This document shows positions 1-64,000 of a stretch of DNA of 64,000 nucleotides, piece by piece; within the stretch, counting starts at the first letter, position 1; each line of letters begins with the position of its first letter. The stretch is taken from positions 1 to 64,000 of the forward strand of contig CACZVM010000003.1 in NCBI GenBank assembly GCA_902784585.1, read 5' to 3'. A program made the position numbers and the translations under genes. The stretch is from an uncultured Bacteroidales bacterium (lineage in GTDB: Bacteria > Bacteroidota > Bacteroidia > Bacteroidales > Paludibacteraceae). Below the pieces are notes generated by a model. That model did no database searches. It saw nothing but the letters and a program-made list of their open reading frames with translations, and was not told the DNA's origin.

Positions 1-508
1 TGTCTATTATGCCGGTCACGGCATCCCCGATGAAGCCAGCAAATCGGCGTACCTGCTGCCTATAGATGGCGACGGACGTTACGTACAATCGGCCTACAAA
101 CTCGATGACATGTACCAGAAACTCGGTGCGATGCGTGCCCGCTCCGTCACTATCTTCATGGACGCCTGCTTCTCCGGCTCGAAACGCGAAGAGGGCATGC
201 TTGCCTCTGCGCGTGGCGTGGCCATCAAAGCGAAATCCGGTGTTCCGCAAGGCAAGATGGTAGTCTTCTCTGCCGCCTCGGGCGATGAGACAGCCTATCC
301 GAACACCGACGAGCAGCATGGTATGTTCACCTATTATCTCTTGAAGAAACTCCAAGACACCAAGGGTGATGTCACCTTGCAGGAACTTGGCAACTATATC
401 ACCACCAACGTCCGCCAGCAGTCTATCGTCCAGAACGGTAAGTCGCAGACCCCGACCGTCACACCTTCTTCCGATGCCGCCGATTGGCAAACCTGGAAAC
501 TCAAATAA
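1..508 (+). CDS. Caspase-like (peptidase C14/metacaspase) secreted protease, C-terminal part
   Basis: This is the C-terminal 168 residues of a caspase-fold cysteine protease; the 5' end lies outside the window and the frame is open from base 2. The catalytic dyad is visible: His in YYAGHG near the left edge and Cys in DACFSG about 50 residues later. The region after the Cys (GVPQGKMVVFSAASGDETAY) and the ending WQTWKLK match the complete paralogue at 1454-3076 almost residue for residue, so the two are tandem duplicates. By analogy that protein carries a signal peptide and acts outside the cytoplasm. Codon use here is clearly more GC-rich than in the paralogue. The secreted-protein gene at 513 starts four bases after the stop, so the two are probably co-transcribed. 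The substrate is unknown. Confidence 0.9.
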   Translation, partial: VYYAGHGIPDEASKSAYLLPIDGDGRYVQSAYKLDDMYQKLGAMRARSVTIFMDACFSGSKREEGMLASARGVAIKAKSGVPQGKMVVFSAASGDETAYPNTDEQHGMFTYYLLKKLQDTKGDVTLQELGNYITTNVRQQSIVQNGKSQTPTVTPSSDAADWQTWKLK

Positions 509-512
509 CACT

Positions 513-1388
513 ATGCGCACAAAACTTACTCCTATATTGTTACTATTTGCTCTCTCGCTCTTTGCGGGCGACATTGAGCGTGTTTCAGCCACCTACGAAT
601 ACTTCTCCAACAACCCCAACGAGACCCCTGCACAGGCGGAAACGGCGGCGATCGAACGTGCCAAGCAGAAGGCGCTGGAGGATCATTTTGGCATCGACGT
701 GAGCAGCGTCAGCAACACCCTGTTGCTCAACCGCGCAGAAGGCGACAAGACGCAGTCGCAGACGAATGTCTTCTCCCTCGGTGGCCTCTCCGTCCGCGGC
801 GAATGGATCGAGACGATCAAAGAGCAGGTGCTCGACAAACGTTTTGTGGACGGTTTCTGGATCGTCAAGGTGCATGTGGAAGGCCGTGCACGCAATCATG
901 CTACCGAAAAAACGGATATCCGCTTCGCCTTTGTGCGTGACGTGCAAGACATAGAATCGCCCGTCACCTTCCGCGACGGCAACGACCTTTTCTTGCGTTT
1001 CTCCTCGCCCGTAGCAGGCTCACTCTGCGTCTATCTGATCGACGAAGATCAGAATGCTTTCTGCCTCCTTCCGTACGACAACAATCCCTCCGGAGCTCAA
1101 GCCGTGGAGGCTAATCGCGATTATATCTTCTTCTCCGACAGATACGAGCGCGGCGCACAGGAATATACGCTCAACTGCCAGCGTTCGTCTGAGCAGAATG
1201 CCCTCTATGTCGTCTTTTCGCCCAATACTTTTAGCAAGGCCCACGACAGCCAGGCGGGCACCAACTGGCGGGACGAACAATTGCCGCGCCAATTGTCCTA
1301 TGAAGCCTTCCTCCGCTGGCTTGCCGCCAATCAGAAGAAAGACCCCTCGATGGTCGTCCGCACCACCATCATCTCCATCCGCAAATAA
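513..1388 (+). CDS. Secreted protein with DUF4384-like C-terminal domain
   Basis: A 291-residue protein starting at the ATG four bases after the caspase stop; an in-frame extension to 366 would lie inside the caspase gene and is rejected. An N-terminal signal peptide (MRTKLTPILLLFALSLFAG) is followed by a region rich in Ala, Glu and Lys (about 30-120). The second half (about 150-240: FLRFSSPVAGSLCVYLIDED and LLPYDNN) resembles DUF4384, a domain often found beside or fused to caspase-like and regulatory proteins. No catalytic motif is seen. Its place between two caspase genes suggests a partner, substrate or regulator of the secreted proteases. The DUF4384 call is from recall of the family pattern. 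Confidence 0.7.
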   Translation: MRTKLTPILLLFALSLFAGDIERVSATYEYFSNNPNETPAQAETAAIERAKQKALEDHFGIDVSSVSNTLLLNRAEGDKTQSQTNVFSLGGLSVRGEWIETIKEQVLDKRFVDGFWIVKVHVEGRARNHATEKTDIRFAFVRDVQDIESPVTFRDGNDLFLRFSSPVAGSLCVYLIDEDQNAFCLLPYDNNPSGAQAVEANRDYIFFSDRYERGAQEYTLNCQRSSEQNALYVVFSPNTFSKAHDSQAGTNWRDEQLPRQLSYEAFLRWLAANQKKDPSMVVRTTIISIRK

Positions 1389-1453
1389 AAATAAACATCG
1401 ATTCGATCGGAAAACCAGGAAATAAAGACAATAATCCTTAAAAATTTTGTACA

Positions 1454-3076
1454 ATGAATAAATATCTCAAAACATTAATTTCTGCCTTGTTCTTTTTCTG
1501 CTGTGTTCAGCAAGTAAGTGCGTATAGTTTCGATGTTATCATAACAACTTCCAGGGAACAGATACGTTGCATCATCGTAGAACAAGGAGAAAACGAATTG
1601 TCGTACGTATTGTATCAAGATGCCGACAAATCTGTGCACAAAATGCCCATGAATCAAGTTCAAAAGATTTACAGTAGGGATAAAACGCACTCAGAGGAAG
1701 CCTCACAGCGCATGTATGCTATCAATTCCAATAGTGCACGCAAGATAGGCTACTTTAGCGATTATGCCAAGCCGATTGTTGAAAAAGCCATTAATGAATG
1801 GCAGAAGAAAGATGAGTTTGAGAAAATTGCAGACTGGCAGAAACGCGTCTCAGAAGCGACTAGAAATGCCAAGATTCAAGAACTCACCAAGCAATGTGAG
1901 CAACAATATTTGCACGACTATCAAGATGTCATCAAACTAAATATCTCATTAGAGGGATTGTATGACTCAGAGAACGAAGTATTTCTCTTGTATGATCCGA
2001 CGTTTGGCAACATGATCGTGTCTGTGCCTATAGCAGAGGCTCGTTTGTTTAAGCAGAATTGGGCTTCTGCCAAATTTACGCCTAAATACTTTATTGACAA
2101 TGATGTCATCGCACTCGCTTCGCTCGATATTGCATTCCCTAATACGGGCAAGCACTATGCTTATTCGAACAATGCTTCGCTCAAATATGAACATGCGCAA
2201 GTAGATTATAACTTCGATCCCATTGAGATAGCCGTTAATAATTCCTCGCAGCAAAAGGGTCAACAGACCATCAGCGAGAAAAAAATATCTACCAAGAAAT
2301 CTGCCGTTGACCTGCAAATACCTACTACAGAGATTTCTAATGCTAATACCTTCGTTGTTATTATTGCTAACGAAAACTATAAGTCTGTAGCATCAGTGCC
2401 TTATGCACTCAATGATGGACGTATATTGGCAAAATATTGCCAGCGCACTTTGGGCATTCCTGCAACAAACATCAAAGTACATGAGAATGCCACCTATAAT
2501 GATATTCGTCTGGCTGTCGCTTGGCTCAAGAATGTCTGTGAGAAATATGAAGGCGAAGCCTCTGTTATCTTCTATTATGCCGGTCATGGTATTCCTGACG
2601 CATCCGACAAGTCTGCTTATCTGCTTCCGGTGGATGGAGACGGTCGTTATGTAGCCACCGGTTACAAATTGGACGAACTATACCAGAAATTAGGTAGCAT
2701 GCCCGCTAAGTCTGTAACCGTCCTCCTAGATGCCTGTTTCTCAGGGGCTAACCGTGACGGCAAAATGTTGGCTTCCGAACGAGGCGTAGCTCTCAAATCC
2801 AAATCCGGTGTTCCGCAAGGGAATATGGTCGTGTTCTCTGCCGCACAAGGCGATGAAACGGCTTTGCCTAACGATGAAGAGGGACACGGACTATTTACCT
2901 ATTATGTATTAAAGAAATTGCAGGAATCGCAAGGTAATGTCAATTTGCAGGAACTCTCTCAATACGTCATTCGGGAAGTGGGCCGCAAATCTGCTGTTAC
3001 CAACAAACCACAAACGCCTTGCATAACGCCATCTTCCTCCATTGGTGCAAAATGGCAAAACTGGAAACTCAAATAA
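1454..3076 (+). CDS. Secreted caspase-like protease (peptidase C14), complete
   Basis: A 540-residue protein. Residues 1-23 form a signal peptide ending VSA. Residues about 25-75 form a small beta domain (DVIITTSREQIRCIIVEQ ... MNQVQKIYSRD) that recurs at the start of the gene at 62293. A charged middle region (80-290) follows, and the caspase domain runs from about 296 to the end. The dyad is His378 (YYAGHG) and Cys428 (DACFSG). The C-terminal 180 residues repeat the truncated gene at the left edge, including the WQNWKLK end. Codon use is visibly more AT-rich than that paralogue, so the copies have different histories or one is foreign. A secreted caspase would process envelope or extracellular proteins; a role in cell death or phage defence is not supported because of the signal peptide. 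Confidence 0.92.
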   Translation: MNKYLKTLISALFFFCCVQQVSAYSFDVIITTSREQIRCIIVEQGENELSYVLYQDADKSVHKMPMNQVQKIYSRDKTHSEEASQRMYAINSNSARKIGYFSDYAKPIVEKAINEWQKKDEFEKIADWQKRVSEATRNAKIQELTKQCEQQYLHDYQDVIKLNISLEGLYDSENEVFLLYDPTFGNMIVSVPIAEARLFKQNWASAKFTPKYFIDNDVIALASLDIAFPNTGKHYAYSNNASLKYEHAQVDYNFDPIEIAVNNSSQQKGQQTISEKKISTKKSAVDLQIPTTEISNANTFVVIIANENYKSVASVPYALNDGRILAKYCQRTLGIPATNIKVHENATYNDIRLAVAWLKNVCEKYEGEASVIFYYAGHGIPDASDKSAYLLPVDGDGRYVATGYKLDELYQKLGSMPAKSVTVLLDACFSGANRDGKMLASERGVALKSKSGVPQGNMVVFSAAQGDETALPNDEEGHGLFTYYVLKKLQESQGNVNLQELSQYVIREVGRKSAVTNKPQTPCITPSSSIGAKWQNWKLK

Positions 3077-3083
3077 ACTGAAT

Positions 3084-3665
3084 ATGAAAAAGATCTATTT
3101 CGCACTAGCACTTGGGTTTATATGTGCCGTATTTACAGCTTGTCGCTTTAAAAGCGCAGAGCAAAAAGCAGTGGAAGAACAAATACGAGCCTCCGCTCGC
3201 CGTTATTATGGAGAAGATGCTACGGTTACATTCCGTAAAATCGTGGTCTTACCGCATGAGGCGCGTTCTGAATATGGGGATTCAGTGTACCATGTATATC
3301 TTACGTTAGTGAAGGACGATCCGACCCTCAATAACTATAATTTTGCTTATCAATTGGATTCCGTCGGAGTACAGCGACGAGACTACCCGGCATATACTGA
3401 ATATTATTATGATTGTATGATCAAAAACTCACATAATACCTATCCATTGCAACGAAATTTTAAAATTTGTAATGGCGAAAAATATAATGAAAGTATATAC
3501 CGCGATTCACCCATCATTGATAAAGTTACTGTGTTAAAAAAGAGATATTTCTTAAAAGGAGGCTCAGGGGCATACTGTGCCAAAAGGATAAAGAAAGGTG
3601 GATGGTACACCAAATCGCAATTGGATATGGACTCTTATGGCGCTATTTCAACACCCGTTGATTAA
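3084..3665 (+). CDS. Lipoprotein of unknown function
   Basis: A 193-residue protein. The chosen start gives a lipoprotein signal with a lipobox at VFTAC (Cys20); the upstream in-frame extension lies within the caspase gene. It begins seven bases after the caspase stop, so it probably belongs to that operon. The mature part is charged and tyrosine-rich, with no family I recognise. It may anchor or modulate the secreted protease, but only proximity supports that. Composition is AT-rich like the preceding caspase, consistent with the two having arrived together. Confidence 0.75.
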   Translation: MKKIYFALALGFICAVFTACRFKSAEQKAVEEQIRASARRYYGEDATVTFRKIVVLPHEARSEYGDSVYHVYLTLVKDDPTLNNYNFAYQLDSVGVQRRDYPAYTEYYYDCMIKNSHNTYPLQRNFKICNGEKYNESIYRDSPIIDKVTVLKKRYFLKGGSGAYCAKRIKKGGWYTKSQLDMDSYGAISTPVD

Positions 3666-3705
3666 AAAGACATACTTAGATTCCAATCAATCACCTACCT
3701 TACTT

Positions 3706-3843
3706 TAACTTGCGTTTACCTGACAATAACAAGAGTGCACCCTTCTAAGTGGTAGCACTCTTGTTATATAATCCCTTCCGTTTGGCCCCCCAAATCGCAT
3801 TATTATTTGCACATGTCCGAAATCTGTTGTACCTGTGTAATGA
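3706..3843 (+). repeat. Copy 1 of a ~110-nt hairpin-plus-promoter element, without a gene of its own
   Basis: Contains an 11-bp hairpin (AACAAGAGTGC at 3728-3738 pairing with 3755-3765), then TTCCGTTTGGC, then a promoter-like TTTGCACATGTCC (TTTG at 3806) whose -7 box is degenerate (TACCTGTG at 3830-3837). The same parts in the same order occur at 47919-48062, where the promoter is intact. The hairpin could also terminate the lipoprotein transcript. The rest of the 3666-4211 gap holds the 11-bp repeats at 3937, an AT-rich palindromic stretch near 4030-4062 and the DUF4301 promoter; no gene is seen. Confidence 0.7.
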
Positions 3844-3936
3844 ATTTTCCAAGCATCCCCTCTGCCCCTTATGGACTGAATAAATCTTTTCCCTGGCCGG
3901 CACATGATTTTATCAAGACCGCAACAAGACTGAACC

Positions 3937-3969
3937 GGGTGATTACCGGGTGATTACTGGGTGATTACC
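3937..3969 (+). repeat. Three tandem 11-bp units, GGGTGATTACY
   Basis: GGGTGATTACC, GGGTGATTACT and GGGTGATTACC follow one another without gaps, one unit per helical turn. The same unit appears in the other orientation at 59608-59650. The site lies between the element at 3706 and the DUF4301 promoter. Confidence 0.9.
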
Positions 3970-4135
3970 ACGCTATTAAGCACCCGTTTGCCTTCTTTAA
4001 AAGCCCCGAAGCCGCCATTTTTGACTCTCTTATACTATATTATATATTATATATAATATACAATTTGTGCGTTGTTTTTTGTAAAAATGAGTGCCTTTAT
4101 CTTTCTTGCTGAATTTGAAAAAAATCGCTCTTTTA

Positions 4136-4167
4136 TTTGCGTATATAAAATATTTTTTGTACTTTTG
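4136..4167 (+). promoter_or_regulatory. Bacteroidota-type promoter for the DUF4301 gene
   Basis: TTTG at 4136-4139 and TACTTTTG at 4160-4167 are separated by 20 nt, matching the -33/-7 pattern of the Bacteroidota primary sigma factor. It predicts a leader of about 40 nt before the ATG at 4212. Confidence 0.8.
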
Positions 4168-4211
4168 CAGCGCAAAGGTGTGTGAATACATTTTAATTAA
4201 CTATTGATACC

Positions 4212-5564
4212 ATGAACAATTTCACCGCACAAGACCTTGAGCAACTGCAGGCTCGGGGCATCTCTGTAGAGAAAGCCGAGGCACAACTCGAGTGCTTCCG
4301 CAATGGTTTTCCACAACTCGACATCGTCGCTCCCGCTTCTACCAAGAAGGGTATCCTCGCTCCTAAAAAAGCTGAGCAGGAGGAATATATCGCTGCATGG
4401 GAGCAGTATCTGCGCGAGGGACACAAGATCCTCAAGTTCGTTCCCGCTTCCGGGGCTGCCAGCCGTATGTTCAAGAACCTCTTCCAGTACCTGGAGGATG
4501 GCATCGAGACGCCTTTCATTCAGGAGTTCCTGGCGCACAAGGATGACTTCGCCTTCGGCCCCCAACTCGTAGGCAAAGAGGGCCAGGAGGCGGTCCGCTA
4601 CCTGCTGCATGACATGCACTATGGCGATCTGCCTAAGGGACTGCTGCTCTTCCATAAGTATCGCGACGGCGCACGCACGCCTGCCCTCGAACACCTCGTG
4701 GAAGGGGCGCAGTACTGCAAGGGCGAGGGAGAGAAGCCGGTCGTTTATCTCCACTTCACCGTCAGCCACGACCATCTGCCACTGTTCCGTCAGCATATAG
4801 CCGACAACCTCAAGAAATTTGAGGACAAATACGGCGTCAGATATGATGTCACTTTCTCCGAGCAACTGCCCAGCACCGACACCCTGGCCGCTAATCCCGA
4901 CGGCACGCCGTTCCGCACCAAGGATGGCAAACTCCTCTTCCGTCCCGGTGGACACGGTGCCCTCATCGAGAACCTCAACCAGCAGGATGCCGACATCGTC
5001 TTCATCAAGAATATCGACAACGTGGTGCCTGACCGCCTGAAGAAAGACACCATCCGCTACAAGCAGATCCTCGCCGGTGTACTGGTCACCGAGCAGAAAC
5101 GTGTCTTCGAGGCGCTCAAAGACCCGAACCTGAGCGACGAAGAGCGTGCGAAACTGAACCGTCCTATCCGCGTCTGCGGCGTAGTGAAGAACACCGGCGA
5201 ACCCGGTGGCGGACCGTTCCTCGTTCGCGAAGCCGACGGCTCTATTAGTTGCCAGATACTCGAATCAACACAGATCAGCGATCCGGAACTGATGGCCAAA
5301 TCCACCCACTTCAATCCGGTGGACCTCGTTTGCGCCATCCGCGACTACGAGGGCAAACCCTTCGACCTGCCCAAGTACGTCGATCCGCAGACGGGCTTCA
5401 TCTCCAATAAGTCGAAAGACGGCAAGGAGCTGCTGGCACTCGAACTTCCGGGCCTCTGGAACGGCGCAATGAGCCGCTGGAACACCATCTTCGTGGAAGT
5501 ACCGGTATCGACCTTCAACCCCGTGAAGACGGTCAACGACCTGCTACGCGAGCAACATCAGTAA
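4212..5564 (+). CDS. DUF4301 family protein
   Basis: A 450-residue cytoplasmic protein without signal peptide or membrane segment. It has the hallmark FVPASGAASRMFK (about residues 76-88) and, later, FRPGGHGALIENL and GVVKNTGEPGGGPF. The Gly-rich and Arg/Lys motifs resemble a sugar-nucleotide or phosphate-binding fold, but the family has no assigned reaction that I know of. It is a single gene with its own promoter and a strong terminator directly after the stop. It is slightly shorter than the ~500 residues I expect for the family. Family assignment is confident; function is unknown. Confidence 0.88.
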   Translation: MNNFTAQDLEQLQARGISVEKAEAQLECFRNGFPQLDIVAPASTKKGILAPKKAEQEEYIAAWEQYLREGHKILKFVPASGAASRMFKNLFQYLEDGIETPFIQEFLAHKDDFAFGPQLVGKEGQEAVRYLLHDMHYGDLPKGLLLFHKYRDGARTPALEHLVEGAQYCKGEGEKPVVYLHFTVSHDHLPLFRQHIADNLKKFEDKYGVRYDVTFSEQLPSTDTLAANPDGTPFRTKDGKLLFRPGGHGALIENLNQQDADIVFIKNIDNVVPDRLKKDTIRYKQILAGVLVTEQKRVFEALKDPNLSDEERAKLNRPIRVCGVVKNTGEPGGGPFLVREADGSISCQILESTQISDPELMAKSTHFNPVDLVCAIRDYEGKPFDLPKYVDPQTGFISNKSKDGKELLALELPGLWNGAMSRWNTIFVEVPVSTFNPVKTVNDLLREQHQ

Positions 5565-5590
5565 AAAAAGCAGCTTCGGCTGCTTTTTTT
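5563..5590 (+). terminator. Intrinsic terminator of the DUF4301 gene
   Basis: GCAGC-TTCG-GCTGC hairpin flanked by seven A and seven T. It overlaps the last bases of the stop codon and can work on both strands. Confidence 0.95.
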
Positions 5591-5981
5591 ATTGGTGATT
5601 GGTGATTGGTGATTTATTTAGAAAAAAACATATAAAACCCCTCCGTCAGCAATAACGCTTGGCAGCGTCCATGAGTATTGGCTCTATATGCCTACTTACA
5701 AATACATTTGACATAGTCATCCAGACCCAATCCTCACATCCATAGGATGTAATTGCTGCCGAAGGACATAAACACAAATTAATGTTTATTGCGCTAAAGC
5801 GCGTTTATTGCGGCAAGCCGCAGTTTAAAAGTTTATTATTAATTTTGAAGATTTGCTTTGCAAATAATCGTGCCCTTTAGGGCTAAGAATTTTTAATTCT
5901 TAATTGTGAATTTTGAAATAATCGTGCCCTTTAGGGCTAAGAATTCTTAATTGTGAATTTTGAATTGTGAATTGTGAATTC
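5591..5981. repeat. Repeat-rich spacer: heptads, mini-hairpins and a 30-bp direct repeat
   Basis: No gene is seen here. 5591-5615 carries three GGTGATT heptads. A string of short-loop hairpins follows: GCGC-TAAA-GCGC (5791-5802), TGCGGC-AA-GCCGCA (5809-5822), ATTTGC-TTT-GCAAAT (5851-5865) and GCCCT-TT-AGGGC (5872-5883). A 30-bp segment (5862-5891) including the last hairpin is repeated exactly at 5916-5945. From 5946 to the end of the DUF5020 gene the sequence is GAATTGT-like heptads. Confidence 0.9.
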
Positions 5982-6767
5982 TCAATCGAACGTCCATTTC
6001 ACGCCCAGGCAGGGGTTGCACATGAAGCCGCGCCCGGGGGCTCCGCCGGTGAAGTTGTAGCTGAACTCAATCTCTGTGCCTACATGCAGGTTCGGACATT
6101 TGAACCATTGCCCCACGTTGTACCATAGCTGCGGTTCGCTGATCAGCACCCACGACTGTTCTCCGCCGAACTTCTGACCCCATATGTCCAGAAAACCGGA
6201 GAAACGCAGACCCTTGGCCGTGCAGAAATCATCGCAGCCCCAGACAAAGGTGAATTGCAGCGGGACGTTGTTCTTCAGCCGGTTGCCGTCGTCCAGGATA
6301 TACTTGTAGAGCAACTCGAGGTTGAAGATATTCTTATAGTCCGAGGTGTGCAGACAGTAGTTCAGTCCCACCAGTGCCGCATGATTGATGCCGTAGCCGC
6401 GTGTGCCGGTGCTGTCGGAGTAGAGACCCAGACCACCGTTGTATTCCACCTGCACACTCAGGTCCTTGGCCTTCGTCTTGCCCCAGAAATTCAGGCATCG
6501 TGCTATCTCCATATACGCCATGAACGGCGTGTTCTTCGGGTCGTTGGGATGGATGTTGTAGTCGAAATCGACGAACGCGAACGTGTTGCCCCAGGCGTCG
6601 GGGTAGAAGAGCTCCAGCGTCGTCGTCATGCGGTTGCTACGCTGGTTGTCGCAGGCGGTACCCATACTGCCGAAATCATAGTAGAGCTGCAGGTTGGTGC
6701 CGGCACTCGCGCTCATTGCGCATACCGTGACCATCAATCCCATAATATACTTTTTTCCGTAACCCAT
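5982..6767 (-). CDS. DUF5020 family outer-membrane protein (Tsx-like barrel)
   Basis: A 261-residue protein with a signal peptide (MGLMVTVCAMSASA; an inner ATG at 6743 is a possible alternative start) and alternating aromatic strands typical of a small beta-barrel, ending in Phe-Asp. LQLYYDFG near the N terminus and LELFYPDAWGNTFAFVDFDY are family-like. DUF5020 members resemble the nucleoside channel Tsx, so transport of nucleosides or similar small molecules across the outer membrane is plausible. It lies 19 bp after the S1/P1 nuclease gene on the same strand, with three GGTGAAA heptads between them, so nuclease and channel are probably made together. The Tsx link is inferred from fold-like pattern. 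Confidence 0.8.
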   Translation of the reverse strand: MGYGKKYIMGLMVTVCAMSASAGTNLQLYYDFGSMGTACDNQRSNRMTTTLELFYPDAWGNTFAFVDFDYNIHPNDPKNTPFMAYMEIARCLNFWGKTKAKDLSVQVEYNGGLGLYSDSTGTRGYGINHAALVGLNYCLHTSDYKNIFNLELLYKYILDDGNRLKNNVPLQFTFVWGCDDFCTAKGLRFSGFLDIWGQKFGGEQSWVLISEPQLWYNVGQWFKCPNLHVGTEIEFSYNFTGGAPGRGFMCNPCLGVKWTFD

Positions 6768-6786
6768 AACCTTTCACCTTTCACCT
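6768..6786 (-). repeat. Intercistronic heptad repeat (GGTGAAA)
   Basis: Almost three GGTGAAA units on the minus strand fill the whole gap between the nuclease stop and the DUF5020 start codon. Confidence 0.85.
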
Positions 6787-7596
6787 TTATTTATATATTT
6801 GGTTCAGCAGTTTGGCCAGACGAATGCCGGCGATATAGAGTTGACGCTCCATGGGCGTATGCCAGCGGTAGATATAGTGCCACGTGTTGCCGTCCCAGGT
6901 TTGCTGGTAGGCATAGATGGCCTCTGTGAAATGATAGTTCCGGAGCAGCAACTCCGTGTCGCTCATGGCGAGAATAGCCTGCTTCTCGGCCGCATAGGTC
7001 TTCTCCAGCATCGCTGCGTACTCGGTGTAGCTATAGCCCTGCGAATCAATCAGTTTCTCGTCCCAGACGGCATGCAACTTGGTGTCCTGGCCGTGCCATT
7101 TCATCTTCACGCGGTTGCCTCCCAGGTCGTCCATATGTGCCGTGTGCATCGGGCAGTAACGGTCGCCGCTCAGGTGGATGACAAAGCGCAAGTTGTGCTC
7201 TTCGTTCCGGGCCCTGCGGGTGGGGTCGCTCAGTATGGCCGTCAGGCTGTCCAAGGCGCGGAAGAGGTTGCCGCCCTCCTTCGGATAATGGATCAGCGCA
7301 TCGGCCACCACCGCGTCGCTCAGGCCGCCGTCGAAGTCCTGGAAATGCCAGTCGTAGCTCTGCGGATAGATGGTGTCGCTCTTGATCTCGTCAGCCCAAT
7401 TGGCACGGTAGATCATGCCCTGCGAACCCATCACATGGTCGATGTGCTTGCGCACTTTCTTGTTCAGATGATCATAGGCGATCTTGGCAATGATACGATG
7501 ACCCTCCTGCCCCCACGCCAAACAGGGTAGGGAATGCAGAGTGGTACAAGAGATGGCAATAGCAATCAGAAGCGTTCTGTTCAGAAGGTGTCTCAT
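6787..7596 (-). CDS. Secreted S1/P1 family nuclease
   Basis: A 269-residue protein starting at the ATG at 7596 (signal peptide about 1-27, cleaved before WGQEGH). S1/P1 enzymes are zinc-dependent nucleases of single-stranded DNA and RNA with 3'-nucleotidase activity. The trinuclear Zn ligands are recognisable: mature N-terminal Trp and His in WGQEGH, Asp in NWADEI, His-Asp in HLSGD, His in PMHT, and the His and Asp in LHAVWDEKL. Length matches the family. The upstream frame to 7629 crosses the promoter, so the longer start is unlikely. It is transcribed divergently from thrS and followed by the DUF5020 channel gene, which suggests nucleic-acid scavenging in the periplasm or outside the cell. 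Confidence 0.92.
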   Translation of the reverse strand: MRHLLNRTLLIAIAISCTTLHSLPCLAWGQEGHRIIAKIAYDHLNKKVRKHIDHVMGSQGMIYRANWADEIKSDTIYPQSYDWHFQDFDGGLSDAVVADALIHYPKEGGNLFRALDSLTAILSDPTRRARNEEHNLRFVIHLSGDRYCPMHTAHMDDLGGNRVKMKWHGQDTKLHAVWDEKLIDSQGYSYTEYAAMLEKTYAAEKQAILAMSDTELLLRNYHFTEAIYAYQQTWDGNTWHYIYRWHTPMERQLYIAGIRLAKLLNQIYK

Positions 7597-7626
7597 GATA
7601 TAGAGGTGTTTATTCGTTTTCGGCTG

Positions 7627-7658
7627 CAAATTTACTACAAAAATTGCACATGCGCAAG
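7627..7658 (-). promoter_or_regulatory. Promoter of the nuclease-DUF5020 operon
   Basis: On the minus strand CTTG (7658-7655) and TAAATTTG (7634-7627) are 20 nt apart. The -33 region reads TTGCGCATGTGCAA, an imperfect palindrome. Confidence 0.75.
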
Positions 7659-7703
7659 TTTTTTTGTGTTTTTTGTTTCGTTTTACGAAAAGTCGTCAGA
7701 AAA

Positions 7704-7850
7704 TTTGCATATGTCAATTATTTATTGTACCTTCGACCACCTCCCCCACGAGTGGGGCCCCTTCGAAAGTACGTTCGCACTTTGGTGCAAACTACAAGCT
7801 TTTAGGTCCGAAAATATCCACTTATGCAAGCATAGACAATATTTTTGACC
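7704..7850 (+). other. Orphan promoter-like sequence and hairpins upstream of thrS
   Basis: TTTGCATATGTC at 7704 and TACCTTCG at 7728-7735 have the window's usual promoter spacing, but the -7 box is mutated. Downstream are CCCCAC-GA-GTGGGG (about 7745-7758) and GCAC-TTTG-GTGC. A 45-codon frame (7710-7847) exists but begins inside the promoter and looks like no known protein. It could be a small RNA, a decayed gene start or an upstream thrS leader. Confidence 0.4.
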
Positions 7851-7862
7851 TTGACCTAAAAG

Positions 7863-7894
7863 TTTGCAAATTTGAAAAATTTGTAGTACCTTTG
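7863..7894 (+). promoter_or_regulatory. Promoter of thrS
   Basis: TTTG at 7863-7866 and TACCTTTG at 7887-7894 with a 20-nt spacer. The ~70-nt leader carries a small GGGGC/GCCCC hairpin near 7911-7928; no T-box is seen. Confidence 0.8.
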
Positions 7895-7968
7895 CGGCCG
7901 ATTTAGACAAAGGGGCAGTTGTGCGCCCCGAGCCGTAAACATTTGTAGGTTTATTTTTTTATGTTAGT

Positions 7969-9912
7969 ATGATTAAAATCACTTTTCCGGACGGAAGCGT
8001 CCGTGAGTACGCTAACGGCGTGACGCCGTTGCAAATCGCTGAGTCGATCAGCACACGTCTGGCGCAGGACATTCTTTGCGCAAGTATTAATGACCAAATC
8101 GTTGAGCTCAATCAACCTATCGAGGCTGATGCTGCTATCAAATTGCACAAGTGGGACGATGCCGAAGCGAAACACGCCTTCTGGCACACCTCTTCGCACT
8201 TAATGGCGGAAGCCCTGCAGGAACTCTATCCCGGTATCCAGTTCGGTATCGGTCCCGCCATCGAGAACGGGTTCTATTACGACGTCATGCCGCCGGAGGG
8301 CGTGGTCATCAACGACACCTGTTTTGCGGCCATCGAGAATAAGATGATGGAGCTGCGCGCGAAGAAAGAGGCCGTGGTCAAGCATTCCATCGCCAAAGCC
8401 GATGCGCTGAAAGCCTTCGGCGACAAGGGGCAGACATATAAATGTGAGTTGATCTCCGAGCTCGAAGACGGACATATCTCCACATACACCCAAGGCAACT
8501 TCACCGACCTGTGCAAGGGTCCGCACTTGGTAAGCACCGAACCCATCAAGGCGGTCAAAGTGCTCTCCTGCTCCGCCGCTTACTGGCGCGGCGACGAGAA
8601 ACGACCGATGATGACGCGTATCTACGGTATCTCGTTCCCCAAGAAAGCAATGCTGGACGAGTATCTGGCCTTGCTCGAGGAGGCAAAGAAACGCGACCAC
8701 CGCAAGATCGGTAAGGAGCTGGAGCTCTTCATGTTCTCCGATATGGTAGGTAAAGGTCTGCCGATCTGGCTGCCGAAGGGTACCGCTCTGCGTCTGCGTC
8801 TCGAGGATTTCCTCAAGAAGATACAGAAACGCTACGGCTACCAGCAGGTGATCACTCCGCATATCGGTAGCAAGAGCCTGTATATGACTTCCGGTCACTG
8901 GGATCACTACGGCAAGGACTCGTTCCAGCCCATCACCACGCCGGAGGAAGGTGAGGTGTACCTCTTGAAGCCGATGAATTGCCCCCACCACTGCGCGATC
9001 TACAAGAACTCGCCGCGTTCGTACAAGGATCTGCCATTCCGCTGCGCCGAGTTCGGTACCGTCTATCGTTATGAGCAGTCGGGTGAGTTGCACGGCCTGA
9101 CGCGTGTACGTTCGTTCACCCAGGACGATGCACATATCTTCTGCCGCCAGGATCAGGTGAAGCAGGAGTTCATCCGCGTCATGGAGATCATCAACATCAT
9201 CTTCCGTGCGCTCAACTTCGAGAACTACGAGGCGCAGATCTCGCTTCGCGACCCCAACAACCACGAGAAATATGTAGGCTCGGACGAGATTTGGGAGCAC
9301 GCAGAGAACGCCATCCGCGAGGCATGCCGTGAGATGAACCTTCCGGCACGTGAAGAGACGGGTGAGGCGGCTTTCTATGGCCCGAAACTCGACTTCATGG
9401 TCAAGGATGCCCTCGGCCGCCGCTGGCAGCTGGGTACCATCCAGGTGGACTACAACCTGCCGGAGCGTTTCGAACTCGAGTACACCGGCGAGGACAACCA
9501 GAAGCACCGTCCCGTCATGATCCACCGTGCCCCGTTCGGCTCGATGGAGCGTTTCGTGGCTGTGCTCATTGAGCACACCGCCGGTAAGTTCCCGTTGTGG
9601 CTCACGCCCGACCAGGCAGTCGTTCTGCCTATCTCCGAGAAATCCAACGACTACGCTTGGAAGGTCAAGGAGATACTCGAGCAGCAGGACGTTCGCGTCA
9701 TCGTAGATGACCGCAACGAGAAACTGGGCCGTAAGATACGTGACAACGAACTCAAGCGTATCCCGTATATGCTCATCGTGGGCGAGAAAGAGGCGGAACT
9801 CGGTCTCGTTTCCGTTCGCCAGCAAGGCGCGGAGGAGAAGGGCCAGATGACCATCCAGCAATTTGCCGACTTCATCAATACCACCGTAAAGGAGCAGATG
9901 AGCGCTTATTGA
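7969..9912 (+). CDS. thrS: Threonine--tRNA ligase
   Basis: A 647-residue class II aminoacyl-tRNA synthetase that charges tRNA-Thr in the cytoplasm. Order of domains: TGS (1-62); editing domain with His73/His77 (HTSSH) and Cys182/His186 (CKGPH); catalytic core with motif 2 around [16 protein letters not shown] and motif 3 [11 protein letters not shown]; and a C-terminal anticodon-binding domain (about 545-640). The catalytic zinc ligands are Cys in MNCPHH, His in DDAHIF and His in IHRAPFG. Length is standard. In many bacteria thrS precedes infC-rpmI-rplT; here it is followed 13 bp later by an RND efflux operon. Confidence 0.98.
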
Positions 9913-9925
9913 TAATCAGGTAGAA

Positions 9926-10942
9926 ATGAAAAGAATAATATATGTGCTGGCGGCCCTCGTGTTGCTGGCCGGTTGTTCCAAAAAAAAGAAATACAGCTAT
10001 CTGACCGACAAGCCGCTGCCGGTAGAGATTGAGGTGGTAGGCGAGAGTAGTCGTCTGGTGGAGGACACGTATGTGGGTGAGGTGCGTCCGATGACGGACA
10101 TCTCGCTCGTCTTCCCCTACGGCGGTCAGATCACAGGTATCTATGTCAAGAGTGGTGATCGCGTCAAGGCGGGCCAGTTGTTGGCCACGGTGGACAGCAC
10201 CCAGGCCAAGGCGCTGATGGAGAGCGCCAATGCTATGTACGCCCAGGCGCAGGACGGCTACAACCGTCTGCGTCCCCTGCACGAACAGGGGGGCATCAGC
10301 GATGTCAAGTGGGTGGAGATGGAGACCAACCTGGAGAAAGCCCGCTCGATGGCTATATCCTCCCGCAAGCGCTTCGAGGACTGCAATCTGCGTGCCTCTC
10401 AAGCAGGTATAGTTAACATGCGCAGCATCGATGCAGGGCAATACGTGGGCTTTGGTCAGCCGATTGGCTCGCTGATGGACATGTCGGGTTACTGCGTCGA
10501 GTTCACGGTGCCGGAGAGCGAGGTGGGCCGGATGACAGCCGGTCAGCCGGTCAAGGTGCTGGCGCCCGCTCTGGGCAAAGAATATGCCGGCAAGATAACC
10601 GAGAAATCGCTGACGGCTACCCATTTGGCACACACCTATCGTGTCAAGGCCGAGGTCACATCGCCGGAGGCGGTGAACCATCTGCTGCCGGGCATGGTGT
10701 GCCGCATTATCGTCACGCAGCGCCAGCATACAGGCTATATCATTTCTGCCGGTTGTATCCAGACCCAGCAACGCGGACATAGCGTCTGGGTGCTACGCAA
10801 CGGACGCGCTGAGCGTCAGATGGTGAAGATCAGCGACTTTGTCGAGAACGGTGTGCTTGTCTCCGATGGAATCAACCTGGGCGACACCATCGTTTCCAAA
10901 GGCTATCAGAAGATGTATAACGGTGCAGCAGTAGTGTTCTAA
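9926..10942 (+). CDS. RND efflux periplasmic adaptor (membrane fusion protein), lipoprotein
   Basis: A 338-residue adaptor that bridges an inner-membrane RND pump and a TolC channel. It has a lipoprotein signal with lipobox LAGC (Cys17) followed by a Lys-rich stretch; lipoyl/barrel-sandwich halves around GGQITGIYVKSGDRVKAGQ (about 55-75) and LRASQAGIVNMRSIDAGQYV (about 155-175); a short helical hairpin between them; and beta-barrel and membrane-proximal domains to the end. The start is 13 bp after the thrS stop and the pump gene begins two bases after its own stop. Confidence 0.92.
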   Translation: MKRIIYVLAALVLLAGCSKKKKYSYLTDKPLPVEIEVVGESSRLVEDTYVGEVRPMTDISLVFPYGGQITGIYVKSGDRVKAGQLLATVDSTQAKALMESANAMYAQAQDGYNRLRPLHEQGGISDVKWVEMETNLEKARSMAISSRKRFEDCNLRASQAGIVNMRSIDAGQYVGFGQPIGSLMDMSGYCVEFTVPESEVGRMTAGQPVKVLAPALGKEYAGKITEKSLTATHLAHTYRVKAEVTSPEAVNHLLPGMVCRIIVTQRQHTGYIISAGCIQTQQRGHSVWVLRNGRAERQMVKISDFVENGVLVSDGINLGDTIVSKGYQKMYNGAAVVF

Positions 10943-10944
10943 GT

Positions 10945-13900
10945 ATGAGCGAACGAAATCACATAGAAGGCGCCATGCGCAACTATCGTATCATCTATGC
11001 GATAGTGGCGGTGCTGGTGGTTTTCGGTATCTTTGCGCTCGGACGGATGAACAAGGACGAGTTCCCGCAGGTGACAATACGCCAGGGACTCATCGTCGCG
11101 GTTTATCCGGGCGCCACAGCACAGGAGGTGGAGGAGCAGGTCGCCAAACCGATTGAGCAATATTTGTTCACGTTCAAGGAGATCAACAAGCGCAAGACCT
11201 ACAGCCTGAGCAAGGATGGTATGTGCTATGTCTTTGCGGCGCTCTCACCTAAGGTGATGAACAGCAACGAGGCATGGTCGAAGATACGCGGAGGCATCGG
11301 CCTGCTCAAGCAGGTGCAGCTGCCCACGGGTCTGCTGGCCGTTGTGGTCATCGATGATTTCGGTAATACCAGTAGCATACTGCTGGCGCTGGAGAGCAAC
11401 GAGCGTACTCCTCGCGAACTAGAGGATTATGCCAATATGGTGGCCGACAAGTTGCGCGAGATCAATGAGATGGGTAGCATCAAGCTGCTGGGGCAGCAGC
11501 ACGAGGAAATAGCCGTCACTCTGGACATGGAACGTATATCGCGTTACGCGGTAGATCATAATATGATCATTGCGCGCCTGGCGGCGCAGGGCTTCCGCTC
11601 GATGACCGGCGAAATAGCCAACGACATGGGAGCCGCGCTTCTGCACGTGGATGTGCCCTACAAGACGGAGTACGAACTTGGCGAACAGATTATTCTGTTC
11701 GATCCCGTTACGGGCCAGACCATCCGCCTAAAGGATGTAGCTACCATCGAGCGGCGTTATCAGGACGCCACCAAGTATGTACGTCGATATGATCGTGACG
11801 GCAGCGGAGGCTGCCAGCTCATGAATATAGAGATGCAGCCGGGCAATAACATCGTGGCTTTCGGCGAGAAAGTGGATGAGATGCTCGAGCATATGCAGTC
11901 GGTGCTGCCGCCTGATGTGCGCATGCATAAGATCACCGACCAGCCGCGTGTGGTGGACGAGAGCGTACGCTCTTTTCTGAAGGATCTGGTCGTCTCCGTG
12001 CTCATTGTCATTGCGGTAATGTTGGTGCTCTTCCCCTTGCGCACAGCGCTGGTCAGCTCTACAGGTCTGCCTGTCTGCATCGCTATTACGCTGGGAATAA
12101 TGTATCTGGCGGGAATAGAGTTGAATACCGTCACCTTGGCTGCACTGATTGTGGTGCTCGGTATGGTGGTGGACGACTCGGTGATCGTCATCGACGGCTA
12201 TAGCGAATTGTTGGCCAAGGGACATTCGCGCTGGTATGCAGCTGCCGTCTCCACACGTGATCTGTTTGTGCCAATGGTGCTGGCTACCACCTCTATTTCG
12301 GGTATGTTTTTCCCGATGCTGGGGCTGATGACCGGTCCGTTGGCCGACTTCATCAAGCTCTTCCCATGGGCCATCTTTATAGCCCTGACCTGTAGTATCC
12401 TGTATGCCGTATGGATTATCCCCTACATGGCTGCCGTTTTCATCCGCCGCAAGCCTGCCGATGCGCCTCCTTCGTTTATCGAGCGCACCCAGGATCGGTT
12501 CTTCGGCGCGCTGCAGGACGGCTATCAGAAACTGCTGGACCTCTGCTTCCGCCATCCGTGGTGGACCATCAACCTGAGTCTGGCTTCGGTGGTGCTCGGC
12601 GGCTTCCTCTTTACGCGTCTCGACATCCAGTTGATGCCGAAGGCCAACCGCGACTGTTTTGCCATAGAGATTCATCTGACCGAGGGCGCTTCGCTCGACC
12701 AGACACAGGCGGTGGTGGACAGCCTGGCCGGTGTGCTCACACGCGACGAACGTGTAGAGAGTATTACGGCTTTTGTGGGCATGGCCAGTCCGCGTTTCCA
12801 TGCCACCTACGCTCCGCAGATAGGAGGTAAGAACTATGCACAGTTTATCGTGAATACCGTCTCGCCGGAGGCGACCACCAAGTTGATCGCGTACTATCAG
12901 CCCTTGTATGAGAACAGGTTCCCGAACGCCTACTGCCGCTTCAAGCAGTTGGACTACCAGTCGGTGCCCAACCCGATTGAGGTCAATGTGCAGGGCTCGG
13001 ATATAGGCCAGCTGGAGGTGGTGGCGGATTCGGTCAAGGCCTTCATGGCGCAATTCCCCGAACTGACTTGGGTGCACTCGGATTACGATGAGACGGTCCA
13101 GACTATCCGTCTCCGTCTCAAGGACGACGAGGCCAGCCGTTTGGGCGTCACCCAGGCCACGCTGTCGCTTTATCTGAACGGCCTGCTCCACGGACGGGGC
13201 ATGACGGCACTGTGGGAAGACGGCTATAAGACGCCGGTGGTGCTCTATTCCTACGGCACGGATTCGCTCCTCTATTCCGACATCGGTAACCAGATGGTTC
13301 CCACGCTCTTGCCGGGCGTTTGGGTACCACTGCGCCAGGTGGCTGATATCGAACCCGATTTCCACCACGCACAGATCAAGCGCCGTAATAGTATTCGTAC
13401 CATTACGGTGGCGGCCGATACGCGTGGTAACGTGGCAGCACTGAGTGCTATCAAGCCGATCTCCCGCTATATACGCAATCTGGAGAAACGGTTGCCGGAA
13501 GGCGTTCATATCACCTACGGCGGCGCTATGGAGCAGTCGCTGGAGACCTTCCCGGGCCTGGTGGCCTCGGTGGGGGCGGCGTTGCTGGTCTTGCTGATAC
13601 TGCTGGTTTATCATTTCAAGAAACTCAATATTTCCTTCCTGGCCTTGAGCTCCAGTCTGCTCTGCCTCTTCGGCTCGGCCTTCGGATTATGGATGTTCCG
13701 GCTCGATGTGTCGGTGACGGCCATACTTGGTGTGATCTCACTGATAGGAATAATCGTTCGTAATGCCATCATTATGTACGAATATTCCGACCATCTGGTC
13801 CAGCACGAACATCTGCCGGCGCGTGAGGCAGCCTATTTGGCTGGTCAGCGACGTATGCGTCCGATCTTCCTGACCACGGCTACCACAGCCCTGGGTGTTG

Positions 13901-14052
13901 TGCCGATGATCTTGGCCGCTACCGACCTATGGATGCCTATGGGTGTGGTCATCTGCTTCGGTGCCATACTGACGATGCCGATGGTGGTGACGCTGCTGCC
14001 GGTGGCTTATTGGAAATTGTTTGAAAAATCGACTCGCCGTTATGAGAAATAA
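10945..14052 (+). CDS. RND family efflux pump, inner-membrane permease (AcrB/MexB-like)
   Basis: A 1035-residue proton-driven exporter. TM1 lies near residues 12-32, two large periplasmic loops follow TM1 and TM7, and membrane helix clusters lie near 335-500 and 865-1020. The TM4 motif GMVVDDSVIVID contains the paired Asp of the proton relay. The early MNKDEFPQV and PGATAQEVEEQVAKPIE match the HAE family. The gene follows its adaptor by two bases and overlaps the TolC gene by 11 nt. The substrate (drugs, bile salts, lipids or heavy metals) cannot be told from sequence alone. Confidence 0.95.
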   Translation: MSERNHIEGAMRNYRIIYAIVAVLVVFGIFALGRMNKDEFPQVTIRQGLIVAVYPGATAQEVEEQVAKPIEQYLFTFKEINKRKTYSLSKDGMCYVFAALSPKVMNSNEAWSKIRGGIGLLKQVQLPTGLLAVVVIDDFGNTSSILLALESNERTPRELEDYANMVADKLREINEMGSIKLLGQQHEEIAVTLDMERISRYAVDHNMIIARLAAQGFRSMTGEIANDMGAALLHVDVPYKTEYELGEQIILFDPVTGQTIRLKDVATIERRYQDATKYVRRYDRDGSGGCQLMNIEMQPGNNIVAFGEKVDEMLEHMQSVLPPDVRMHKITDQPRVVDESVRSFLKDLVVSVLIVIAVMLVLFPLRTALVSSTGLPVCIAITLGIMYLAGIELNTVTLAALIVVLGMVVDDSVIVIDGYSELLAKGHSRWYAAAVSTRDLFVPMVLATTSISGMFFPMLGLMTGPLADFIKLFPWAIFIALTCSILYAVWIIPYMAAVFIRRKPADAPPSFIERTQDRFFGALQDGYQKLLDLCFRHPWWTINLSLASVVLGGFLFTRLDIQLMPKANRDCFAIEIHLTEGASLDQTQAVVDSLAGVLTRDERVESITAFVGMASPRFHATYAPQIGGKNYAQFIVNTVSPEATTKLIAYYQPLYENRFPNAYCRFKQLDYQSVPNPIEVNVQGSDIGQLEVVADSVKAFMAQFPELTWVHSDYDETVQTIRLRLKDDEASRLGVTQATLSLYLNGLLHGRGMTALWEDGYKTPVVLYSYGTDSLLYSDIGNQMVPTLLPGVWVPLRQVADIEPDFHHAQIKRRNSIRTITVAADTRGNVAALSAIKPISRYIRNLEKRLPEGVHITYGGAMEQSLETFPGLVASVGAALLVLLILLVYHFKKLNISFLALSSSLLCLFGSAFGLWMFRLDVSVTAILGVISLIGIIVRNAIIMYEYSDHLVQHEHLPAREAAYLAGQRRMRPIFLTTATTALGVVPMILAATDLWMPMGVVICFGAILTMPMVVTLLPVAYWKLFEKSTRRYEK

Positions 14053-15409
14053 TCGTTTTCTGTTTTTTGTGCTGGCTTGTGCCTGGTCGCTGTGCTGCTT
14101 CGGGCAGTCGGAGGTGCTGACCTTGGATTCCTGTTTGGCGAGTGCGCGGAGGCACAATTTTACGATTCGTTCTGCCCAACTTGACGTGGCAATTGCCCGC
14201 GAGGTGAAGAAGCAGATGTTGTGGAAGTATTTTCCTCAGGTCAGTATTGAGGGGTTCGCTTTCGGTGCACTCCGCCATCTGGTGGATGCAGATGTCACCG
14301 AGTTGGGCCTTGATGGCGGAACAAGCGACTTTCTCAAAGATGCGTTTGACCTTCTCGACGCTCTTTCGAAGGCCGCCGATTCAACAGCCAACATTAGTTC
14401 GCAGATACGCGGACTACGCTGGGGTGTGACGGCACAAGCCAAAGCCGTGCAGCCTATCTTCTGGGGCGGACAGATAGTAACGGCCAACAAGTTGGCCAAA
14501 CTGGGCATTGACGTGGCGCAGCTCAAGCAAGAGGTCAGCGAACGAGATGTGCTGCAAGAGGTCACCGAGACCTATTGGCTCGTAGCGGGATTGAACCAGA
14601 AACGCGCTACGGTAAGCAAGGCTACCGAACTGCTGGACACCATCGCCAGTGTGGCCGACAATGCTTATCACCACGGCCTCGCAACGGCCAACGACATATT
14701 GCGTGTGCAACTCAAGCAGAACGAGATGCATACCAAGTCGCTCCAGCTGGAGAATGGGATTCGCCTGGCCAGTCGTCTGCTGTGTCACCTCTCCGGACTG
14801 GATTATGCTGCCCCCTTGGTGCTCGAGCCGTTCGCGGAAGAAGATACATTGGTGGCCTATTCGCCCGAGTTGCAAATAATCTCTATTGACGGTCGTCCCG
14901 AGGCGAGCCTGCTGGAGAAGAACCTGCAGTACAACAAGTTGATGCGCCGTCTGACGCTCGGTGAGTCGCTGCCTCATCTGGCTATAGGCGCCTCCGGTGG
15001 CTACACCAACCTCTTTGAGAAACACAACGGTAACGTCATTGCCTTTCTCAATCTCTCTGTTCCTATTACGGGGTGGGGCGAGACCAGTCATAAGCTCAAG
15101 CAGCACGACTGGCAGATCAAGCAGGCTGAATGGCTGCGCGAGGACTATCGGGCCAAACTGGACCTGCAGAACCGGCAGATCTTCGACCGCTTGACCGAGT
15201 CGATCCAACTGTTGGAAGAGCACCGCGCCAGTCGCGAACTAGCACGGGAGAATCACCGTATTGCGCTGATGAACTACCAGGCCGGTGTGGGCACCATGAC
15301 GGAACTCATGGAGGCGGAAACACTGCTGCTGCAGGCCGAGAATGCGCTTACCGATGCGCATATATCCTACCTTACGGCACTGCGTAAGTTCCGCGATTTC
15401 AACAAATGA
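14042..15409 (+). CDS. TolC family outer-membrane efflux protein
   Basis: A 455-residue outer-membrane channel completing the tripartite pump. The start at 14042 overlaps the permease stop by 11 nt and gives a good signal peptide (MRNNRFLFFVLACAWSLCCFGQ); the frame reaching back to 14021 is inside the permease gene. Two OEP repeats are visible as long Ala/Leu/Gln-rich helices (about 150-215 and 350-440), the second ending with AGVGTMTELMEAETLLLQAE, the usual equatorial/tunnel helix pattern. It faces the convergent RNA methyltransferase gene, whose stop lies directly after its own. Confidence 0.92.
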   Translation: MRNNRFLFFVLACAWSLCCFGQSEVLTLDSCLASARRHNFTIRSAQLDVAIAREVKKQMLWKYFPQVSIEGFAFGALRHLVDADVTELGLDGGTSDFLKDAFDLLDALSKAADSTANISSQIRGLRWGVTAQAKAVQPIFWGGQIVTANKLAKLGIDVAQLKQEVSERDVLQEVTETYWLVAGLNQKRATVSKATELLDTIASVADNAYHHGLATANDILRVQLKQNEMHTKSLQLENGIRLASRLLCHLSGLDYAAPLVLEPFAEEDTLVAYSPELQIISIDGRPEASLLEKNLQYNKLMRRLTLGESLPHLAIGASGGYTNLFEKHNGNVIAFLNLSVPITGWGETSHKLKQHDWQIKQAEWLREDYRAKLDLQNRQIFDRLTESIQLLEEHRASRELARENHRIALMNYQAGVGTMTELMEAETLLLQAENALTDAHISYLTALRKFRDFNK

Positions 15410-16213
15410 TTACGGTCGTCTGAACTCCGCCAGAATAATGGCGGTAGCAATAGAAACGTTGAGGCTTTCGATAACTTCGGAGGCCTCTTTGTTTATGCCG
15501 TCTTGTCCGGAAATACCTTTTGGGGAATAGGATGGGATGAGGACGGGGTGGGTGATGAGGCGGCGTACAGGCTCGGAAATGCCGTTTCCCTCATTGCCCA
15601 TGATGATGACGGCCGATGACTTGGCATCAGCAGGCTTGAGCACCTCATACATATTCCGGCCGTCGAGTAGGGTGCCGTAGATCTTAAGGTCTGACTGCTG
15701 ACGGCTGAGGGCTGATAGCCATTCCACTAAGTTTACATAGTGGATACGCACCCGGGCCAGCGCACCCATCGTAGCCTGTACTACCTTGGGGTTGTAGCAG
15801 TCGGCTGTGTCAGGCGAGCAGAAAATGTCGCGCACGCCGAACCAGTCGCAGGTGCGGATTATAGTGCCCAGGTTTCCAGGGTCTTGTATGCCGTCCAGCG
15901 CAAGCGTTAGATTATTGGTGATTGGTGATTGGTGAATGGTGATTGTTTTCTTAAAAACCGCTAAGACTCCCTGCGGCGTACGCAGTCCGCTCATCTGTTC
16001 TATCTCCGTAGGAGAGGCCGTGTATAGCTTCGTTGGAGCATCAGGGAGTGTATCGCTCTTCGAGCTTATGATGAGCATTTCCGGTTGGAAACCTCTGCAT
16101 AACTCCTCTATGCACTTTTCGCCCTCGGCTACGAAAAGACCCAATTCGTCACGGTACTTCTTCTGCTGCAAACTTTTTACAAGTTTGATCTGCGCTTTGC
16201 TGATTTTCTCCAT
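15410..16213 (-). CDS. TrmH/SpoU family RNA 2'-O-methyltransferase
   Basis: A 267-residue SpoU methyltransferase that methylates a ribose in tRNA or rRNA with SAM. The start at MEKISKAQIK is chosen because the longer frame crosses the promoter. N-terminal substrate-binding region (1-90), then the knotted SPOUT fold: DGIQDPGNLGTIIRTCDWFG (motif 1), MGNEGNGIS (motif 2) and ESLNVSIATAIILAEFRR (motif 3). Two oddities: about residues 90-100 (IHQSPITN) are encoded by GGTGATT heptad repeats, and a ~15-residue stretch rich in Gly/Lys/Glu precedes motif 3 where homologues I recall are shorter. The pairing with a divergent TamL gene is familiar in Bacteroidales. Exact target unknown. Confidence 0.9.
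   Translation of the reverse strand: MEKISKAQIKLVKSLQQKKYRDELGLFVAEGEKCIEELCRGFQPEMLIISSKSDTLPDAPTKLYTASPTEIEQMSGLRTPQGVLAVFKKTITIHQSPITNNLTLALDGIQDPGNLGTIIRTCDWFGVRDIFCSPDTADCYNPKVVQATMGALARVRIHYVNLVEWLSALSRQQSDLKIYGTLLDGRNMYEVLKPADAKSSAVIIMGNEGNGISEPVRRLITHPVLIPSYSPKGISGQDGINKEASEVIESLNVSIATAIILAEFRRP
15914..15944 (-). repeat. Heptad repeat inside the RNA methyltransferase gene
   Basis: Four GGTGATT/GGTGAAT units, the same as those in the spacer at 5591, lie in frame in the linker between the N-terminal and SPOUT domains. The number of bases gained keeps the frame. Confidence 0.85.
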
Positions 16214-16233
16214 ATTATTTTCAAAATCCGGCA

Positions 16234-16281
16234 CAAAAGTACTAAAAAATTTTGACATGTCAAAATATTTTTGTAATTTTG
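16234..16281. promoter_or_regulatory. Divergent promoter pair sharing a 16-bp palindrome
   Basis: The perfect palindrome TTTTGACATGTCAAAA (16250-16265) supplies both -33 boxes. Rightward: TTTG 16251-16254 with TAATTTTG 16274-16281. Leftward: TTTG 16264-16261 with TACTTTTG 16241-16234. Both spacers are 19 nt. Polymerases on the two promoters should compete, and a dimeric regulator could bind here. Confidence 0.8.
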
Positions 16282-16291
16282 CACGCTAATT

Positions 16292-18505
16292 ATGTTACGC
16301 TTGTTACGTACATATGGAAAGAAAGGGTTGGTAATTGGTAATTTGTTATTGCTGATTGCCTTGGTGTTGGCGTCTTGTAGCACGACCAAATATGTTCCCG
16401 AGGGACAGTACTTGTTGAACAAGGCAAAGGTCAAATGCGTGGACGATAAGTCGGTGCCTACCGGTGAGTTGCGCGGTTACCTCCGTCAGACACAGAACAC
16501 CGAGATTCTTGGTTTCTGGAAGTTGCAACTGCAGATCTACAACACCGCCCCTGCCGACACTACCACCAAATCCAAGAAACGCCTGGCGCGTAATGCGCAT
16601 AAGATGGGTGAAGCACCTGTCATCTACGACGAGGAGTTGACGCGTATCAGTATGCAGCAACTTCAGCAGCAGATGAATAACATGGGTTATTTCCATGCAG
16701 AGGTGGACACCGTGAAGCGTTATAAGAAGCGCAAGAAGGTGGAGGTCACCTATCTGGTGAAGGCGCATCAGGTCTATACGCTGCGCGACTACCGGGTGGA
16801 CATAGCCGACGAGACCATTCGTCGCATCGCCACCGAAGAGAGCTGCGTGGTCAAACGCGGTGAACACTTCTCCACCGCTATGCTCGACGAGGAGCGCGCA
16901 CGTATCACTACGCGGATGCGTAATCTCGGATATTTCTATTTTGAGAAGTCGATGCTGGAATATACTGCCGATAGCGCGTTGGGTACCCACGAGGTGGATA
17001 TCCGGTTGCATATGGCGCCGTATATCTCTCATCTAGACTCAGCAGAGCAGAAACGCCTGCAGACGCGCTATTATATTCGCAACGTGGACTTCAAGTTGGA
17101 CAAACCCTTCTTGCGTAATCGTACCTTGCGTCGCGCCTGTCGTATTCAGGAGGGCAAACAATTCGCCGAGTGGCGTGAGGAGCGTACCTACGCGCGCATG
17201 AATGCCTTGCCTCCTGTCAAGTATGTGGATATCTCCTATACGTTGGTGAACGACTCGCTTGCCGGCGACTCATTGCTTGATTGTACCATTACTATATCCC
17301 GCGGACGGCTCAACTCTGTCTCTGCCGAAGTGGAAGGTACCTACAGCGCAGGCGACTGGGGAATAGCCGGCGGCGTGCATTATAGCAACAAGAATATCTT
17401 CCGCGGCGCAGAAATCCTCTCTCTGGGCGGACGTGCTTCCTATGAATGGCGTGCTAACGGCGGTCGGGCTATCGAGGCCAAGGCCGAAGCCGGATTGACC
17501 TTCCCGTCGAATATCAAGGTCAATATAGCTTACAACTACCAGAAGCGGCCGGACGAATATCTGCGTACGATCGCCAATGCGGGACTGGCGTATACGATCT
17601 TTCCCCATTCCGGCAGTCGCTGGACGCATTATTTCAACTTGATAGATATCAGTTATATCTACGTACCCTGGATGACGGATGAGTTTAAACATAATTTCAT
17701 CGATCGTTCATCTGTTTTGCGTTCCAGCTACGAAGACCATTTCATTGTCGATTGGAGTTATACAGCCAGCTATACTACCTATAGTCAGCGTCATCCCAAT
17801 CGCTCTTATCTGCAATTCGCCCTGCGCGTGGAGACAGCCGGCAATGCACTGTATGCTTTGTCCAAAGTCGCTTCACTCCCGCAGGACGAGAACAACAATT
17901 ATATGCTATGGCGTATTCCTTTTGCGCAATATGCCAAGGGAGATATCAACTTCACGTATCATGGCATTCCCGTGCCGAAGCACCATTTGGTGGGTCACAT
18001 AGGCTTGGGCGTGGCGATGCCTTATCTCAATTCGGATGTGATGCCTTTTGAGAAGCGTTACTTCGGTGGCGGCTCCAACGGTGTGCGCGGCTGGCAGGCT
18101 CGTACGCTTGGCCCCGGTATATTCAACAGGCAGGGAACGGCGCTGGTCTATGACCTGCGGGCAGGAGACATCCATCTGGAAATGAACTTGGAATATCGGT
18201 TTAAGGTGCTTAGTTTCCTAGAACTGGCGGCGTTCCTCGATGCGGGAAATATTTGGACGATCAAGGATTATGACGATCAGAAGGGCGGCTTGTTCCGCTT
18301 CGGTGAGTTCTATAAGCAAATAGCGTGGAGTTACGGAGCAGGTATCCGCTTCGACCTGTCGTTCCTCATCTTCCGCATCGATCTGGGTGTCAAGCTCCAT
18401 GACCCAGGTCGCATAGAGGAGGGTACGCAATGGCGCACCAAGCAGAACGGACTGAGTTGGAGCAAAGACTGTACACTCCATTTTGCCATAGGATACCCCT
18501 TCTAA
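16292..18505 (+). CDS. tamL: TamL: lipoprotein of the BamA/TamA (Omp85) family
   Basis: A 737-residue Omp85 protein that inserts or translocates outer-membrane proteins. It has a lipoprotein signal with lipobox VLASC (Cys29), which distinguishes TamL of Bacteroidota from TamA. POTRA-like repeats follow (about 40-330), then a 16-strand barrel, with the conserved FGGGSNGVRGWQAR motif (about 590-603) and a terminal Phe. Length and order fit the family. Part of the signal peptide (LVIGN) is encoded by GGTAATT heptads. It starts ~10 nt after the promoter and leads the run to mnmA. Confidence 0.93.
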   Translation: MLRLLRTYGKKGLVIGNLLLLIALVLASCSTTKYVPEGQYLLNKAKVKCVDDKSVPTGELRGYLRQTQNTEILGFWKLQLQIYNTAPADTTTKSKKRLARNAHKMGEAPVIYDEELTRISMQQLQQQMNNMGYFHAEVDTVKRYKKRKKVEVTYLVKAHQVYTLRDYRVDIADETIRRIATEESCVVKRGEHFSTAMLDEERARITTRMRNLGYFYFEKSMLEYTADSALGTHEVDIRLHMAPYISHLDSAEQKRLQTRYYIRNVDFKLDKPFLRNRTLRRACRIQEGKQFAEWREERTYARMNALPPVKYVDISYTLVNDSLAGDSLLDCTITISRGRLNSVSAEVEGTYSAGDWGIAGGVHYSNKNIFRGAEILSLGGRASYEWRANGGRAIEAKAEAGLTFPSNIKVNIAYNYQKRPDEYLRTIANAGLAYTIFPHSGSRWTHYFNLIDISYIYVPWMTDEFKHNFIDRSSVLRSSYEDHFIVDWSYTASYTTYSQRHPNRSYLQFALRVETAGNALYALSKVASLPQDENNNYMLWRIPFAQYAKGDINFTYHGIPVPKHHLVGHIGLGVAMPYLNSDVMPFEKRYFGGGSNGVRGWQARTLGPGIFNRQGTALVYDLRAGDIHLEMNLEYRFKVLSFLELAAFLDAGNIWTIKDYDDQKGGLFRFGEFYKQIAWSYGAGIRFDLSFLIFRIDLGVKLHDPGRIEEGTQWRTKQNGLSWSKDCTLHFAIGYPF

Positions 18506-18588
18506 AATCAAGATTTTAGATTTATGATTTATGATTTAAGATTTAAGATTGCAAATTTAAGATTTATGATTTTAGATTTTTGATTTAT
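18506..18588 (+). repeat. Intercistronic heptad repeat block (GATTTAT/GATTTAA)
   Basis: About eleven degenerate GATTTAN units fill the gap between tamL and rnhB and run into the ATG of rnhB (last unit GATTTATG). Confidence 0.9.
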
Positions 18589-19201
18589 GCTGAAGACTCA
18601 CATGATATCAGGGCTGATCGAGGCTGGATGCGATGAGGCGGGACGAGGTCCGCTGGCGGGGAGTGTGTTCGCGGCGGCCGTGATCTTAGATCCCGAGCGG
18701 GTGGAGCAAGTTCCCGAGTTCGCCTGGCTCAACGACTCCAAGCAACTGACCGATCGTCAGCGTTATGCCCTCCGGCCGGTCATCGAACGCGAGGCCGTCA
18801 GTTGGGCAGTTGTGGAGGTGACGGCACAGGAGATAGACCAACGCAACATACTGCAGTGCTCCCTCCTCGGCATGCAGCGGGCATTGGATCGTCTGGCGGT
18901 TCGTCCGCAGCATATACTGGTGGATGGCAACAAATGGCGTCCCTACGTGCCGGAAGGCGAAATGCTGGAGATTCCAGCTCACACGGTAGTACACGGTGAT
19001 GCTACGTATATGTCGATAGCCGCTGCCTCGGTGCTGGCCAAGACATATCGCGACGATTATATGTTGCGCCTCCACCGAGAGTATCCGCAGTACGGATGGG
19101 ACTCCAACAAGGGTTATCCCACGGCGGAACACTACGAGGCACTACGCCGCTACGGTCCTACGCCTTACCATAGAATGACATTTAATTTAAAATTGCAATA
19201 A
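18587..19201 (+). CDS. rnhB: Ribonuclease HII
   Basis: A 204-residue endonuclease that cuts RNA in RNA-DNA hybrids and starts removal of misincorporated ribonucleotides. It has the DEAGRGPLAG motif (Asp16, Glu17), a later catalytic Asp in HILVDGNKW and the fourth acidic site in VHGDATYMSIAAASVLAK, with GYPTAEHYEAL and GPTPYHR at the end. The chosen ATG lies in the last unit of the preceding heptad block; Met6 (18602) is an alternative. sppA follows after 3 bp. Confidence 0.95.
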   Translation: MLKTHMISGLIEAGCDEAGRGPLAGSVFAAAVILDPERVEQVPEFAWLNDSKQLTDRQRYALRPVIEREAVSWAVVEVTAQEIDQRNILQCSLLGMQRALDRLAVRPQHILVDGNKWRPYVPEGEMLEIPAHTVVHGDATYMSIAAASVLAKTYRDDYMLRLHREYPQYGWDSNKGYPTAEHYEALRRYGPTPYHRMTFNLKLQ

Positions 19202-19204
19202 CTT

Positions 19205-20983
19205 ATGATTTTTATTCATCGCACCATGACGGAAGGCGAGCAACAGCCTCGTCCGCGTCGCAAGATCGGTTGCCTGGGTGGCTGCCTCATCTTCTTTGCT
19301 GTCTATTTTATCTGTAGTGCCATCCTCGGATGGATCATGGGAGACGCTTTCTCGTCTTCTACTGTGGAACTCAAGGATCAGACTGTCTATCGTCTGCAGA
19401 TGAAGGGCACGCTGGTGGAGCAGGCTAAAGAGGATAATCCCTTTGCCTCTCTGATGAACCAGATGCCTTATTACGGCCGTTACAACGATGAGACTACTGT
19501 AGGTCTTGATCAGTTGCTGAGTAATATCCGTTTGGCGAAGAACGACGATCGTATACTGGGCATATGGCTCGATGGAGCGGAACTGTCGATGGCTCCGGCC
19601 AGTGCAAAGGCTATTCGTGACGCCCTGCTGGACTTCAAGCAAAGTGGCAAATGGATTATCGCTTCGGCGAAGAGTTACGGAGGTACCAACTACTACGTGG
19701 CTTCGGTGGCCGATCGTATATGTCTGGACCCCACCGGTGCGGTGGCTTGGCACGGACTGGTGGCACAGAAAATGTATTATACCCGTCTGATGGAGAAAGT
19801 GGGTGTAGAGATGCAGATCCTGAAGGTCGGCACATTTAAGTCGGCTGTGGAACCGTTTTTCCGTACTTCGATGTCAGAGGCCGACCGTCTGCAGACCAAG
19901 CAGTTTATCGACGGCATATGGGAAGAGTATAAGTCCGCTGTAGGTGCATCGCGTCATCTGACCAACGCACAACTGGAGGAATTGGCCGATCGCTATATGG
20001 GGCTGCAGTCGGCCGAAGACAACCTCCGTGCCGGACTGGTGGACACACTGATCTATACTCTGGATATAGACTCGCTGCTACGTGTCTACACCGGCACCAA
20101 GGACTACAAGACCTTGCGTACCGGCCAATTGGCACAAGTGAAGCGTCCGGAGTCAAAGGCTAAGGACAAGGTGGCAGTGCTATACCTGGAAGGTGCTATC
20201 ACCGACGAAGATGGTGATGGAATAGTAGGTACGGAAGTCATCAAGACACTGAAGAAGATCCGCAAGAACGATGACGTTAAGGCACTGGTGCTGCGTGTCA
20301 GCAGTCCTGGTGGTTCGGCTGATGCCAGCGAACAGATTTGGCATGCTATTCAGAATATCAAGGCCGATAGTATACCGGTGGTGGTTTCTATGGGCGACTA
20401 CGCTGCCTCAGGCGGATATTATATCTCCTGCGGTGCGGATTATATATTCGCTGAACCCACTACGATCACCGGTTCCATCGGCATCTTCGGTACGGTACCT
20501 AACGTGAAGAAACTACGCGAGAAAATAGGTCTCGACATCGATGAATATGGTACCAATCGCCATTCGACGTTGGAGTGGAATATAATCTACAAAGGTATGA
20601 ATCCGGAGGAGTATCACTTGATGCAGACCATGGTGGAACGCGGCTATGACCTATTCACCTCGCGTTGTGCGGAAGGCCGTCATGTCAGTCAGGATTATAT
20701 CAAGTCGATTGGCGAAGGTCGGGTATGGTTGGGCAACAAGGCGCAGACTATCGGCTTGGTGGACCAAATGGGTAATATCGATGATGCTATTGCCAAGGCC
20801 GTCGAACTGGCCGGACTGGAGGACTATAAGACGGTGTATTATCCGGACGTAGTAGATCCATTTGAGGAGCTGCTGAAGATGTTGAACAACACCACCGAGG
20901 AGGAACGTCTCTTGATGAAGGTACGTTCGTTCTGCTCCAAGCCGCGTGTGATGGCATTGATGCCCGAAGTGAAAATCCAATAA
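19205..20983 (+). CDS. sppA: Signal peptide peptidase SppA (67-kDa form)
   Basis: A 592-residue membrane-bound serine protease that degrades cleaved signal peptides. A cytoplasmic tail and one membrane segment (about 22-47) are followed by two tandem SppA domains. The catalytic Lys is expected in ASAKSYGGTNYYVAS (first domain) and the Ser in GDYAASGGYYIS (second domain), the split Ser-Lys dyad of the long form. It begins three bases after rnhB; a second Met at 19229 is possible. Confidence 0.93.
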   Translation: MIFIHRTMTEGEQQPRPRRKIGCLGGCLIFFAVYFICSAILGWIMGDAFSSSTVELKDQTVYRLQMKGTLVEQAKEDNPFASLMNQMPYYGRYNDETTVGLDQLLSNIRLAKNDDRILGIWLDGAELSMAPASAKAIRDALLDFKQSGKWIIASAKSYGGTNYYVASVADRICLDPTGAVAWHGLVAQKMYYTRLMEKVGVEMQILKVGTFKSAVEPFFRTSMSEADRLQTKQFIDGIWEEYKSAVGASRHLTNAQLEELADRYMGLQSAEDNLRAGLVDTLIYTLDIDSLLRVYTGTKDYKTLRTGQLAQVKRPESKAKDKVAVLYLEGAITDEDGDGIVGTEVIKTLKKIRKNDDVKALVLRVSSPGGSADASEQIWHAIQNIKADSIPVVVSMGDYAASGGYYISCGADYIFAEPTTITGSIGIFGTVPNVKKLREKIGLDIDEYGTNRHSTLEWNIIYKGMNPEEYHLMQTMVERGYDLFTSRCAEGRHVSQDYIKSIGEGRVWLGNKAQTIGLVDQMGNIDDAIAKAVELAGLEDYKTVYYPDVVDPFEELLKMLNNTTEEERLLMKVRSFCSKPRVMALMPEVKIQ

Positions 20984-21004
20984 TCTGAATGCTGAATGCT
21001 GAAA
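20984..21004 (+). repeat. Heptad repeat (TGAATGC) spanning the lpxK start codon
   Basis: Nearly three TGAATGC units sit between the sppA stop and lpxK. They create two ATGs seven bases apart in different frames; only the second (20996) opens lpxK. Confidence 0.8.
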
Positions 21005-22006
21005 GCCATTACCATTCCGCTTAGCTGGCTCTACACACTCGGTGTAGCCGTTCGTCATGTGCTCTTTGACCAGCACCTGTTGCCTTCCTTCAGCGTGAAG
21101 GTACCTACTATTTGTGTGGGCAATCTGGCGGTGGGTGGCACCGGTAAGACGCCTATGGTGGAATATATCGTGCGATTGTTGTTGGCCAATGGTTTCCACC
21201 CGGCTATCCTCTCGCGTGGCTACAAGCGTAAGACGCACGGATTTTACATGGCCGATGCGCACTCCACGGCTCTCACCATCGGCGACGAGGCGATGCAACT
21301 GCACCGCTACTTTCCTGACATTCCGGTGGCAGTGTGTGAACATCGTGTACGGGGCATCCATCGTCTGCAGAAGCTAGTGCCCGACGTAGATGTAGTGGTC
21401 CTGGATGATGCCTTCCAGCATCGTACGCTGCGCTGTGGCTTCAATGTGCTGCTTACCCCCTACGATCATCTTTATATAGACGATCATATGTTGCCGTGGG
21501 GTACGTTGCGTGATCTTCCGTCGCGTGCGCTCCGTGCTGATGCTATCGTGGTAACCAAATGTCCGTCTTCTATTCGACCTATCGACATGCGCGTGGTGGA
21601 CAATCGCCTCCATCTGCCGGTTTACCAGCAGTTGCATTTTACCGGGCTCAGCTATCCACCAATGGAGCAGGAGGGTACTCCCCTGGTGCTCTGCGGCATC
21701 GCCCAACCGAAATATCTGATGGATTATGTGTTGCAGCATTATCCCAAGGCGGAACTGATGGCTTTTCCTGATCATCATGACTACTCGGAGAAGGATGCGA
21801 CGGCTATCATGCAACGTGCCGAACCTTTTGATTTCGTTCTCACCACCGAGAAGGACAGACAGCGTCTGCGACTCACTACGCTGGTGGAGCAGATAGCCAT
21901 GCAGCACAAACGCCTTATTGCACTGCCGGTACAGGTGAAGTTCTTGACCGACGCAGCGGCCTTCAATCGACAGATACTCAATTATGTTAGTCAAAAAAAG
22001 CAGTAG
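20996..22006 (+). CDS. lpxK: Tetraacyldisaccharide 4'-kinase
   Basis: A 336-residue inner-membrane-associated kinase that adds the 4'-phosphate to the lipid A precursor. It has an N-terminal membrane-binding helix (about 1-25), the P-loop VGNLAVGGTGKTPMVEY (about 39-55), ILSRGYKR, the Asp-rich VVLDDAFQHR and a C-terminal TTEKDRQRL motif, all typical of LpxK. Five bases separate it from the MsbA-like exporter gene, so lipid A completion and export are encoded together. Confidence 0.95.
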   Translation: MLKAITIPLSWLYTLGVAVRHVLFDQHLLPSFSVKVPTICVGNLAVGGTGKTPMVEYIVRLLLANGFHPAILSRGYKRKTHGFYMADAHSTALTIGDEAMQLHRYFPDIPVAVCEHRVRGIHRLQKLVPDVDVVVLDDAFQHRTLRCGFNVLLTPYDHLYIDDHMLPWGTLRDLPSRALRADAIVVTKCPSSIRPIDMRVVDNRLHLPVYQQLHFTGLSYPPMEQEGTPLVLCGIAQPKYLMDYVLQHYPKAELMAFPDHHDYSEKDATAIMQRAEPFDFVLTTEKDRQRLRLTTLVEQIAMQHKRLIALPVQVKFLTDAAAFNRQILNYVSQKKQ

Positions 22007-22011
22007 ATAGT

Positions 22012-23868
22012 ATGCCGATTGTCTCTCTGATACGTCGTTTCGTACCGCCTTACCGCGGCCAGATGATGCTTAGCATCTTCTTCAACCTGCTCTCCACAGT
22101 GCTGTCGCTCTTCTCGTTTGCGGCGATCATACCTGTGCTGCGCATCCTCTTCGGACTGACGACCGCAGAGGCCGTGCCGGTGGACCTTGCCGCTACTGTC
22201 GGATTGCAGGAGTTCGTGGCCGGACTACGTACCAACCTCTACTGCATGATGCTCGACCAGATTGCGCAGCACGGTGCCGGTTACGTACTATTGATGCTGG
22301 GTTTGTTCCTCGTGCTGATGACCGGACTCAAGTGCCTGGCGGCGTGGTTGGCTAACTATTGCATGGTGCCAATACGCACTGGTGTGCTGCGCGACTTGCG
22401 CCAGCAGCTCTACGACAAGATATTGACGCTTCCTATGGGTTATTTCACTGAGGCACGCCGCGGTGATATCATCTCGCGCATGACCAACGACGTCAATGAG
22501 GTGGAGGCGTCTATTATGTCAGCACTGGATATCCTGTTCAAAGACCCGATCATGATCCTCGTCTATCTGACGACGATGCTTGTTATTTCGTGGCAGCTGA
22601 CCTTATTCGTCCTGCTACTAATGCCGATAGCTATCTTGCTCATCGGTCGCATCGGACGTAGCCTGAAGCGTTCTTCCACACGCGGACAGGAGCAGAACGC
22701 CGAAATTCTCTCGGCGGTAGATGAGACGCTACTGGGTCTGCGTGTCGTTAAGGGATTTAATGCCCAAGACAAACTGCGAATGCGTTTCTCATCGCTCATC
22801 AATGCCACGCGCTCTACCTTCAACCGCATCAACCGCCGTTACTATCTGGCGCATCCTTTGTCGGAGTTCCTCGGCACCGCCCTCATTGCTGTCATCCTAT
22901 GGTTCGGCGGATTGTTGATCTTGGGTGATCATGCCACCATAGATGCAGCTACGTTCATCTATTATCTGGTTATTTTCTATTCGATCATCAATCCCGCCAA
23001 GGATCTGAGCAAAGCTGCTTACGGCATCCGTCGCGGCCAGGCTTCTCTGGAGCGCATTGACGCCGTGTTGCATACCAGCAGTAATATCTCCGAACCTGCT
23101 AGGCCAGATCAGGTATGTTTTGAGAAAGCTATCGAACTGCGGGATATATCGTTTGCATACCAACCCGAACGGGAAGTGCTCAGCCATATTTCGCTCCTTG
23201 TGCCCAAGGGAAAGACGGTGGCGCTGGTGGGGCAGTCGGGTAGTGGTAAGACCACACTCACCGATCTCGTCCCGCGTTTCTACGACCCGCAAGAGGGTGC
23301 CGTATTGTTGGATGGCATCGACATCCGTCGTTTTGCGACGCATGACCTGCGCGCACTGATGGGTATCGTCTGCCAGGAACCCATTCTCTTCAACGACACA
23401 GTCTACAACAACATTACTTTCGGCGTTGATACCTCTCAGCCGGCACCTAACGGTCATACTTGGTCGGATGCAGTAGAGCAGGCGGCTCGTATCGCGAATG
23501 CCCATGAGTTTATTGCCGCGATGCCAGAGGGATATCAGACGGTCATTGGTGACCGCGGCAGCCGTCTGTCTGGTGGACAACGCCAACGACTGAGTATTGC
23601 CCGAGCAATACTGAAGAACCCACCTATACTCATTCTCGACGAAGCCACTTCTGCACTCGACTCAGAATCGGAGCGATTGGTGCAGGATGCTTTAGAACAC
23701 TTGATGCGCGATCGCACTACTTTAGTGGTGGCTCACCGCCTATCCACTATCCGTCATGCCGACCTCATCTGTGTGCTCCACGAGGGATCCATCGTCGAAC
23801 GCGGTACGCACGACGAACTATATGCCCTTGGCGGCTACTATACCAAGTTGGTAGATATGCAGCAGTAA
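22012..23868 (+). CDS. ABC exporter, MsbA-like lipid flippase
   Basis: A 618-residue half-transporter with an N-terminal six-helix membrane domain (about 1-330) and a C-terminal ATPase: Walker A GQSGSGKTT, Q-loop, signature LSGGQRQRL, Walker B ILILDEATSALD and switch His in VAHRLS. Its place five bases after lpxK supports flipping of lipid A core across the inner membrane, as MsbA does, but related exporters move drugs and other lipids. The upstream membrane part has the long periplasmic loops usual for MsbA relatives of Bacteroidota. Confidence 0.9.
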   Translation: MPIVSLIRRFVPPYRGQMMLSIFFNLLSTVLSLFSFAAIIPVLRILFGLTTAEAVPVDLAATVGLQEFVAGLRTNLYCMMLDQIAQHGAGYVLLMLGLFLVLMTGLKCLAAWLANYCMVPIRTGVLRDLRQQLYDKILTLPMGYFTEARRGDIISRMTNDVNEVEASIMSALDILFKDPIMILVYLTTMLVISWQLTLFVLLLMPIAILLIGRIGRSLKRSSTRGQEQNAEILSAVDETLLGLRVVKGFNAQDKLRMRFSSLINATRSTFNRINRRYYLAHPLSEFLGTALIAVILWFGGLLILGDHATIDAATFIYYLVIFYSIINPAKDLSKAAYGIRRGQASLERIDAVLHTSSNISEPARPDQVCFEKAIELRDISFAYQPEREVLSHISLLVPKGKTVALVGQSGSGKTTLTDLVPRFYDPQEGAVLLDGIDIRRFATHDLRALMGIVCQEPILFNDTVYNNITFGVDTSQPAPNGHTWSDAVEQAARIANAHEFIAAMPEGYQTVIGDRGSRLSGGQRQRLSIARAILKNPPILILDEATSALDSESERLVQDALEHLMRDRTTLVVAHRLSTIRHADLICVLHEGSIVERGTHDELYALGGYYTKLVDMQQ

Positions 23869-23932
23869 GGTGAAAAGTGAAAGGTGAAAGATGAAAGAAG
23901 AATCTCAAATCTTAAATCCTAAATCACAAATG
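23867..23932 (+). repeat. Intercistronic heptad block upstream of mnmA
   Basis: Two heptad kinds abut: four to five GTGAAAG/GTGAAAA units (23867-23897), then about five AAATCYT/AAATCAC units ending at the mnmA ATG. A frame through the second block would add MKEESQILNPKSQ to MnmA; that is likely an artefact of the repeat. Confidence 0.88.
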
Positions 23933-24994
23933 GCAAGACCAAAGGTTTTGCTTGGTATGTCCGGTGGTATCGACTCCACCGTCAGTGCCATGCTTCTGCT
24001 GGAGCAGGGCTACGAAGTCGTTGGTGTCACTTTCCGTACGTTTGATAGCATCAAGGACTCGTGTCTGGCTAAAGAGAAAGGATGCTGCTCCATTGAGAGT
24101 GTAATGGAGGCCAAGCATAATGCTGAGCGGATGGGCTTCGAGCACCACATCGTCGATTTCCGCGACACTTTCCGTCGTTGCGTCATTCAGAACTTCATCG
24201 ACGAGTATATGGACGGCCGCACACCTAACCCTTGCGTGCTCTGCAACAGTGCAATCAAGTGGGGTGAGCTGATGCGAGTGGCGGATGAATTGGGGTGCGA
24301 ATATATAGCCACTGGTCATTATGCCCGCATTCGCGAGTGCAGCAATCGCTTTTATTTAGCAGCGGCAGCTGACACACACAAGGATCAGACCTATTTCCTT
24401 TGGATGCTTACCGAAGAGCAACTGCGACGTACTATCTTTCCGCTTGGAGATTATACTAAGGATGAAGTGCGTGAGATTGCCCGTGCGCATGGGTTCGATC
24501 AGTTGGCTGTCAAGCGTGAGAGCCAGGAGATCTGTTTCATCCCGAATGATGACTACCGCTCTTTCCTGCGCGCGAACGTGCCCGATTATAACGAACGCGT
24601 ACGCGCAGGCGAGTATATTGACAAGCATGGAAAGGTACTCGGTCGCCATGAGGGGTATGCCAACTATACTATCGGTCAGCGCAAGGGACTCGGCATCGCG
24701 CTCGGACAACGCGCCTTTGTCACCCGCATTGATACAGCCACTAATCAAGTGACGCTCGGTACATATGATGACCTATATGCCACCGAGTTGAATTTTAGGG
24801 GACATGAGTTACGTCGCGTCGGTGACGGGGGAACCATTACCGCTAAAGTACGTTACCGCTCGCAGGCAGTACCTGTCAAAACAATAGACGGGAACTGCTT
24901 GACATTTGCAGTTCCCGTCTGGGGAATTACTCCGGGCCAATCGGTTGTCTTATATCAAGACGACCTCGTCATTGGCGGAGGAATTATTACTTGA
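23930..24994 (+). CDS. mnmA: tRNA-specific 2-thiouridylase MnmA
   Basis: A 354-residue enzyme that makes s2U34 in tRNA-Lys, -Glu and -Gln using persulfide sulfur and ATP. The start at [13 protein letters not shown] is preferred; an ATG at 23891 would only add repeat-encoded residues. The PP-loop is [10 protein letters not shown], the first catalytic Cys is in [11 protein letters not shown] and the second in [14 protein letters not shown], with the tRNA-binding [14 protein letters not shown] and C-terminal beta-barrel. The [15 protein letters not shown] segment is typical of the Bacteroidota form. Its 3' end overlaps the convergent rubrerythrin gene by 8 bp. Confidence 0.95.
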
Positions 24995-25532
24995 AATAAC
25001 GCTTAAGCAGTCCTTCGAAACCTTTGCCGTGACGAGCTTCGTCGCGTGCCATCTCGTGTACTGCATCGTGGATAGGATCGAGATCCAACTGTTTAGCGCG
25101 CTTTGCGATATTCAGTTTGTCCTCGCATGCACCGGCCTCCGCCATCATACGTTTCTCGAGGTTGGTCTTGGTATCCCATACCAACTCACCGAGCATCTCC
25201 GCGAAGAGCGAAGCGTGATCTGCCTCCTCGTATGCGTACTTACGGAACGCAGCTGCGATCTCAGGATAACCCTCGCGGTCAGCCTGACGAGCCATAGCCA
25301 GATACTGGCCAACCTCAGTGCACTCACCCATAAAGTGTGAACGCAGACCTTCTGCGATAATCGGGTCTTTCTCATCTTTTGCAACGCCTACGATATGCTC
25401 GCAAGCAAAGTTCAGCTTACCTTCCTCTGCTACCTTCCAGGTAACGATTTGTTTGCATTGCGGACAACGCTCGGGAGCCTCTGCGCCCTCGTGTACATAA
25501 CCACAGATCGGGCAGATAAATTTCTTTGTCAT
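24987..25532 (-). CDS. Reverse rubrerythrin (rubredoxin-ferritin-like peroxidase)
   Basis: A 181-residue non-haem iron peroxidase. The rubredoxin domain is at the N terminus ([20 protein letters not shown], with Cys7, 10, 22 and 25), followed by the four-helix di-iron domain with Glu/His ligands in [23 protein letters not shown] and [17 protein letters not shown]. This order is that of reverse rubrerythrins, which reduce hydrogen peroxide in anaerobes, with NAD(P)H-dependent partners as donors. It is a single gene. A rubredoxin that might pass it electrons is encoded at 59724. Confidence 0.93.
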
Positions 25533-25601
25533 GTTCTGTTTGGATTTAAAGGGTTAATAATATAATATGTATTTTTCTGAATTCTAAATTCTGGCGGCTT
25601 C

Positions 25602-26066
25602 CTACATGTTTGCATTATAGTACTGCGGTTGGCCGGTCACTTCTTCGCCTAACCAACTTGGCCGCATGAAGGGTTCCCGCTCGTCACCAACTTCTATCTC
25701 GGCCAGCACGCGGCCTTCCAACCTGCCGTGGAACACATCCACTTCCCAGCAGCGAGGCTGACCCTCGTAGGGCGGGGCAGGGATGATATAGCGCGTCTTC
25801 ATGATCGGGTTGGGCAGGCATATGGCTTGCATCTCCATCGCATCGCTAAGCGGTATTTCCCTTTCCCATTCAAATTTAGCCAGACCTTCGCGCAACCGAC
25901 TAGACTTGATGGTCAGAAATGCCTGCTTGTCGCGGATGCGCACACGGATTGTCTTGCCCGGCTCCTTGCATAGGTAGCCTTGCCAAATCTCATGCGTCTC
26001 ACTCGCTTGCGCGAGGAAACTGTTGTCTCGTACCAGGAATTTGCGTTCTATTTCTGTGTTTTTTGG
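25602..26066 (-). CDS. CYTH domain protein (putative triphosphate tunnel hydrolase)
   Basis: A 154-residue protein whose start at MPKNTEIERKFLV follows the promoter at a normal distance; the frame to 26105 runs through the promoter. It has the ExExK signature (EIERK), then IRVRIRDKQAFLTIKS and FEWEREIP with alternating basic and acidic residues lining the tunnel, and CWEVDVFHGRLEGRVLAEIE, the family hallmark of acidic strands. CYTH proteins hydrolyse inorganic triphosphate or related compounds using Mg2+; the substrate here is not known. Confidence 0.92.
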   Translation of the reverse strand, partial: PKNTEIERKFLVRDNSFLAQASETHEIWQGYLCKEPGKTIRVRIRDKQAFLTIKSSRLREGLAKFEWEREIPLSDAMEMQAICLPNPIMKTRYIIPAPPYEGQPRCWEVDVFHGRLEGRVLAEIEVGDEREPFMRPSWLGEEVTGQPQYYNANM

Positions 26067-26091
26067 CATCTGATGGTAAAAATATTCGCGG

Positions 26092-26123
26092 CAAAGATAC
26101 AACAAAAAAATGATATGTGCAAG
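26092..26123 (-). promoter_or_regulatory. Promoter of the CYTH gene
   Basis: Minus strand CTTGCACATATC (from 26123) and TATCTTTG (26099-26092), spacer 20 nt. It is one of the extended -33 examples. Confidence 0.8.
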
Positions 26124-26162
26124 TTTTAAGCAAAATATGCGTATTTTTAAGTTAATTTTCTA

Positions 26163-26240
26163 TATTTTTGTCCATACTGGATGTGGCCTATATCGCACTG
26201 AGCGAACTCAAATTGCTCTCTCGGGAGCGATTTTTCATGT
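26163..26240 (+). other. Possible small RNA or terminator-like hairpin
   Basis: TATTTTTG at 26163-26170 resembles a -7 box, though no good -33 TTTG is seen. About 45 nt further the hairpin ATTGCTC-TCTCG-GGAGCGAT (26212-26231) is followed by T-residues like an intrinsic terminator. No gene lies upstream on this strand that needs one. The rest of 26067-26265 shows nothing recognisable. Confidence 0.3.
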
Positions 26241-26265
26241 CCAGAACGATTTTTTTCTTAAAAAA

Positions 26266-26297
26266 TTTGTGTAATCCAGAAAAAAGCAGTACTTTTG
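26266..26297 (+). promoter_or_regulatory. Promoter upstream of the SRP RNA
   Basis: TTTG 26266-26269 and TACTTTTG 26290-26297, spacer 20 nt. Transcription would begin near 26304, about 110 nt before the folded SRP RNA. Confidence 0.75.
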
Positions 26298-26412
26298 CAT
26301 CCGATTTCTACTAAACCCAACGAACAATTTTAATTTTCGTGGAAAGCGTAGAACAAAACGTAGCGTCATTGTGCGGCTTGGCCGCGAGTCACGCGCGTTT
26401 TAGTTTAAGTAC

Positions 26413-26511
26413 AGAGCAAGTCCTATACGACCAGCTCCCTCTGAACTCCCCCAGGTCTTGACCGAAGCAAGGGTAGGAGGTTGTAGCGGTGCGATGTAGT
26501 CAGCTTGCTCT
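26413..26511 (+). ncRNA. ffs: Signal recognition particle RNA, small bacterial type (4.5S-like)
   Basis: A 99-nt RNA whose ends pair (AGAGCAAG with CTTGCTCT). The apical domain bound by Ffh is recognisable from CCAGGTC, GACC, GAAGCAAGGGT, and the descending strand has the conserved GTGCGATGTAGT. A T7 run (26511-26517) terminates it and overlaps the stop codon of the convergent S8 protease gene. Ffh-SRP RNA targets membrane proteins to the translocon. Confidence 0.92.
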
Positions 26512-26515
26512 TTTT

Positions 26516-27925
26516 TTATTCTATTAGCCGTCCCGTCAGATCATACACGCGTCCGTGGAGGATGATACGTATCTGTCCGTTTTGCAACGTTTTGCGCGGC
26601 TGTTCCTGCAGACCTTCCGTCACGCTCTCTACGCCTTGCGGCGGGTTCATCGTATAAGCTGTCCATGCATTGGGAATGCCGTAACCCCGATGGCTACTGT
26701 CGGGCGACTGATAGTTGTCGCACGAGCGAATGATGCGTTCGCGTATCTGCATCGCGTTTTCGTTTGGTAGGGCCGACCATAGGCTTGCAGCCAGTCCGGC
26801 TATCAAAGGGGTGGCATAACTTGTGCCGTTTGAGGATGTATTATATCCGTACGGGGTGATCAGTTGCGTACCTGAACCCACAGCGCACACCTCCGGTTTG
26901 ATGCGCCCGTCTGCCGAGGGACCATAACTGGAGAAGTCGGCTATCTGGCATCCGGTGGTGACTGCACCGACGGTCAGAATGCTATCCGCATCGGCAGGTG
27001 CACTGATATAATGCCAGGTGTCGTTTCCATCATTGCCGGCTGCCACGCATACCAGCATCCCCTTGTGTGCCGCGATGGTAGCGGCCTGACTCACACGGGT
27101 GGTGCTCCCGTTCAGGTCGGAGTAGCTCAGGTCCCAACGGCTGTTGTCAAACATCGCGTAGCCAAGCGAGATGGAGAACACGTTCACGCCCAGCGAATCA
27201 GCCGCTTCCAGCGCGGCGACGAGATTATCCATTTCCTTCGGACTCTCTGTGTTGTTCTCCTCTGAGCGCATCAGGTAGTATTGCGCTTGCGTGGCCGCTC
27301 CGTGATAATTGCTTGTCATAGCGCTTATGGTGCTCAGGCACATCGTACCATGTTCTCCGGTAGAACCATAGAAGCCGTCTGTGTCATCTGTGAAATCCAT
27401 AGCTCCGAGTTGCAGGCTGTCGCGGAAACAACTCAATGTGTTGGCGTTATAAAATCCGCCGTCACAAACGGTCATGAGGATGCCTTGGCCCTCATATCCC
27501 GCTTGATGCAACGGAAGCAAGTTGAAGAGGCTCAACTGTCGATCGGTAACCATAGTGGATGCTGCCTCCATTGTCGCCGTGGCTGGCATACGCCGGCGCT
27601 TGGGCAACCACGATCGGGGAGTAGAGTTGTCGCGCGTTATCTCCACCGCTTGCACAAAGCGCAACTGCGCCACTTTCTGGGCGGTGGTGCTTGTCATCTC
27701 GCAGGTCACTCCGTTCATCCAACGGCTTTTGTGATATATCTTAGCCCCCATACGACGCAGACTATCCATGTACATCGGACTGACGGGATAATCCATCGCA
27801 TCGGTAGGGATGTTCCATCGCTGGCGTTGCGCCCAAGCACGTTCGGATAGTTGCGGAGCGGTTTTCTCCGGCTTATCGGTGAACGAGACGAAATAAACAC
27901 TTAGGATGATTAATAGGTTAATCAT
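26516..27925 (-). CDS. Secreted subtilisin-like serine protease (S8)
   Basis: A 469-residue protease with an N-terminal hydrophobic signal (about 1-15), a prodomain-like region (to about 140) and the catalytic domain. The triad is Asp in TVCDGGFYN, His in GEHGTMCLS and Ser in NGTSYATPLIAG, with the oxyanion Asn in CVAAGNDGNDTW. The last 26 residues (NGQIRIILHGRVYDLTGRLI) resemble tails on the GH53 enzyme at 46423 and the secreted protein at 50840. It is the last gene of the 21-kb minus-strand run; its stop touches the SRP RNA terminator. Confidence 0.93.
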   Translation of the reverse strand: MINLLIILSVYFVSFTDKPEKTAPQLSERAWAQRQRWNIPTDAMDYPVSPMYMDSLRRMGAKIYHKSRWMNGVTCEMTSTTAQKVAQLRFVQAVEITRDNSTPRSWLPKRRRMPATATMEAASTMVTDRQLSLFNLLPLHQAGYEGQGILMTVCDGGFYNANTLSCFRDSLQLGAMDFTDDTDGFYGSTGEHGTMCLSTISAMTSNYHGAATQAQYYLMRSEENNTESPKEMDNLVAALEAADSLGVNVFSISLGYAMFDNSRWDLSYSDLNGSTTRVSQAATIAAHKGMLVCVAAGNDGNDTWHYISAPADADSILTVGAVTTGCQIADFSSYGPSADGRIKPEVCAVGSGTQLITPYGYNTSSNGTSYATPLIAGLAASLWSALPNENAMQIRERIIRSCDNYQSPDSSHRGYGIPNAWTAYTMNPPQGVESVTEGLQEQPRKTLQNGQIRIILHGRVYDLTGRLIE

Positions 27926-27927
27926 AT

Positions 27928-27957
27928 TTAACTGCTTAACACTTTAACGGTTTAACG
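27928..27957 (-). repeat. Octamer repeat (NGTTAAAN) between rlmD and the S8 gene
   Basis: Four degenerate 8-bp units (like CGTTAAAC, CGTTAAAG) cover the rlmD stop and end just upstream of the S8 ATG. The period is 8 rather than 7. Confidence 0.65.
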
Positions 27958-29364
27958 TAGTTCTAGAAGAACAACATTCTCTACGTGCTGCGTGTGGGGG
28001 AACATGTCCACCGGCTGCACTTTATTCACTTGGTATTTCTTGTCCAGCAATTGCAAATCACGGGCTTGCGTGGCAGGGTTGCAACTGACGTACACAATAC
28101 GTTTCGGAGCAGCATTCAGAATAACATCCACTACATCTTCGTCCATGCCTGCACGTGGCGGGTCGGTAATAATCACGTCCGGACGGCCGTATTTGGTCAC
28201 AAATGCATCATTGAGCACTTTCTTCATGTCGCCTGCGAAGAACAGGGTGTTTTCAATGCCGTTGATGTGCGAATTGACCTTGGCATCCTCAATGGCTTCA
28301 GGCACATACTCGATGCCGATGACCTTGCGCGCCTGGCGCGAGACAAAATTGGCAATCGTACCTGTGCCCGTATATAGGTCATACACTAGTTCATGGCCGG
28401 TTAGTCCGGCAAACTCACGAGCCACTTTATATAGTTCGTAGGCTTGTTCAGTGTTGGTCTGGTAGAACGATTTAGGTCCTACTTTGAATTGCAGCCCTTC
28501 CATCTCTTCCATGATATGATCTTGGCCAAACCATACTTGTACGTCCTGATCGCCAATGGTGTCGTTGAACTTGGTGTTGACGACGTAGAGTAGGGAGATA
28601 ATCTGCGGGAAGGACTGATGTAGGTGCTCCAGCAATCCTTTGCACGTCTCGTCGAGCGGTGCGCCAAAGGACACAATCAGCATCAGCTCGCCGCGGTGGT
28701 TGTTCCTAAGGATCAGCGTACGCACTTGTCCCTCGTGGGTGTGTTCGTTGTAGAAACTCAATCCGTGCATACGCGCATACTCGCGCACGCAGCTCCTTAT
28801 CTGATTGTTTACATCAGGCATTAGGTGACACTCCTCAATGTCCAGCACTTTGTCAAAGCAGTTTGGGATGTGAAAACCGAGTCCGTAGCTGCTGTCAATC
28901 TTGTCCAGTCCGCCGGCTGCCTCTATTTCTTCCCATGGTAGCCACTTACGGTCGGCACAGGTAAACTCAAGCTTGTTGCGGTATTCGTAGATGTGCTTGC
29001 TGCCAAGGATAGAACTGATCTCTGGCAGTTCTACTTTGCCGATGCGAGTCAGGTTGTCCACTATCTGCTGTTGCTTGTACCGGAGTTGTTCCTCGTAGGG
29101 TAAGATCTGCCATTTGCAACCGCCGCATACACCGAAATGTTTGCATCGTGCTGCACATCGTTTCTCGCTTGGACGCACCAAACGCAGCACTTTCGCTTCC
29201 ATGAAGCTGTGTTTCTTGCGGGTCACCTGCAGGTCCACTACATCGCCCGGCACGCAGTTGGGCACAAAGGTCACGATCTCGTTAATACGCACCAGTGCCT
29301 TGCCTTCTGCCGCTACACCCGTGATCTCTATATTCTCATAGATGGGTAGATTCTTCTTTTTCAT
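27952..29364 (-). CDS. rlmD: 23S rRNA (uracil-5-)-methyltransferase, RlmD/RumA family
   Basis: A 470-residue SAM-dependent enzyme of the TrmA/RlmD type. It has an N-terminal TRAM domain (about 8-65), four Cys for an Fe-S cluster (Cys near CAARCKHFGVCGGC plus a later one), and a Rossmann domain with DLYTGTGTIANFVS, DPPRAGMD and the catalytic Cys in VSCNPATQARDL. The start at MKKKNLPIYE forms an ATGA overlap with the stop of the amidase-like gene, favouring it over the start five codons earlier. The exact uracil (747 or 1939) is not decided by sequence. Confidence 0.9.
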   Translation of the reverse strand: MKKKNLPIYENIEITGVAAEGKALVRINEIVTFVPNCVPGDVVDLQVTRKKHSFMEAKVLRLVRPSEKRCAARCKHFGVCGGCKWQILPYEEQLRYKQQQIVDNLTRIGKVELPEISSILGSKHIYEYRNKLEFTCADRKWLPWEEIEAAGGLDKIDSSYGLGFHIPNCFDKVLDIEECHLMPDVNNQIRSCVREYARMHGLSFYNEHTHEGQVRTLILRNNHRGELMLIVSFGAPLDETCKGLLEHLHQSFPQIISLLYVVNTKFNDTIGDQDVQVWFGQDHIMEEMEGLQFKVGPKSFYQTNTEQAYELYKVAREFAGLTGHELVYDLYTGTGTIANFVSRQARKVIGIEYVPEAIEDAKVNSHINGIENTLFFAGDMKKVLNDAFVTKYGRPDVIITDPPRAGMDEDVVDVILNAAPKRIVYVSCNPATQARDLQLLDKKYQVNKVQPVDMFPHTQHVENVVLLELR

Positions 29365-31547
29365 CGTTCCAGTAACCACTCTACGGAGTGACGGTATATC
29401 TTGTCAAAATCCATGACGGCTTCAAGCGGGAAACCGTAAACTAAAGTCTTGTGTTCGTATCCAACGGCGGCGGTACACGACATATCTTGATAATTGGCCA
29501 TCCGTGTGGCACCCTCCATCGGTTCGAGCCCTTCCGGCCGACAGGTGAACAGTTGTTCCTCATTCGGCTCAAGCATCAATTGATACAACCGATGCCGCGG
29601 ACTGGTGATGCGTCCGTTGTGTGTGGCTTGGGCTGCATAATAACGTGCATGAAGGTACTCACTTGCCCATTCTTGGTCAATCGCACTATAGTGATCGGTA
29701 CTCATCAGCACGCGTCCGCCTTGTTCCAGATATGTCGTTATGGCGTTGCGCAGTGCCTCGCTGAGCGGCTGACGTTGTCTGCCGCATATGACATCCACCA
29801 TCGACAAGGTGCTGTCTATCTGCACCATGCTGGTCGTGGCACTCACATAACTGATGCGCATTTTCCTTAGCACGCGTCCGTGTTGGGCACTCCAGTCGCG
29901 CGTGTTACCCACGATGATCTGTCCGGCAAAGTCGCGATGGCAGGCACCGAAACCGCAGTTGTCGTCATTTACCCATGGGTCGCCACGCCGGAAGTTCCAT
30001 TGCTGACCGATATAAGCACAACTCTTTCTGTCTTCGCAGGCGTAACTACCTGGTACTATGCCGGCATATGTGCTGTCTGCGAACCACTCCGGACCGTATA
30101 CATCATCAAAAGCGTCTATCAGCAATGCGGTCGGACCATTGTCGCGCTCACTCCTGTAGGCACTGATCATCGGACTCGGCAGGCTCAGTCCACCGTCATT
30201 ACCAGCCACCACGTAGTAGTTATACTTCACTCCGCGTTGCATCTCCAGTTGTACTTCAGTAGCTTTCTCCACCTGTTGTACGTTCCATTCGCCGTCATTA
30301 GCTTGTACATAGACCATATAATAGGTTGGTTTAGCACTCGGCTCAGAGGCGTCTAACGTCGGTTTCCAACGCAGTCGTCCGTTGGCATTGATGCTCAACT
30401 GTTCTACAGGTAGAGGTTGCACAATAGCTTTCTGGCCGTTTAGATAACGCAGTATACCTTTGTAGATAGCACGAGAGGCTGCAAAACGGAACTTTGGGTC
30501 CAGACCATATTTCATGTCAGCCATGTTCTTGTGACTCAGCACCTCAAGTATCAGACTTGGCACTTCCGGTACACGACTCTCGCAATAATTGGCTTCCCGC
30601 AGTTGTCGACGTGTCCACTCCGGAGCTATGCGGCGCAAGTCGTCCGTCAGTTGCGTCTGAATCCAGTCGGCCAAGTTACGATTCACTGTCTCACGGTCAC
30701 GTCCGTCGCGTAGTGTGGTCTCGCCCTCGTCGTCCTTGGCGGTATAGATGACCAGCGTACCGATGATTGTGCTGTCGTTTCCGCTGTCCTGTCCGTCTGT
30801 ATGCAGTGCCAGACACAAATCCACAGGCGTCTGAAGCGAATTGACCCATAGAGGACGACACTTCATGTCATCCTTGTATTCATTGCCGTCGTATAGGTCC
30901 CAATACGAAGAGTTTACTCCTTGTGACTTCAGCCAATAGCGCGCTCCTTCTGCCCACATAGGCAGACCCGACACTCCCAATTCTTGTTCCTCCAGACCCG
31001 CACGTGGCATTACTACTGTGGCTCCGGCGTTCTCCAGCATCTGGCGGATCTGGCGCACATACTCCTGACTGTACAGGTCCTCTACGGTGGTCCATAGGGT
31101 GGCACGCTGCCAGATCCATTGTTCTCGTTCGCTGTTGTAATAGCGTCCGTGACTCGCCCAGAGCGCAATGGTACGTTCCGTCAAGTCTTTCTGCTTGCTG
31201 TCCGGACTCACGCCTCGTGCACAATCCGTCACCAGATCATCTATCAGGGTCTGCCCGGTATAGATGAGCACTTCTCCTTCGGAATTGCCAAGCAACCAGC
31301 GACTCACTTTCTGCTTGATCTCCACCAGGTTCTCTGGCGTCCAACGGAAGTCATGCAGCGTTGCGTTGGTGCGTACGGTAATCTTGTCCTCATCTACGCG
31401 CACCTGCTTGACACGCACGCGAGGCGACCATACATTGCTGAAGCGGGTGTAGTTCATCAGCGAGTCCCCCAACGTCCGCATGTTGATCTGTCCCAGCGCG
31501 ACCGTGGACCAACAGAGCAGAAGGAATGTCAGTTTAGAAGTCCTCAT
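29361..31547 (-). CDS. Amidase_3-like / golvesin-type secreted protein
   Basis: A 728-residue secreted protein (signal peptide about 1-19). Residues about 125-375 resemble N-acetylmuramoyl-L-alanine amidase: WASHGRYYN for the first Zn His, LCLALHTDGQD for the second, and PSLILEVLSHKN with the catalytic Glu. A fibronectin-III-like domain (about 400-470) follows, then a golvesin/xanthan-lyase-like domain (about 490-610) with a Cys-rich turn, and a terminal region without a match. Members in Bacteroides are often labelled xanthan lyase, which I think is misleading. It overlaps its upstream neighbour by 14 nt and its downstream neighbour by 4 nt. Confidence 0.7.
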   Translation of the reverse strand: MRTSKLTFLLLCWSTVALGQINMRTLGDSLMNYTRFSNVWSPRVRVKQVRVDEDKITVRTNATLHDFRWTPENLVEIKQKVSRWLLGNSEGEVLIYTGQTLIDDLVTDCARGVSPDSKQKDLTERTIALWASHGRYYNSEREQWIWQRATLWTTVEDLYSQEYVRQIRQMLENAGATVVMPRAGLEEQELGVSGLPMWAEGARYWLKSQGVNSSYWDLYDGNEYKDDMKCRPLWVNSLQTPVDLCLALHTDGQDSGNDSTIIGTLVIYTAKDDEGETTLRDGRDRETVNRNLADWIQTQLTDDLRRIAPEWTRRQLREANYCESRVPEVPSLILEVLSHKNMADMKYGLDPKFRFAASRAIYKGILRYLNGQKAIVQPLPVEQLSINANGRLRWKPTLDASEPSAKPTYYMVYVQANDGEWNVQQVEKATEVQLEMQRGVKYNYYVVAGNDGGLSLPSPMISAYRSERDNGPTALLIDAFDDVYGPEWFADSTYAGIVPGSYACEDRKSCAYIGQQWNFRRGDPWVNDDNCGFGACHRDFAGQIIVGNTRDWSAQHGRVLRKMRISYVSATTSMVQIDSTLSMVDVICGRQRQPLSEALRNAITTYLEQGGRVLMSTDHYSAIDQEWASEYLHARYYAAQATHNGRITSPRHRLYQLMLEPNEEQLFTCRPEGLEPMEGATRMANYQDMSCTAAVGYEHKTLVYGFPLEAVMDFDKIYRHSVEWLLER

Positions 31548-32091
31548 CGCTCAGGTCACCGTTCGCTTTTTGGTTGTTCAGACTGGCCTCTTGATACGAT
31601 TTCTTCAGGTCGGCAGCCATCTTAGCCTGATATCCGTCAGCGATGTCGTAGTCCTTGGCTTCGTTCTCCTTGAATACAATACGTACCTTGATAATAGCCA
31701 CGCCGGCTTCCAGTTTCTCAATCACTTCAGGTGTCACCTCATACTCGCTTACGGTAGGGAAGAACGAAATAGTGGCATTCCCTTTTTTCTCCGAATACTT
31801 CTTATCTTTCACTACCTCGGCGGACGTACGGTTGAGTCGTACTGCCTTGCCGTCTGCAAAACGCAGCAATACGCGCGAAGCGTCTGTGAACTCATTGTAA
31901 GCGGTGGTGTTGACGGTCTTCACCAGCAGGGTGGTGATGTCTTTGCCATCCTTGTGCGTCTGGCAGAAAGCCAGTTGCGGCTTCAGATTCTTGTTGACTG
32001 TGGCATCTACGTGGATAAACTTACCGCGTTCTGCTGCGTTCATACTTAGCGCTAGCATCAGCGCCATCATCATAGTTGCAATCTTTTTCAT
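31534..32091 (-). CDS. Secreted protein of unknown function
   Basis: A 185-residue protein with a clear signal peptide (MKKIATMMMALMLALSMNA). The mature part is rich in Lys and beta-prone, ends in an acidic tail (SDEDF) and has no motif I recognise. It overlaps the start of the amidase-like gene by 14 nt and begins 19 bp after the TraB-like gene, so it belongs to this operon of envelope genes. Confidence 0.72.
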   Translation of the reverse strand: MKKIATMMMALMLALSMNAAERGKFIHVDATVNKNLKPQLAFCQTHKDGKDITTLLVKTVNTTAYNEFTDASRVLLRFADGKAVRLNRTSAEVVKDKKYSEKKGNATISFFPTVSEYEVTPEVIEKLEAGVAIIKVRIVFKENEAKDYDIADGYQAKMAADLKKSYQEASLNNQKANGDLSDEDF

Positions 32092-32110
32092 TATCTTTAT
32101 ACTTTAATTG

Positions 32111-32992
32111 TTAAATATTCGATTTTCTATTTACTGGTCGAACGCGGTAACCTGCTTTGCGCAGTTGTTCGATCAGTCCTTTCTCTCCGCCCAGATAGAT
32201 GGTGTTGAGCGTGATGAACGCACCGCCTTCTGCCAGATAGGGTTGTAGACGTTTCACCCATTGCTCGTTGCGGCGGCAATAGACCTGGTAGTCGGAATAG
32301 GAGAGGGTGGAGCTGTTGTTAGGGCCTTCCACCAGATAGGTGATGTCGTTGAGTCGGCCGTTGCGATACATCTCCAGAAGCATGCGTTCTTGCTTCACTT
32401 CGTTCTCGGGGTATTCCACTATTTTCTTCAGCTCTTTGCATTGCCAGTGAAACGGTTCACGATCGAAGAGCATATACATCGTCTCGCCTACATTGTCCAG
32501 TCCCACTACGGGGATGTTCTTCTCTGCAGCCACCAACTCGAAGAAATTTTCCATCGATCGCTGCTCGTTGTAGCCCAACCATTGCTTCATCAGTTCAGCT
32601 CGAAACATCTCCGTCAGATACGAAGGCTTCATGCGGCTTAATTGATCCATACCAATGCCCAAATGGGCGCGAAGTGTGTTGTCAATATATTTATATTCCT
32701 CGTCGCTATAATAATTGCGCAATCGTATTGAATCTGGCAGTACGGCCGCTTGGCGAAGTGCAGCGATGGCTTCGTAGTCTTGCATGGCAAATTCAGTGAC
32801 CACGCGTTGGCTGCGACCGAAGCATTTGAACACATTGGGGATGGTGTCCAGAAAGGTCATATCCACTAGGCGGTTGGTAGCCAACAGATACGATTTTTTG
32901 CTCGCGCCGTTTCCGCTGATCTCCCAGAGCAATTGGGCTCGGAGCGGCAGCATGCAAATCAGACAAACGATCAATATACTTGTTTTTTTCAT
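32111..32992 (-). CDS. TraB/GumN-like secreted protein with a degraded active site
   Basis: A 293-residue protein with a signal peptide (about 1-19). The overall pattern follows TraB/GumN (putative metalloproteases related to Tiki): LLWEISGNGASKKSYLL at the start and GGEKGLIEQLRKAGYRV at the end. However, the first signature GTxH reads ATNR, and the usual GAxHL before the C-terminal Gly reads NTIYL, so both hallmark His are missing. Catalysis of the family type is therefore doubtful. Its ATG overlaps the stop of the TPR gene (ATGA). Confidence 0.75.
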   Translation of the reverse strand: MKKTSILIVCLICMLPLRAQLLWEISGNGASKKSYLLATNRLVDMTFLDTIPNVFKCFGRSQRVVTEFAMQDYEAIAALRQAAVLPDSIRLRNYYSDEEYKYIDNTLRAHLGIGMDQLSRMKPSYLTEMFRAELMKQWLGYNEQRSMENFFELVAAEKNIPVVGLDNVGETMYMLFDREPFHWQCKELKKIVEYPENEVKQERMLLEMYRNGRLNDITYLVEGPNNSSTLSYSDYQVYCRRNEQWVKRLQPYLAEGGAFITLNTIYLGGEKGLIEQLRKAGYRVRPVNRKSNI

Positions 32993-34947
32993 TTGAATCG
33001 TAATATGAGGTTATACGCTTGATAGATTCCTAGTTCCCCGGCCTTGCTGAGGTCACTTAGTCCTTTTTCGTTCTCGCCGATGTAGATATATGTCAGTCCG
33101 CGATTGAAATACGCTTCAGCAAAGTCGCTATCGTGTGCGATGGCTTTGGTGTAATGGTTGATGGCATCACGCCAGTTGCGCTGCGTACAGAGGACGTTGG
33201 CCTTGTTGTAATAGGCAAACGCAAAATCCGGTTGCAGACGAATGACCTGATCATAGTCGCGTAAGGTCAACTCGTAGTCCGGTTCGCTCATCCTTTCGCG
33301 CCAGCATGCACGGCAGAAACAGATAACGACTTCCATGTCTCTATCAGCCATTACTACGGCACGTGTGCAGTCATCTACGGCGCTTGCGTAGTCTTTGATC
33401 ACGGCAAACTCAATGGCGCGGGCAAAGAGCAAAGCGGCATCAGGAGTAGCGTCTATCAGTTGAGTCAGGCGGTTGATCTCTGAGAAATGAAAATCCACCA
33501 TCTGTGCTGTCAGGCTCATTTCTTGGGTTGTAAAGCGCAAGGAGGCCGGCAGGGCTTCACTCCGGTTGAGTTGATCCACAATAGGATGATAGTAATTGGT
33601 ACGTCTCAGACTCATGTCGTGGCTGTAGTAACTGAGGCTGATATTAGGTTCGTTCACTACGTCCTGATAACGTTTCTGGATACTACCGCGTGTCTGCGAG
33701 TCATATTTCTGTTCGTCCTCTGTTGGTTCTTGCTGGTTCTGTGCCGCATGCGCAGAGAACTCCTTGCGGTGGTCTTTCTTCTGCGGCTGTGCATCTGCTA
33801 CAATCAGGTCGGTGTTCGGTTGGGCCTGACCAGACTGAATCTGTTCTTTCTTCTCTTCAAGGTCCTGCGCCTGCTTGCGATAACGGTAGGCTCCGGCCTG
33901 ATCACCCATCTTTGTTTTGGCTTGGGCTGCCAGATAGTATGCGGGCAGGAAATATGGATAACGGGCAATCAGCGCCTGCATATCACTCACCACTTCTTTC
34001 CATTGTTTGAGTTGCATCTCCACGAGTCCTCGTTGATAACGCATCTCCGTGCGTTCGGGGGCTAGGTCGATGGCTTTGTCCAGATCTTCCATAGCACGGT
34101 TGTAGTCGCCTACTTCCTGTCGCATCACACCCCGGTTGTAATAGGTGTCCGCATCGTTTGGTGACAGCCGCACGGCTTGATCGTAGTCCGACAACGCACC
34201 GCGGTAGTTATGCCGATGGTAATGAATGATGCCTCGGTTGATGTAGTCACCTGCCCATTTGGAACCCAATTGTATGGCCTGTGAGAGCTGGCTGTAGGCC
34301 TCGTCCTCCCGTTGCATCATCAGGTTGGTCACGCCCAGTTGCGACCATACAGCAGGGTTGGTCTTGTCGTAGGTGGCTGCTTGGTTGAAGGCCTCAAGGG
34401 CCTGCAACGTATCATGACTCAGGATGCACACCCGTCCGCGCTCCGACCAAATGGTGGCCGACTGCGGTTCGCGTTTGAGCAGTTGGTCTATATCCTCCAG
34501 TGCGGCTGTGTACAGCTTGCGTTGCGCCCGTGTGTCGGCGCGCAGAAGCAAATACGTCCTATTCTCCGGCGAAAAACGCAATGCCTCGTTATAGTCGTTT
34601 TCGGCATCCTCCCAGCGCTCCAACTGCCGATAAATATATCCGCGGGCATAATAGCTACCTGGAGAGAACGGATTACGTTCCAGCGAGGCATTGCAGTCCT
34701 TGAGTGCACCCTGGTAGTCTTCTAGTTGAATCTTGGCAATTGAGCGGTATAGATACGGTTCACTCAGGTATGGCTTGAGGCGGATTACCTGGTTGAAATA
34801 TTGGATAGAAAGCACGTAGTCTTCAAAATACAAGGCATTCCTGCCGATGGCAGTGATGCGATCGGTATTCAGTTGTGCTTGCGCAGGCGTAAAGACGGCT
34901 GCACTCAGAATATAAAGAAAGAATACTATGTACCTATAACCTTTCAC
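32989..34947 (-). CDS. Secreted tetratricopeptide-repeat protein
   Basis: A 652-residue protein with a signal peptide (MKGYRYIVFFLYILSAAVF). TPR units of ~34 residues run from about 30 to 350 (for instance YYARGYIYRQLERWEDAEND) and again from about 540 to 640. A charged, Gln-rich linker (about 360-430) separates the blocks. It is likely a scaffold in the periplasm or outer membrane. The start codon is GTG and lies in the last unit of a heptad repeat; in-frame stops upstream leave no longer choice. It follows PBP1A, which suggests an envelope role. Confidence 0.85.
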   Translation of the reverse strand: MKGYRYIVFFLYILSAAVFTPAQAQLNTDRITAIGRNALYFEDYVLSIQYFNQVIRLKPYLSEPYLYRSIAKIQLEDYQGALKDCNASLERNPFSPGSYYARGYIYRQLERWEDAENDYNEALRFSPENRTYLLLRADTRAQRKLYTAALEDIDQLLKREPQSATIWSERGRVCILSHDTLQALEAFNQAATYDKTNPAVWSQLGVTNLMMQREDEAYSQLSQAIQLGSKWAGDYINRGIIHYHRHNYRGALSDYDQAVRLSPNDADTYYNRGVMRQEVGDYNRAMEDLDKAIDLAPERTEMRYQRGLVEMQLKQWKEVVSDMQALIARYPYFLPAYYLAAQAKTKMGDQAGAYRYRKQAQDLEEKKEQIQSGQAQPNTDLIVADAQPQKKDHRKEFSAHAAQNQQEPTEDEQKYDSQTRGSIQKRYQDVVNEPNISLSYYSHDMSLRRTNYYHPIVDQLNRSEALPASLRFTTQEMSLTAQMVDFHFSEINRLTQLIDATPDAALLFARAIEFAVIKDYASAVDDCTRAVVMADRDMEVVICFCRACWRERMSEPDYELTLRDYDQVIRLQPDFAFAYYNKANVLCTQRNWRDAINHYTKAIAHDSDFAEAYFNRGLTYIYIGENEKGLSDLSKAGELGIYQAYNLILRFK

Positions 34948-34972
34948 TTTTCACCTTTCACTTTTCATCTTA
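34940..34972 (-). repeat. Heptad repeat (GTGAAAA/GTGAAAG) giving the GTG start of the TPR gene
   Basis: Four to five units between the PBP1A stop and the TPR gene. The final GTGAAAG supplies the start codon and second codon. Confidence 0.85.
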
Positions 34973-37237
34973 TTTACACCCTGCATTCGGGTTGAACCAT
35001 TTAGGAATGTCAAACTCTTCTGTCGGGTCATACCCCAGCGTACTGTCACCCAGCACTTTCTGCATATAGAGCGCGCAGATAGGCAAGGCCATCGACGCAC
35101 CTTGTCCCTCCGCCATGTTATCGAAATGGATGCCGCGATCTTCGCCACCCACCCATGTGCCGCTTACCAACGAAGGCGTGAAGCACATGAACCATCCGTC
35201 AGAGTTGTTGTTGGTCGTACCGGTCTTGCCGCCCATAGGAGCCGTGATGCCGTATTTGAAACGCGTGCGCACACCGGTTCCGTGGTCCAGCACCTGACGC
35301 AGCATATAGATCATTTTATAGGCAGTGGTCTCACTGATGATCTCGTGGGTCTTTGGGGTGAAGAAGCCAATGGTATTTCCTTTGTTGTCTTCTATGTGGG
35401 TCACGTAGAGGGGTTCGGTACGAATACCCTTGTTGGCAAAGGTGGTATATGCATCCACCATTTCTTCTACGCTTACCTCACAGGGTCCCAGACAGAGTGA
35501 TACCACAGGATCCAATTGCCCTTTGATACCGAAAGAACGCATCATTTTCACCAGTTGTTCGGGTGTGAAGAGCGACATCAGGTAGGCAGACATCCAGTTA
35601 GACGACTCCTTCAGTCCCCAAGTCAGCGTGACGGTATCGCCTTGGTATTTGTCATGCGTGTCACGCGGCACCCAGCGTTTGCCGTCGGGCAATACGAAGA
35701 CGACGCTGTCGTACACCCAGGTCTCGCAGGGCCACATACCCTCGTCCATCGCCAGTGTATACAGATAGGGTTTGACGGTAGAACCCACTTGGCGGCGACC
35801 CTTGGTTGTCATGTCGTATTGGAAATGCGCGAAGTCGGGTCCGCCCACGTAGGCCTTTACATGACCGGTGTGCGGGTCCATCGACATGAAGCCGCATCGC
35901 AGATAACTCTTCTGCCATTTGATGGAGTCGTATGGACTCAAGATCGTGTCGATCATGCCTCGGTCATAGGTGAAGACTTGCATCTCACGCGGTTCGTGGA
36001 AAGAGGCCATGATCGAATCGTGACTGTAGCCGGCCTTGCGCATGTTGCGATAACGGTCAGTCTGACGCATCGATCGGCTCATGATGCCGTCTATCTCTGA
36101 TTGTTTGAGCGAACGGGAGAACGGTGCGTTCTTCTTGCGTTTTAGTTCGCGGAAGAAGGCTTTCTGCTGTTCCTGCATATGTTCGCTTACCGCCTCTTCG
36201 GCATAGCGCTGCATACGCGAGTCGATGGTGGTGTAGATCTTTAGGCCATCATGATAGATGTCGTAAGCTGTCCCGTCTGACTTGCGGTTCTTCTCGCAGA
36301 AACCATACAGCGGATTATTCTCCCACGCCCATTTATCCAGTTCGTACTGCTGTTGCGTCCACTCGGAGTAGTCGCTCTTCTGAGGTTCTTTGGCCGTTAG
36401 TACAACGCGTAGATATTCCCTCAGGTATGGAGCCAAACCTTGTTTGTGATCTACCGAACGGTAATGCAACTCCAGCGGAAGCGCTGCTAGCGAGTCACGC
36501 GTGTTATCGTCGATAAATCCATATTTAGCCATTTGGCTGAGTACAGTGTTTCGGCGGTTGGCGGCACGTTCGGGGTGACGCACGGGGTTGTAAAGCGATG
36601 GGTTTTTACACATACCCACCAGCATAGCGGCCTCCTCCGGCTTCAGGTCCATCGGGGTGGTGGAGAAATATACCTCCGATGCCGTCTGGATACCAACTGC
36701 GTTGTATAGGAAATCAAATTGGTTGAGGTACATCAGGAGAATCTCGTCTTTCGAGTAGAGTCGCTCCAACTTGGTGGCAATCACCCACTCAATAGGTTTC
36801 TGCATGGCACGTTCCATGAGGTTGTTTGCCCGCGGTGACCATAGTTGTTTGGCCAACTGCTGTGTCAGTGTACTGCCTCCTCCGGCGCGACCGAGTTTGA
36901 GGATGGCACGGAACATCGACTTGAAGTCTACGCCGGTGTGCTCGTAGAAACGTACATCCTCCGTGGCCACAAGTGCATTAATCAGGTTGGGCGACAAGTC
37001 TGCATATTGTACGCCTACGCGATTCTCGTGGCGGTAGTAGCGTCCCAGCGACACGCCGTCGGCAGAGATCACCTCACTGGCAAAGCTGTTCTTCGGGTTC
37101 TGCAGTTCCTCCAGGGGCGGCAGATATCCCAGCGCACCTTTGGTGATGAGCCAGATAACGAAAAAAGCGGTAGCCAGGCCTCCGATAAAGAGACACCAGA
37201 ACCAAATCAGAAAAATCTTGTACCTAGGTTGTTTCAT
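34970..37237 (-). CDS. Penicillin-binding protein 1A-like (bifunctional transglycosylase/transpeptidase)
   Basis: A 755-residue class A PBP that polymerises and cross-links peptidoglycan. N-terminal membrane anchor (about 8-32); glycosyltransferase family 51 with ATEDVRFYEHTGVD and GGSTLTQQLAKQL (about 90-125); and the transpeptidase with SxxK in GSTVKPYLY, SxN in SSNWMS and KTG in GGKTGTTNNNSDGW. Length is standard. It overlaps hemW by 4 nt (ATGA) and precedes the TPR gene by 22 bp. Confidence 0.95.
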   Translation of the reverse strand: MKQPRYKIFLIWFWCLFIGGLATAFFVIWLITKGALGYLPPLEELQNPKNSFASEVISADGVSLGRYYRHENRVGVQYADLSPNLINALVATEDVRFYEHTGVDFKSMFRAILKLGRAGGGSTLTQQLAKQLWSPRANNLMERAMQKPIEWVIATKLERLYSKDEILLMYLNQFDFLYNAVGIQTASEVYFSTTPMDLKPEEAAMLVGMCKNPSLYNPVRHPERAANRRNTVLSQMAKYGFIDDNTRDSLAALPLELHYRSVDHKQGLAPYLREYLRVVLTAKEPQKSDYSEWTQQQYELDKWAWENNPLYGFCEKNRKSDGTAYDIYHDGLKIYTTIDSRMQRYAEEAVSEHMQEQQKAFFRELKRKKNAPFSRSLKQSEIDGIMSRSMRQTDRYRNMRKAGYSHDSIMASFHEPREMQVFTYDRGMIDTILSPYDSIKWQKSYLRCGFMSMDPHTGHVKAYVGGPDFAHFQYDMTTKGRRQVGSTVKPYLYTLAMDEGMWPCETWVYDSVVFVLPDGKRWVPRDTHDKYQGDTVTLTWGLKESSNWMSAYLMSLFTPEQLVKMMRSFGIKGQLDPVVSLCLGPCEVSVEEMVDAYTTFANKGIRTEPLYVTHIEDNKGNTIGFFTPKTHEIISETTAYKMIYMLRQVLDHGTGVRTRFKYGITAPMGGKTGTTNNNSDGWFMCFTPSLVSGTWVGGEDRGIHFDNMAEGQGASMALPICALYMQKVLGDSTLGYDPTEEFDIPKWFNPNAGCK

Positions 37238-38307
37238 ATCATTAAGTCTTCTATTATGCGGTTGAGTATATGTAGAGCACGCTGTGTAGCTACGATGCGT
37301 CCTGTTGTCTCACGCAGCAGTTCGGCTTCAATCCACGGACGGATGTCACGTCGGATGGCTGATCGCGCTACTCCTTGGTCGGTGCGCAGTCCCAGCATCA
37401 CTTGCTCGTTGTACTGGTCTTTCTCATTCAGCGTCTCGCTTTCTCGCTGCAAAGAGTGTGCCATAATACCGTTTATATAGCCATCCAGATTATCGGGGTT
37501 CCAGCTCCGCACGGGGGGAAGGTAACTGTGTGCTCCGGCGCCGATGCCAATGTAGGGCGTACCGTCCCAATAACTGCTGTTGTGTTTCGACTCACGGCCT
37601 GGTAAGGCAAAATTGCTCACCTCATAATGCCGAAAGCCAGATTGTCGCATGCGCTCGCATAGCCGATCATACATTGCGTTCTCCGTATCTTCGTCAGTTG
37701 CTTGTATCTCGCCGTTTTCCATTTTTTGCGTCAATGGCGTCCCCGGTTCGTACATCAGACCATAACAAGACAAATGTTGTATATTCAGGTCCAGTGCCGT
37801 CGTTATATCTTCTTCCCATTGCGCCATCGTCTGTTCGGGCAGGGCATACATCAGGTCAATCGATAGGTTGTCAAATCCTGCTTCTTGGGCCATACGAACA
37901 GCCTCTTTAGCCTGTTGTGCGCTGTGACGTCTTCCGATGTGTTGCAGCAACTCGTCCTGAAACGACTGAATGCCGATTGACAAGCGGTTGATGCCGGCTT
38001 CTTTCAGCGCCTGGAGGTAAGTGGCATTTGCATCCCCGGGGTTCATCTCCATCGTCACTTCTTCTGCCTCCGGTGCATGGATGGCTGCCAGTATCTGTCG
38101 AATAGCCTCCGCCGACAGCGTACTTGGTGTACCACCGCCCAAGTAGATGGTGCGTATAGGTTCTCCGGCTTCATCGCGACGAGTCTTGATCTCTTCGATG
38201 ACAGCCTCTATATAGGCCTCTTGTCGCTCCAGAAGGGTGGTAGAGAAGAAGTCGCAATACAAGCAGCGCTTCTTGCAAAACGGTATATGTACATAGATAC
38301 CGGCCAT
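37234..38307 (-). CDS. hemW: Radical SAM heme chaperone HemW-like protein
   Basis: A 357-residue radical SAM enzyme with the CxxxCxxC cluster site in FCKKRCLYCDF and GGGTPSTLSAEAI, typical of the HemN/HemW group. HemW lacks coproporphyrinogen oxidase activity and acts as a heme chaperone; the short N terminus before IYVHIPFC favours HemW. The start at MAGIYVHIPFC overlaps the rarA stop as TAATG; a TTG start 15 nt upstream is less likely. It overlaps PBP1A by 4 nt. Confidence 0.93.
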   Translation of the reverse strand: MAGIYVHIPFCKKRCLYCDFFSTTLLERQEAYIEAVIEEIKTRRDEAGEPIRTIYLGGGTPSTLSAEAIRQILAAIHAPEAEEVTMEMNPGDANATYLQALKEAGINRLSIGIQSFQDELLQHIGRRHSAQQAKEAVRMAQEAGFDNLSIDLMYALPEQTMAQWEEDITTALDLNIQHLSCYGLMYEPGTPLTQKMENGEIQATDEDTENAMYDRLCERMRQSGFRHYEVSNFALPGRESKHNSSYWDGTPYIGIGAGAHSYLPPVRSWNPDNLDGYINGIMAHSLQRESETLNEKDQYNEQVMLGLRTDQGVARSAIRRDIRPWIEAELLRETTGRIVATQRALHILNRIIEDLMI

Positions 38308-39527
38308 TAATCCTTTTTCCAAAACGTTGTGCCTACGAGTTCGTCTGGCATATATTGTTGTTCGGTCCAGTGACCGGGATAGTCGTGCGGATACTTGTAT
38401 CCGTCGGCGTACCCAAGCTCTTTCATCAAACTCGTCGGGGCGTTTCTCAGGTGCAACGGCACGGGTAGGTTACCGGTCTCGCGCACCTTGGCCAGCGCTG
38501 CGTCTATCGCCAGATAGGCGGAGTTGTCTTTCTTGCACGTAGCCAGGTAGATGGTGGTTTCCGCTAGTGGGATACGTCCTTCGGGCCAGCCGATCTTATT
38601 CACTACATCAAAACAGGTGTTGGCCAATAGCATCGCATTCGGGTTGGCGAGTCCTATATCTTCGCTGGCCAAGATCACCAGTCGCCTGGCGATGAACTTC
38701 GGATCTTCCCCTCCTTCTATCATGCGGGCCAACCAGTAGATAGCTGCTTGCGGATCACTGCCGCGTACTGACTTGATGAAGGCGGAGATAATGTCGTAGT
38801 GCATTTCGCCGTCCTTGTCATAAGCCAGCGGGTTCTGCTGCAGCTGCATCGTCACCGTGGTGTTGTCTATCGTTTTGGCTCCACTGTTAGCCACCAGTTC
38901 GATGATATTCAGTAACTTTCGGGCATCGCCACCGCTATAGCGCATCAGTGCTTCGGTCTCTTTTATCTGCAGTCCCATTCCTCGAATGGTCTCGTCTTGC
39001 GTCAGCGCACGCTGCAGTAACTCTTGCAGGTCGGATTTGTCCAACGACTTTAGCACATAGACCTGGCATCGGCTCAACAGCGGCGTGATCACCTCAAAAC
39101 TCGGGTTCTCGGTAGTTGCACCTATCAGTGTCACCGTACCGTCTTCCACTGCGCCCAATAGACTGTCTTGCTGACTCTTGCTGAAACGATGGATTTCGTC
39201 AATGAAGAGGATAGGTGAGCGTCCGTCAGCCGGTGCGAAAAGTCCGCTGTTGATGCTGGCGGTGCGTTTGGCTTTGTCGATCACGTCTCTCACTTCTTTT
39301 ACACCACTCGTCACGGCACTCAGCGTGTAGAACGGGCGCTGCAACTGATGGGCGATGATACGTGCCAACGTTGTCTTGCCTACACCCGGAGGCCCCCATA
39401 GGATAAAACTCGACAGGTTGCCGCTCTCGATCATTTGGCGCAGTATAGCACCCGGTCCCACCAGGTGGCGTTGACCTATATATTCATCCAGCGTCTTCGG
39501 ACGCATGCGTTCGGCTAATGGGAGCAT
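38307..39527 (-). CDS. rarA: Replication-associated recombination protein A (RarA/MgsA AAA+ ATPase)
   Basis: A 406-residue clamp-loader-like ATPase acting at stalled forks. The chosen start MLPLAERMRPKTLDEYIGQ is the family's usual beginning; it lies within the 3' end of recN (13-nt overlap), and the 33 extra upstream residues do not look like the family. Walker [10 protein letters not shown], Walker B ILFIDEIHRFSK, sensor GATTENPSFEV and Arg finger region LLSRCQVYVL are present. It is coupled with recN and hemW by overlaps. Confidence 0.95.
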   Translation of the reverse strand: MLPLAERMRPKTLDEYIGQRHLVGPGAILRQMIESGNLSSFILWGPPGVGKTTLARIIAHQLQRPFYTLSAVTSGVKEVRDVIDKAKRTASINSGLFAPADGRSPILFIDEIHRFSKSQQDSLLGAVEDGTVTLIGATTENPSFEVITPLLSRCQVYVLKSLDKSDLQELLQRALTQDETIRGMGLQIKETEALMRYSGGDARKLLNIIELVANSGAKTIDNTTVTMQLQQNPLAYDKDGEMHYDIISAFIKSVRGSDPQAAIYWLARMIEGGEDPKFIARRLVILASEDIGLANPNAMLLANTCFDVVNKIGWPEGRIPLAETTIYLATCKKDNSAYLAIDAALAKVRETGNLPVPLHLRNAPTSLMKELGYADGYKYPHDYPGHWTEQQYMPDELVGTTFWKKD

Positions 39528-41092
39528 AGCAGTTGTTTGGCATTGGCGATAGCTTCGGGTGAGGGCGTGCGGCCACTCAGCATTGTAGCTACCTCGGTGA
39601 TACGTTCTTGGTCGCTCAGACGGCATATATGCGTCTCTGTGTGCGTCTGCGTGTCGGCCTTGTAGACCTTATAGTGATGCTCACCTTGTGCCGCAATCTG
39701 CGGCAAATGGGTGATGGCGATGATCTGGCGGTGTTGTGCCATTTGGCGCATGATGGTGGCCATTTGGGTCGCTATCTCACCGCTCACGCCCGTGTCTATC
39801 TCGTCAAAGATGATGGTGGGGAGCCCCTTGGTGCTGGCTATCAGTGCCTTGACGCAGAGCATCAGTCGGCTGATTTCACCGCCGGAAGCCACCTCACTCA
39901 CGGCCCTCAGACTTTGGTTGAGGTTGGCAGCAAAGAGCAGTTCCACCTCGTCGCATCCGCGGGGAGTGAAATCCGGCGTGGGGTGGAGGGGTAGCTCTAC
40001 TTTGGCATGGGCAACACCCAGTTGTTGCAAACCAGAGATGAGGCGTTGACAGATAGGAGAAAGCACAGCCTGACGACTATTGGTCAGTACAGCGGCAGCT
40101 TGCTGCAGCGCGGTGCGTTCCGCCGCCAACTGTTTCTCTGCCTGCTCGATGTCGAAATCAAAACTGTCTAAACGGTTCACCTGTTCGGCCAACTCATCGC
40201 GCATAGCAATCAGTTCGCTGATGTTCTCCGCATTGAATTTTCTGATCAATTCCTCCAGTTGACTGATGCGCTCTTCGGTCCATGCCAGTCGCTCGGGGTC
40301 TAACTCTACGCGGTGAAGCATCCGTTCCGCCTCTTCAGCGATGTCCTGCAATTCAATCCGCGCGCTGTCCAGTCGTTCCTGCAGTGCGGGTGCTGCCTCG
40401 TCCAGCCGACAGGCACGAAGTGCATCCAGTGCACTGCCTTGTTCACCATTCAGTGTCTCTATAGCCGTTTGCAGTGCCGTACGGATCTCCTCTGCATGAC
40501 TCAACTGGTACTGTTCCGCCTCCAGTGTCTCTAGTTCACCATCCTGCAGCGCAGCCTCGTCCAGTAGCTTATATCGGTACTGGATATAATCGGCATCCTG
40601 ACGGCTCTTTTTCGCCAGGCTTTGCAGACGTTGCAGTTCTTCTGCCGCGGCTGTGTATTTCTCATATTGCGCGGCATAAGCGGCTTGCTGCTGTTCGTTG
40701 CGGGCGATGGCATCGATGATGTCCAGTTGGAAGTCTGCATTCTCAATAAGCAGGTTGGCATGTTGGGAATGGATGTCAATCAGTCGGTTGCTCAGTGCCT
40801 TCAGTTCCTGCAGCGTCACCAGTCCGTCGTCCACGAACGAACGACTCTTGCCGTTGCTATATAGTTCGCGGCGGATGATACGATCGTCAAACGTCGCCTC
40901 GATGATACATCGCTCTTCGCCGTCACTGATGGCCTTGCTGTCGGCACGGGCACCAAGCATCAGGGCTAATGCACCCAGTATAATGGTCTTGCCTGCACCG
41001 GTCTCACCGGTCATGACGGAGAAACCTGACTCAAAATCGATGTCGAGGTGGCGTATCAACGCGTAGTTCTCTATGTGTAAATGCTTCAGCAT
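39515..41092 (-). CDS. recN: DNA repair protein RecN
   Basis: A 525-residue SMC-like protein for double-strand break repair. It has MLKHLHIENYALIRHLDIDF, Walker A TGETGAGKT, a coiled-coil arm (about 150-330) and the C-terminal ABC part with EVASGGEISRLMLCVKAL and Walker B PTIIFDEIDTGVSG, followed by THLPQIAAQGEHHYKV. ATG at 41092 is used rather than the TTG one codon earlier. It follows DUF4835 by about 40 bp, and heptad-like sequence lies in that gap. Confidence 0.95.
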   Translation of the reverse strand: MLKHLHIENYALIRHLDIDFESGFSVMTGETGAGKTIILGALALMLGARADSKAISDGEERCIIEATFDDRIIRRELYSNGKSRSFVDDGLVTLQELKALSNRLIDIHSQHANLLIENADFQLDIIDAIARNEQQQAAYAAQYEKYTAAAEELQRLQSLAKKSRQDADYIQYRYKLLDEAALQDGELETLEAEQYQLSHAEEIRTALQTAIETLNGEQGSALDALRACRLDEAAPALQERLDSARIELQDIAEEAERMLHRVELDPERLAWTEERISQLEELIRKFNAENISELIAMRDELAEQVNRLDSFDFDIEQAEKQLAAERTALQQAAAVLTNSRQAVLSPICQRLISGLQQLGVAHAKVELPLHPTPDFTPRGCDEVELLFAANLNQSLRAVSEVASGGEISRLMLCVKALIASTKGLPTIIFDEIDTGVSGEIATQMATIMRQMAQHRQIIAITHLPQIAAQGEHHYKVYKADTQTHTETHICRLSDQERITEVATMLSGRTPSPEAIANAKQLLCSH

Positions 41093-41132
41093 CAAATCAT
41101 AAATCTAAAAATCACCAATAACCAATACAAAA

Positions 41133-42038
41133 TCAATTGATTTTGTCATATGTCTCCTGTCGTGTGGGGTCGATGTCCATCAGTACATCGTACACGGTTT
41201 TCTTTTCCTGTGCGGTTCCTTTCTTGAAGATATCCACTATTTCCTCATTTTTGGCATCCAGGAAGGTGCTGACCAGATAGGTGGCCGGCCGGGCACGATA
41301 GACTTCGCGCAGCACAGGCAGTCCTTCGGCGATGCGGGCACGGGCATTTGTCATGTTGGCCGTCATTTCATCCAGCCCGAGACGATGGTAGGTATAGTAG
41401 AACTCACGGTATTTGCGGAAAGCTTCGTCCATCAGGTTATTGGTCAGTGCATAGCGATTGCGGTTGTCCTCAAACGCGCGCCATCCTTTCTGCTCCAGGT
41501 TGTCCATCGTGGCCGACTGGCATGCATTGACAATCAGTTCGCATTGCTCGAAGAACGGACTGCCGCCCAGACGCTGGTAGGTGTCCTGGTCGTGACCGAT
41601 GATCAGGTAGCAATAGAAAGCCAGCATCGCTGTCAGGTTGGTAGTGAACTGATTTTGCTGATATTCAATGCGATCGTATTCCTCATAGGTGAAGTTGAAT
41701 GCACCGTCCTGCAGGTTGAGGATAGGAGTGGAGTAACTGGTGCCATAGACGGGACGACGGCTTTGCAGCGTCATCGAACAGTTGTACATGTTCTCTACGG
41801 CACTATTCACGACGATCAGCAACGAACATTCTATCTTCTCGTGTTCAGCATAGGTCATGTTGGTCCAGCGGTTGTTGTTCATATAATCTTCTATCGCCGC
41901 CTTCATGGTCTCGAACACCTGTTTGTTCGTACCTTCTATCTTGTCGGTGTTGATGCTGACGCTACAGCGCAGTTCTTGTGCGCCGAGCCCGATCACGCTC
42001 ATCAAACAGAGGTTTAGTATGATTAAGATTTTTCTCAT
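41133..42038 (-). CDS. DUF4835 family protein
   Basis: A 301-residue secreted protein (signal peptide about 1-20) with ELRCSVSINTDKIEGTNKQVF, the start pattern of DUF4835, and later QRLGGSPFFEQ and FDAKNEE-like segments. Members lie beside recN in Bacteroidota, as here. I have a vague memory that the family has been connected with type IX secretion, but the sequence does not establish that. Start overlaps the DUF4831 stop (ATGA). Confidence 0.87.
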   Translation of the reverse strand: MRKILIILNLCLMSVIGLGAQELRCSVSINTDKIEGTNKQVFETMKAAIEDYMNNNRWTNMTYAEHEKIECSLLIVVNSAVENMYNCSMTLQSRRPVYGTSYSTPILNLQDGAFNFTYEEYDRIEYQQNQFTTNLTAMLAFYCYLIIGHDQDTYQRLGGSPFFEQCELIVNACQSATMDNLEQKGWRAFEDNRNRYALTNNLMDEAFRKYREFYYTYHRLGLDEMTANMTNARARIAEGLPVLREVYRARPATYLVSTFLDAKNEEIVDIFKKGTAQEKKTVYDVLMDIDPTRQETYDKIN

Positions 42039-43090
42039 TTGCAGATAGATTGAATGTTTCCTGTAGATACGTCTATTCGGATCACGGGTAGTTTCTGGCC
42101 TGTGAACAGATCACGTGTCAGCGGCACGTCGATACCCAGTTGGGCGATAGGAAGGCTTTGCTCGCCTAACGTGCGCTCACGATAAGTGACTGTTACGTCG
42201 GTGCTACCCGGCAGGTTGTAGATCAGTTGCGAAGGCTGCGGGGCATTCTTTGCTTTCTTGCCTTTTGCCTGTTCGTTAGAAGCGGCATACACTTGACGGT
42301 GATGGGTCATATTCACGATGATCGAATCGGCTTCCAGGTTCTCCGACTCGGTAAAACCGTTCTCTTCTGAGAAATACAGCAGTATGTGCTCTTGGCTCTC
42401 TTGACCCGGCATCAGACAGATCTCTTTTTGCTCTCTGCGGGTAGTTGTGCTACCTACGAAGAGCGACACCAGTGCTTTCTCTTCAGCTCGGAGTTGGTCG
42501 AGCATCACCTGCATTGCCTGTCCGTCCGTCGGCGCATGCTCCACTTCGCCACTCAGCAGATACATCCTGCTCTCGCGAATACGGTATATCTGTTTGGCTA
42601 CGGCCTCGGCACGGGCTTCTTCTGTCGGCAGGTCCAACTGTTCGTCGGTCAGCGGCATCGCTTGCGGCACAGTGGTCACAGTCGGCTGTTCAGCCTTCGG
42701 TTGGTCTTTCTTGTCTGTCACTACCGGACGCAGGTTGTATCCCTCCAGCAACCCTTTATGGTTGATGCTGAGCAACTGGGCATCTATTCCGCTCTCAGCC
42801 ACGATCTTGCGTACTCGCGTCGTGTCGGCTTCGGTACGCGAACCGATGTGCACGTTCTCGAGCTGGTAGATCACGCGATTATCCTTCACGGCATCGCTTA
42901 CTCCCAGCATCGACTCGGCATAACGGCTGAATCGACCGGCCTCACGCACCTCTACGGTGTAGTCGAACAGCAGAATGATCTTGTTCTGCGGGGCGAAATA
43001 GATCATGGCCAACTCGCCCTCATCCACATGTTGCGCCATTCCGGCACTCATCATCATTGCTCCTAAGAGCAACACAAAAATTCGTTTCAT
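42035..43090 (-). CDS. DUF4831 family protein
   Basis: A 351-residue secreted protein. The start at MKRIFVLLLGAMMMSAGMAQ gives a signal peptide; the frame reaching to 43168 lies in aroE and the heptad repeat. The mature protein has DYTVEVREAGRFSRYAESML and QTLRA-like beta segments usual for DUF4831, of unknown function. It is coupled to DUF4835 by an ATGA overlap and lies 28 bp after aroE. Confidence 0.87.
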   Translation of the reverse strand: MKRIFVLLLGAMMMSAGMAQHVDEGELAMIYFAPQNKIILLFDYTVEVREAGRFSRYAESMLGVSDAVKDNRVIYQLENVHIGSRTEADTTRVRKIVAESGIDAQLLSINHKGLLEGYNLRPVVTDKKDQPKAEQPTVTTVPQAMPLTDEQLDLPTEEARAEAVAKQIYRIRESRMYLLSGEVEHAPTDGQAMQVMLDQLRAEEKALVSLFVGSTTTRREQKEICLMPGQESQEHILLYFSEENGFTESENLEADSIIVNMTHHRQVYAASNEQAKGKKAKNAPQPSQLIYNLPGSTDVTVTYRERTLGEQSLPIAQLGIDVPLTRDLFTGQKLPVIRIDVSTGNIQSICK

Positions 43091-43126
43091 ATCTAAATCT
43101 AAAATCCTAAATCTTAAATTACAAAT
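43091..43126 (-). repeat. Heptad repeat (GATTTAG-like) between aroE and the DUF4831 gene
   Basis: About five GATTTAN units on the minus strand span the aroE stop codon and end at the DUF4831 ATG; same kind as the block before rnhB. Confidence 0.85.
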
Positions 43127-43844
43127 GTCCGTTTGACCAAATCTTCCACGCTGCCTTTGCCTGACCAATCAACATCTGCATGCCGTTCTCTGTCTGTGCT
43201 CCCTGTGCGGCTCCTCTGCGCAGAAACTCCGTCTCTTCGGGATTATATACGCAGTCATAGAGTAGGTGCCGCGGTTTGATCTCGTTGTAGGGGATAGGCG
43301 GACAACTGTCTATGTCGGGATACATACCCAGAGGCGTGCAGTTGACGATGATCGGGTGGGCAGCGATGGCTCCCGAACCGGGCAATGCGTCGTAAGCCCG
43401 TATAGGCCCGCAGTTGTGTCGGCTTACCATTGTAGACTGAATCCCCAACTCACCCAGCGCCGCACAGACGGCTTTCGCAACACCACCGGTACCCAACACC
43501 AGTGCGCGATCGTCGTACGGACGCTTCAGCGGACGCATCGATTCGAGAAAACCGATATAGTCGGTGTTGTATCCCACGCCTCTGTACACCACGTTCACAG
43601 CCCCTATGGCTTCTGCTGACGGATCTAATCCTCTCAAATAGGGGATGATCGCCTCCTTGTACGGATGAGTCACATTGAACCCGTCCAGCCGTCCCATCAA
43701 TTCCTTCACGCCTTCACTCGTCAACTCCTTCAGTTCATACAACGCGTACTCCGCGTCAATCTTTTCTTGCGCGAAGAAGTCGTTGAAGTATTTCGCCGAA
43801 AGCGAGTGCTCAAGTGGGTTTCCTATGATGCCGTAGTGACGCAT
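43119..43844 (-). CDS. aroE: Shikimate dehydrogenase
   Basis: A 241-residue NADPH-dependent reductase of 3-dehydroshikimate in the chorismate pathway. N-terminal GIIGNPLEHSLSAKYFN binds shikimate, NVTHPYKEA has the catalytic Lys, AIGAVNVV and YNTDYIGF give the second catalytic Asp, LGTGGVAKAV is the nucleotide loop and VNCTPLGM a conserved turn. It is slightly short (about 270 is usual). The first 22 nt overlap the end of tilS. Confidence 0.94.
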   Translation of the reverse strand: MRHYGIIGNPLEHSLSAKYFNDFFAQEKIDAEYALYELKELTSEGVKELMGRLDGFNVTHPYKEAIIPYLRGLDPSAEAIGAVNVVYRGVGYNTDYIGFLESMRPLKRPYDDRALVLGTGGVAKAVCAALGELGIQSTMVSRHNCGPIRAYDALPGSGAIAAHPIIVNCTPLGMYPDIDSCPPIPYNEIKPRHLLYDCVYNPEETEFLRRGAAQGAQTENGMQMLIGQAKAAWKIWSNGHL

Positions 43845-44704
43845 AACTTTCCTTTTCGGATGGTGGCAACGTGGGTGCGAGAGCGGAATACCTTACCGCC
43901 TTCACCCCGTTGCAACGCATCGTATATCTTATCTATTTCTGCGAAATTATATTCGCGAAGTTCTTCGTATAGTTTTGTCAAACCTGCTTCGCGGGTGTTT
44001 TTGCCGTCCAGCAGATCCACATACCCCTGCAGTCGTTCGGCTGTCTCGGCCATGTGTTCGATGTCCGACTTGGGGTAGCAACGCAGTTGTTCGCGTATGG
44101 CATTTCTTGTGATGGACGTGTCGGCGTTGGTGCTGTCTTCCACCCAACTCAGTCCGCGTTTGTCCCTCAGGTAATGCTCGATATAATCGCGGGTGGTGCA
44201 GAGTAGGGGACGCACCACGGGCACTCCCTCCGGCGCATAGGCATTGGGACTCAACGGACGCATACCTGCCAACCCGCGCAGACCCGTTCCGCGTTTGAGG
44301 TTCAGCAGTAATGTCTCCGCCTGGTCGTTCTGATGATGCGCGACGGCAATGGCTTGGCAGCCATGTGCACGGGCTACAGTCTCAAACCACGTATAGCGCA
44401 ACTCACGTGCTGCCAACTCGATGCTCAGCTCGTGCGCCTGCGCGTACATATGTGTATCAAAAGATGTCACCTCCAGCGGCAGTTGCATCGCAGCACACTG
44501 TTCACGTACGAACGCTTCGTCTCGATCGCTCTCCTGACCACGCAGATGGAAGTTGCAATGAGCAGCGACGCAACGGTAACCCGCCCGATGCAGCACGTCC
44601 AGCAGTGCAATACTGTCTGCACCGCCGCTCACGCCCACCAGCACCGGTTGGTCTTTGGTCAACAAACCCCGTTGCCGAATATATGTGCTAACCCTGCGAA
44701 GCAA
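43823..44704 (-). CDS. tilS: tRNA(Ile)-lysidine synthetase, short form
   Basis: A 293-residue N-type ATP pyrophosphatase that turns C34 of tRNA-Ile2 into lysidine. It has the PP-loop VGVSGGADSIALL, then HCNFHLRGQESDRDEAFV and AVAHHQNDQAETLLLNL, and the substrate-domain segment SWVEDSTNADTSITRNAIR. The protein stops where full-length relatives (about 430 residues) begin the C-terminal TilS_C domain. The start codon is TTG, with an in-frame TAA one codon upstream; no ATG gives an intact P-loop. The 3' end overlaps aroE by 22 nt. Confidence 0.93.
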   Translation of the reverse strand: MLRRVSTYIRQRGLLTKDQPVLVGVSGGADSIALLDVLHRAGYRCVAAHCNFHLRGQESDRDEAFVREQCAAMQLPLEVTSFDTHMYAQAHELSIELAARELRYTWFETVARAHGCQAIAVAHHQNDQAETLLLNLKRGTGLRGLAGMRPLSPNAYAPEGVPVVRPLLCTTRDYIEHYLRDKRGLSWVEDSTNADTSITRNAIREQLRCYPKSDIEHMAETAERLQGYVDLLDGKNTREAGLTKLYEELREYNFAEIDKIYDALQRGEGGKVFRSRTHVATIRKGKLCVTTAS

Positions 44705-44717
44705 TTAATACTGAATT

Positions 44718-46397
44718 TTAATTATCCATCAAACCTCTGTAGCGAACGCGTTTCGGCTCACATGCCTCTTCGCCCAGTCGCATCTTCTTGTTTTCCTCAT
44801 ATTCCGAATAACTGCCCTCAAACCAAAACACCTTGCCTTCTCCTTCATAGGCGAGGATATGCGTGCAGATGCGATCCAGGAACCAACGGTCGTGCGAGAT
44901 TACCACGGCGCAGCCGGCGAAGTTCTCCAGACCTTCCTCCAGCGCACGCAGTGTGTTCACGTCTATATCGTTGGTCGGCTCGTCCAGTAGCAGCACGTTC
45001 GCCTCACTCTTCAGCGTCAGCGCCAGATGCAACCTGTTTCGTTCTCCACCGCTCAGCACGCCGCATTTCTTCTCCTGATCCGCACCGGTGAAGTTGAAGC
45101 GGCTCAGATAGGCGCGGGCATTGATCTCTCGGCCCGCTACGCGGATGAACTCCGTGCCACCGCTGATGGTCTCAAACACGCTCTTATTCGGGTCTATATC
45201 CGTATGTTGCTGATCCACATATCCGATCTTCACGGTCTCACCGACGCTGAACGTACCCTTGTCGGCTTTCTCCGAGCCTATGATCATCCTGAACAAGGTG
45301 GTCTTACCCGCACCGTTCGGACCGATCACACCCACGATGCCGTTGGGCGGCAACATGAAGTTCAGGTCTTCAAACAGCAGTCGGTCGCCAAACGACTTGG
45401 CCACGCCCTCTGCATTGATCACCTTATTGCCCAGACGCGGACCGTTGGGAATGAATATCTCCAGTTTCTCCTCTTTTGTCTTCTGCTCCTCATTCAGCAT
45501 TCGGTCATAAGCCTCCAGACGCGCTTTCTGTTTCGCATGACGCGCTTTAGGTGCCATACGGATCCATTCGAGCTCGCGCTCCAGGGTCTTCCTGCGTTTG
45601 CTGGCTTGTTTCTCCTCTTGTGCCATACGGTTAGTCTTCTGCTCGAGCCAACTCGAGTAATTGCCTTTCCAGGGAATACCCTCACCGCGGTCCAACTCCA
45701 GTATCCAACCGGCCACGTGGTCAAGGAAATAACGGTCGTGGGTGATGCATATGACGGTACCTGCATACTGCTGCAGGTGTTGTTCGAGCCAGTCGATACT
45801 CTCCGCATCCAGGTGGTTGGTCGGCTCGTCCAGCAGCAGCACGTCGGGTTGTTGCAGCAACAGACGGCATAAGGCTACACGGCGGCGCTCGCCACCGGAG
45901 AGTGTCGTCACGCTTGCGTCATCGGGCGGGCAACGTAGTGCATCCATCGCGCGGTCCAGTTTTTGGTCGATGTTCCATGCATCGGCGGCATCCAGCTTGT
46001 CTTGCAGTTCTGCCTGACGTGCCAGCAGCTTGTCGAAGTCGGCATCGGGCTCTGCAAAAGCCATGTTGATGTCGTCATATTCCTTCAGCATGTCCATGAT
46101 GGGCTGCACACCTTCCTGCACCACCTCGCGTACGGTCTTCTGCGGATCGAGTTTCGGGTCCTGCTCCAGGTAACCGACGCTGTAGCCGGGTGCCCATACC
46201 ACCTCGCCCTGATATTCTTTCTCTATGCCGGCGATGATCTTCATCAGCGTCGATTTGCCGGCACCGTTCAGACCGATGATGCCGATCTTCGCGCCGTAGA
46301 AGAAACTCAGGTAGATATTGTTCAGTACACGTTTCTGGGGCGCAAAGGTCTTGCCTACGCCCACCATTGAGAAAATGATCTTTTTGTCGTCTGCCAT
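44718..46397 (-). CDS. ettA: Energy-dependent translational throttle protein EttA (ABC-F)
   Basis: A 559-residue ABC-F ATPase that binds the ribosomal E site and gates elongation by energy state. Two ATPase halves are seen: Walker A GLNGAGKST with LSGGERRRVAL and LLLDEPTNHLD, and GPNGAGKTT with LSGGERNRLHLAL and LLLDEPTNDID. The Lys/Arg-rich linker (MAPKARHAKQKARLEAYDRM) is the P-site tRNA-interaction motif of EttA. MADDKKIIFSM is chosen as start; the extension to 46448 enters the end of the GH53 gene. Confidence 0.95.
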   Translation of the reverse strand: MADDKKIIFSMVGVGKTFAPQKRVLNNIYLSFFYGAKIGIIGLNGAGKSTLMKIIAGIEKEYQGEVVWAPGYSVGYLEQDPKLDPQKTVREVVQEGVQPIMDMLKEYDDINMAFAEPDADFDKLLARQAELQDKLDAADAWNIDQKLDRAMDALRCPPDDASVTTLSGGERRRVALCRLLLQQPDVLLLDEPTNHLDAESIDWLEQHLQQYAGTVICITHDRYFLDHVAGWILELDRGEGIPWKGNYSSWLEQKTNRMAQEEKQASKRRKTLERELEWIRMAPKARHAKQKARLEAYDRMLNEEQKTKEEKLEIFIPNGPRLGNKVINAEGVAKSFGDRLLFEDLNFMLPPNGIVGVIGPNGAGKTTLFRMIIGSEKADKGTFSVGETVKIGYVDQQHTDIDPNKSVFETISGGTEFIRVAGREINARAYLSRFNFTGADQEKKCGVLSGGERNRLHLALTLKSEANVLLLDEPTNDIDVNTLRALEEGLENFAGCAVVISHDRWFLDRICTHILAYEGEGKVFWFEGSYSEYEENKKMRLGEEACEPKRVRYRGLMDN

Positions 46398-46422
46398 ATA
46401 ATGGTTTGTTTTGTTTGCTTGT

Positions 46423-47787
46423 TTATCGTTCTTCTTGTCCCAGCGCATTGTACTGCTTGTCGCCTACGCGGATCAGCAGTCGGCCGTTCACCATCTGTTT
46501 CTCGCTCTGCGGTGCCGCCTTGGTCTCTTCTATGCCCTGCGGGTCTTCGTTCAGGAAATGACGCATGTAGTAGGGTGCGCATATCGTCTCGGGCTTCACG
46601 CTCTGACTGGCATAGCCGGATATGGTGCGGTTGATGGCATGGCCGCTGGTGGATATGTTCTCGTCCCAGAAACCGCGGTTGAGCCAACCGGTCAGCACCG
46701 TTCCGCTCGAGGTCTGCCAGTAGGTGTCATCGCCGTTGCCGGCTTCTTCGGGGAACCAATAGTTGATGCCGTCCAGGTTCTCCAGCGGCTTCAGGTTATC
46801 CACCAGATCTTTGACGAAGTTATATTGTCCCGCTTTCGAGCAGGGCCATACAGCCTGTGTGTTGTAGTTGACGCCCTTGGTCGGCCAGTATTGGAAGTTA
46901 TACGCGCACTCGACTATCTGTACGCGCTTCTCCGGGAATTGCGTCTTCAGGTAATTGATGGCGCTGACGAGCGGTGCCAGTACGTCCGCTCCAGTGTTGG
47001 CGGAGGTGGGGGTGAAGTCGGCGTGCCAGAACGGATAATAACTCAGTCCGATGATGTCATAGTCGACATCGTTGGTGCGCAGCTTGTTGTAGTAATAGAA
47101 GTCGTAGCTCTTGTTGCACGGACGGTCTGTGTGAATGATGATCTGCGCCTGCGGACATACTTCGCGTACCGCATTTGTTCCTGCACGCAGCAGGTTCAGG
47201 TAGTCCGGCCAATTGGCATCGGTAGAGGCTTGAGAGTAGGGCGCTACCTTGATGCCGCACAGACCGTACATGATCTCGTTACCCACTTGCACCAGGTCGG
47301 GTGTCGCACCTGCGGCATTCAGTGCCGTCAGCACCTCACGCGTATAGCGGTCTACGCTGTCGGCTTTCTCTGCGGCCGTGCAGTTCTTCCATGCCTCCGG
47401 CGCTTGGATGTTCAGCGCATCCACCCATGTGTCCGAGTAGTGGAAATCCAGCATGAAATACGCTCCGGCTGCTTTGATGCGCTGTCCGAGTGCCGTCACG
47501 TACTGCAGGTCTTGACACACCTGCGGATCGGTCTCGCCTTTCGCATTCTTGCGCTGCGGGTTCACGAAGATACGTACGCGGAACGTGTTCCAGCCGCAGT
47601 CGTTGATCAACCAGCTGATCATGTCGCTGATCGTATGGTTGTACGCATCTTTGTAGGCCGAGTTGTGCTGCTCATACATCGGCAGCATCGAAATATCTCC
47701 GCCTACATAGCGTGTCTGCGCACCTGTCTGCGCTTGCATCAGCGCGCATGTCAACACCATAATAAATGTCCATCCAAAACGTTTCAT
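46423..47787 (-). CDS. GH53 arabinogalactan endo-beta-1,4-galactanase
   Basis: A 454-residue secreted enzyme that cuts beta-1,4-galactan of pectin side chains. Signal peptide about 1-19; then a TIM barrel with GGDISMLP, NTFRVRIFVNP, MLDFHYSDTWVD, acid/base Glu in VQVGNEIMYGL and nucleophile Glu in VQIVECAYNF, matching GH53. A C-terminal extension ends in NGRLLIRVGDKQYNALGQ, similar to tails on two other secreted proteins here. It has its own promoter and heads the 21-kb minus-strand run, but no SusCD or other polysaccharide locus is nearby. Confidence 0.95.
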   Translation of the reverse strand: MKRFGWTFIMVLTCALMQAQTGAQTRYVGGDISMLPMYEQHNSAYKDAYNHTISDMISWLINDCGWNTFRVRIFVNPQRKNAKGETDPQVCQDLQYVTALGQRIKAAGAYFMLDFHYSDTWVDALNIQAPEAWKNCTAAEKADSVDRYTREVLTALNAAGATPDLVQVGNEIMYGLCGIKVAPYSQASTDANWPDYLNLLRAGTNAVREVCPQAQIIIHTDRPCNKSYDFYYYNKLRTNDVDYDIIGLSYYPFWHADFTPTSANTGADVLAPLVSAINYLKTQFPEKRVQIVECAYNFQYWPTKGVNYNTQAVWPCSKAGQYNFVKDLVDNLKPLENLDGINYWFPEEAGNGDDTYWQTSSGTVLTGWLNRGFWDENISTSGHAINRTISGYASQSVKPETICAPYYMRHFLNEDPQGIEETKAAPQSEKQMVNGRLLIRVGDKQYNALGQEER

Positions 47788-47812
47788 ACTTGTTTGCGCA
47801 TAAAAATTCGTG

Positions 47813-47844
47813 CAAAATTACTACAAATTTTTGGAATATACAAG
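47813..47844 (-). promoter_or_regulatory. Promoter of the GH53 gene
   Basis: Minus strand CTTG (47844-47841) and TAATTTTG (47820-47813), spacer 20 nt. The -33 extension is a weaker match (TTGTATATTCC). Confidence 0.75.
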
Positions 47845-47918
47845 TTTTTTTGTCAAAAAATAATGTCTTTGCTCGCACAAGTCTTTTCTGATATACGCAA
47901 ACTGACCACCAGAAATTC

Positions 47919-48062
47919 ACCTGACACTAACGAGACATTATCGAGACATTATCGAGAGTGCACCCCCTCCGAGGGATGGCACTCTTTTCGTAAAATTCTT
48001 TCCGTTTGGCAAAAAATAGCACTTTTATTTGCACATGTCCGAAAAATGTTGTACCTTTGCAG
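47919..48062 (+). repeat. Copy 2 of the ~110-nt hairpin-plus-promoter element, with 11-bp repeats
   Basis: ACCTGACAC is followed by two CGAGACATTAT units (47931-47952), a hairpin AGAGTGC/GCACTCT (47955-47985), TTCCGTTTGGC and the promoter TTTGCACATGTCCGAAA. Parts and order match 3706-3843. There is no upstream gene on this strand, so the hairpin is not needed as a terminator. Confidence 0.75.
48028..48059 (+). promoter_or_regulatory. Promoter of the small-protein/ompH/wzi run
   Basis: TTTGCACATGTC from 48028 and TACCTTTG at 48052-48059, spacer 20 nt, followed by CAGCG. One of the best matches to the extended box. Confidence 0.85.
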
Positions 48063-48078
48063 CGTATTTTGGTGTAGT

Positions 48079-48282
48079 ATGCGCGAAATAGTGATTGTCA
48101 TAGGAATGGTCGCACTGGCGGTAGTGCTCTTGGCCGTAGGAGTAATCCTGCGCAAAGACCATCGTTTCCGCTCGGAACATATCAGCGAAAACCGACGCAT
48201 GCGTGAGCATAACATACACTGTGCCACCGCGCAGGACCGCGAGGCACGCAAACGACGAAAAATGGATATTAACAAACTATAA
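48079..48282 (+). CDS. Small single-pass membrane protein
   Basis: A 67-residue protein starting 20 nt after the promoter. One membrane helix (about 3-24) is followed by a basic cytoplasmic tail with HISENRRMREHNIHCATAQD. I recall short Bacteroidales proteins with a similar helix and a tail containing HI..N..LR...I.CA..QDRE, but the function is unknown. It is three bases ahead of the OmpH/Skp gene, so it may act with envelope chaperones. Confidence 0.7.
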   Translation: MREIVIVIGMVALAVVLLAVGVILRKDHRFRSEHISENRRMREHNIHCATAQDREARKRRKMDINKL

Positions 48283-48285
48283 ATT

Positions 48286-48909
48286 ATGAACAACAAGATT
48301 CAAACAATTATCAATGCTGTACTGGCAGTGGCCGTTGTCGTGCTCTTCTGCCTCGTCTTTATCTTCAAACCTGCCAAACCTGCACAGCAGGAAATTCAGG
48401 CCAGTGGTGAACTGATGCCTATCGCCATCATCAACACCGATTCGATCCTGAAGAACTACACCCTGGCTATTGAGGCTTCCGACAAACTCGCTTCGCGCTA
48501 TGAGGAGTCGATGCTCAAGCTCGACACCAAAGCCAAATCGCTGCAGAAAGAGGCCGAGACCTTCCAGCAGGACTATGTCAACTTCCAGAAGAAAGTGGAA
48601 GCTAACGCCTTCCTCAGCCGCGAACGCGCCGAGAGTGAGGCTGCACGCCTGGAGAAACAGCAACGCCAACTTGTGGCTAAGCAGCAGGATCTGGAGAACC
48701 TCCGTCAGAAACTGAGCAACGACTTCATGAACGAACAGGCGGCCCTGACGCAACAACTGCAAGACTCTGTGCAGCAGTACCTGCGTGAATACAACGCCGA
48801 CGGCCATTACCACCTCGTGCTCAACGATGCTGTGCTGATGAACAAAGTGGCAGGCTACGACATCACCGACGAGGTGATCGAGGCGCTCAACGCACGCTAC
48901 GCAAAATAA
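48286..48909 (+). CDS. OmpH/Skp family periplasmic chaperone
   Basis: A 207-residue Skp-like protein. N-terminal membrane segment or uncleaved signal (about 8-28); IAIINTDSILKNY, the family start pattern; a long coiled-coil hairpin rich in Glu, Lys and Gln (about 60-165); and the terminal LVLNDAVLMNKVAGYDITDEVIEALN. Skp holds unfolded outer-membrane proteins in the periplasm. The Wzi-like outer-membrane gene follows. Confidence 0.9.
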   Translation: MNNKIQTIINAVLAVAVVVLFCLVFIFKPAKPAQQEIQASGELMPIAIINTDSILKNYTLAIEASDKLASRYEESMLKLDTKAKSLQKEAETFQQDYVNFQKKVEANAFLSRERAESEAARLEKQQRQLVAKQQDLENLRQKLSNDFMNEQAALTQQLQDSVQQYLREYNADGHYHLVLNDAVLMNKVAGYDITDEVIEALNARYAK

Positions 48910-48950
48910 AGAATGAAAGATAAAGGATGAAGATGAAGGGAATTAGATTT

Positions 48951-50822
48951 ATGAAAATCGAGAAACGCTTGGGTCTTAAATGGCAGGGCTTGCTGGTCCT
49001 TTCATTTTTCATTTTTCATTTTTCATTTTCCTACGCCCAGCGTATTCCCGAGGCCATCGAGTACACCGAGATATACGACTATCTGGAGGAACTGACTACC
49101 GATGGCATCATCCGCAGTAATGCGGCTATCAAGCCCTACACGCGCGACCAGATAGCTCGGATGCTCCGCGAGGCGCAGAGTAGGGACTCCCTGCTCAGCC
49201 GCAGGCAGAAGGACGATCTGCAGTTCTACCTGCAGAACTATGCACTCGAGTGCGACACGCTGCCCGTCTACTACAGCTACGGCCATCGTCACGTCACACA
49301 GTGGATCACGTCGGTCAGCAACCTCTCGCTGGCTGACCCCTCGCTGCATATTCTTACTAAAGACAAAGTCTTTAAGATGCGCATCCGGCCCATCCTCGGC
49401 ATGGATCTGTATGCCAACAAACGCGGACTGCTACAGCACCGCTGGTATGGCATCGACATGCAGATGGACATTGCCCACCACCTCTCTATTTGGGGTTCTA
49501 TCCGTGACAATAGTTGGGGCGGACAAGGTGTCAACGGCTCGAAGATCAGCTACGGATGGGTGAATAACGGCAGCGGACTGTCGCCTGTACCGGCACTGAA
49601 CAACATCCCCGGCTCGCAGTACAAAGAGGCGAACTATGGAGGCGACTTCTCCGACTCGCGCGGTGGTATTTCGCTCTACACATGGTGGGGTAGCATCGGC
49701 GTACAGCGCGAACGCATACAATGGGGCGACGCACAGCATTGCTCCAACATCCTCTCGGCGCATAATCCAGCCGTTCCAATGCTGACGATCCAACTGACGC
49801 CATGCCGATGGTTCCAGTTTGATTATTTCCATGCCTGGCTGCCCAGTAATGTTGTAGATTCTACGTATTATTACGTAGAGCAGGAACAAGAGGGCGTCAC
49901 GGGACGAGAATATCGTCCGGCCAACAAGTTCATGGCGGCGAACATGTTCACCTTCCTGCCTTGCAAATACGTCCAGTTCTCGTTCGGTAACTCCATCGTC
50001 TATGCGGAGCGTAATGTGCAGGCACAATATTTCATCCCCATCGCGTTCTTCAAGTCGCTCGACCACCTCTTCACCAAGGGAATCAACTCGGAGAACCAGA
50101 ACTCGCAAGTGTTCGCCAGCATTACTGTGCGGCCTACCGACCATCTGCGTCTCTATGGTTCGTTCTTCCTGGATGAATTCAAGTTCGCCCGTCTCAAACC
50201 CTCCAATCCCGAGCATAATCCTGTGTCCTACCTGGTGGGTTTCAACTGGAGCGGTTGGCCTGTACGCGGACTGGCCCTACGCGGAGAGTTCATGCGTGCC
50301 TATATCGCTTGTTATACGCACTCGATCAAGGTACTCGACTACACTTCCAACAGCTACAACATGGGCCATTATATGGGGGATAACTCACAATCGATCTTCT
50401 TGCAACTCAGTTACCGTCCCGTACGTGGCTTGCGTCTGATGCTCGACTACACCCGCGACACCAAATATCGCTCGTACGGCTATTTCCGCGACTATATCGC
50501 CGGTTCGCGCGTGGAGAACCCCATCATCGCGCAGAAACCCTTTAGCGGGAAGATCTGGTGCAACGATATCATCAACTTCCGTGCTGTCTATGAGGTATTC
50601 AACAACTGCTATGCACACGTGGACATCACCTATAACAACGCACGCGCCTATGCACCAACTTCGCCTCGCATAGATGGCGAAGACCGCGGATGGAATGCTG
50701 ACGGCACCAGTCGCAACTTGGCGGGCGCAGAATTACAATCGTATTATCTCGACAAATATACACCCGCATACTTCCAAGGTCGCACCCTGACCTTCACCTG
50801 CGGACTATCCTTCGGATTCTAA
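48951..50822 (+). CDS. Wzi-like capsule assembly outer-membrane protein
   Basis: A 623-residue outer-membrane barrel of the Caps_assemb_Wzi family. Wzi anchors or organises capsule at the cell surface; members in Bacteroidota are often outside capsule loci, as here. Signal peptide about 1-29, then a periplasmic part (IPEAIEYTEIYDYLEEL) and a barrel with many aromatic strands, WGSIRDNSWGGQ and a final Phe. The signal-peptide core is encoded by four CATTTTT-like heptads. An ATG at 48927 (MKMKGIRF) is the alternative start. Confidence 0.87.
   Translation: MKIEKRLGLKWQGLLVLSFFIFHFSFSYAQRIPEAIEYTEIYDYLEELTTDGIIRSNAAIKPYTRDQIARMLREAQSRDSLLSRRQKDDLQFYLQNYALECDTLPVYYSYGHRHVTQWITSVSNLSLADPSLHILTKDKVFKMRIRPILGMDLYANKRGLLQHRWYGIDMQMDIAHHLSIWGSIRDNSWGGQGVNGSKISYGWVNNGSGLSPVPALNNIPGSQYKEANYGGDFSDSRGGISLYTWWGSIGVQRERIQWGDAQHCSNILSAHNPAVPMLTIQLTPCRWFQFDYFHAWLPSNVVDSTYYYVEQEQEGVTGREYRPANKFMAANMFTFLPCKYVQFSFGNSIVYAERNVQAQYFIPIAFFKSLDHLFTKGINSENQNSQVFASITVRPTDHLRLYGSFFLDEFKFARLKPSNPEHNPVSYLVGFNWSGWPVRGLALRGEFMRAYIACYTHSIKVLDYTSNSYNMGHYMGDNSQSIFLQLSYRPVRGLRLMLDYTRDTKYRSYGYFRDYIAGSRVENPIIAQKPFSGKIWCNDIINFRAVYEVFNNCYAHVDITYNNARAYAPTSPRIDGEDRGWNADGTSRNLAGAELQSYYLDKYTPAYFQGRTLTFTCGLSFGF
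49003..49030 (+). repeat. Heptad repeat (CATTTTT) inside the Wzi-like signal peptide
   Basis: Three perfect CATTTTT units and a fourth, CATTTTC, encode the hydrophobic core of the signal peptide. A gain or loss of one 7-bp unit would shift the reading frame. Confidence 0.9.
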
Positions 50823-50839
50823 AAATCAACCCTAGCATA

Positions 50840-52273
50840 ATGAAAAAACTTTTCTCATTTCTAGTCGCTTTCGGCTGTGCAGTCAGCCTGAACGCCACGA
50901 CCTTCAATTTTGATTCATCGGCTTCCGTCTCGCAAACGATAGACGGTATCTCTGTGCAATTAGGACAGGGGAATAACGCCACTAACGCGCCTGCGTATTC
51001 ATCCTATGTGGGCATGAAGATCTATGCGAGCAACACCATAACGATTGATGCTGAGCAATCATTCTCCAATGTACAACTGGTATTCTCGATGAACCAAGGT
51101 AAGGCTTACTTGCCGATGACAGCTTCTACCGGTAATTTGCAGGGCGGCGGCACGCCGGCTGACAAGGACGACAAGAAGGTAGATGTATGGACCGGAAGTA
51201 CCAACCATCTGGTGTTTACCTTTGGAACATCGGGGCAACGTATCATCTATCAGATAGTGGTAGATGGCGAACCGATTGACCTGAACCCGATAGTTTACGT
51301 GGATACTACGTCGCTTGACTCAAGTTTTCTGTATGGCGAACCTACTGCTGTACTGGTACCGGACATGAACTTCCTCAAGAAGGAATACGCCTTCATCGAG
51401 AGCAATATTCGCGTGTCGTGTTCGCTGGGTACGATCCTCAATAACGACACCGTTTCCATGCCGTATTTCAACTGCAATGCAGGCAATACGCTGACCTTTG
51501 AGACTACTCAACCGATGAAGGGCATCGCCATCAACGGATATGTGCGCAAACAGTTCTCTGCCTCGGTGGACAATGGCAACATCGAATATTGCAGCCCCGG
51601 CGAACTGGAAGACGATTGGGAGGGATATCCTGTGGTGATCATCAGCGACATCAATGCCACCTCTGTCACCATCCAGTGCGACAAGCAGCTGCGTTGCTAT
51701 GCCGTCCGTGTCTATTTTGAGGCAAACCCCGCGGAAGAACTGGATTGCGGCGGTAGTTCGGGAGAAGGAGAAGTATTTAACTTGACTTTCGACTCTGCCG
51801 ATGCTGTGTATGAATCTGAGGACTCCGCAGATGAGGGCAAACCCAACTACACTGTTTTTCTCTACAACAATGAGAACCCCGATTATCCATACATCGCGTT
51901 GGATCTCTATCCTGCTACGCAGGGCGACTTGGTAGGTACGTATAGCAAGGACAATGAGTCGCTGGGCGATTATTCATGGTATCAATATGGAGAAGACGAG
52001 ATGGACTTCACATGGATGGAGTCGGATGGGGCAGTAGCCATCAGCAAAACTGGAGAAATATATACCATTTCCGGTTATATCTCTTGTGATGACAACAACA
52101 CCTACAACTTCCGCTTCACCGGCACAATGCCTTTCTATACCGACACGGATTATTATACGGAAGGCATAGAAGACGCCAATGCCGAACAACGCGCCACGAA
52201 GATACTACGCAACGGACAACTGCTCCTGATATACAAAGACAAAGTCTATACTGTTACAGGACAACGACAATAA
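50840..52273 (+). CDS. Secreted protein of unknown function with shared C-terminal tail
   Basis: A 477-residue protein with a signal peptide (MKKLFSFLVAFGCAVSLNA). Residues about 20-135 and 140-300 are beta-rich, Asn/Thr/Asp-rich regions like adhesin or carbohydrate-binding modules. A lipocalin-like segment (about 320-440: TFDSADAVYE ... FRFTGTMPFY) follows. The tail (NGQLLLIYKDKVYTVTGQ) matches the S8 and GH53 proteins. Acidic overall. Eighteen bases after the Wzi-like gene. Confidence 0.75.
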   Translation: MKKLFSFLVAFGCAVSLNATTFNFDSSASVSQTIDGISVQLGQGNNATNAPAYSSYVGMKIYASNTITIDAEQSFSNVQLVFSMNQGKAYLPMTASTGNLQGGGTPADKDDKKVDVWTGSTNHLVFTFGTSGQRIIYQIVVDGEPIDLNPIVYVDTTSLDSSFLYGEPTAVLVPDMNFLKKEYAFIESNIRVSCSLGTILNNDTVSMPYFNCNAGNTLTFETTQPMKGIAINGYVRKQFSASVDNGNIEYCSPGELEDDWEGYPVVIISDINATSVTIQCDKQLRCYAVRVYFEANPAEELDCGGSSGEGEVFNLTFDSADAVYESEDSADEGKPNYTVFLYNNENPDYPYIALDLYPATQGDLVGTYSKDNESLGDYSWYQYGEDEMDFTWMESDGAVAISKTGEIYTISGYISCDDNNTYNFRFTGTMPFYTDTDYYTEGIEDANAEQRATKILRNGQLLLIYKDKVYTVTGQRQ

Positions 52274-52276
52274 ACA

Positions 52277-52304
52277 AAATAAGCGGCCGAAAGGTCGCTT
52301 ATTT
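52277..52304. terminator. Convergent terminator
   Basis: AAATAAGCG-GCC/GGT-CGCTTATTT hairpin with a GAAA loop between the secreted protein and the glycosyltransferase gene; serves both strands. Confidence 0.92.
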
Positions 52305-52315
52305 GTTTCGTTGGC

Positions 52316-53203
52316 TTATTTGTTTCTCATTCGATGATAGTCGCGCCGTGCTTCTATCACGGCTTTGGCGCTGCCTGTTTTGCCCTGCAGCAAGAAGAAA
52401 CAACAGGCTGCATAGTCCAAGAAGAAACGAAGGAACAGTACTCCCCATGGGTGCTGTCGGTTCTTGTAGATCATCAGCAGGTTGTTGCGGAAGTTCAGAT
52501 AGGTCTTGCGGGGATTGTCGTAACTGAGAGCACCGCCACCCAAGTGGAACACCGTGCTCTGAGGTACACAGGCCAACTTCCAACCGGCACGTCTCATGCG
52601 CCAGCAAAGATCTATCTCCTCCATGTGCGCAAAGAACGATGCGTCCAATCCGCCTAAGTCCTTATACACTGACGTGCGTACGCACATACATGCACCTGTG
52701 GTCCAATCCACCTCCACGATGCTGTCGTACTGACCATTATCCACCTCTACGCGTCCCCAGCGGCGGCCACGGCAGTAGGGATAGCCTAACCAACTCAGAT
52801 AACCGCCTGCGGCACCGGCGTGCTCGAAGCGCTCACGCTGACGCCAACTGCGTATCTTAGGTTGCACGGCTGCTATCTCCGGGTGCGCATCCATATAGTC
52901 GAGCAGGGTGGTCAACCAGCCTTCCGTCACTTCTACATCACTGTTGAGCAGCACTGTATAGTCTGCCTCCGTCTGTGCGATGGCGCGGTTGTATCCTTCC
53001 GCAAACCCGTAGTTCTTGTCCAGTACGAGGGTCTTGACTTTCGGAAACTCTGCTTTCAGCACCGCAAGACTATCGTCTGTACTGCCGTTGTCGGCTACGA
53101 TCACCTCTGCGCCCGGCAGCGCAGTATATTTCACCACCGACGGCAAGTAGCGACGCAACATCTCTGCGCCATTCCAGTTTAATATAATAACACTACACTT
53201 CAT
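52316..53203 (-). CDS. Glycosyltransferase family 2 (rhamnosyltransferase-like)
   Basis: A 295-residue GT-A enzyme starting at MKCSVIILNWNG; six further codons upstream are repeat-encoded. It has DNGSTDDS for the nucleotide site, VLLNSDVEV as the metal-binding motif, GACMCVRTSVY and EIDLCWRMRRAGW, the pattern of WcaA/rhamnosyltransferase relatives. The C-terminal 45 residues include a hydrophobic stretch that may rest on the membrane. It follows the LpxL-like gene with its stop in a heptad repeat, which suggests a role in envelope glycan synthesis. Confidence 0.9.
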   Translation of the reverse strand: MKCSVIILNWNGAEMLRRYLPSVVKYTALPGAEVIVADNGSTDDSLAVLKAEFPKVKTLVLDKNYGFAEGYNRAIAQTEADYTVLLNSDVEVTEGWLTTLLDYMDAHPEIAAVQPKIRSWRQRERFEHAGAAGGYLSWLGYPYCRGRRWGRVEVDNGQYDSIVEVDWTTGACMCVRTSVYKDLGGLDASFFAHMEEIDLCWRMRRAGWKLACVPQSTVFHLGGGALSYDNPRKTYLNFRNNLLMIYKNRQHPWGVLFLRFFLDYAACCFFLLQGKTGSAKAVIEARRDYHRMRNK

Positions 53204-53206
53204 CCT

Positions 53207-53239
53207 TTCACCAATTACCAATTACCAATTACCATTAAC
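53207..53239 (-). repeat. Heptad repeat (GGTAATT) between the acyltransferase and glycosyltransferase genes
   Basis: Four units on the minus strand. They encode the last residues of the acyltransferase (NGNW), provide its TAA stop and end just before the glycosyltransferase ATG. Confidence 0.88.
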
Positions 53240-54097
53240 ATTACGCCCCCACTTCCATCTGTTGTGGGTCCAGAGCCATAGTTCGGGTTGAGCGAGTATG
53301 TTCTTCTCCAATGCCGTGGCATATGCCCGCGTGATCTCGCCTTCCTGCGTAGCTTTCGGATCGGTTGTCAGTGTCTGCATATCCACGTGATAATACCCTT
53401 TGGCTGTCCGCGTGACAAATGCATAGTAAACCGGATAACCGAACTTACGGGCCAGCACTTCTCCTCCGTCCAACCAACCGGTCTCCTGATGCAGGAACGT
53501 CGTCCATGTGCGTGTTACCTCCGGTCGCGGTTTCTGATCGCTCAGCAGACCTACCGTCACGGGCTTCTTCTCTGCGCGATAACGGATCAACTCCCTTAGT
53601 ATGCGCTGTTTCTCTACGCACACACCGCCTCGTTCGGCACGGATAGCGAGCATCAGTCGGTCAAACGACTTGCTCTTCAGCTGACGATAGACATTCATCT
53701 CCGTCACCTCCGGACTCAACCACTGCTGCACACTGGCCAACCATTCCCAGTTGCCGAAATGCGCGAGCGTGAAGATGGCTCCTCCGTGCAGCGCCACCTG
53801 TCGGTTGATCTCATCCATATGCTCGAATACCACGCGTCGGCGCATCTCCTCGTCTGAGCAATGCAGTCCGTAGATACTCTCTACGATCGTATAGCAGAAC
53901 TGCCGATACGCGCCGCGGGCGATAGTCCGTCGTTCTTGTTCGCTCTTCTCCGGAAAGGCCAACTTCAGGTTCTTCTCAGCCACCTTCCTCCTATAGCGCA
54001 ACACATAATACATCAGCGGGTAGAGCAATCTATCCGCCAACCAATGGTGTACGCCCAAAGGCAAACGACTCAGACAAGAAGCGACCAAGCGTAGCAT
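53222..54097 (-). CDS. Lysophospholipid/lipid A acyltransferase (LpxL/HtrB-like)
   Basis: A 291-residue acyltransferase with the HxxxxE motif in LAHFGNWEWL, YRQLKSKSFDRLML and the conserved DQKPRP and FLHQETGW region, typical of LpxL/HtrB late acyltransferases of lipid A. ATG 54097 is used; a TTG two codons upstream is also possible. The start overlaps the cdsA 3' end by 28 nt. The final residues come from a heptad repeat. Confidence 0.9.
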   Translation of the reverse strand: MLRLVASCLSRLPLGVHHWLADRLLYPLMYYVLRYRRKVAEKNLKLAFPEKSEQERRTIARGAYRQFCYTIVESIYGLHCSDEEMRRRVVFEHMDEINRQVALHGGAIFTLAHFGNWEWLASVQQWLSPEVTEMNVYRQLKSKSFDRLMLAIRAERGGVCVEKQRILRELIRYRAEKKPVTVGLLSDQKPRPEVTRTWTTFLHQETGWLDGGEVLARKFGYPVYYAFVTRTAKGYYHVDMQTLTTDPKATQEGEITRAYATALEKNILAQPELWLWTHNRWKWGRNVNGNW

Positions 54098-54921
54098 AGC
54101 CAACTGAAGAGTGTCACGATAGGAGCAGCCAGCAACATACTGTCAAAACGATCCAAGACGCCACCGTGTCCAGGCAGAAAACGGCCGGAGTCTTTCACTC
54201 CGATGGTACGTTTCATCAGACTTTCCATCAAGTCGCCAAGCGTACCAAATCCGCCCGCCAGCAATGCGAAGAGGGTAATAACAAAATCTTTGTAATTGTT
54301 CGCAACTATTTTATCAAACCATCCAAAGCGGTGCATGATATAGGCTGCACCTATAGCAAAAGCGATACCACCGAACAATCCTTCCCAGCTTTTCTTCGGG
54401 CTCACGCGCGGGAACATCTTATGATTACCGCCTTTCTGTTTAGCAGTGAGACTACCGACGCAATAGGCGCCCGTGTCGTTCACCCAGATCAGGACGAACA
54501 GCGCCAGCAGCAACCATTTGTCCAAATAGAACAGGGCAATCATAGAGGCGAAAGGTACAGCAATCATCGATTGACCGATGAGGATCGTGCCCCAATTAGC
54601 AATCGGATTATCCGCCTTGCGCCAGAGCTCAAAAATCAGCGTAATAATAAGGAGCACCAGATAGGCCGCCAGAAAAGGCATACCGTACTGCCAAAAAATG
54701 CCGGTGATGCCTGCACCCAAAACTAGCAAGCATGCACAAAAGTCGCACAGTACATCCGACCCGTTTCGCGGGTGGAGAAGACGGTTGAACTCACGCACTG
54801 CCAGCACGGCCATCAGGGGAGCCAATGCAACAAACAGGATTTCATGCTCCTCAAGGATACTTGTGATAATAACTGCCACATAAACCGCACCGCTCAGCGT
54901 GCGTTTCCAGAATTCACTCAT
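54070..54921 (-). CDS. cdsA: Phosphatidate cytidylyltransferase
   Basis: A 283-residue integral membrane enzyme that makes CDP-diacylglycerol for phospholipid synthesis. About eight membrane helices; signature region SLTAKQKGGNHKMFPRVSPK and KRTIGVKDSGRFLPGHGGVL-DRFDS near the C terminus. The start at MSEFWKRTLSG is chosen because the longer frame covers the promoter. First of three minus-strand genes for lipids and glycans. Confidence 0.94.
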   Translation of the reverse strand: MSEFWKRTLSGAVYVAVIITSILEEHEILFVALAPLMAVLAVREFNRLLHPRNGSDVLCDFCACLLVLGAGITGIFWQYGMPFLAAYLVLLIITLIFELWRKADNPIANWGTILIGQSMIAVPFASMIALFYLDKWLLLALFVLIWVNDTGAYCVGSLTAKQKGGNHKMFPRVSPKKSWEGLFGGIAFAIGAAYIMHRFGWFDKIVANNYKDFVITLFALLAGGFGTLGDLMESLMKRTIGVKDSGRFLPGHGGVLDRFDSMLLAAPIVTLFSWLCYAWSLLV

Positions 54922-54941
54922 TGTTGTATAAATTTTGCCTG

Positions 54942-54989
54942 CAAAATTACAACAATTTTTGCACATATGCAAATAAATTCGTATCTTTG
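54942..54989. promoter_or_regulatory. Divergent promoter pair for cdsA and the 117-residue protein gene
   Basis: Rightward: TTTG 54958-54961 and TATCTTTG 54982-54989. Leftward: TTTG 54973-54970 and TAATTTTG 54949-54942. Both spacers are 20 nt. The two -33 boxes form the inverted repeat TTTGCA-N4-TGCAAA. Confidence 0.8.
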
Positions 54990-55008
54990 CACAAAATTTG
55001 AAAACATT

Positions 55009-55362
55009 ATGGAAAACAACACGATCGAACTGGCCCTCATGGAGCCGGATGAAAGAGAACTCGTACAATTCATCCTCGATGCCATTCCGGCAGAGGACTG
55101 CAAAGGTCTCACGGCCGATGATGTACTACTGGTGCTTGACCTGATGGACGATTATCTGGCAGAGCAGGGACTGCTGAAGGAAGATGAAACTACCGGTGAG
55201 GCAGAGTACCTGGACGGAGAAGTTGACGAGACCGAACAGATGCAATACGTAGCACAAGCCTGCAAGGAAGAAGGGAGAAATATCTCGTTGGTGCAAATCC
55301 AGCTGATCATGGACGCAGAATTGCAGTTCGGCATCCAAAAAGGTTACTACGAGGAGGACTAA
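55009..55362 (+). CDS. Acidic cytoplasmic protein of unknown function
   Basis: A 117-residue, strongly acidic protein that begins 20 nt after its promoter. It is rich in Glu and Asp and predicted to be helical (VLLVLDLMDDYLAEQ, IQLIMDAELQFGIQKGY). No signal peptide or known motif. The frame could be read back to 54772 but that would run antisense to cdsA and through the promoter. Gene and terminator form one unit. Confidence 0.8.
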   Translation: MENNTIELALMEPDERELVQFILDAIPAEDCKGLTADDVLLVLDLMDDYLAEQGLLKEDETTGEAEYLDGEVDETEQMQYVAQACKEEGRNISLVQIQLIMDAELQFGIQKGYYEED

Positions 55363-55421
55363 CAAATGTGAATGCTCACTTCGGGCAACATTTTCACAAA
55401 ATTTGTTTACACAAATAACAG

Positions 55422-55452
55422 CAAACGGCAAGAATTATCCTCTTGCCGTTTG
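55422..55452 (+). terminator. Terminator after the acidic protein gene
   Basis: Strong stem CAAACGGCAAGA/TCTTGCCGTTTG with a short loop, about 60 nt after the stop; the T-run is poor, so it may act on either strand. Confidence 0.7.
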
Positions 55453-55898
55453 TTGTATCTGCCTTAGAGAGTAGGGGAGCAGCCTGCTGTCTGCTATTTG
55501 CGTTCCTGCTGATCCACCGGCAGGGTAGTATATGTGCCGTAAGCAGAAATACGCATATATAGAATTCGTAACTCATTGTAAGCCAATCTGCTATAGTTTT
55601 ACTTAAAACTGAATTATAAGGTATATTTTGCAAATACAGAATATGCGCAAAAATGCCATATTGTACGTTTTAAAATTATTGTAACTCGCAGAAACTCTGC
55701 AACTTATATATTTTATATAAAGAAAAATACCAACGCCATGCCGCCTATGTTGCGGGCGGGAGAATAGGAGGCGGCTGAACTGCGGTAGCAGGAGAGTGGT
55801 AGTTGTGACAAAAACAGCTGTTAATATTCTATTTCACAAATCAATACTTACAATACACACATGTGAATGAAAGAATTTAACAAAAATCTTCATAAACA
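55453..55898. other. Non-coding spacer with a GC-rich hairpin
   Basis: No gene is found. 55739-55775 can fold as GCCGCCTAT against ATAGGAGGCGGC with a GC-rich loop, standing out in AT-rich surroundings. 55470-55520 has further short inverted repeats around AGCAG/CTGCT. Confidence 0.5.
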
Positions 55899-55930
55899 TT
55901 TGTGTATTTCACATTTTTTGTGTACCTTTG
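55899..55930 (+). promoter_or_regulatory. Promoter of the XRE regulator gene
   Basis: TTTG 55899-55902 and TACCTTTG 55923-55930, spacer 20 nt, followed by CAGCG; the gene starts 29 nt further on. A TTTCAC/GTGAAA-like half-site pair lies upstream and could be autoregulated. Confidence 0.8.
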
Positions 55931-55959
55931 CAGCGGATTTTTAAACACATTGGTAAATT

Positions 55960-56340
55960 ATGAGTGACAGAGAGCGTATAGAAAAGCTGATAGAGGCATT
56001 AGGCATATCGGCACGTCAGTTTGCAGACGAAATACGTGTTCAACCCAGCACGATCAGTAATATGATGGTAGGACGTAATAATCCCAGTCTGGATGTGATG
56101 AAGCGTATATTGTTGCGTTACCCCGGTTTGAACTCCGAATGGTTGATTGCAGGTCGTGGCGATATGTGGCGTGAGGGCCAGATGCCTGCTGATGTGCTGT
56201 TGCCCATGGTGGAAGAAGAGGAGAAGCCGGAAGAGCCAAAAGAAGAGCCGCAGCCTGCAGCTGCAGCTCCTCAGAAGCAGATACGTTGTATCATGGTGTA
56301 TTACACGGATGGAACGTATGAAGAGTATTCAAGGAACTGA
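55960..56340 (+). CDS. XRE-type helix-turn-helix regulator
   Basis: A 126-residue DNA-binding protein. HTH_XRE lies at about 5-60 (LIEALGISARQFADEI ... QPSTISNMMVGRNNPSL) and is followed by NSEWLIAGRGDMW, a turn shared with phage repressor-like regulators of Bacteroidota. An acidic Pro/Glu/Ala-rich linker (about 82-108) precedes a short C-terminal strand (IRCIMVYYTDGTYEEY). No nearby target operon or prophage is seen. Confidence 0.9.
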   Translation: MSDRERIEKLIEALGISARQFADEIRVQPSTISNMMVGRNNPSLDVMKRILLRYPGLNSEWLIAGRGDMWREGQMPADVLLPMVEEEEKPEEPKEEPQPAAAAPQKQIRCIMVYYTDGTYEEYSRN

Positions 56341-56380
56341 TGAACCCTGATGAGTGATTATTAATTGCTGATTGGTATAT

Positions 56381-56413
56381 AGAAAAGGCGCTGCTTATTG
56401 CAGTGCCTTTTCT
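56381..56413. terminator. Convergent terminator of the regulator and lon
   Basis: AGAAAAGGC-CTGC/GCAG-GCCTTTTCT near-perfect hairpin; works on both strands and covers the lon stop codon. Confidence 0.93.
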
Positions 56414-58779
56414 AATACCTCGCTGATATCGTGTACAAAGTGCAGTTTCAGGCCTTTAAGATAGATATCGTTGATTTCTGATACATCCTTGCGGTTGTCC
56501 TCACAGAGGATGATGTCGGTAACACCTGCTCGTTTAGCCGCGAGCAGTTTTTCCTTCACTCCTCCGATAGGCAGTACCTTGCCGCGCAGCGTCATCTCTC
56601 CGGTCATCGCGATGCGTGGTTTGACGAGGCGATGGGTGAAGGCGCTGACGAGTGCTGTGGTCATCGTGATACCAGCAGAGGGACCATCTTTGGGGATAGC
56701 ACCTTCGGGTACATGTATATGTACGGCAGTCTTCTCGAAGACCTCGGGTTTGATACCCAGTTCTTTGGCATGTGCCTTGACGTAGCCTAAGGCAAGCGTG
56801 GCAGACTCCTTCATGACATCGCCGAGGTTACCCGTAAGGGTAAGGGTGGGGGCCTTGGTCGTAGAGAGGCTTGTCTCAATGAAGAGGATCTCTCCGCCCA
56901 CCTGTGTCCAGGCAAGACCTGTGACGACGCCTACATACTTGTTGGTTTCCCAACTGTCGCGACTGAAACGTGCCTGGCCCAGATAGCTGCGCAGATCATC
57001 GAGCGTGACGGATACGTTGTATTCCTGCTCGAGTGCCAACTTGGTATCCACCTTGCGGCAGATAGTGGCTATCTGACGTTCCAGACTGCGCACACCGGAT
57101 TCGCGCGTGTAATCCTCAATGATATGCGCGAGGATATCCTTTTTGAACTTCAGTTGCGAAGCTTTCAGCCCATGGTTGGCTAGTTCCTTGGGGATAAGAT
57201 GTCGCTTGGCGATTTCCTCTTTCTCCTCCTGTAGATAACCAGTCATCTCGATCAGTTCCATTCGGTCGAGTAGCGGACGCGGAACGGTCTCCAGGCTGTT
57301 GGCCGTGGCGATGAAGAGCACCCGGCTCAGGTCGTAATCAACATCCAAGTAGTTGTCATGGAAAGTACTGTTCTGTTCCGGATCGAGTACCTCGAGCAGT
57401 GCGGCCGTAGGATCACCCTTGTAGTCAGCACCTATCTTGTCGATCTCGTCGAGCACGAAGACAGGATTGGACGTACCGCATTTCTTGATATTATCGATGA
57501 TACGGCCGGGTAGGGCACCAATGTAGGTGCGACGATGGCCGCGTATCTCCGCCTCGTCGTGCAGACCGCCCAGCGAGACACGTGCATACTTGCGTCCGAG
57601 GGCCTCGGCTACGCTGCGTCCCAGGCTGGTCTTACCAACTCCCGGCGGGCCGTAGAGGCAGAGAATTGGAGTCTTGACGGGGTGAAGTTTTTTGTCTTTT
57701 TGGCTGCGAAGATTCAGCTGACGTTGTACGGCAAGGTATTCGACAATACGTTCCTTCACTTTATCCAATCCGAAGTGATCGCGGTTGAGTACCTCTTGAG
57801 CGTGCGTCATGTCGTAGTTATCCTCGGAATAGATGCCCCACGGCAGGTCGAGCAGGGTGTTGAGATAGTCGAGCTGGGTGGAGTAGTCCGGTGCAAAAAT
57901 ATGCATGTTCTCCAGGCGTTTGAGTTCCTTGTTGAAGGTCTCTTCAACGGCCTTTGACCACTGCTTTTCTTGTGCGCGTTCACGCAGTTCTTTCACTTTC
58001 TGCGCGCCCGGATCGGAGTCTCCTCCAAGGTCCTTTTTGATAGTCTCCAATTCTTTCTGGAGGAAGTACTCACGTTGCTGCTTGTCGATGGACTCATGCG
58101 TACGGCGAAGGATATCCTCCTTGATCGTCAGCTCCTCCAGATCTTTCTCCAGTATGGTCAATAGTGCGTTGGCCCGTTCGGTGAGGTCGTGTATCTCGAG
58201 CAGGCCCTGGCGGGTCTCTGTGGACATCCGATAGATGCAGCAGACATAGTTGAGGAAGGATGGGGAAGAGGTAAGGTTCTTGAGCGAAGCCTGCAGTCCC
58301 GAATGGAAATCCGTAGAGGTATTCTCCATTTTGGGCAATATATCAAGCAGCGTTTCGCGGATGGTATCCACCACGCCCTTGAACTGCTTGTCGGTCTTGA
58401 GCGGCATATGTTCGTCCATAGCCATGGCATTGGCCATCATCACACCGTCTTCTACGACCAAATCCGTTGCCTGTACGCGGTGCATGCCCTCGAAGATGGT
58501 CATCATTGTGTCTTTACCCATTTCCGGCACAGGTATAATCTGTACGACACGTCCGAGCGTACCCAAGGTGTAGAGATCGTTCTCTGTAGGATTGGCAGCG
58601 TTGTTGTCCTTCTGCGTGAGGAGGAGAAGCGGTTCGTTGTTTTTCTCAGCCAGCTTGATCAGCTTCAGACTGCTTTTCTTGGAAACCGCTATAGGGAGTA
58701 GCACACCCGGAAAGAGTACCGTGTTCTTAACGGGTAGTACTTTGTAGAATTTTTGTTCTATCTGATAGTTATCTTCCAT
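56395..58779 (-). CDS. lon: ATP-dependent protease Lon
   Basis: A 794-residue AAA+ serine protease that degrades misfolded and regulatory proteins. N-terminal substrate domain (about 10-205), coiled region (about 210-300), AAA+ module with Walker [12 protein letters not shown] and Walker [13 protein letters not shown], and protease domain with catalytic Ser in PKDGPSAGI and Lys in [11 protein letters not shown]. Length is standard. No clear promoter of the usual type was found upstream; the 220-bp gap there holds a 42-bp tandem duplication. Confidence 0.97.
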
Positions 58780-58910
58780 ACAAATAAATATGCTATTTTA
58801 CATAATCATGATTAGATTCCACTTGGTATAATTCTTTACACTATATGAAGTTACAATTATTATGCCATGGATGAGATTGTCAGTATGGATGTCAGTAATC
58901 AATAAAAATA

Positions 58911-58994
58911 TTTCGTGTTATTAATAAAATAATTTCTAGTTATCAATATAAATTTCGTGTTATTAATAAAATAATTTCTAGTTATCAATATAAA
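58911..58994. repeat. Perfect tandem duplication of a 42-bp unit
   Basis: The AT-rich unit at 58911-58952 is repeated without change at 58953-58994. It lies upstream of lon and at the 3' side of the gene at 59000, whose stop codon is just beyond it. The rest of 58780-58910 shows nothing recognisable. Confidence 0.95.
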
Positions 58995-58999
58995 TATAA

Positions 59000-59491
59000 T
59001 TATTTATGAGAAGATTTATTTCGAATAAGCGCTTGGATGAAATTGTCGAGTTTGAGGTATTGCTTACGGCGCAATGTGGTTGCACCAGGTTTCAGTTTCT
59101 TCTCAAGCGGCGCTTCCGGATCCGGTTGTTTGAACTGTGCGTAAAAACGCGTGCGGTAAGATTCGAGTTGCCGGCGCAGCTCAGCGACGTGTGCGCGTTG
59201 TTCTGCAGTCATGGCATTGAGTTCGTCATCCGTATAACTCTCAGAGCGGATGATTTCTGAGGCAAGACGCTTGGAATCTGTAAAAGCATTAATATTAGCC
59301 AGTTCGGCATCTTTGGGCGGATTCTTCTCATAATCACGCGGATGGACGATCTTGTAAGACTCTTGTACGCCTTCTCGGAGCACTGCACCGTTAGGCGCAC
59401 GATAATTCTTCTTGCGCATGACAACACCGCTGCCTTTTTCTAATTCACCCTTCATGTTTTTTACGGGTGCATAAAACTCAATTTGGCTCAT
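59000..59491 (-). CDS. Charged protein of unknown function
   Basis: A 163-residue soluble protein rich in Lys, Arg and Glu, with VVMRKKNYRAPNGAVLREGV, YEKNPPKDAELANINAF and a long helix (about 90-125: MTAEQRAHVAELRRQLESYR). I do not recognise a family. No signal peptide. It is flanked by unusual repeats on both sides: the 42-bp duplication after it and the 11-bp repeats upstream. Confidence 0.75.
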   Translation of the reverse strand: MSQIEFYAPVKNMKGELEKGSGVVMRKKNYRAPNGAVLREGVQESYKIVHPRDYEKNPPKDAELANINAFTDSKRLASEIIRSESYTDDELNAMTAEQRAHVAELRRQLESYRTRFYAQFKQPDPEAPLEKKLKPGATTLRRKQYLKLDNFIQALIRNKSSHK

Positions 59492-59607
59492 AGTATGGCA
59501 TGATTTTTGCAGTATATACTACGTATATACTATATACGTTCTTTATTTCTGCCATTTTGGCAGTTCCATTCATTTTTCTTAGTCTGACAGAGGCTGAATA
59601 TCCCAGC

Positions 59608-59650
59608 AATCACTCAGTAATCACCCCGTAATCACCCTGTAATCACCCCC
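59608..59650 (-). repeat. Four tandem 11-bp units, reverse of those at 3937
   Basis: AATCACTCAGT, AATCACCCCGT, AATCACCCTGT and AATCACCCCC; on the minus strand these read GGGTGATTACN. The flank to 59500 also holds a hairpin CTGCCA-TTT-TGGCAG and a palindromic GTATATAC stretch. Confidence 0.9.
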
Positions 59651-59672
59651 TTTTGTCTCGTTTTTGTCTTAT

Positions 59673-59700
59673 AAAAACCTCGATATTAGTCGAGGTTTTT
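59673..59700 (-). terminator. Terminator of the rubredoxin gene
   Basis: AAAAACCTCG/CGAGGTTTTT hairpin with an eight-base loop, 24 bp downstream of the rubredoxin stop. Confidence 0.92.
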
Positions 59701-59723
59701 AAGGATGAGATAATAGGTGAATA

Positions 59724-59858
59724 TTAAGCTTCGGAGAACTGGTCCTTCCCTACTCCACAGATGGGACATACCCAATCTTCAGGGAGTTCGTTGAACGCTT
59801 TGCCTTCTGCGCTGGGGTCGTATTCGTACCCGCAGACGTCACAAATGTACTTTGCCAT
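59724..59858 (-). CDS. Rubredoxin
   Basis: A 44-residue iron-binding electron carrier, found by translating the short frame directly: it starts [18 protein letters not shown] and ends [16 protein letters not shown]. The two CxxC pairs (Cys6/9 and Cys35/38 roughly) hold the Fe(SCys)4 centre. It is slightly shorter than the usual 52-54. It has its own promoter and terminator, so it is a one-gene unit. It may supply electrons to the reverse rubrerythrin (24987) or other peroxide-reducing enzymes. Confidence 0.96.
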
Positions 59859-59895
59859 AGGTGTTAATAATTTAAGGTGAATAAGTTATCGAGCG

Positions 59896-59927
59896 CAAAG
59901 GTACAACATATTTTTGACATATGCAAA
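59896..59927 (-). promoter_or_regulatory. Promoter of the rubredoxin gene
   Basis: Minus strand TTTGCATATGTC (from 59927) and TACCTTTG (59903-59896), spacer 20 nt; a consensus example of the extended -33 box. Confidence 0.88.
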
Positions 59928-59954
59928 TTTTGGATGTGATTTTGGTCAAAAACT

Positions 59955-60146
59955 TTACTTATTTTTCCTAAGTTTAGCGCCAAGAACAAGTCCATTGGTG
60001 ACGGCTAAGAGGATGGCAATCAGGTCATCAATCCATCCGATAACCGGCACAGCTTCCGGAACAATATCCACCGGAATAAGGACGTAAATCAGAGCAATCA
60101 ACGCCCCTATTCCGATGTTCAGTTTGTATTTGGTAGCTTTCTGCAT
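59955..60146 (-). CDS. YkvA-like DUF1232 membrane protein
   Basis: A 63-residue protein with PVDIVPEAVPVIGWIDDLIAIL, the family signature (usual form PIDLIPDFIPVIGYLDD), and two hydrophobic segments. Function unknown. It follows the DUF4234-like gene by 16 bp, sharing its promoter. Confidence 0.9.
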   Translation of the reverse strand: MQKATKYKLNIGIGALIALIYVLIPVDIVPEAVPVIGWIDDLIAILLAVTNGLVLGAKLRKNK

Positions 60147-60162
60147 GTTTTGACAGAAAGAA

Positions 60163-60537
60163 TTATCCTTTCTGATTGTAATCTTCGTTGATAAGGTTCA
60201 TCGCCTTCATGCGCTTGTGGATATATACGTAAGCAAGCGAACCGAAGGCATAATCGATATTACGACGTGCAAGCTCATAGTCCATGCGATCGGACGTGCG
60301 GTGGTACCAGACAAAAGTAGCAATACCGAAAGTCAACCATGAGAGAAGGAAGAAAATCAGGCAGAAATGCATCGTGTGACGGCCATCATGGGGCGAGGCT
60401 ACCATGTTCAGTTCTTCACCGATATGAGATTCGACGATTAATGGATAGATACCCAAAGTGATGAATCCCAAAAAGATCATTTTCAGAAGTCCGCGCGAAG
60501 TTCTTAACTTAAATGCGGGTGCGTTTGTAGTTGCCAT
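60163..60537 (-). CDS. DUF4234-like small membrane protein
   Basis: A 124-residue protein starting at MATTNAPAFKLRTSRG; the longer frame crosses the promoter. It has two to three membrane helices, with GLLKMIFLGFITLGIYPLIV and LLSWLTFGIATFVWYHRT, close to the DUF4234 pattern of short TlGIY helices. Function unknown. Confidence 0.75.
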   Translation of the reverse strand: MATTNAPAFKLRTSRGLLKMIFLGFITLGIYPLIVESHIGEELNMVASPHDGRHTMHFCLIFFLLSWLTFGIATFVWYHRTSDRMDYELARRNIDYAFGSLAYVYIHKRMKAMNLINEDYNQKG

Positions 60538-60577
60538 AGTAAAAATATGATTTAAGTGTTTATTTAATATCGCGGTG

Positions 60578-60609
60578 CAAAGATACAACAAAAAAATGAG
60601 ATATGCAAA
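60578..60609 (-). promoter_or_regulatory. Promoter of the DUF4234/DUF1232 pair
   Basis: Minus strand TTTGCATATCTC (from 60609) and TATCTTTG (60585-60578), spacer 20 nt. Confidence 0.82.
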
Positions 60610-60646
60610 TAAAAACAGGAAATCTAATGATTTTTCAGAATGGCAC

Positions 60647-60679
60647 AAAAAAGGGCGAAGCTGTGCCCCACCCTGAATG
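60647..60679 (-). terminator. Terminator of the WG-like gene, twin copy 1
   Basis: On the minus strand a GGGGCACAGCTTCGCCC hairpin followed by six T, directly after the stop. It is nearly the same as 61364-61395. Confidence 0.85.
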
Positions 60680-60680
60680 A

Positions 60681-61298
60681 TTATTTATCGATATATGTTA
60701 CATACGAGCCGCGGACACATTTCCACCTGCCGTCGTTGAGGAGCGTAATAGAATCGCCATAGACGCCAGATATCTTATCGCCATCACTATCCACTGCGTA
60801 CCAATAAGTGCCTTGTTTGATCAGGAAACAGCCGTTCCAAAAGATACGAGGATCCGCATCGGAATAGCAATCAACCTTGCGTCCGGAACAATGGTAGATA
60901 TCCCAATAACCGGCGCTGCGTTGAACCGTTACATATCCCCAAGGATAGTAGTAGATATAGTTGCCGTAGATGCCGCTGACGAGATCTCCGTCTTCATCGG
61001 CGAGATACCATGTATTGCTGCGTTTGACGCGGTAATATCCATTGTACAGCAGGTTGATCTCATCGCCGTAGAGGATGGACGAAGAACCGCGGTAGATATA
61101 GATCCTACTACCGGAAGTCTTGACATAACATCCGTTCCAGAGATCCTGGTAGTTGTCCGTACATGCGACGGATTTGCGCGTGGTTAGTTCGTAACCGGAG
61201 TCCTCAAACCATAAGTCATATTTGTCGGAAACGACGTACTGCGCGTGCATGGTCAAAGCGACCATCAGCGCCATCATAAAGGAATAGAATCGTTTCAT
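60681..61298 (-). CDS. Secreted WG-repeat-like protein
   Basis: A 205-residue secreted protein (signal peptide about 1-19, ending MHA). The mature part contains about four repeats of 30-40 residues built on WNGxYxV, WYxxDxDGDxxSGxYG, close to WG/KWG repeats, which form beta-sheet solenoids. Aromatic and Gly content is high. Role unknown; it has its own terminator and sits after the PKD lipoprotein gene. Confidence 0.7.
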   Translation of the reverse strand: MKRFYSFMMALMVALTMHAQYVVSDKYDLWFEDSGYELTTRKSVACTDNYQDLWNGCYVKTSGSRIYIYRGSSSILYGDEINLLYNGYYRVKRSNTWYLADEDGDLVSGIYGNYIYYYPWGYVTVQRSAGYWDIYHCSGRKVDCYSDADPRIFWNGCFLIKQGTYWYAVDSDGDKISGVYGDSITLLNDGRWKCVRGSYVTYIDK

Positions 61299-61363
61299 AG
61301 GGCTTTTCTTTTGAGCGTTCAACAATCCGTTTCCCCTTATGAACAATTATCGTGCCAAGAAAC

Positions 61364-61395
61364 AAAAAGGGCGAGGCAGTGCCCCACCCTGAATG
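61364..61395 (-). terminator. Twin copy 2 of the 60647 terminator
   Basis: The same GGGGCACTGCCTCGCCC-type hairpin plus T-run, sharing about 28 of 32 bases with copy 1, sits between the PKD and WG genes. Confidence 0.75.
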
Positions 61396-61465
61396 TTTTC
61401 ACAACGGAATAATCCTTATTGTGTATGTCATTCAAATGCTGGAAAAGGACATAGGACGAAATAAA

Positions 61466-61498
61466 CATCCCCTACTCTGCAGGTGAGAGTAAGGGATG
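61466..61498 (-). terminator. Terminator of the PKD lipoprotein gene
   Basis: CATCCCTTACTCT against AGAGTAGGGGATG, loop CACCTGC, followed by T-rich sequence on the minus strand. Confidence 0.82.
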
Positions 61499-61539
61499 AT
61501 CTTTTCGTTATGACGTTATGAGGTCATGACGAAGGATTA

Positions 61540-62280
61540 TTATTCATATTCAATCAGCAGTCCCACTTTTGTCTTGCCGTTGTCGCTGGTGAAGATGTAC
61601 TCGTCCAGTGTCTCGCCTTTATTTCCCATATCTTCACCCTTGATTTGATGTTCGAGTATCTTGGTGTAGGATCCATTTTCCGATGCCGAATAGGTTACTA
61701 TTAGTGCAATGAAATTGTACGCAGAAAACGAGTTTGTATAGTTAGCAGCGTCAAGATATTTGTGTGTTGCCCAAATATAGCTATATGGTAGGTCTGAGCG
61801 ATTTATCTGCATAGCTCCGGTTCTCCATACTTTTTCTCCTCCCTCGGTATCATTAGTAACGCATGTTATATTATAGTAGGCAGATTTATAAGGCAGCTTA
61901 TAGAACCGGTATCCCTTAATATAGGCTTTTTCAAAATATCTTGTCGCAGGTGTGCATACATTGATAGTGATCTCCTCCTCGTCCATGGCTTGCAATTTAC
62001 TATTTTCGTAGGCTTTTAAGACCACATTGTATTTGCCATTTTTTGTGTAATAGTGTTCGGCATTGTATCCATCGTAGTATTGTCCATCACCAAACTCCCA
62101 GCGAAAGTCCATGTTCCTGTAATTACTATGGCTGGTGTTTATAAACTTGACGGTGTGTTCGTCTATAGTGTACTTAAATGATACTTTTGGTACGGTGTCT
62201 GATTGGTAGTAACTTAACAGATCGTTACGATCACAGGCGCAGAAAAGCACGGCCATGAGGATAGGTAGATAGTTTTTCAT
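61540..62280 (-). CDS. PKD-domain lipoprotein
   Basis: A 246-residue lipoprotein: lipobox LFCAC (Cys16) and a PKD domain (about 40-110) with FRWEFGDGQYYDG and HYYTKNGKYNVVLKAYE. The second half (about 115-246) has no match. PKD domains occur on surface-exposed proteins of Bacteroidota and mediate protein or glycan contacts. Twelve bases after the gene at 62293, so it is in its operon. Confidence 0.85.
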   Translation of the reverse strand: MKNYLPILMAVLFCACDRNDLLSYYQSDTVPKVSFKYTIDEHTVKFINTSHSNYRNMDFRWEFGDGQYYDGYNAEHYYTKNGKYNVVLKAYENSKLQAMDEEEITINVCTPATRYFEKAYIKGYRFYKLPYKSAYYNITCVTNDTEGGEKVWRTGAMQINRSDLPYSYIWATHKYLDAANYTNSFSAYNFIALIVTYSASENGSYTKILEHQIKGEDMGNKGETLDEYIFTSDNGKTKVGLLIEYE

Positions 62281-62292
62281 AATGATATGAAA

Positions 62293-63225
62293 TTAAAAAT
62301 TATACGCGAGGCCTATGCCATTTTGAGATGCATTGACGCTCCAGTATGCCTTGGTTGTAGATCTTTTTGCACAATTGGTATTATAGACATCAACGCTATT
62401 ATGTTTTTTATTATAACCTACAATTAAAGTAGGAATACAGGCTATTTCAAATCCTAATCCTATTAAAGAAAATGCAGTATTTGCAGACGAACGACCAGAG
62501 ATAAGAAAACCTATAAGAGATCCGAAATCAAGACCAATTCCTGCAGAAAAGAATATCCAACCAGCATAAGCAATATTACTACCACTATGAAATTTATCAT
62601 ACGCAGCAGGGCAATTGTTTTGTAAAAATTCAGAATATGATTGTTCATTCATGGCTCTACCATCATAGTAGTATGTGTTTCCATTACGGGAAACATACTT
62701 TGGAGTTGTGCTGACTTGGGTTTTGCTATCGAGAGGAGCACCTAAATACTTTGTGATTTTCCCATCGCGCAAATCCTTTACATACTCTACTTGAGATGCT
62801 GGCATTGTGAAATACTTGGCATTATATGTATATGCAACATAGTTATCGGCTATTTCCATCAACTTTCCTTTAATAACCTGACCTGACAATAAGACTATCT
62901 CGGCGTTATAGTCATTTGCTTCTGCAATATTAGAACTTGTCTCTTGAACAGATGGCGCTTCTTCCGATTTCTGATTCTCTGAAGTTTGTTGGTTATACAA
63001 CACTACCTTCCCATTAGCATAAATGATAGAACTAATCTCTTTTGTTTCAAGGATGAAAGTAGGACCATTAAGATTACTCTTCTCCTTGTACTTTATTTCT
63101 GATTTGGAAACTTCAAGAATTTTTGCTTCAATCTTTTGAGCATCGTTAGTAACAATAATGTCCTGCGCAAAAAGCGATGCAGTTACCATTAAGGTAAACA
63201 CGCATAATGTAATAAGTCTTTTCAT
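62293..63225 (-). CDS. Secreted/membrane protein sharing the N-terminal domain of the caspase protein
   Basis: A 310-residue protein starting at MKRLITLCVFTLMVTASLFA (signal peptide); further codons upstream belong to a leader. Residues about 20-80 (DIIVTNDAQKIEAKILEVSK ... ISSIIYANGKVVLY) match the same position in the caspase at 1454. A second similar segment lies at about 110-160. A Gly/Ser-rich two-helix membrane segment (about 220-265) follows, and the end is Phe. Function unknown; the domain is common in Bacteroidales secreted proteins. Confidence 0.75.
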   Translation of the reverse strand: MKRLITLCVFTLMVTASLFAQDIIVTNDAQKIEAKILEVSKSEIKYKEKSNLNGPTFILETKEISSIIYANGKVVLYNQQTSENQKSEEAPSVQETSSNIAEANDYNAEIVLLSGQVIKGKLMEIADNYVAYTYNAKYFTMPASQVEYVKDLRDGKITKYLGAPLDSKTQVSTTPKYVSRNGNTYYYDGRAMNEQSYSEFLQNNCPAAYDKFHSGSNIAYAGWIFFSAGIGLDFGSLIGFLISGRSSANTAFSLIGLGFEIACIPTLIVGYNKKHNSVDVYNTNCAKRSTTKAYWSVNASQNGIGLAYNF

Positions 63226-63502
63226 AATATTTTTAGTTAACGATATTTTCAAGAGTTGATTATACACAAAAAACGTGAGCCAACTGCTATTGGTATATTC
63301 GGGTCTCGACTCCCATAGTGTCCAATATATGCAGAAAGCCCACGCAAATACGTGAGCGTTTCGCAATATTTTCGGAACACTATACAAATTGTCGAGAAAT
63401 GAATATATCCTCAAATAAAGCAAACGCTTAATTTCTAATATGTCCTTACTTTTTTTACGTCGGTAAGCGACGGCCATTAGTTTTTGAAAACCTTTGCGGC
63501 TG
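63226..63502 (-). other. Structured transcribed leader of the 62293 gene
   Basis: The promoter at 63534-63503 implies a 5' leader of about 275 nt. It can fold into GCTCACG-TATTTG-CGTGGGC and a nested pair TATTGG...CCAATA around GGG...CCC. The leader has no in-frame stop relative to the gene for 97 codons, yet the encoded peptide looks like no protein. A cis-regulatory RNA is possible; I know no family that matches. Confidence 0.4.
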
Positions 63503-63534
63503 CAAAGGTACAACAATTTTTGGATATATGCAAA
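63503..63534 (-). promoter_or_regulatory. Promoter of the 62293-61540 operon
   Basis: Minus strand TTTGCATATATC (from 63534) and TACCTTTG (63510-63503), spacer 20 nt. Confidence 0.82.
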
Positions 63535-63569
63535 TATATTTGCAAAAAAACTACACGCGGCATCGGCTA

Positions 63570-63780
63570 CACTCGCATTGAGGCTCTTACGGGCGGGGCG
63601 GCGCTTTTACAATGCCTGCATTAAATGCAGGCGCAATTGAAAAAGTGACGGACGGAAGAGGCGAATACGTCCGCACGTAGAGAGCGGACAGCGAAGGTCT
63701 AAACCGCCTATGGCCGAGCCCACAACCGCTACGCGGTGAGGCGTAGCGGATTGTGAGCGGTGGATAAGATCCACCTGTAA
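63570..63780. repeat. GC-rich, strongly folded intergenic element
   Basis: No convincing gene. Inverted repeats include GCCTGCATT-A-AATGCAGGC (63614-63632), GGACG/CGTCC (63650-63672), GTCCGC/GCGGAC (63669-63689), a 14-bp arm CACAACCGCTACGC against GCGTAGCGG-A-TTGTG (63721-63755) and GGTGGAT-AAG-ATCCACC (63759-63775). GC content is far above its surroundings. It lies between tonB and the promoter at 63534. Confidence 0.65.
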
Positions 63781-63794
63781 TGGACAAAGCCTAA

Positions 63795-64000
63795 TTAGTT
63801 GAGTTTGAAGTTAATGGGAATAGTATATTTGACTCTAACAAGTCTGCCTTTCTGTTGTCCGGGTGTCCATTTGGGCATGGCTTGTAGGACTCTAAGCGCT
63901 TCATTGTCCAGAGATGGGTCTCCGCCTGAACGAACTACTTCAAGATTGGAGATGGAACCATCTTTTTCTACCACAAACAGGCAAATGACGCGTCCTTGCA
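63795..64000 (-). CDS. TonB family protein, C-terminal domain (partial)
   Basis: The last 67 residues of a TonB-like energy transducer; the rest is beyond the right edge. GRVICLFVVEKDGSISNLEV, LDNEALRVLQAMPKWTPGQQ and a KYTIPINFKLN ending are classic for the TonB C-terminal domain, which contacts TonB boxes of outer-membrane transporters. It is not in the usual gene list because the start is missing. Confidence 0.93.
   Translation of the reverse strand, partial: QGRVICLFVVEKDGSISNLEVVRSGGDPSLDNEALRVLQAMPKWTPGQQKGRLVRVKYTIPINFKLN

Follow-up and report, generated by a model that had tools for sequence, protein, structure and literature searches.

The window, that is, the whole 64-kb stretch of DNA analysed here, contains a series of short arrays built from 7-nt units in tandem, with units that differ from site to site. 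On the plus strand, an AAGATTT array of about 11 copies (18511–18586) fills the gap between a bamA-like gene and rnhB, and a CTGAATG array (20985–21003) lies at the sppA-lpxK junction, where its unit matches the lpxK start ATGCTGAA. A GTGAAAR array (23870–23902, plus strand) is located directly 3´ of the stop of an ABC transporter gene, before mnmA, and is followed by an AATCYYA array (23901–23925, plus strand) that either lies upstream of the MnmA N terminus or encodes it, the start of this gene being uncertain. On the minus strand, a GGTGAAA array (6769–6788) fills the gap from an S1/P1-nuclease-like gene (6787–7521) to a DUF5020 gene (5982–6767), a GTGAAAR array (34932–34967) separates the minus-strand genes 34970–37237 and 32989–34947, and a GATTTAN array (43093–43119) lies between genes 43119–43844 and 42035–43057. 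A heptad-like stretch at 41093–41135 (minus strand), between genes 41133–42002 and 39515–41092, is weak and not significant when taken alone.

The preliminary description had presented these sites as placed between cistrons, most of them in short operon gaps. This is correct for the majority, which occupy operon gaps, but not for several others. The GGTGATT array at 5591–5614 (plus strand) is located in a convergent gap, where it follows the stop codon and a terminator-like hairpin of a DUF4301 gene (4212–5564), and the GAATTNT array at 5942–5980 (plus strand) ends at the stop codon of the DUF5020 gene, which is encoded on the minus strand. Others are coding: an AATCACC array (15914–15942, minus strand) within a gene for an rRNA methylase of the SpoU family (15410–16258, minus strand), where it is open as ITIHQSPITN; a GGTAATT array (16328–16351, plus strand) in the N-terminal part, signal-peptide-like by eye, of the BamA-like gene (16292–18505); and a TTTCATT array (49000–49029, plus strand) in the N-terminal part of gene 48951–50822. 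Another GGTAATT array (53210–53234, minus strand) covers the stop codon and 3´ end of a lipid A acyltransferase-like gene (53222–54013). We also found arrays that had not been listed before, at 4036–4064 and, within the SpoU methylase gene, at 15691–15715 (minus strand, open as SALSRQQS), as well as a weaker stretch of the GAATTNT kind at 5888–5917.

To score the periodicity, 14 stretches were cut by hand, representing every coordinate given in the preliminary description (with 23867 counted as two), and each was compared with 2000 single-base shuffles, taking the best of lags 4–12. The best period was 7 in all 14 stretches, and in 13 of them the repeat was significant (p ≤ 0.003); the exception was 41093–41135 (p = 0.125). 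Exact lag-identity runs of at least 12 nt were counted in 464 kb: 45 had period 7 and nine had period 11, the harmonics 14 and 21 accounted for 32 and 20, respectively, and each remaining period from 2 to 24 for zero to five; one order-1 Markov shuffle of the scanned DNA contained none at any period. The shuffles and the period scan rule out chance or AT-rich composition as the source of the period, and the arrays described earlier are thus real.

The proposed search for period 7 over the genome and its relatives yielded 157 arrays in 859 kb of the window's genome, compared with one to 30 arrays at each other period from 4 to 15, the harmonic 14 excepted. When related loci were pooled, period 7 was again the commonest with the same exception, and this also held for each of three genomes from which at least 140 kb had been sampled. 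The arrays have a median length of 31 nt, are often imperfect and fall into 45 unit classes in this one genome, all with period 7, in agreement with the earlier remark that units vary while the period is fixed. In their tandem 7-nt units and their dispersal over the genome they conform to heptanucleotide simple sequence repeats of the LSSR or STRR kind. Their density is about 18–21 per 100 kb in the window's lineage, including close relatives, 4.2 in the other genera of the family, and 1.1 and 0.8 further out. The roughly 20-fold excess over distant parts of the phylum is an observation for which slippage and tolerance give no account. Loss of MutS or RecJ, the two repair genes looked at, is not supported as the cause of instability, since both are present in the window's genome.

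The arrays are over-represented in non-coding DNA: in the window's genome, gaps between codirectional genes carry 87 arrays in 87.4 kb (1.0 per kb), and called genes carry 58 of the 157 in 734 kb (0.079 per kb). Within the codirectional gaps it is the stop codon that is favoured. Fifty-five of the 87 arrays lie within 10 nt of the upstream stop, against 35 under random placing, whereas for starts the count at the same distance, 35 of 87, equals the random value of 35. Start distances carry some error because starts were taken from a small gene caller written for this analysis; stops carry none. Two relatives likewise favour stops over starts (21 versus 7 among 41 arrays and 6 versus 1 among 11). 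The proposed tie to start codons is therefore not borne out, the frequency near starts being nothing beyond gap geometry. Divergent gaps of the window's genome contain two arrays in 25.7 kb, compared with 25.6 expected at the codirectional rate, but strict depletion between divergent genes is not a general rule, being weaker or absent in two relatives (three arrays in 7.6 kb and two in 2.8 kb).

An array is present in 18–25% of the codirectional gaps of 14–100 nt in the window's genome (19 of 106 and 26 of 103), a frequency that might point to an intercistronic regulatory element governing spacing, translational coupling or RNA binding from one cistron to the next, Shine-Dalgarno sequences being little used in this phylum. 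Units such as GGTGAAA and GGTGATT, moreover, presumably share bases with the sequence complementary to the usual 3´ end of 16S rRNA. Orthologous junctions, however, keep neither gap size nor unit. The bamA-rnhB gap, compared across 44 species, ranges from -1 to 121 nt: 15 species have less than 14 nt there, and 21 have a significant tandem array, the units of which vary. On such junctions a conserved coupling spacer is rejected, and the conserved role in spacing or translational coupling suggested before is not supported. Together with the lack of preference for starts and the presence of the same words deep inside genes, this makes a regulatory element unlikely.

Junctions of five kinds (n = 229) were surveyed for arrays in the 127 gaps of at least 14 nt, shorter gaps not all being array-free. 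Significant tandem repeats were present in 71 of these 127, and 59 of the 71 had period 7. The window's own sppA-lpxK gap holds its array in 12 nt, and one further short bamA-rnhB gap (<14 nt, L099) looks heptad-like. The arrays are not conserved at orthologous junctions: among 92 array instances in 13 related pairs (83–95% identical), 30 were shared, 34 were present in one partner only and 28 were sites with different units. This turnover is uneven, one pair (L078 and L110, 94.3% identical) sharing six of six instances. Changes of exactly 7 nt within arrays were seen between the species L076 and L105, and in many cases relatives differ by a single block of 15–60 nt rather than by 7-nt steps. 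The N terminus next to the sppA-lpxK junction of L084 has also changed and is similar to that of L086, suggesting recombination with a relative.

A stop triplet is found on one strand in 151 of the 155 units of the window's genome, against a background of 55%. As 7 cannot be divided evenly by 3, repeated units that contain TGA or TAA put a stop into every frame over some 21 nt immediately behind a gene, and the arrays might act as three-frame stops or insulators at the RNA level, with their orientation in gaps under selection. Besides the clustering at stop codons, the strand bias in the window's genome is consistent with this: of 87 gap arrays, 37 have the triplet in sense only and 17 in antisense only (p = 0.009), and of 53 genic arrays, five and 42, respectively. 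In two relatives, though, the bias is small in gaps (17 versus 11 and 5 versus 4) and absent in coding regions (9 versus 9 and 3 versus 4), and the stop triplet itself is less frequent (60 of 73 and 18 of 24 units), so that its presence in nearly every unit is not a general rule. An array landing near a gene end would also supply its own stop and could mimic the pattern without any function. We therefore regard an insulator as very improbable.

A heptad breaks the frame at each single step and yet has become part of conserved enzymes such as the SpoU methylase and MnmA. In both proteins the same loops hold in-frame coding copies again and again, with different units. One MnmA loop (loop 2) has gained 27 nt in two species, which is not a whole number of 7-nt units, but coding length does not prove block insertion, since several heptad-coded loops equal non-heptad loops of sister species. 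The location of 7-nt units in the reading frames of many genes, including the N-terminal arrays at 16328 and 49000, could also suggest contingency loci, in which gain or loss of a unit switches the gene by frameshift. Against this, the arrays are short and often imperfect and the host genes that could be checked are housekeeping genes, leaving contingency loci with hardly any probability.

The units themselves are re-used. In a set of 191 arrays, an identical unit was shared by 4.7% of array pairs within a genome, at least 1 kb apart, and by 1.5% of pairs between genomes; random gap heptads gave 0.14%. The words, re-used far above chance, differ between species (permutation p = 0.0005); the genome dialect is weak in samples of about 20 kb (p = 0.002) and clearer in larger ones. 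Independent slippage alone does not predict the re-use of words (4.7% against 0.14%), which counts against it, nor the near-universal stop triplet, an argument weakened by the lower frequency in relatives. The single-block differences, the 27-nt gain in MnmA and the uneven turnover speak against the slippage explanation as well.

Possibly, the arrays are instead written blockwise from a genome-specific 7-nt repertoire and not grown from local seeds, whether one array recombines with another, serves as its template after a switch, or is copied by some other templated process; this reading overlaps with the explanation we prefer. The species-specific re-use and the block-like differences between relatives agree with such copying, as does the SpoU array of the nearest relative compared (L072), which occupies the site of 15914–15942 in opposite orientation. 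On the other hand, 7-nt steps do occur, composition bias may explain part of the re-use (the sole control being random gap heptads), and a significant minority of junction arrays reads as locally seeded: 29% of 58 match the neighbouring start region at six or more of 7 positions, compared with 13% for permuted units (p = 0.003, in a sample of related and hence not fully independent species), the one result that partly favours starts. A reverse transcriptase as the writer is not supported: the window's genome (79% complete) has no RVT_1 match, and among 37 genomes of its genus, counting this one, 29 lack the enzyme and eight have it. We consider copied words a possible but less probable origin. 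Its strongest form, a templated process that writes a species-specific 7-nt vocabulary in blocks and in either orientation into tolerant sites, in-frame loops included, and rewrites it across 5–17% divergence, appears doubtful.

The explanation we favour, with some confidence, is that the arrays are dispersed heptanucleotide repeats with high turnover that have multiplied in a single lineage of rumen and gut Bacteroidales, being generated by slippage or template switching and retained at sites that tolerate them. It is supported by the prevalence of period 7, by the change of unit or loss of the gap at orthologous junctions, by the 7-nt changes within arrays, by the locally matching units and by the in-frame copies in SpoU and MnmA; the presence of MutS and RecJ and the lack of a reverse transcriptase match in the window's genome also fit. 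Arrays of 7-nt units would be born repeatedly, in all likelihood through slippage in replication or through template switching, would gain and lose units, and would often be replaced or lost between relatives that are 5–17% apart. They would survive only directly behind stops, in operon gaps and in convergent gaps or, inside genes, in protein loops and N termini where the array stays in frame. The period, the locations, the turnover, the in-frame copies and the re-use of words are direct observations; from them we infer the slippage or template-switching step and that tolerance and not function decides where arrays are located. Of the two interpretations offered previously, a slippage product tolerated in gaps was the better one.

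The arrays look like a fast-changing, tolerated feature, mostly of gaps between genes and sometimes of genes, rather than a conserved control element, and such gap arrays should not be taken for regulatory elements. For the preference of bacterial simple repeats for seven nucleotides, slippage has been proposed as an explanation. With about 18–21 arrays per 100 kb, dozens of units, and births or replacements between relatives 5–17% apart, this lineage is a natural system in which to catch the birth of arrays and explain the length of the unit.

Heptanucleotide repeats of cyanobacteria are known as STRR. The likeness to them proposed at the outset is a similarity of form, several heptanucleotide words per genome occurring in both. 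The palindromic elements of Rickettsia are small repeats inserted in frame into proteins, as some of our arrays are, but they are palindromic and not tandem heptads. Open-licence papers searched with terms on Prevotella and Bacteroidetes gave no literature on heptads in these groups. For long simple sequence repeats, the introduction of MacGregor 2015 (PMC4679880) cites Mrazek et al. 2007: heptanucleotides are the most abundant in most genomes, slippage was proposed, 7 nt possibly being the stretch that the polymerase holds, and in coding regions units in multiples of three are said to be likeliest. The predominance of 7 nt is the same here, but our arrays occupy many reading frames. The same paper describes TAACTGA direct repeats in marine Beggiatoaceae and in five Bacteroidetes as one favoured word in short intergenic arrays, mostly just upstream of starts, with a suggested translational role in Beggiatoaceae (PMC4679880). 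Unit length and short intergenic arrays are shared with our repeats, which however favour stops; tandem TAACTGA (at least two exact copies) was found at no place in the 859 kb and 52 related loci. Heptamer repeats are also among the commonest bacterial short satellite families, for instance (GATAGRA)n of Chloroflexus (PMC6749651), where 22 satellites of one species share a single word, as opposed to many words here.

The closest counterparts are the dispersed heptads GGGAATC of Xanthomonas and GGGGA(T/C)T of Nostoc. According to Rehm et al. 2015 (PMC4692102), these lie mostly between aligned genes, on the sense strand and no more than 50 bp from a stop codon; coding regions have fewer than expected, with some inside genes, and so do the gaps of divergent genes; in two Xanthomonas species arrays of prominent length stand at non-matching genes. 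The paper also describes one G-rich, quadruplex-forming type of word per genome, repeat-bearing regions that changed less than controls, and three heptanucleotides in Calothrix (PMC4692102). The window's genome differs in its 45 unit classes and frequent change of units. Tandem GGGAATC or GGGGAYT is absent here, and with three quadruplex motif hits among 157 arrays, a quadruplex function is not supported. It shares with Xanthomonas and Nostoc the location in gaps between aligned genes, the scarcity between divergent genes and the proximity to stops on the sense strand, and the window's arrays are best read as repeats of the same kind.

For almost every window coordinate at which the preliminary description had listed heptad repeats, Tandem Repeats Finder reported a period-7 array. 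In a shuffle test of 14 hand-cut stretches spanning these coordinates, the best period was 7 in all 14, with p ≤ 0.003 in 13 of them, and stretch 41093-41135 gave a weak heptad signal; the repeats are thus real. The period also stands out genome-wide, since exact lag-identity runs of at least 12 nt numbered 45 at period 7, 32 at 14, 20 at 21 and 9 at 11 in 464 kb of the window's genome (0-5 at each remaining period between 2 and 24), whereas one order-1 Markov shuffle of this sample contained none at any period. With mismatches allowed, 157 arrays with a median length of 31 nt (range 18-104) were found in 858,693 bases of this genome. They belong to 45 unit classes, the top five of which comprise 77 of the 157 arrays.

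With arrays assigned by their midpoints, codirectional gaps, which total 87.4 kb, hold 87 of the 157 (1.0 per kb), whereas convergent gaps (9.1 kb) hold 8, divergent gaps (25.7 kb) 2 and called genes (734 kb) 58. The remaining 2, at edges where a flanking gene is lacking, were dropped, leaving 155 for the analysis of strand and of stop and start distances. Among codirectional gaps no longer than 100 nt, 45 arrays were counted in 10.0 kb. In short gaps the array often occupies everything between stop and start, and in this sense arrays do touch start codons, as had been described. The enrichment at starts was not borne out: a start codon was located within 10 nt of the array end for 35 of the 87 codirectional arrays, which equals the random mean of 35, whereas an upstream stop was located within 10 nt of the array start for 55 of 87 (random mean 35, maximum 48 in 2000 random placings). 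Counts without a random control in two relatives were 21 stops versus 7 starts (n=41) and 6 stops versus 1 start (n=11).

Gap arrays of the window's genome contain a stop triplet in sense only more often than in antisense only (37 versus 17, p = 0.009). Among its genic arrays, 53 keep a distance of over 30 nt to the 3' end of the gene and 5 are closer; the 53 have stop triplets in antisense only (42), sense only (5), both (3) or neither (3), the stop-poor strand being mostly in sense, and the peptides encoded by genic arrays include NHQSPIT and IHNSQFT. This coding strand bias was absent in two relatives (9 versus 9 and 3 versus 4). Genic arrays in related species were found in genes for the SpoU methylase (24), MnmA (10) and the BamA-like protein (4), and several loops of these proteins hold arrays with unlike units in different species. 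Loops with and without heptads are often equal in length; MnmA loop 2, usually 11 residues long, is extended in four species with heptads, to 18-20 residues in three of them and to 36 in the other. Judging from the sequence, the MnmA N terminus appears to be encoded by an array in several species.

In nine of the compared Bacteroidales loci (L076, L079, L081, L085, L088, L103, L105, L110 and L123), MnmA loop 2 carries another, non-heptad family of in-frame insertions, encoding peptides like TPPLRGGERGEV or TPPFREGNGVG, the DNA of which looks palindromic in L076 and L110; in other species heptads occupy this position. In SpoU loop 1 of L084, L086, L089, L092 and L093, YSE/DSE peptide repeats replace the heptad-coded ones, which suggests a 9-nt unit, the DNA having been looked at in part of these species.

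The operon bamA-rnhB-sppA-lpxK-abc-mnmA is retained in many related loci (40-80 matching per gene), giving 229 cases over five junctions, the window included. Of these gaps 102 are shorter than 14 nt, and the array test covered the 127 of at least 14 nt; 71 of the 127 contain significant tandem repeats (p ≤ 0.01), 59 of them with period 7. Between bamA and rnhB, 21 of 44 species have significant arrays, 14 with period 7, and in 15 the gap is below 14 nt. The units there are unlike between species (AAGATTT, CTGAATA, ACAATTC, GTCGAAA, GGTGAAA, GGTTACG and others). In 13 pairs with 83-95% identity we compared 94 array instances, of which 2 without flanks were dropped; of the remaining 92, 30 were shared with an equal unit, 34 were present in a single partner and 28 in both with an unlike unit, events that are not independent since instances were scored from either partner and some loci occur in several pairs. 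L078 and L110 (94.3% identical) share 6 of 6 instances, L084 and L093 (93.7%) 0 of 3. For the 53 instances with arrays in both partners, same-strand unit similarity was 7/7 in 22, 6/7 in 6 and 2-5 of 7, the level of random pairs, in 25. Relatives differ by 7-nt steps as well as by larger blocks. At the sppA-lpxK junction of L084 (near 7149), recombination between species is likely, since both the array and the altered lpxK N terminus are like those of L086 and unlike those of its closest relative, L093.

Unit words are re-used within a genome. For 191 arrays from three genomes, after thinning and with pair members at least 1 kb apart, the unit class was identical in 4.7% of pairs within a genome and 1.5% of pairs between genomes, compared with 0.14% of pairs for random gap heptads. 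This genome-specific dialect (label permutation, p = 0.0005) is weakly visible in samples of about 20 kb. The unit matches the adjoining start region at 6/7 or better in 29% of 58 junction arrays versus 13% after permutation (p = 0.003), as where CTGAATG or CTGAATA arrays precede genes starting ATGCTGAA; on the stop side the match was not significant (17% versus 13%). The start-region match in this minority suggests a local-seed origin for some arrays.

The window spans bases 1-64000 of contig C3 in a 1.63-Mb draft genome (79% complete), for which the closest named relatives found are uncultured Paludibacteraceae and Bacteroidales, many from rumen or gut. This genome contains 18.3 arrays per 100 kb; samples from outside, a single stretch per genome of up to 20 kb (22 kb for relatives' loci) and sometimes very short, gave 20.9 in the 44 related loci whose SppA is at least 73% identical (4 without arrays), 10.1 in 8 loci where this identity is 50-59%, 6.9 in 28 loci of Prevotella and other Bacteroidales, 4.2 in 19 other genera of Paludibacteraceae, 1.1 in 20 other families of Bacteroidales and 0.8 in 20 genomes from the rest of the phylum.

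Other repeats were seen as well. Period 11 ranks second in the window's genome, harmonic 14 aside (30 arrays in 859 kb), with arrays at 3934-3969, 47923-47957 and 59602-59648 of the window; L171, from another Bacteroidales family, has five period-10 arrays within one 20-kb stretch. In the gap 5800-5980, short hairpin-like words such as GCGCTAAAGCGC and GTGCCCTTTAGGGC alternate with heptads, and Tandem Repeats Finder reports about two copies of a 54-bp unit (5857-5971) made of one hairpin and one heptad stretch. A 42-bp tandem repeat with two half units of 20-22 bp (58894-58995) lies upstream of the minus-strand gene 56395-58779. Gaps of L093, L095, L096 and L115 contain CTAG-rich palindromic repeats (CCTAGGATCCTAG-like), some of which follow stop codons.

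Alongside the observed period, placement, in-frame coding copies, turnover and word re-use, we propose that arrays are most likely born by slippage or template switching, one array possibly templating another, and survive where the site tolerates them. An array landing close to a gene end supplies a stop codon; the position of arrays at stops and the excess of the stop-containing strand in gaps could both follow from this alone. Mrazek et al. 2007, as reported in PMC4679880, put forward that such repeats originate by slippage, 7 nt being the stretch that DNA polymerase holds. MutS and RecJ are present in the draft genome; a reverse transcriptase was not found in this 79% complete draft.

TAACTGA repeats are known from five Bacteroidetes, according to PMC4679880; tandem TAACTGA and GGGAATC were absent from the 859 kb of the window's genome and the related loci, and we found no report on Prevotella or Bacteroidetes heptads in the open-licence library searched. 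The heptads of Xanthomonas and Nostoc, as described in PMC4692102, lie between aligned genes and rarely between divergent ones, on the sense strand and close to stops, with some intragenic copies, and the arrays described here are similar in all these respects. The prominent arrays of two Xanthomonas species sit at different genes (PMC4692102). In the same paper, repeat-bearing regions are reported to change less than controls, whereas the arrays studied here turn over. Distinct here are the many words without G-tracts that share one period in one genome, the frequent in-frame coding copies and the re-occupation of the same sites.
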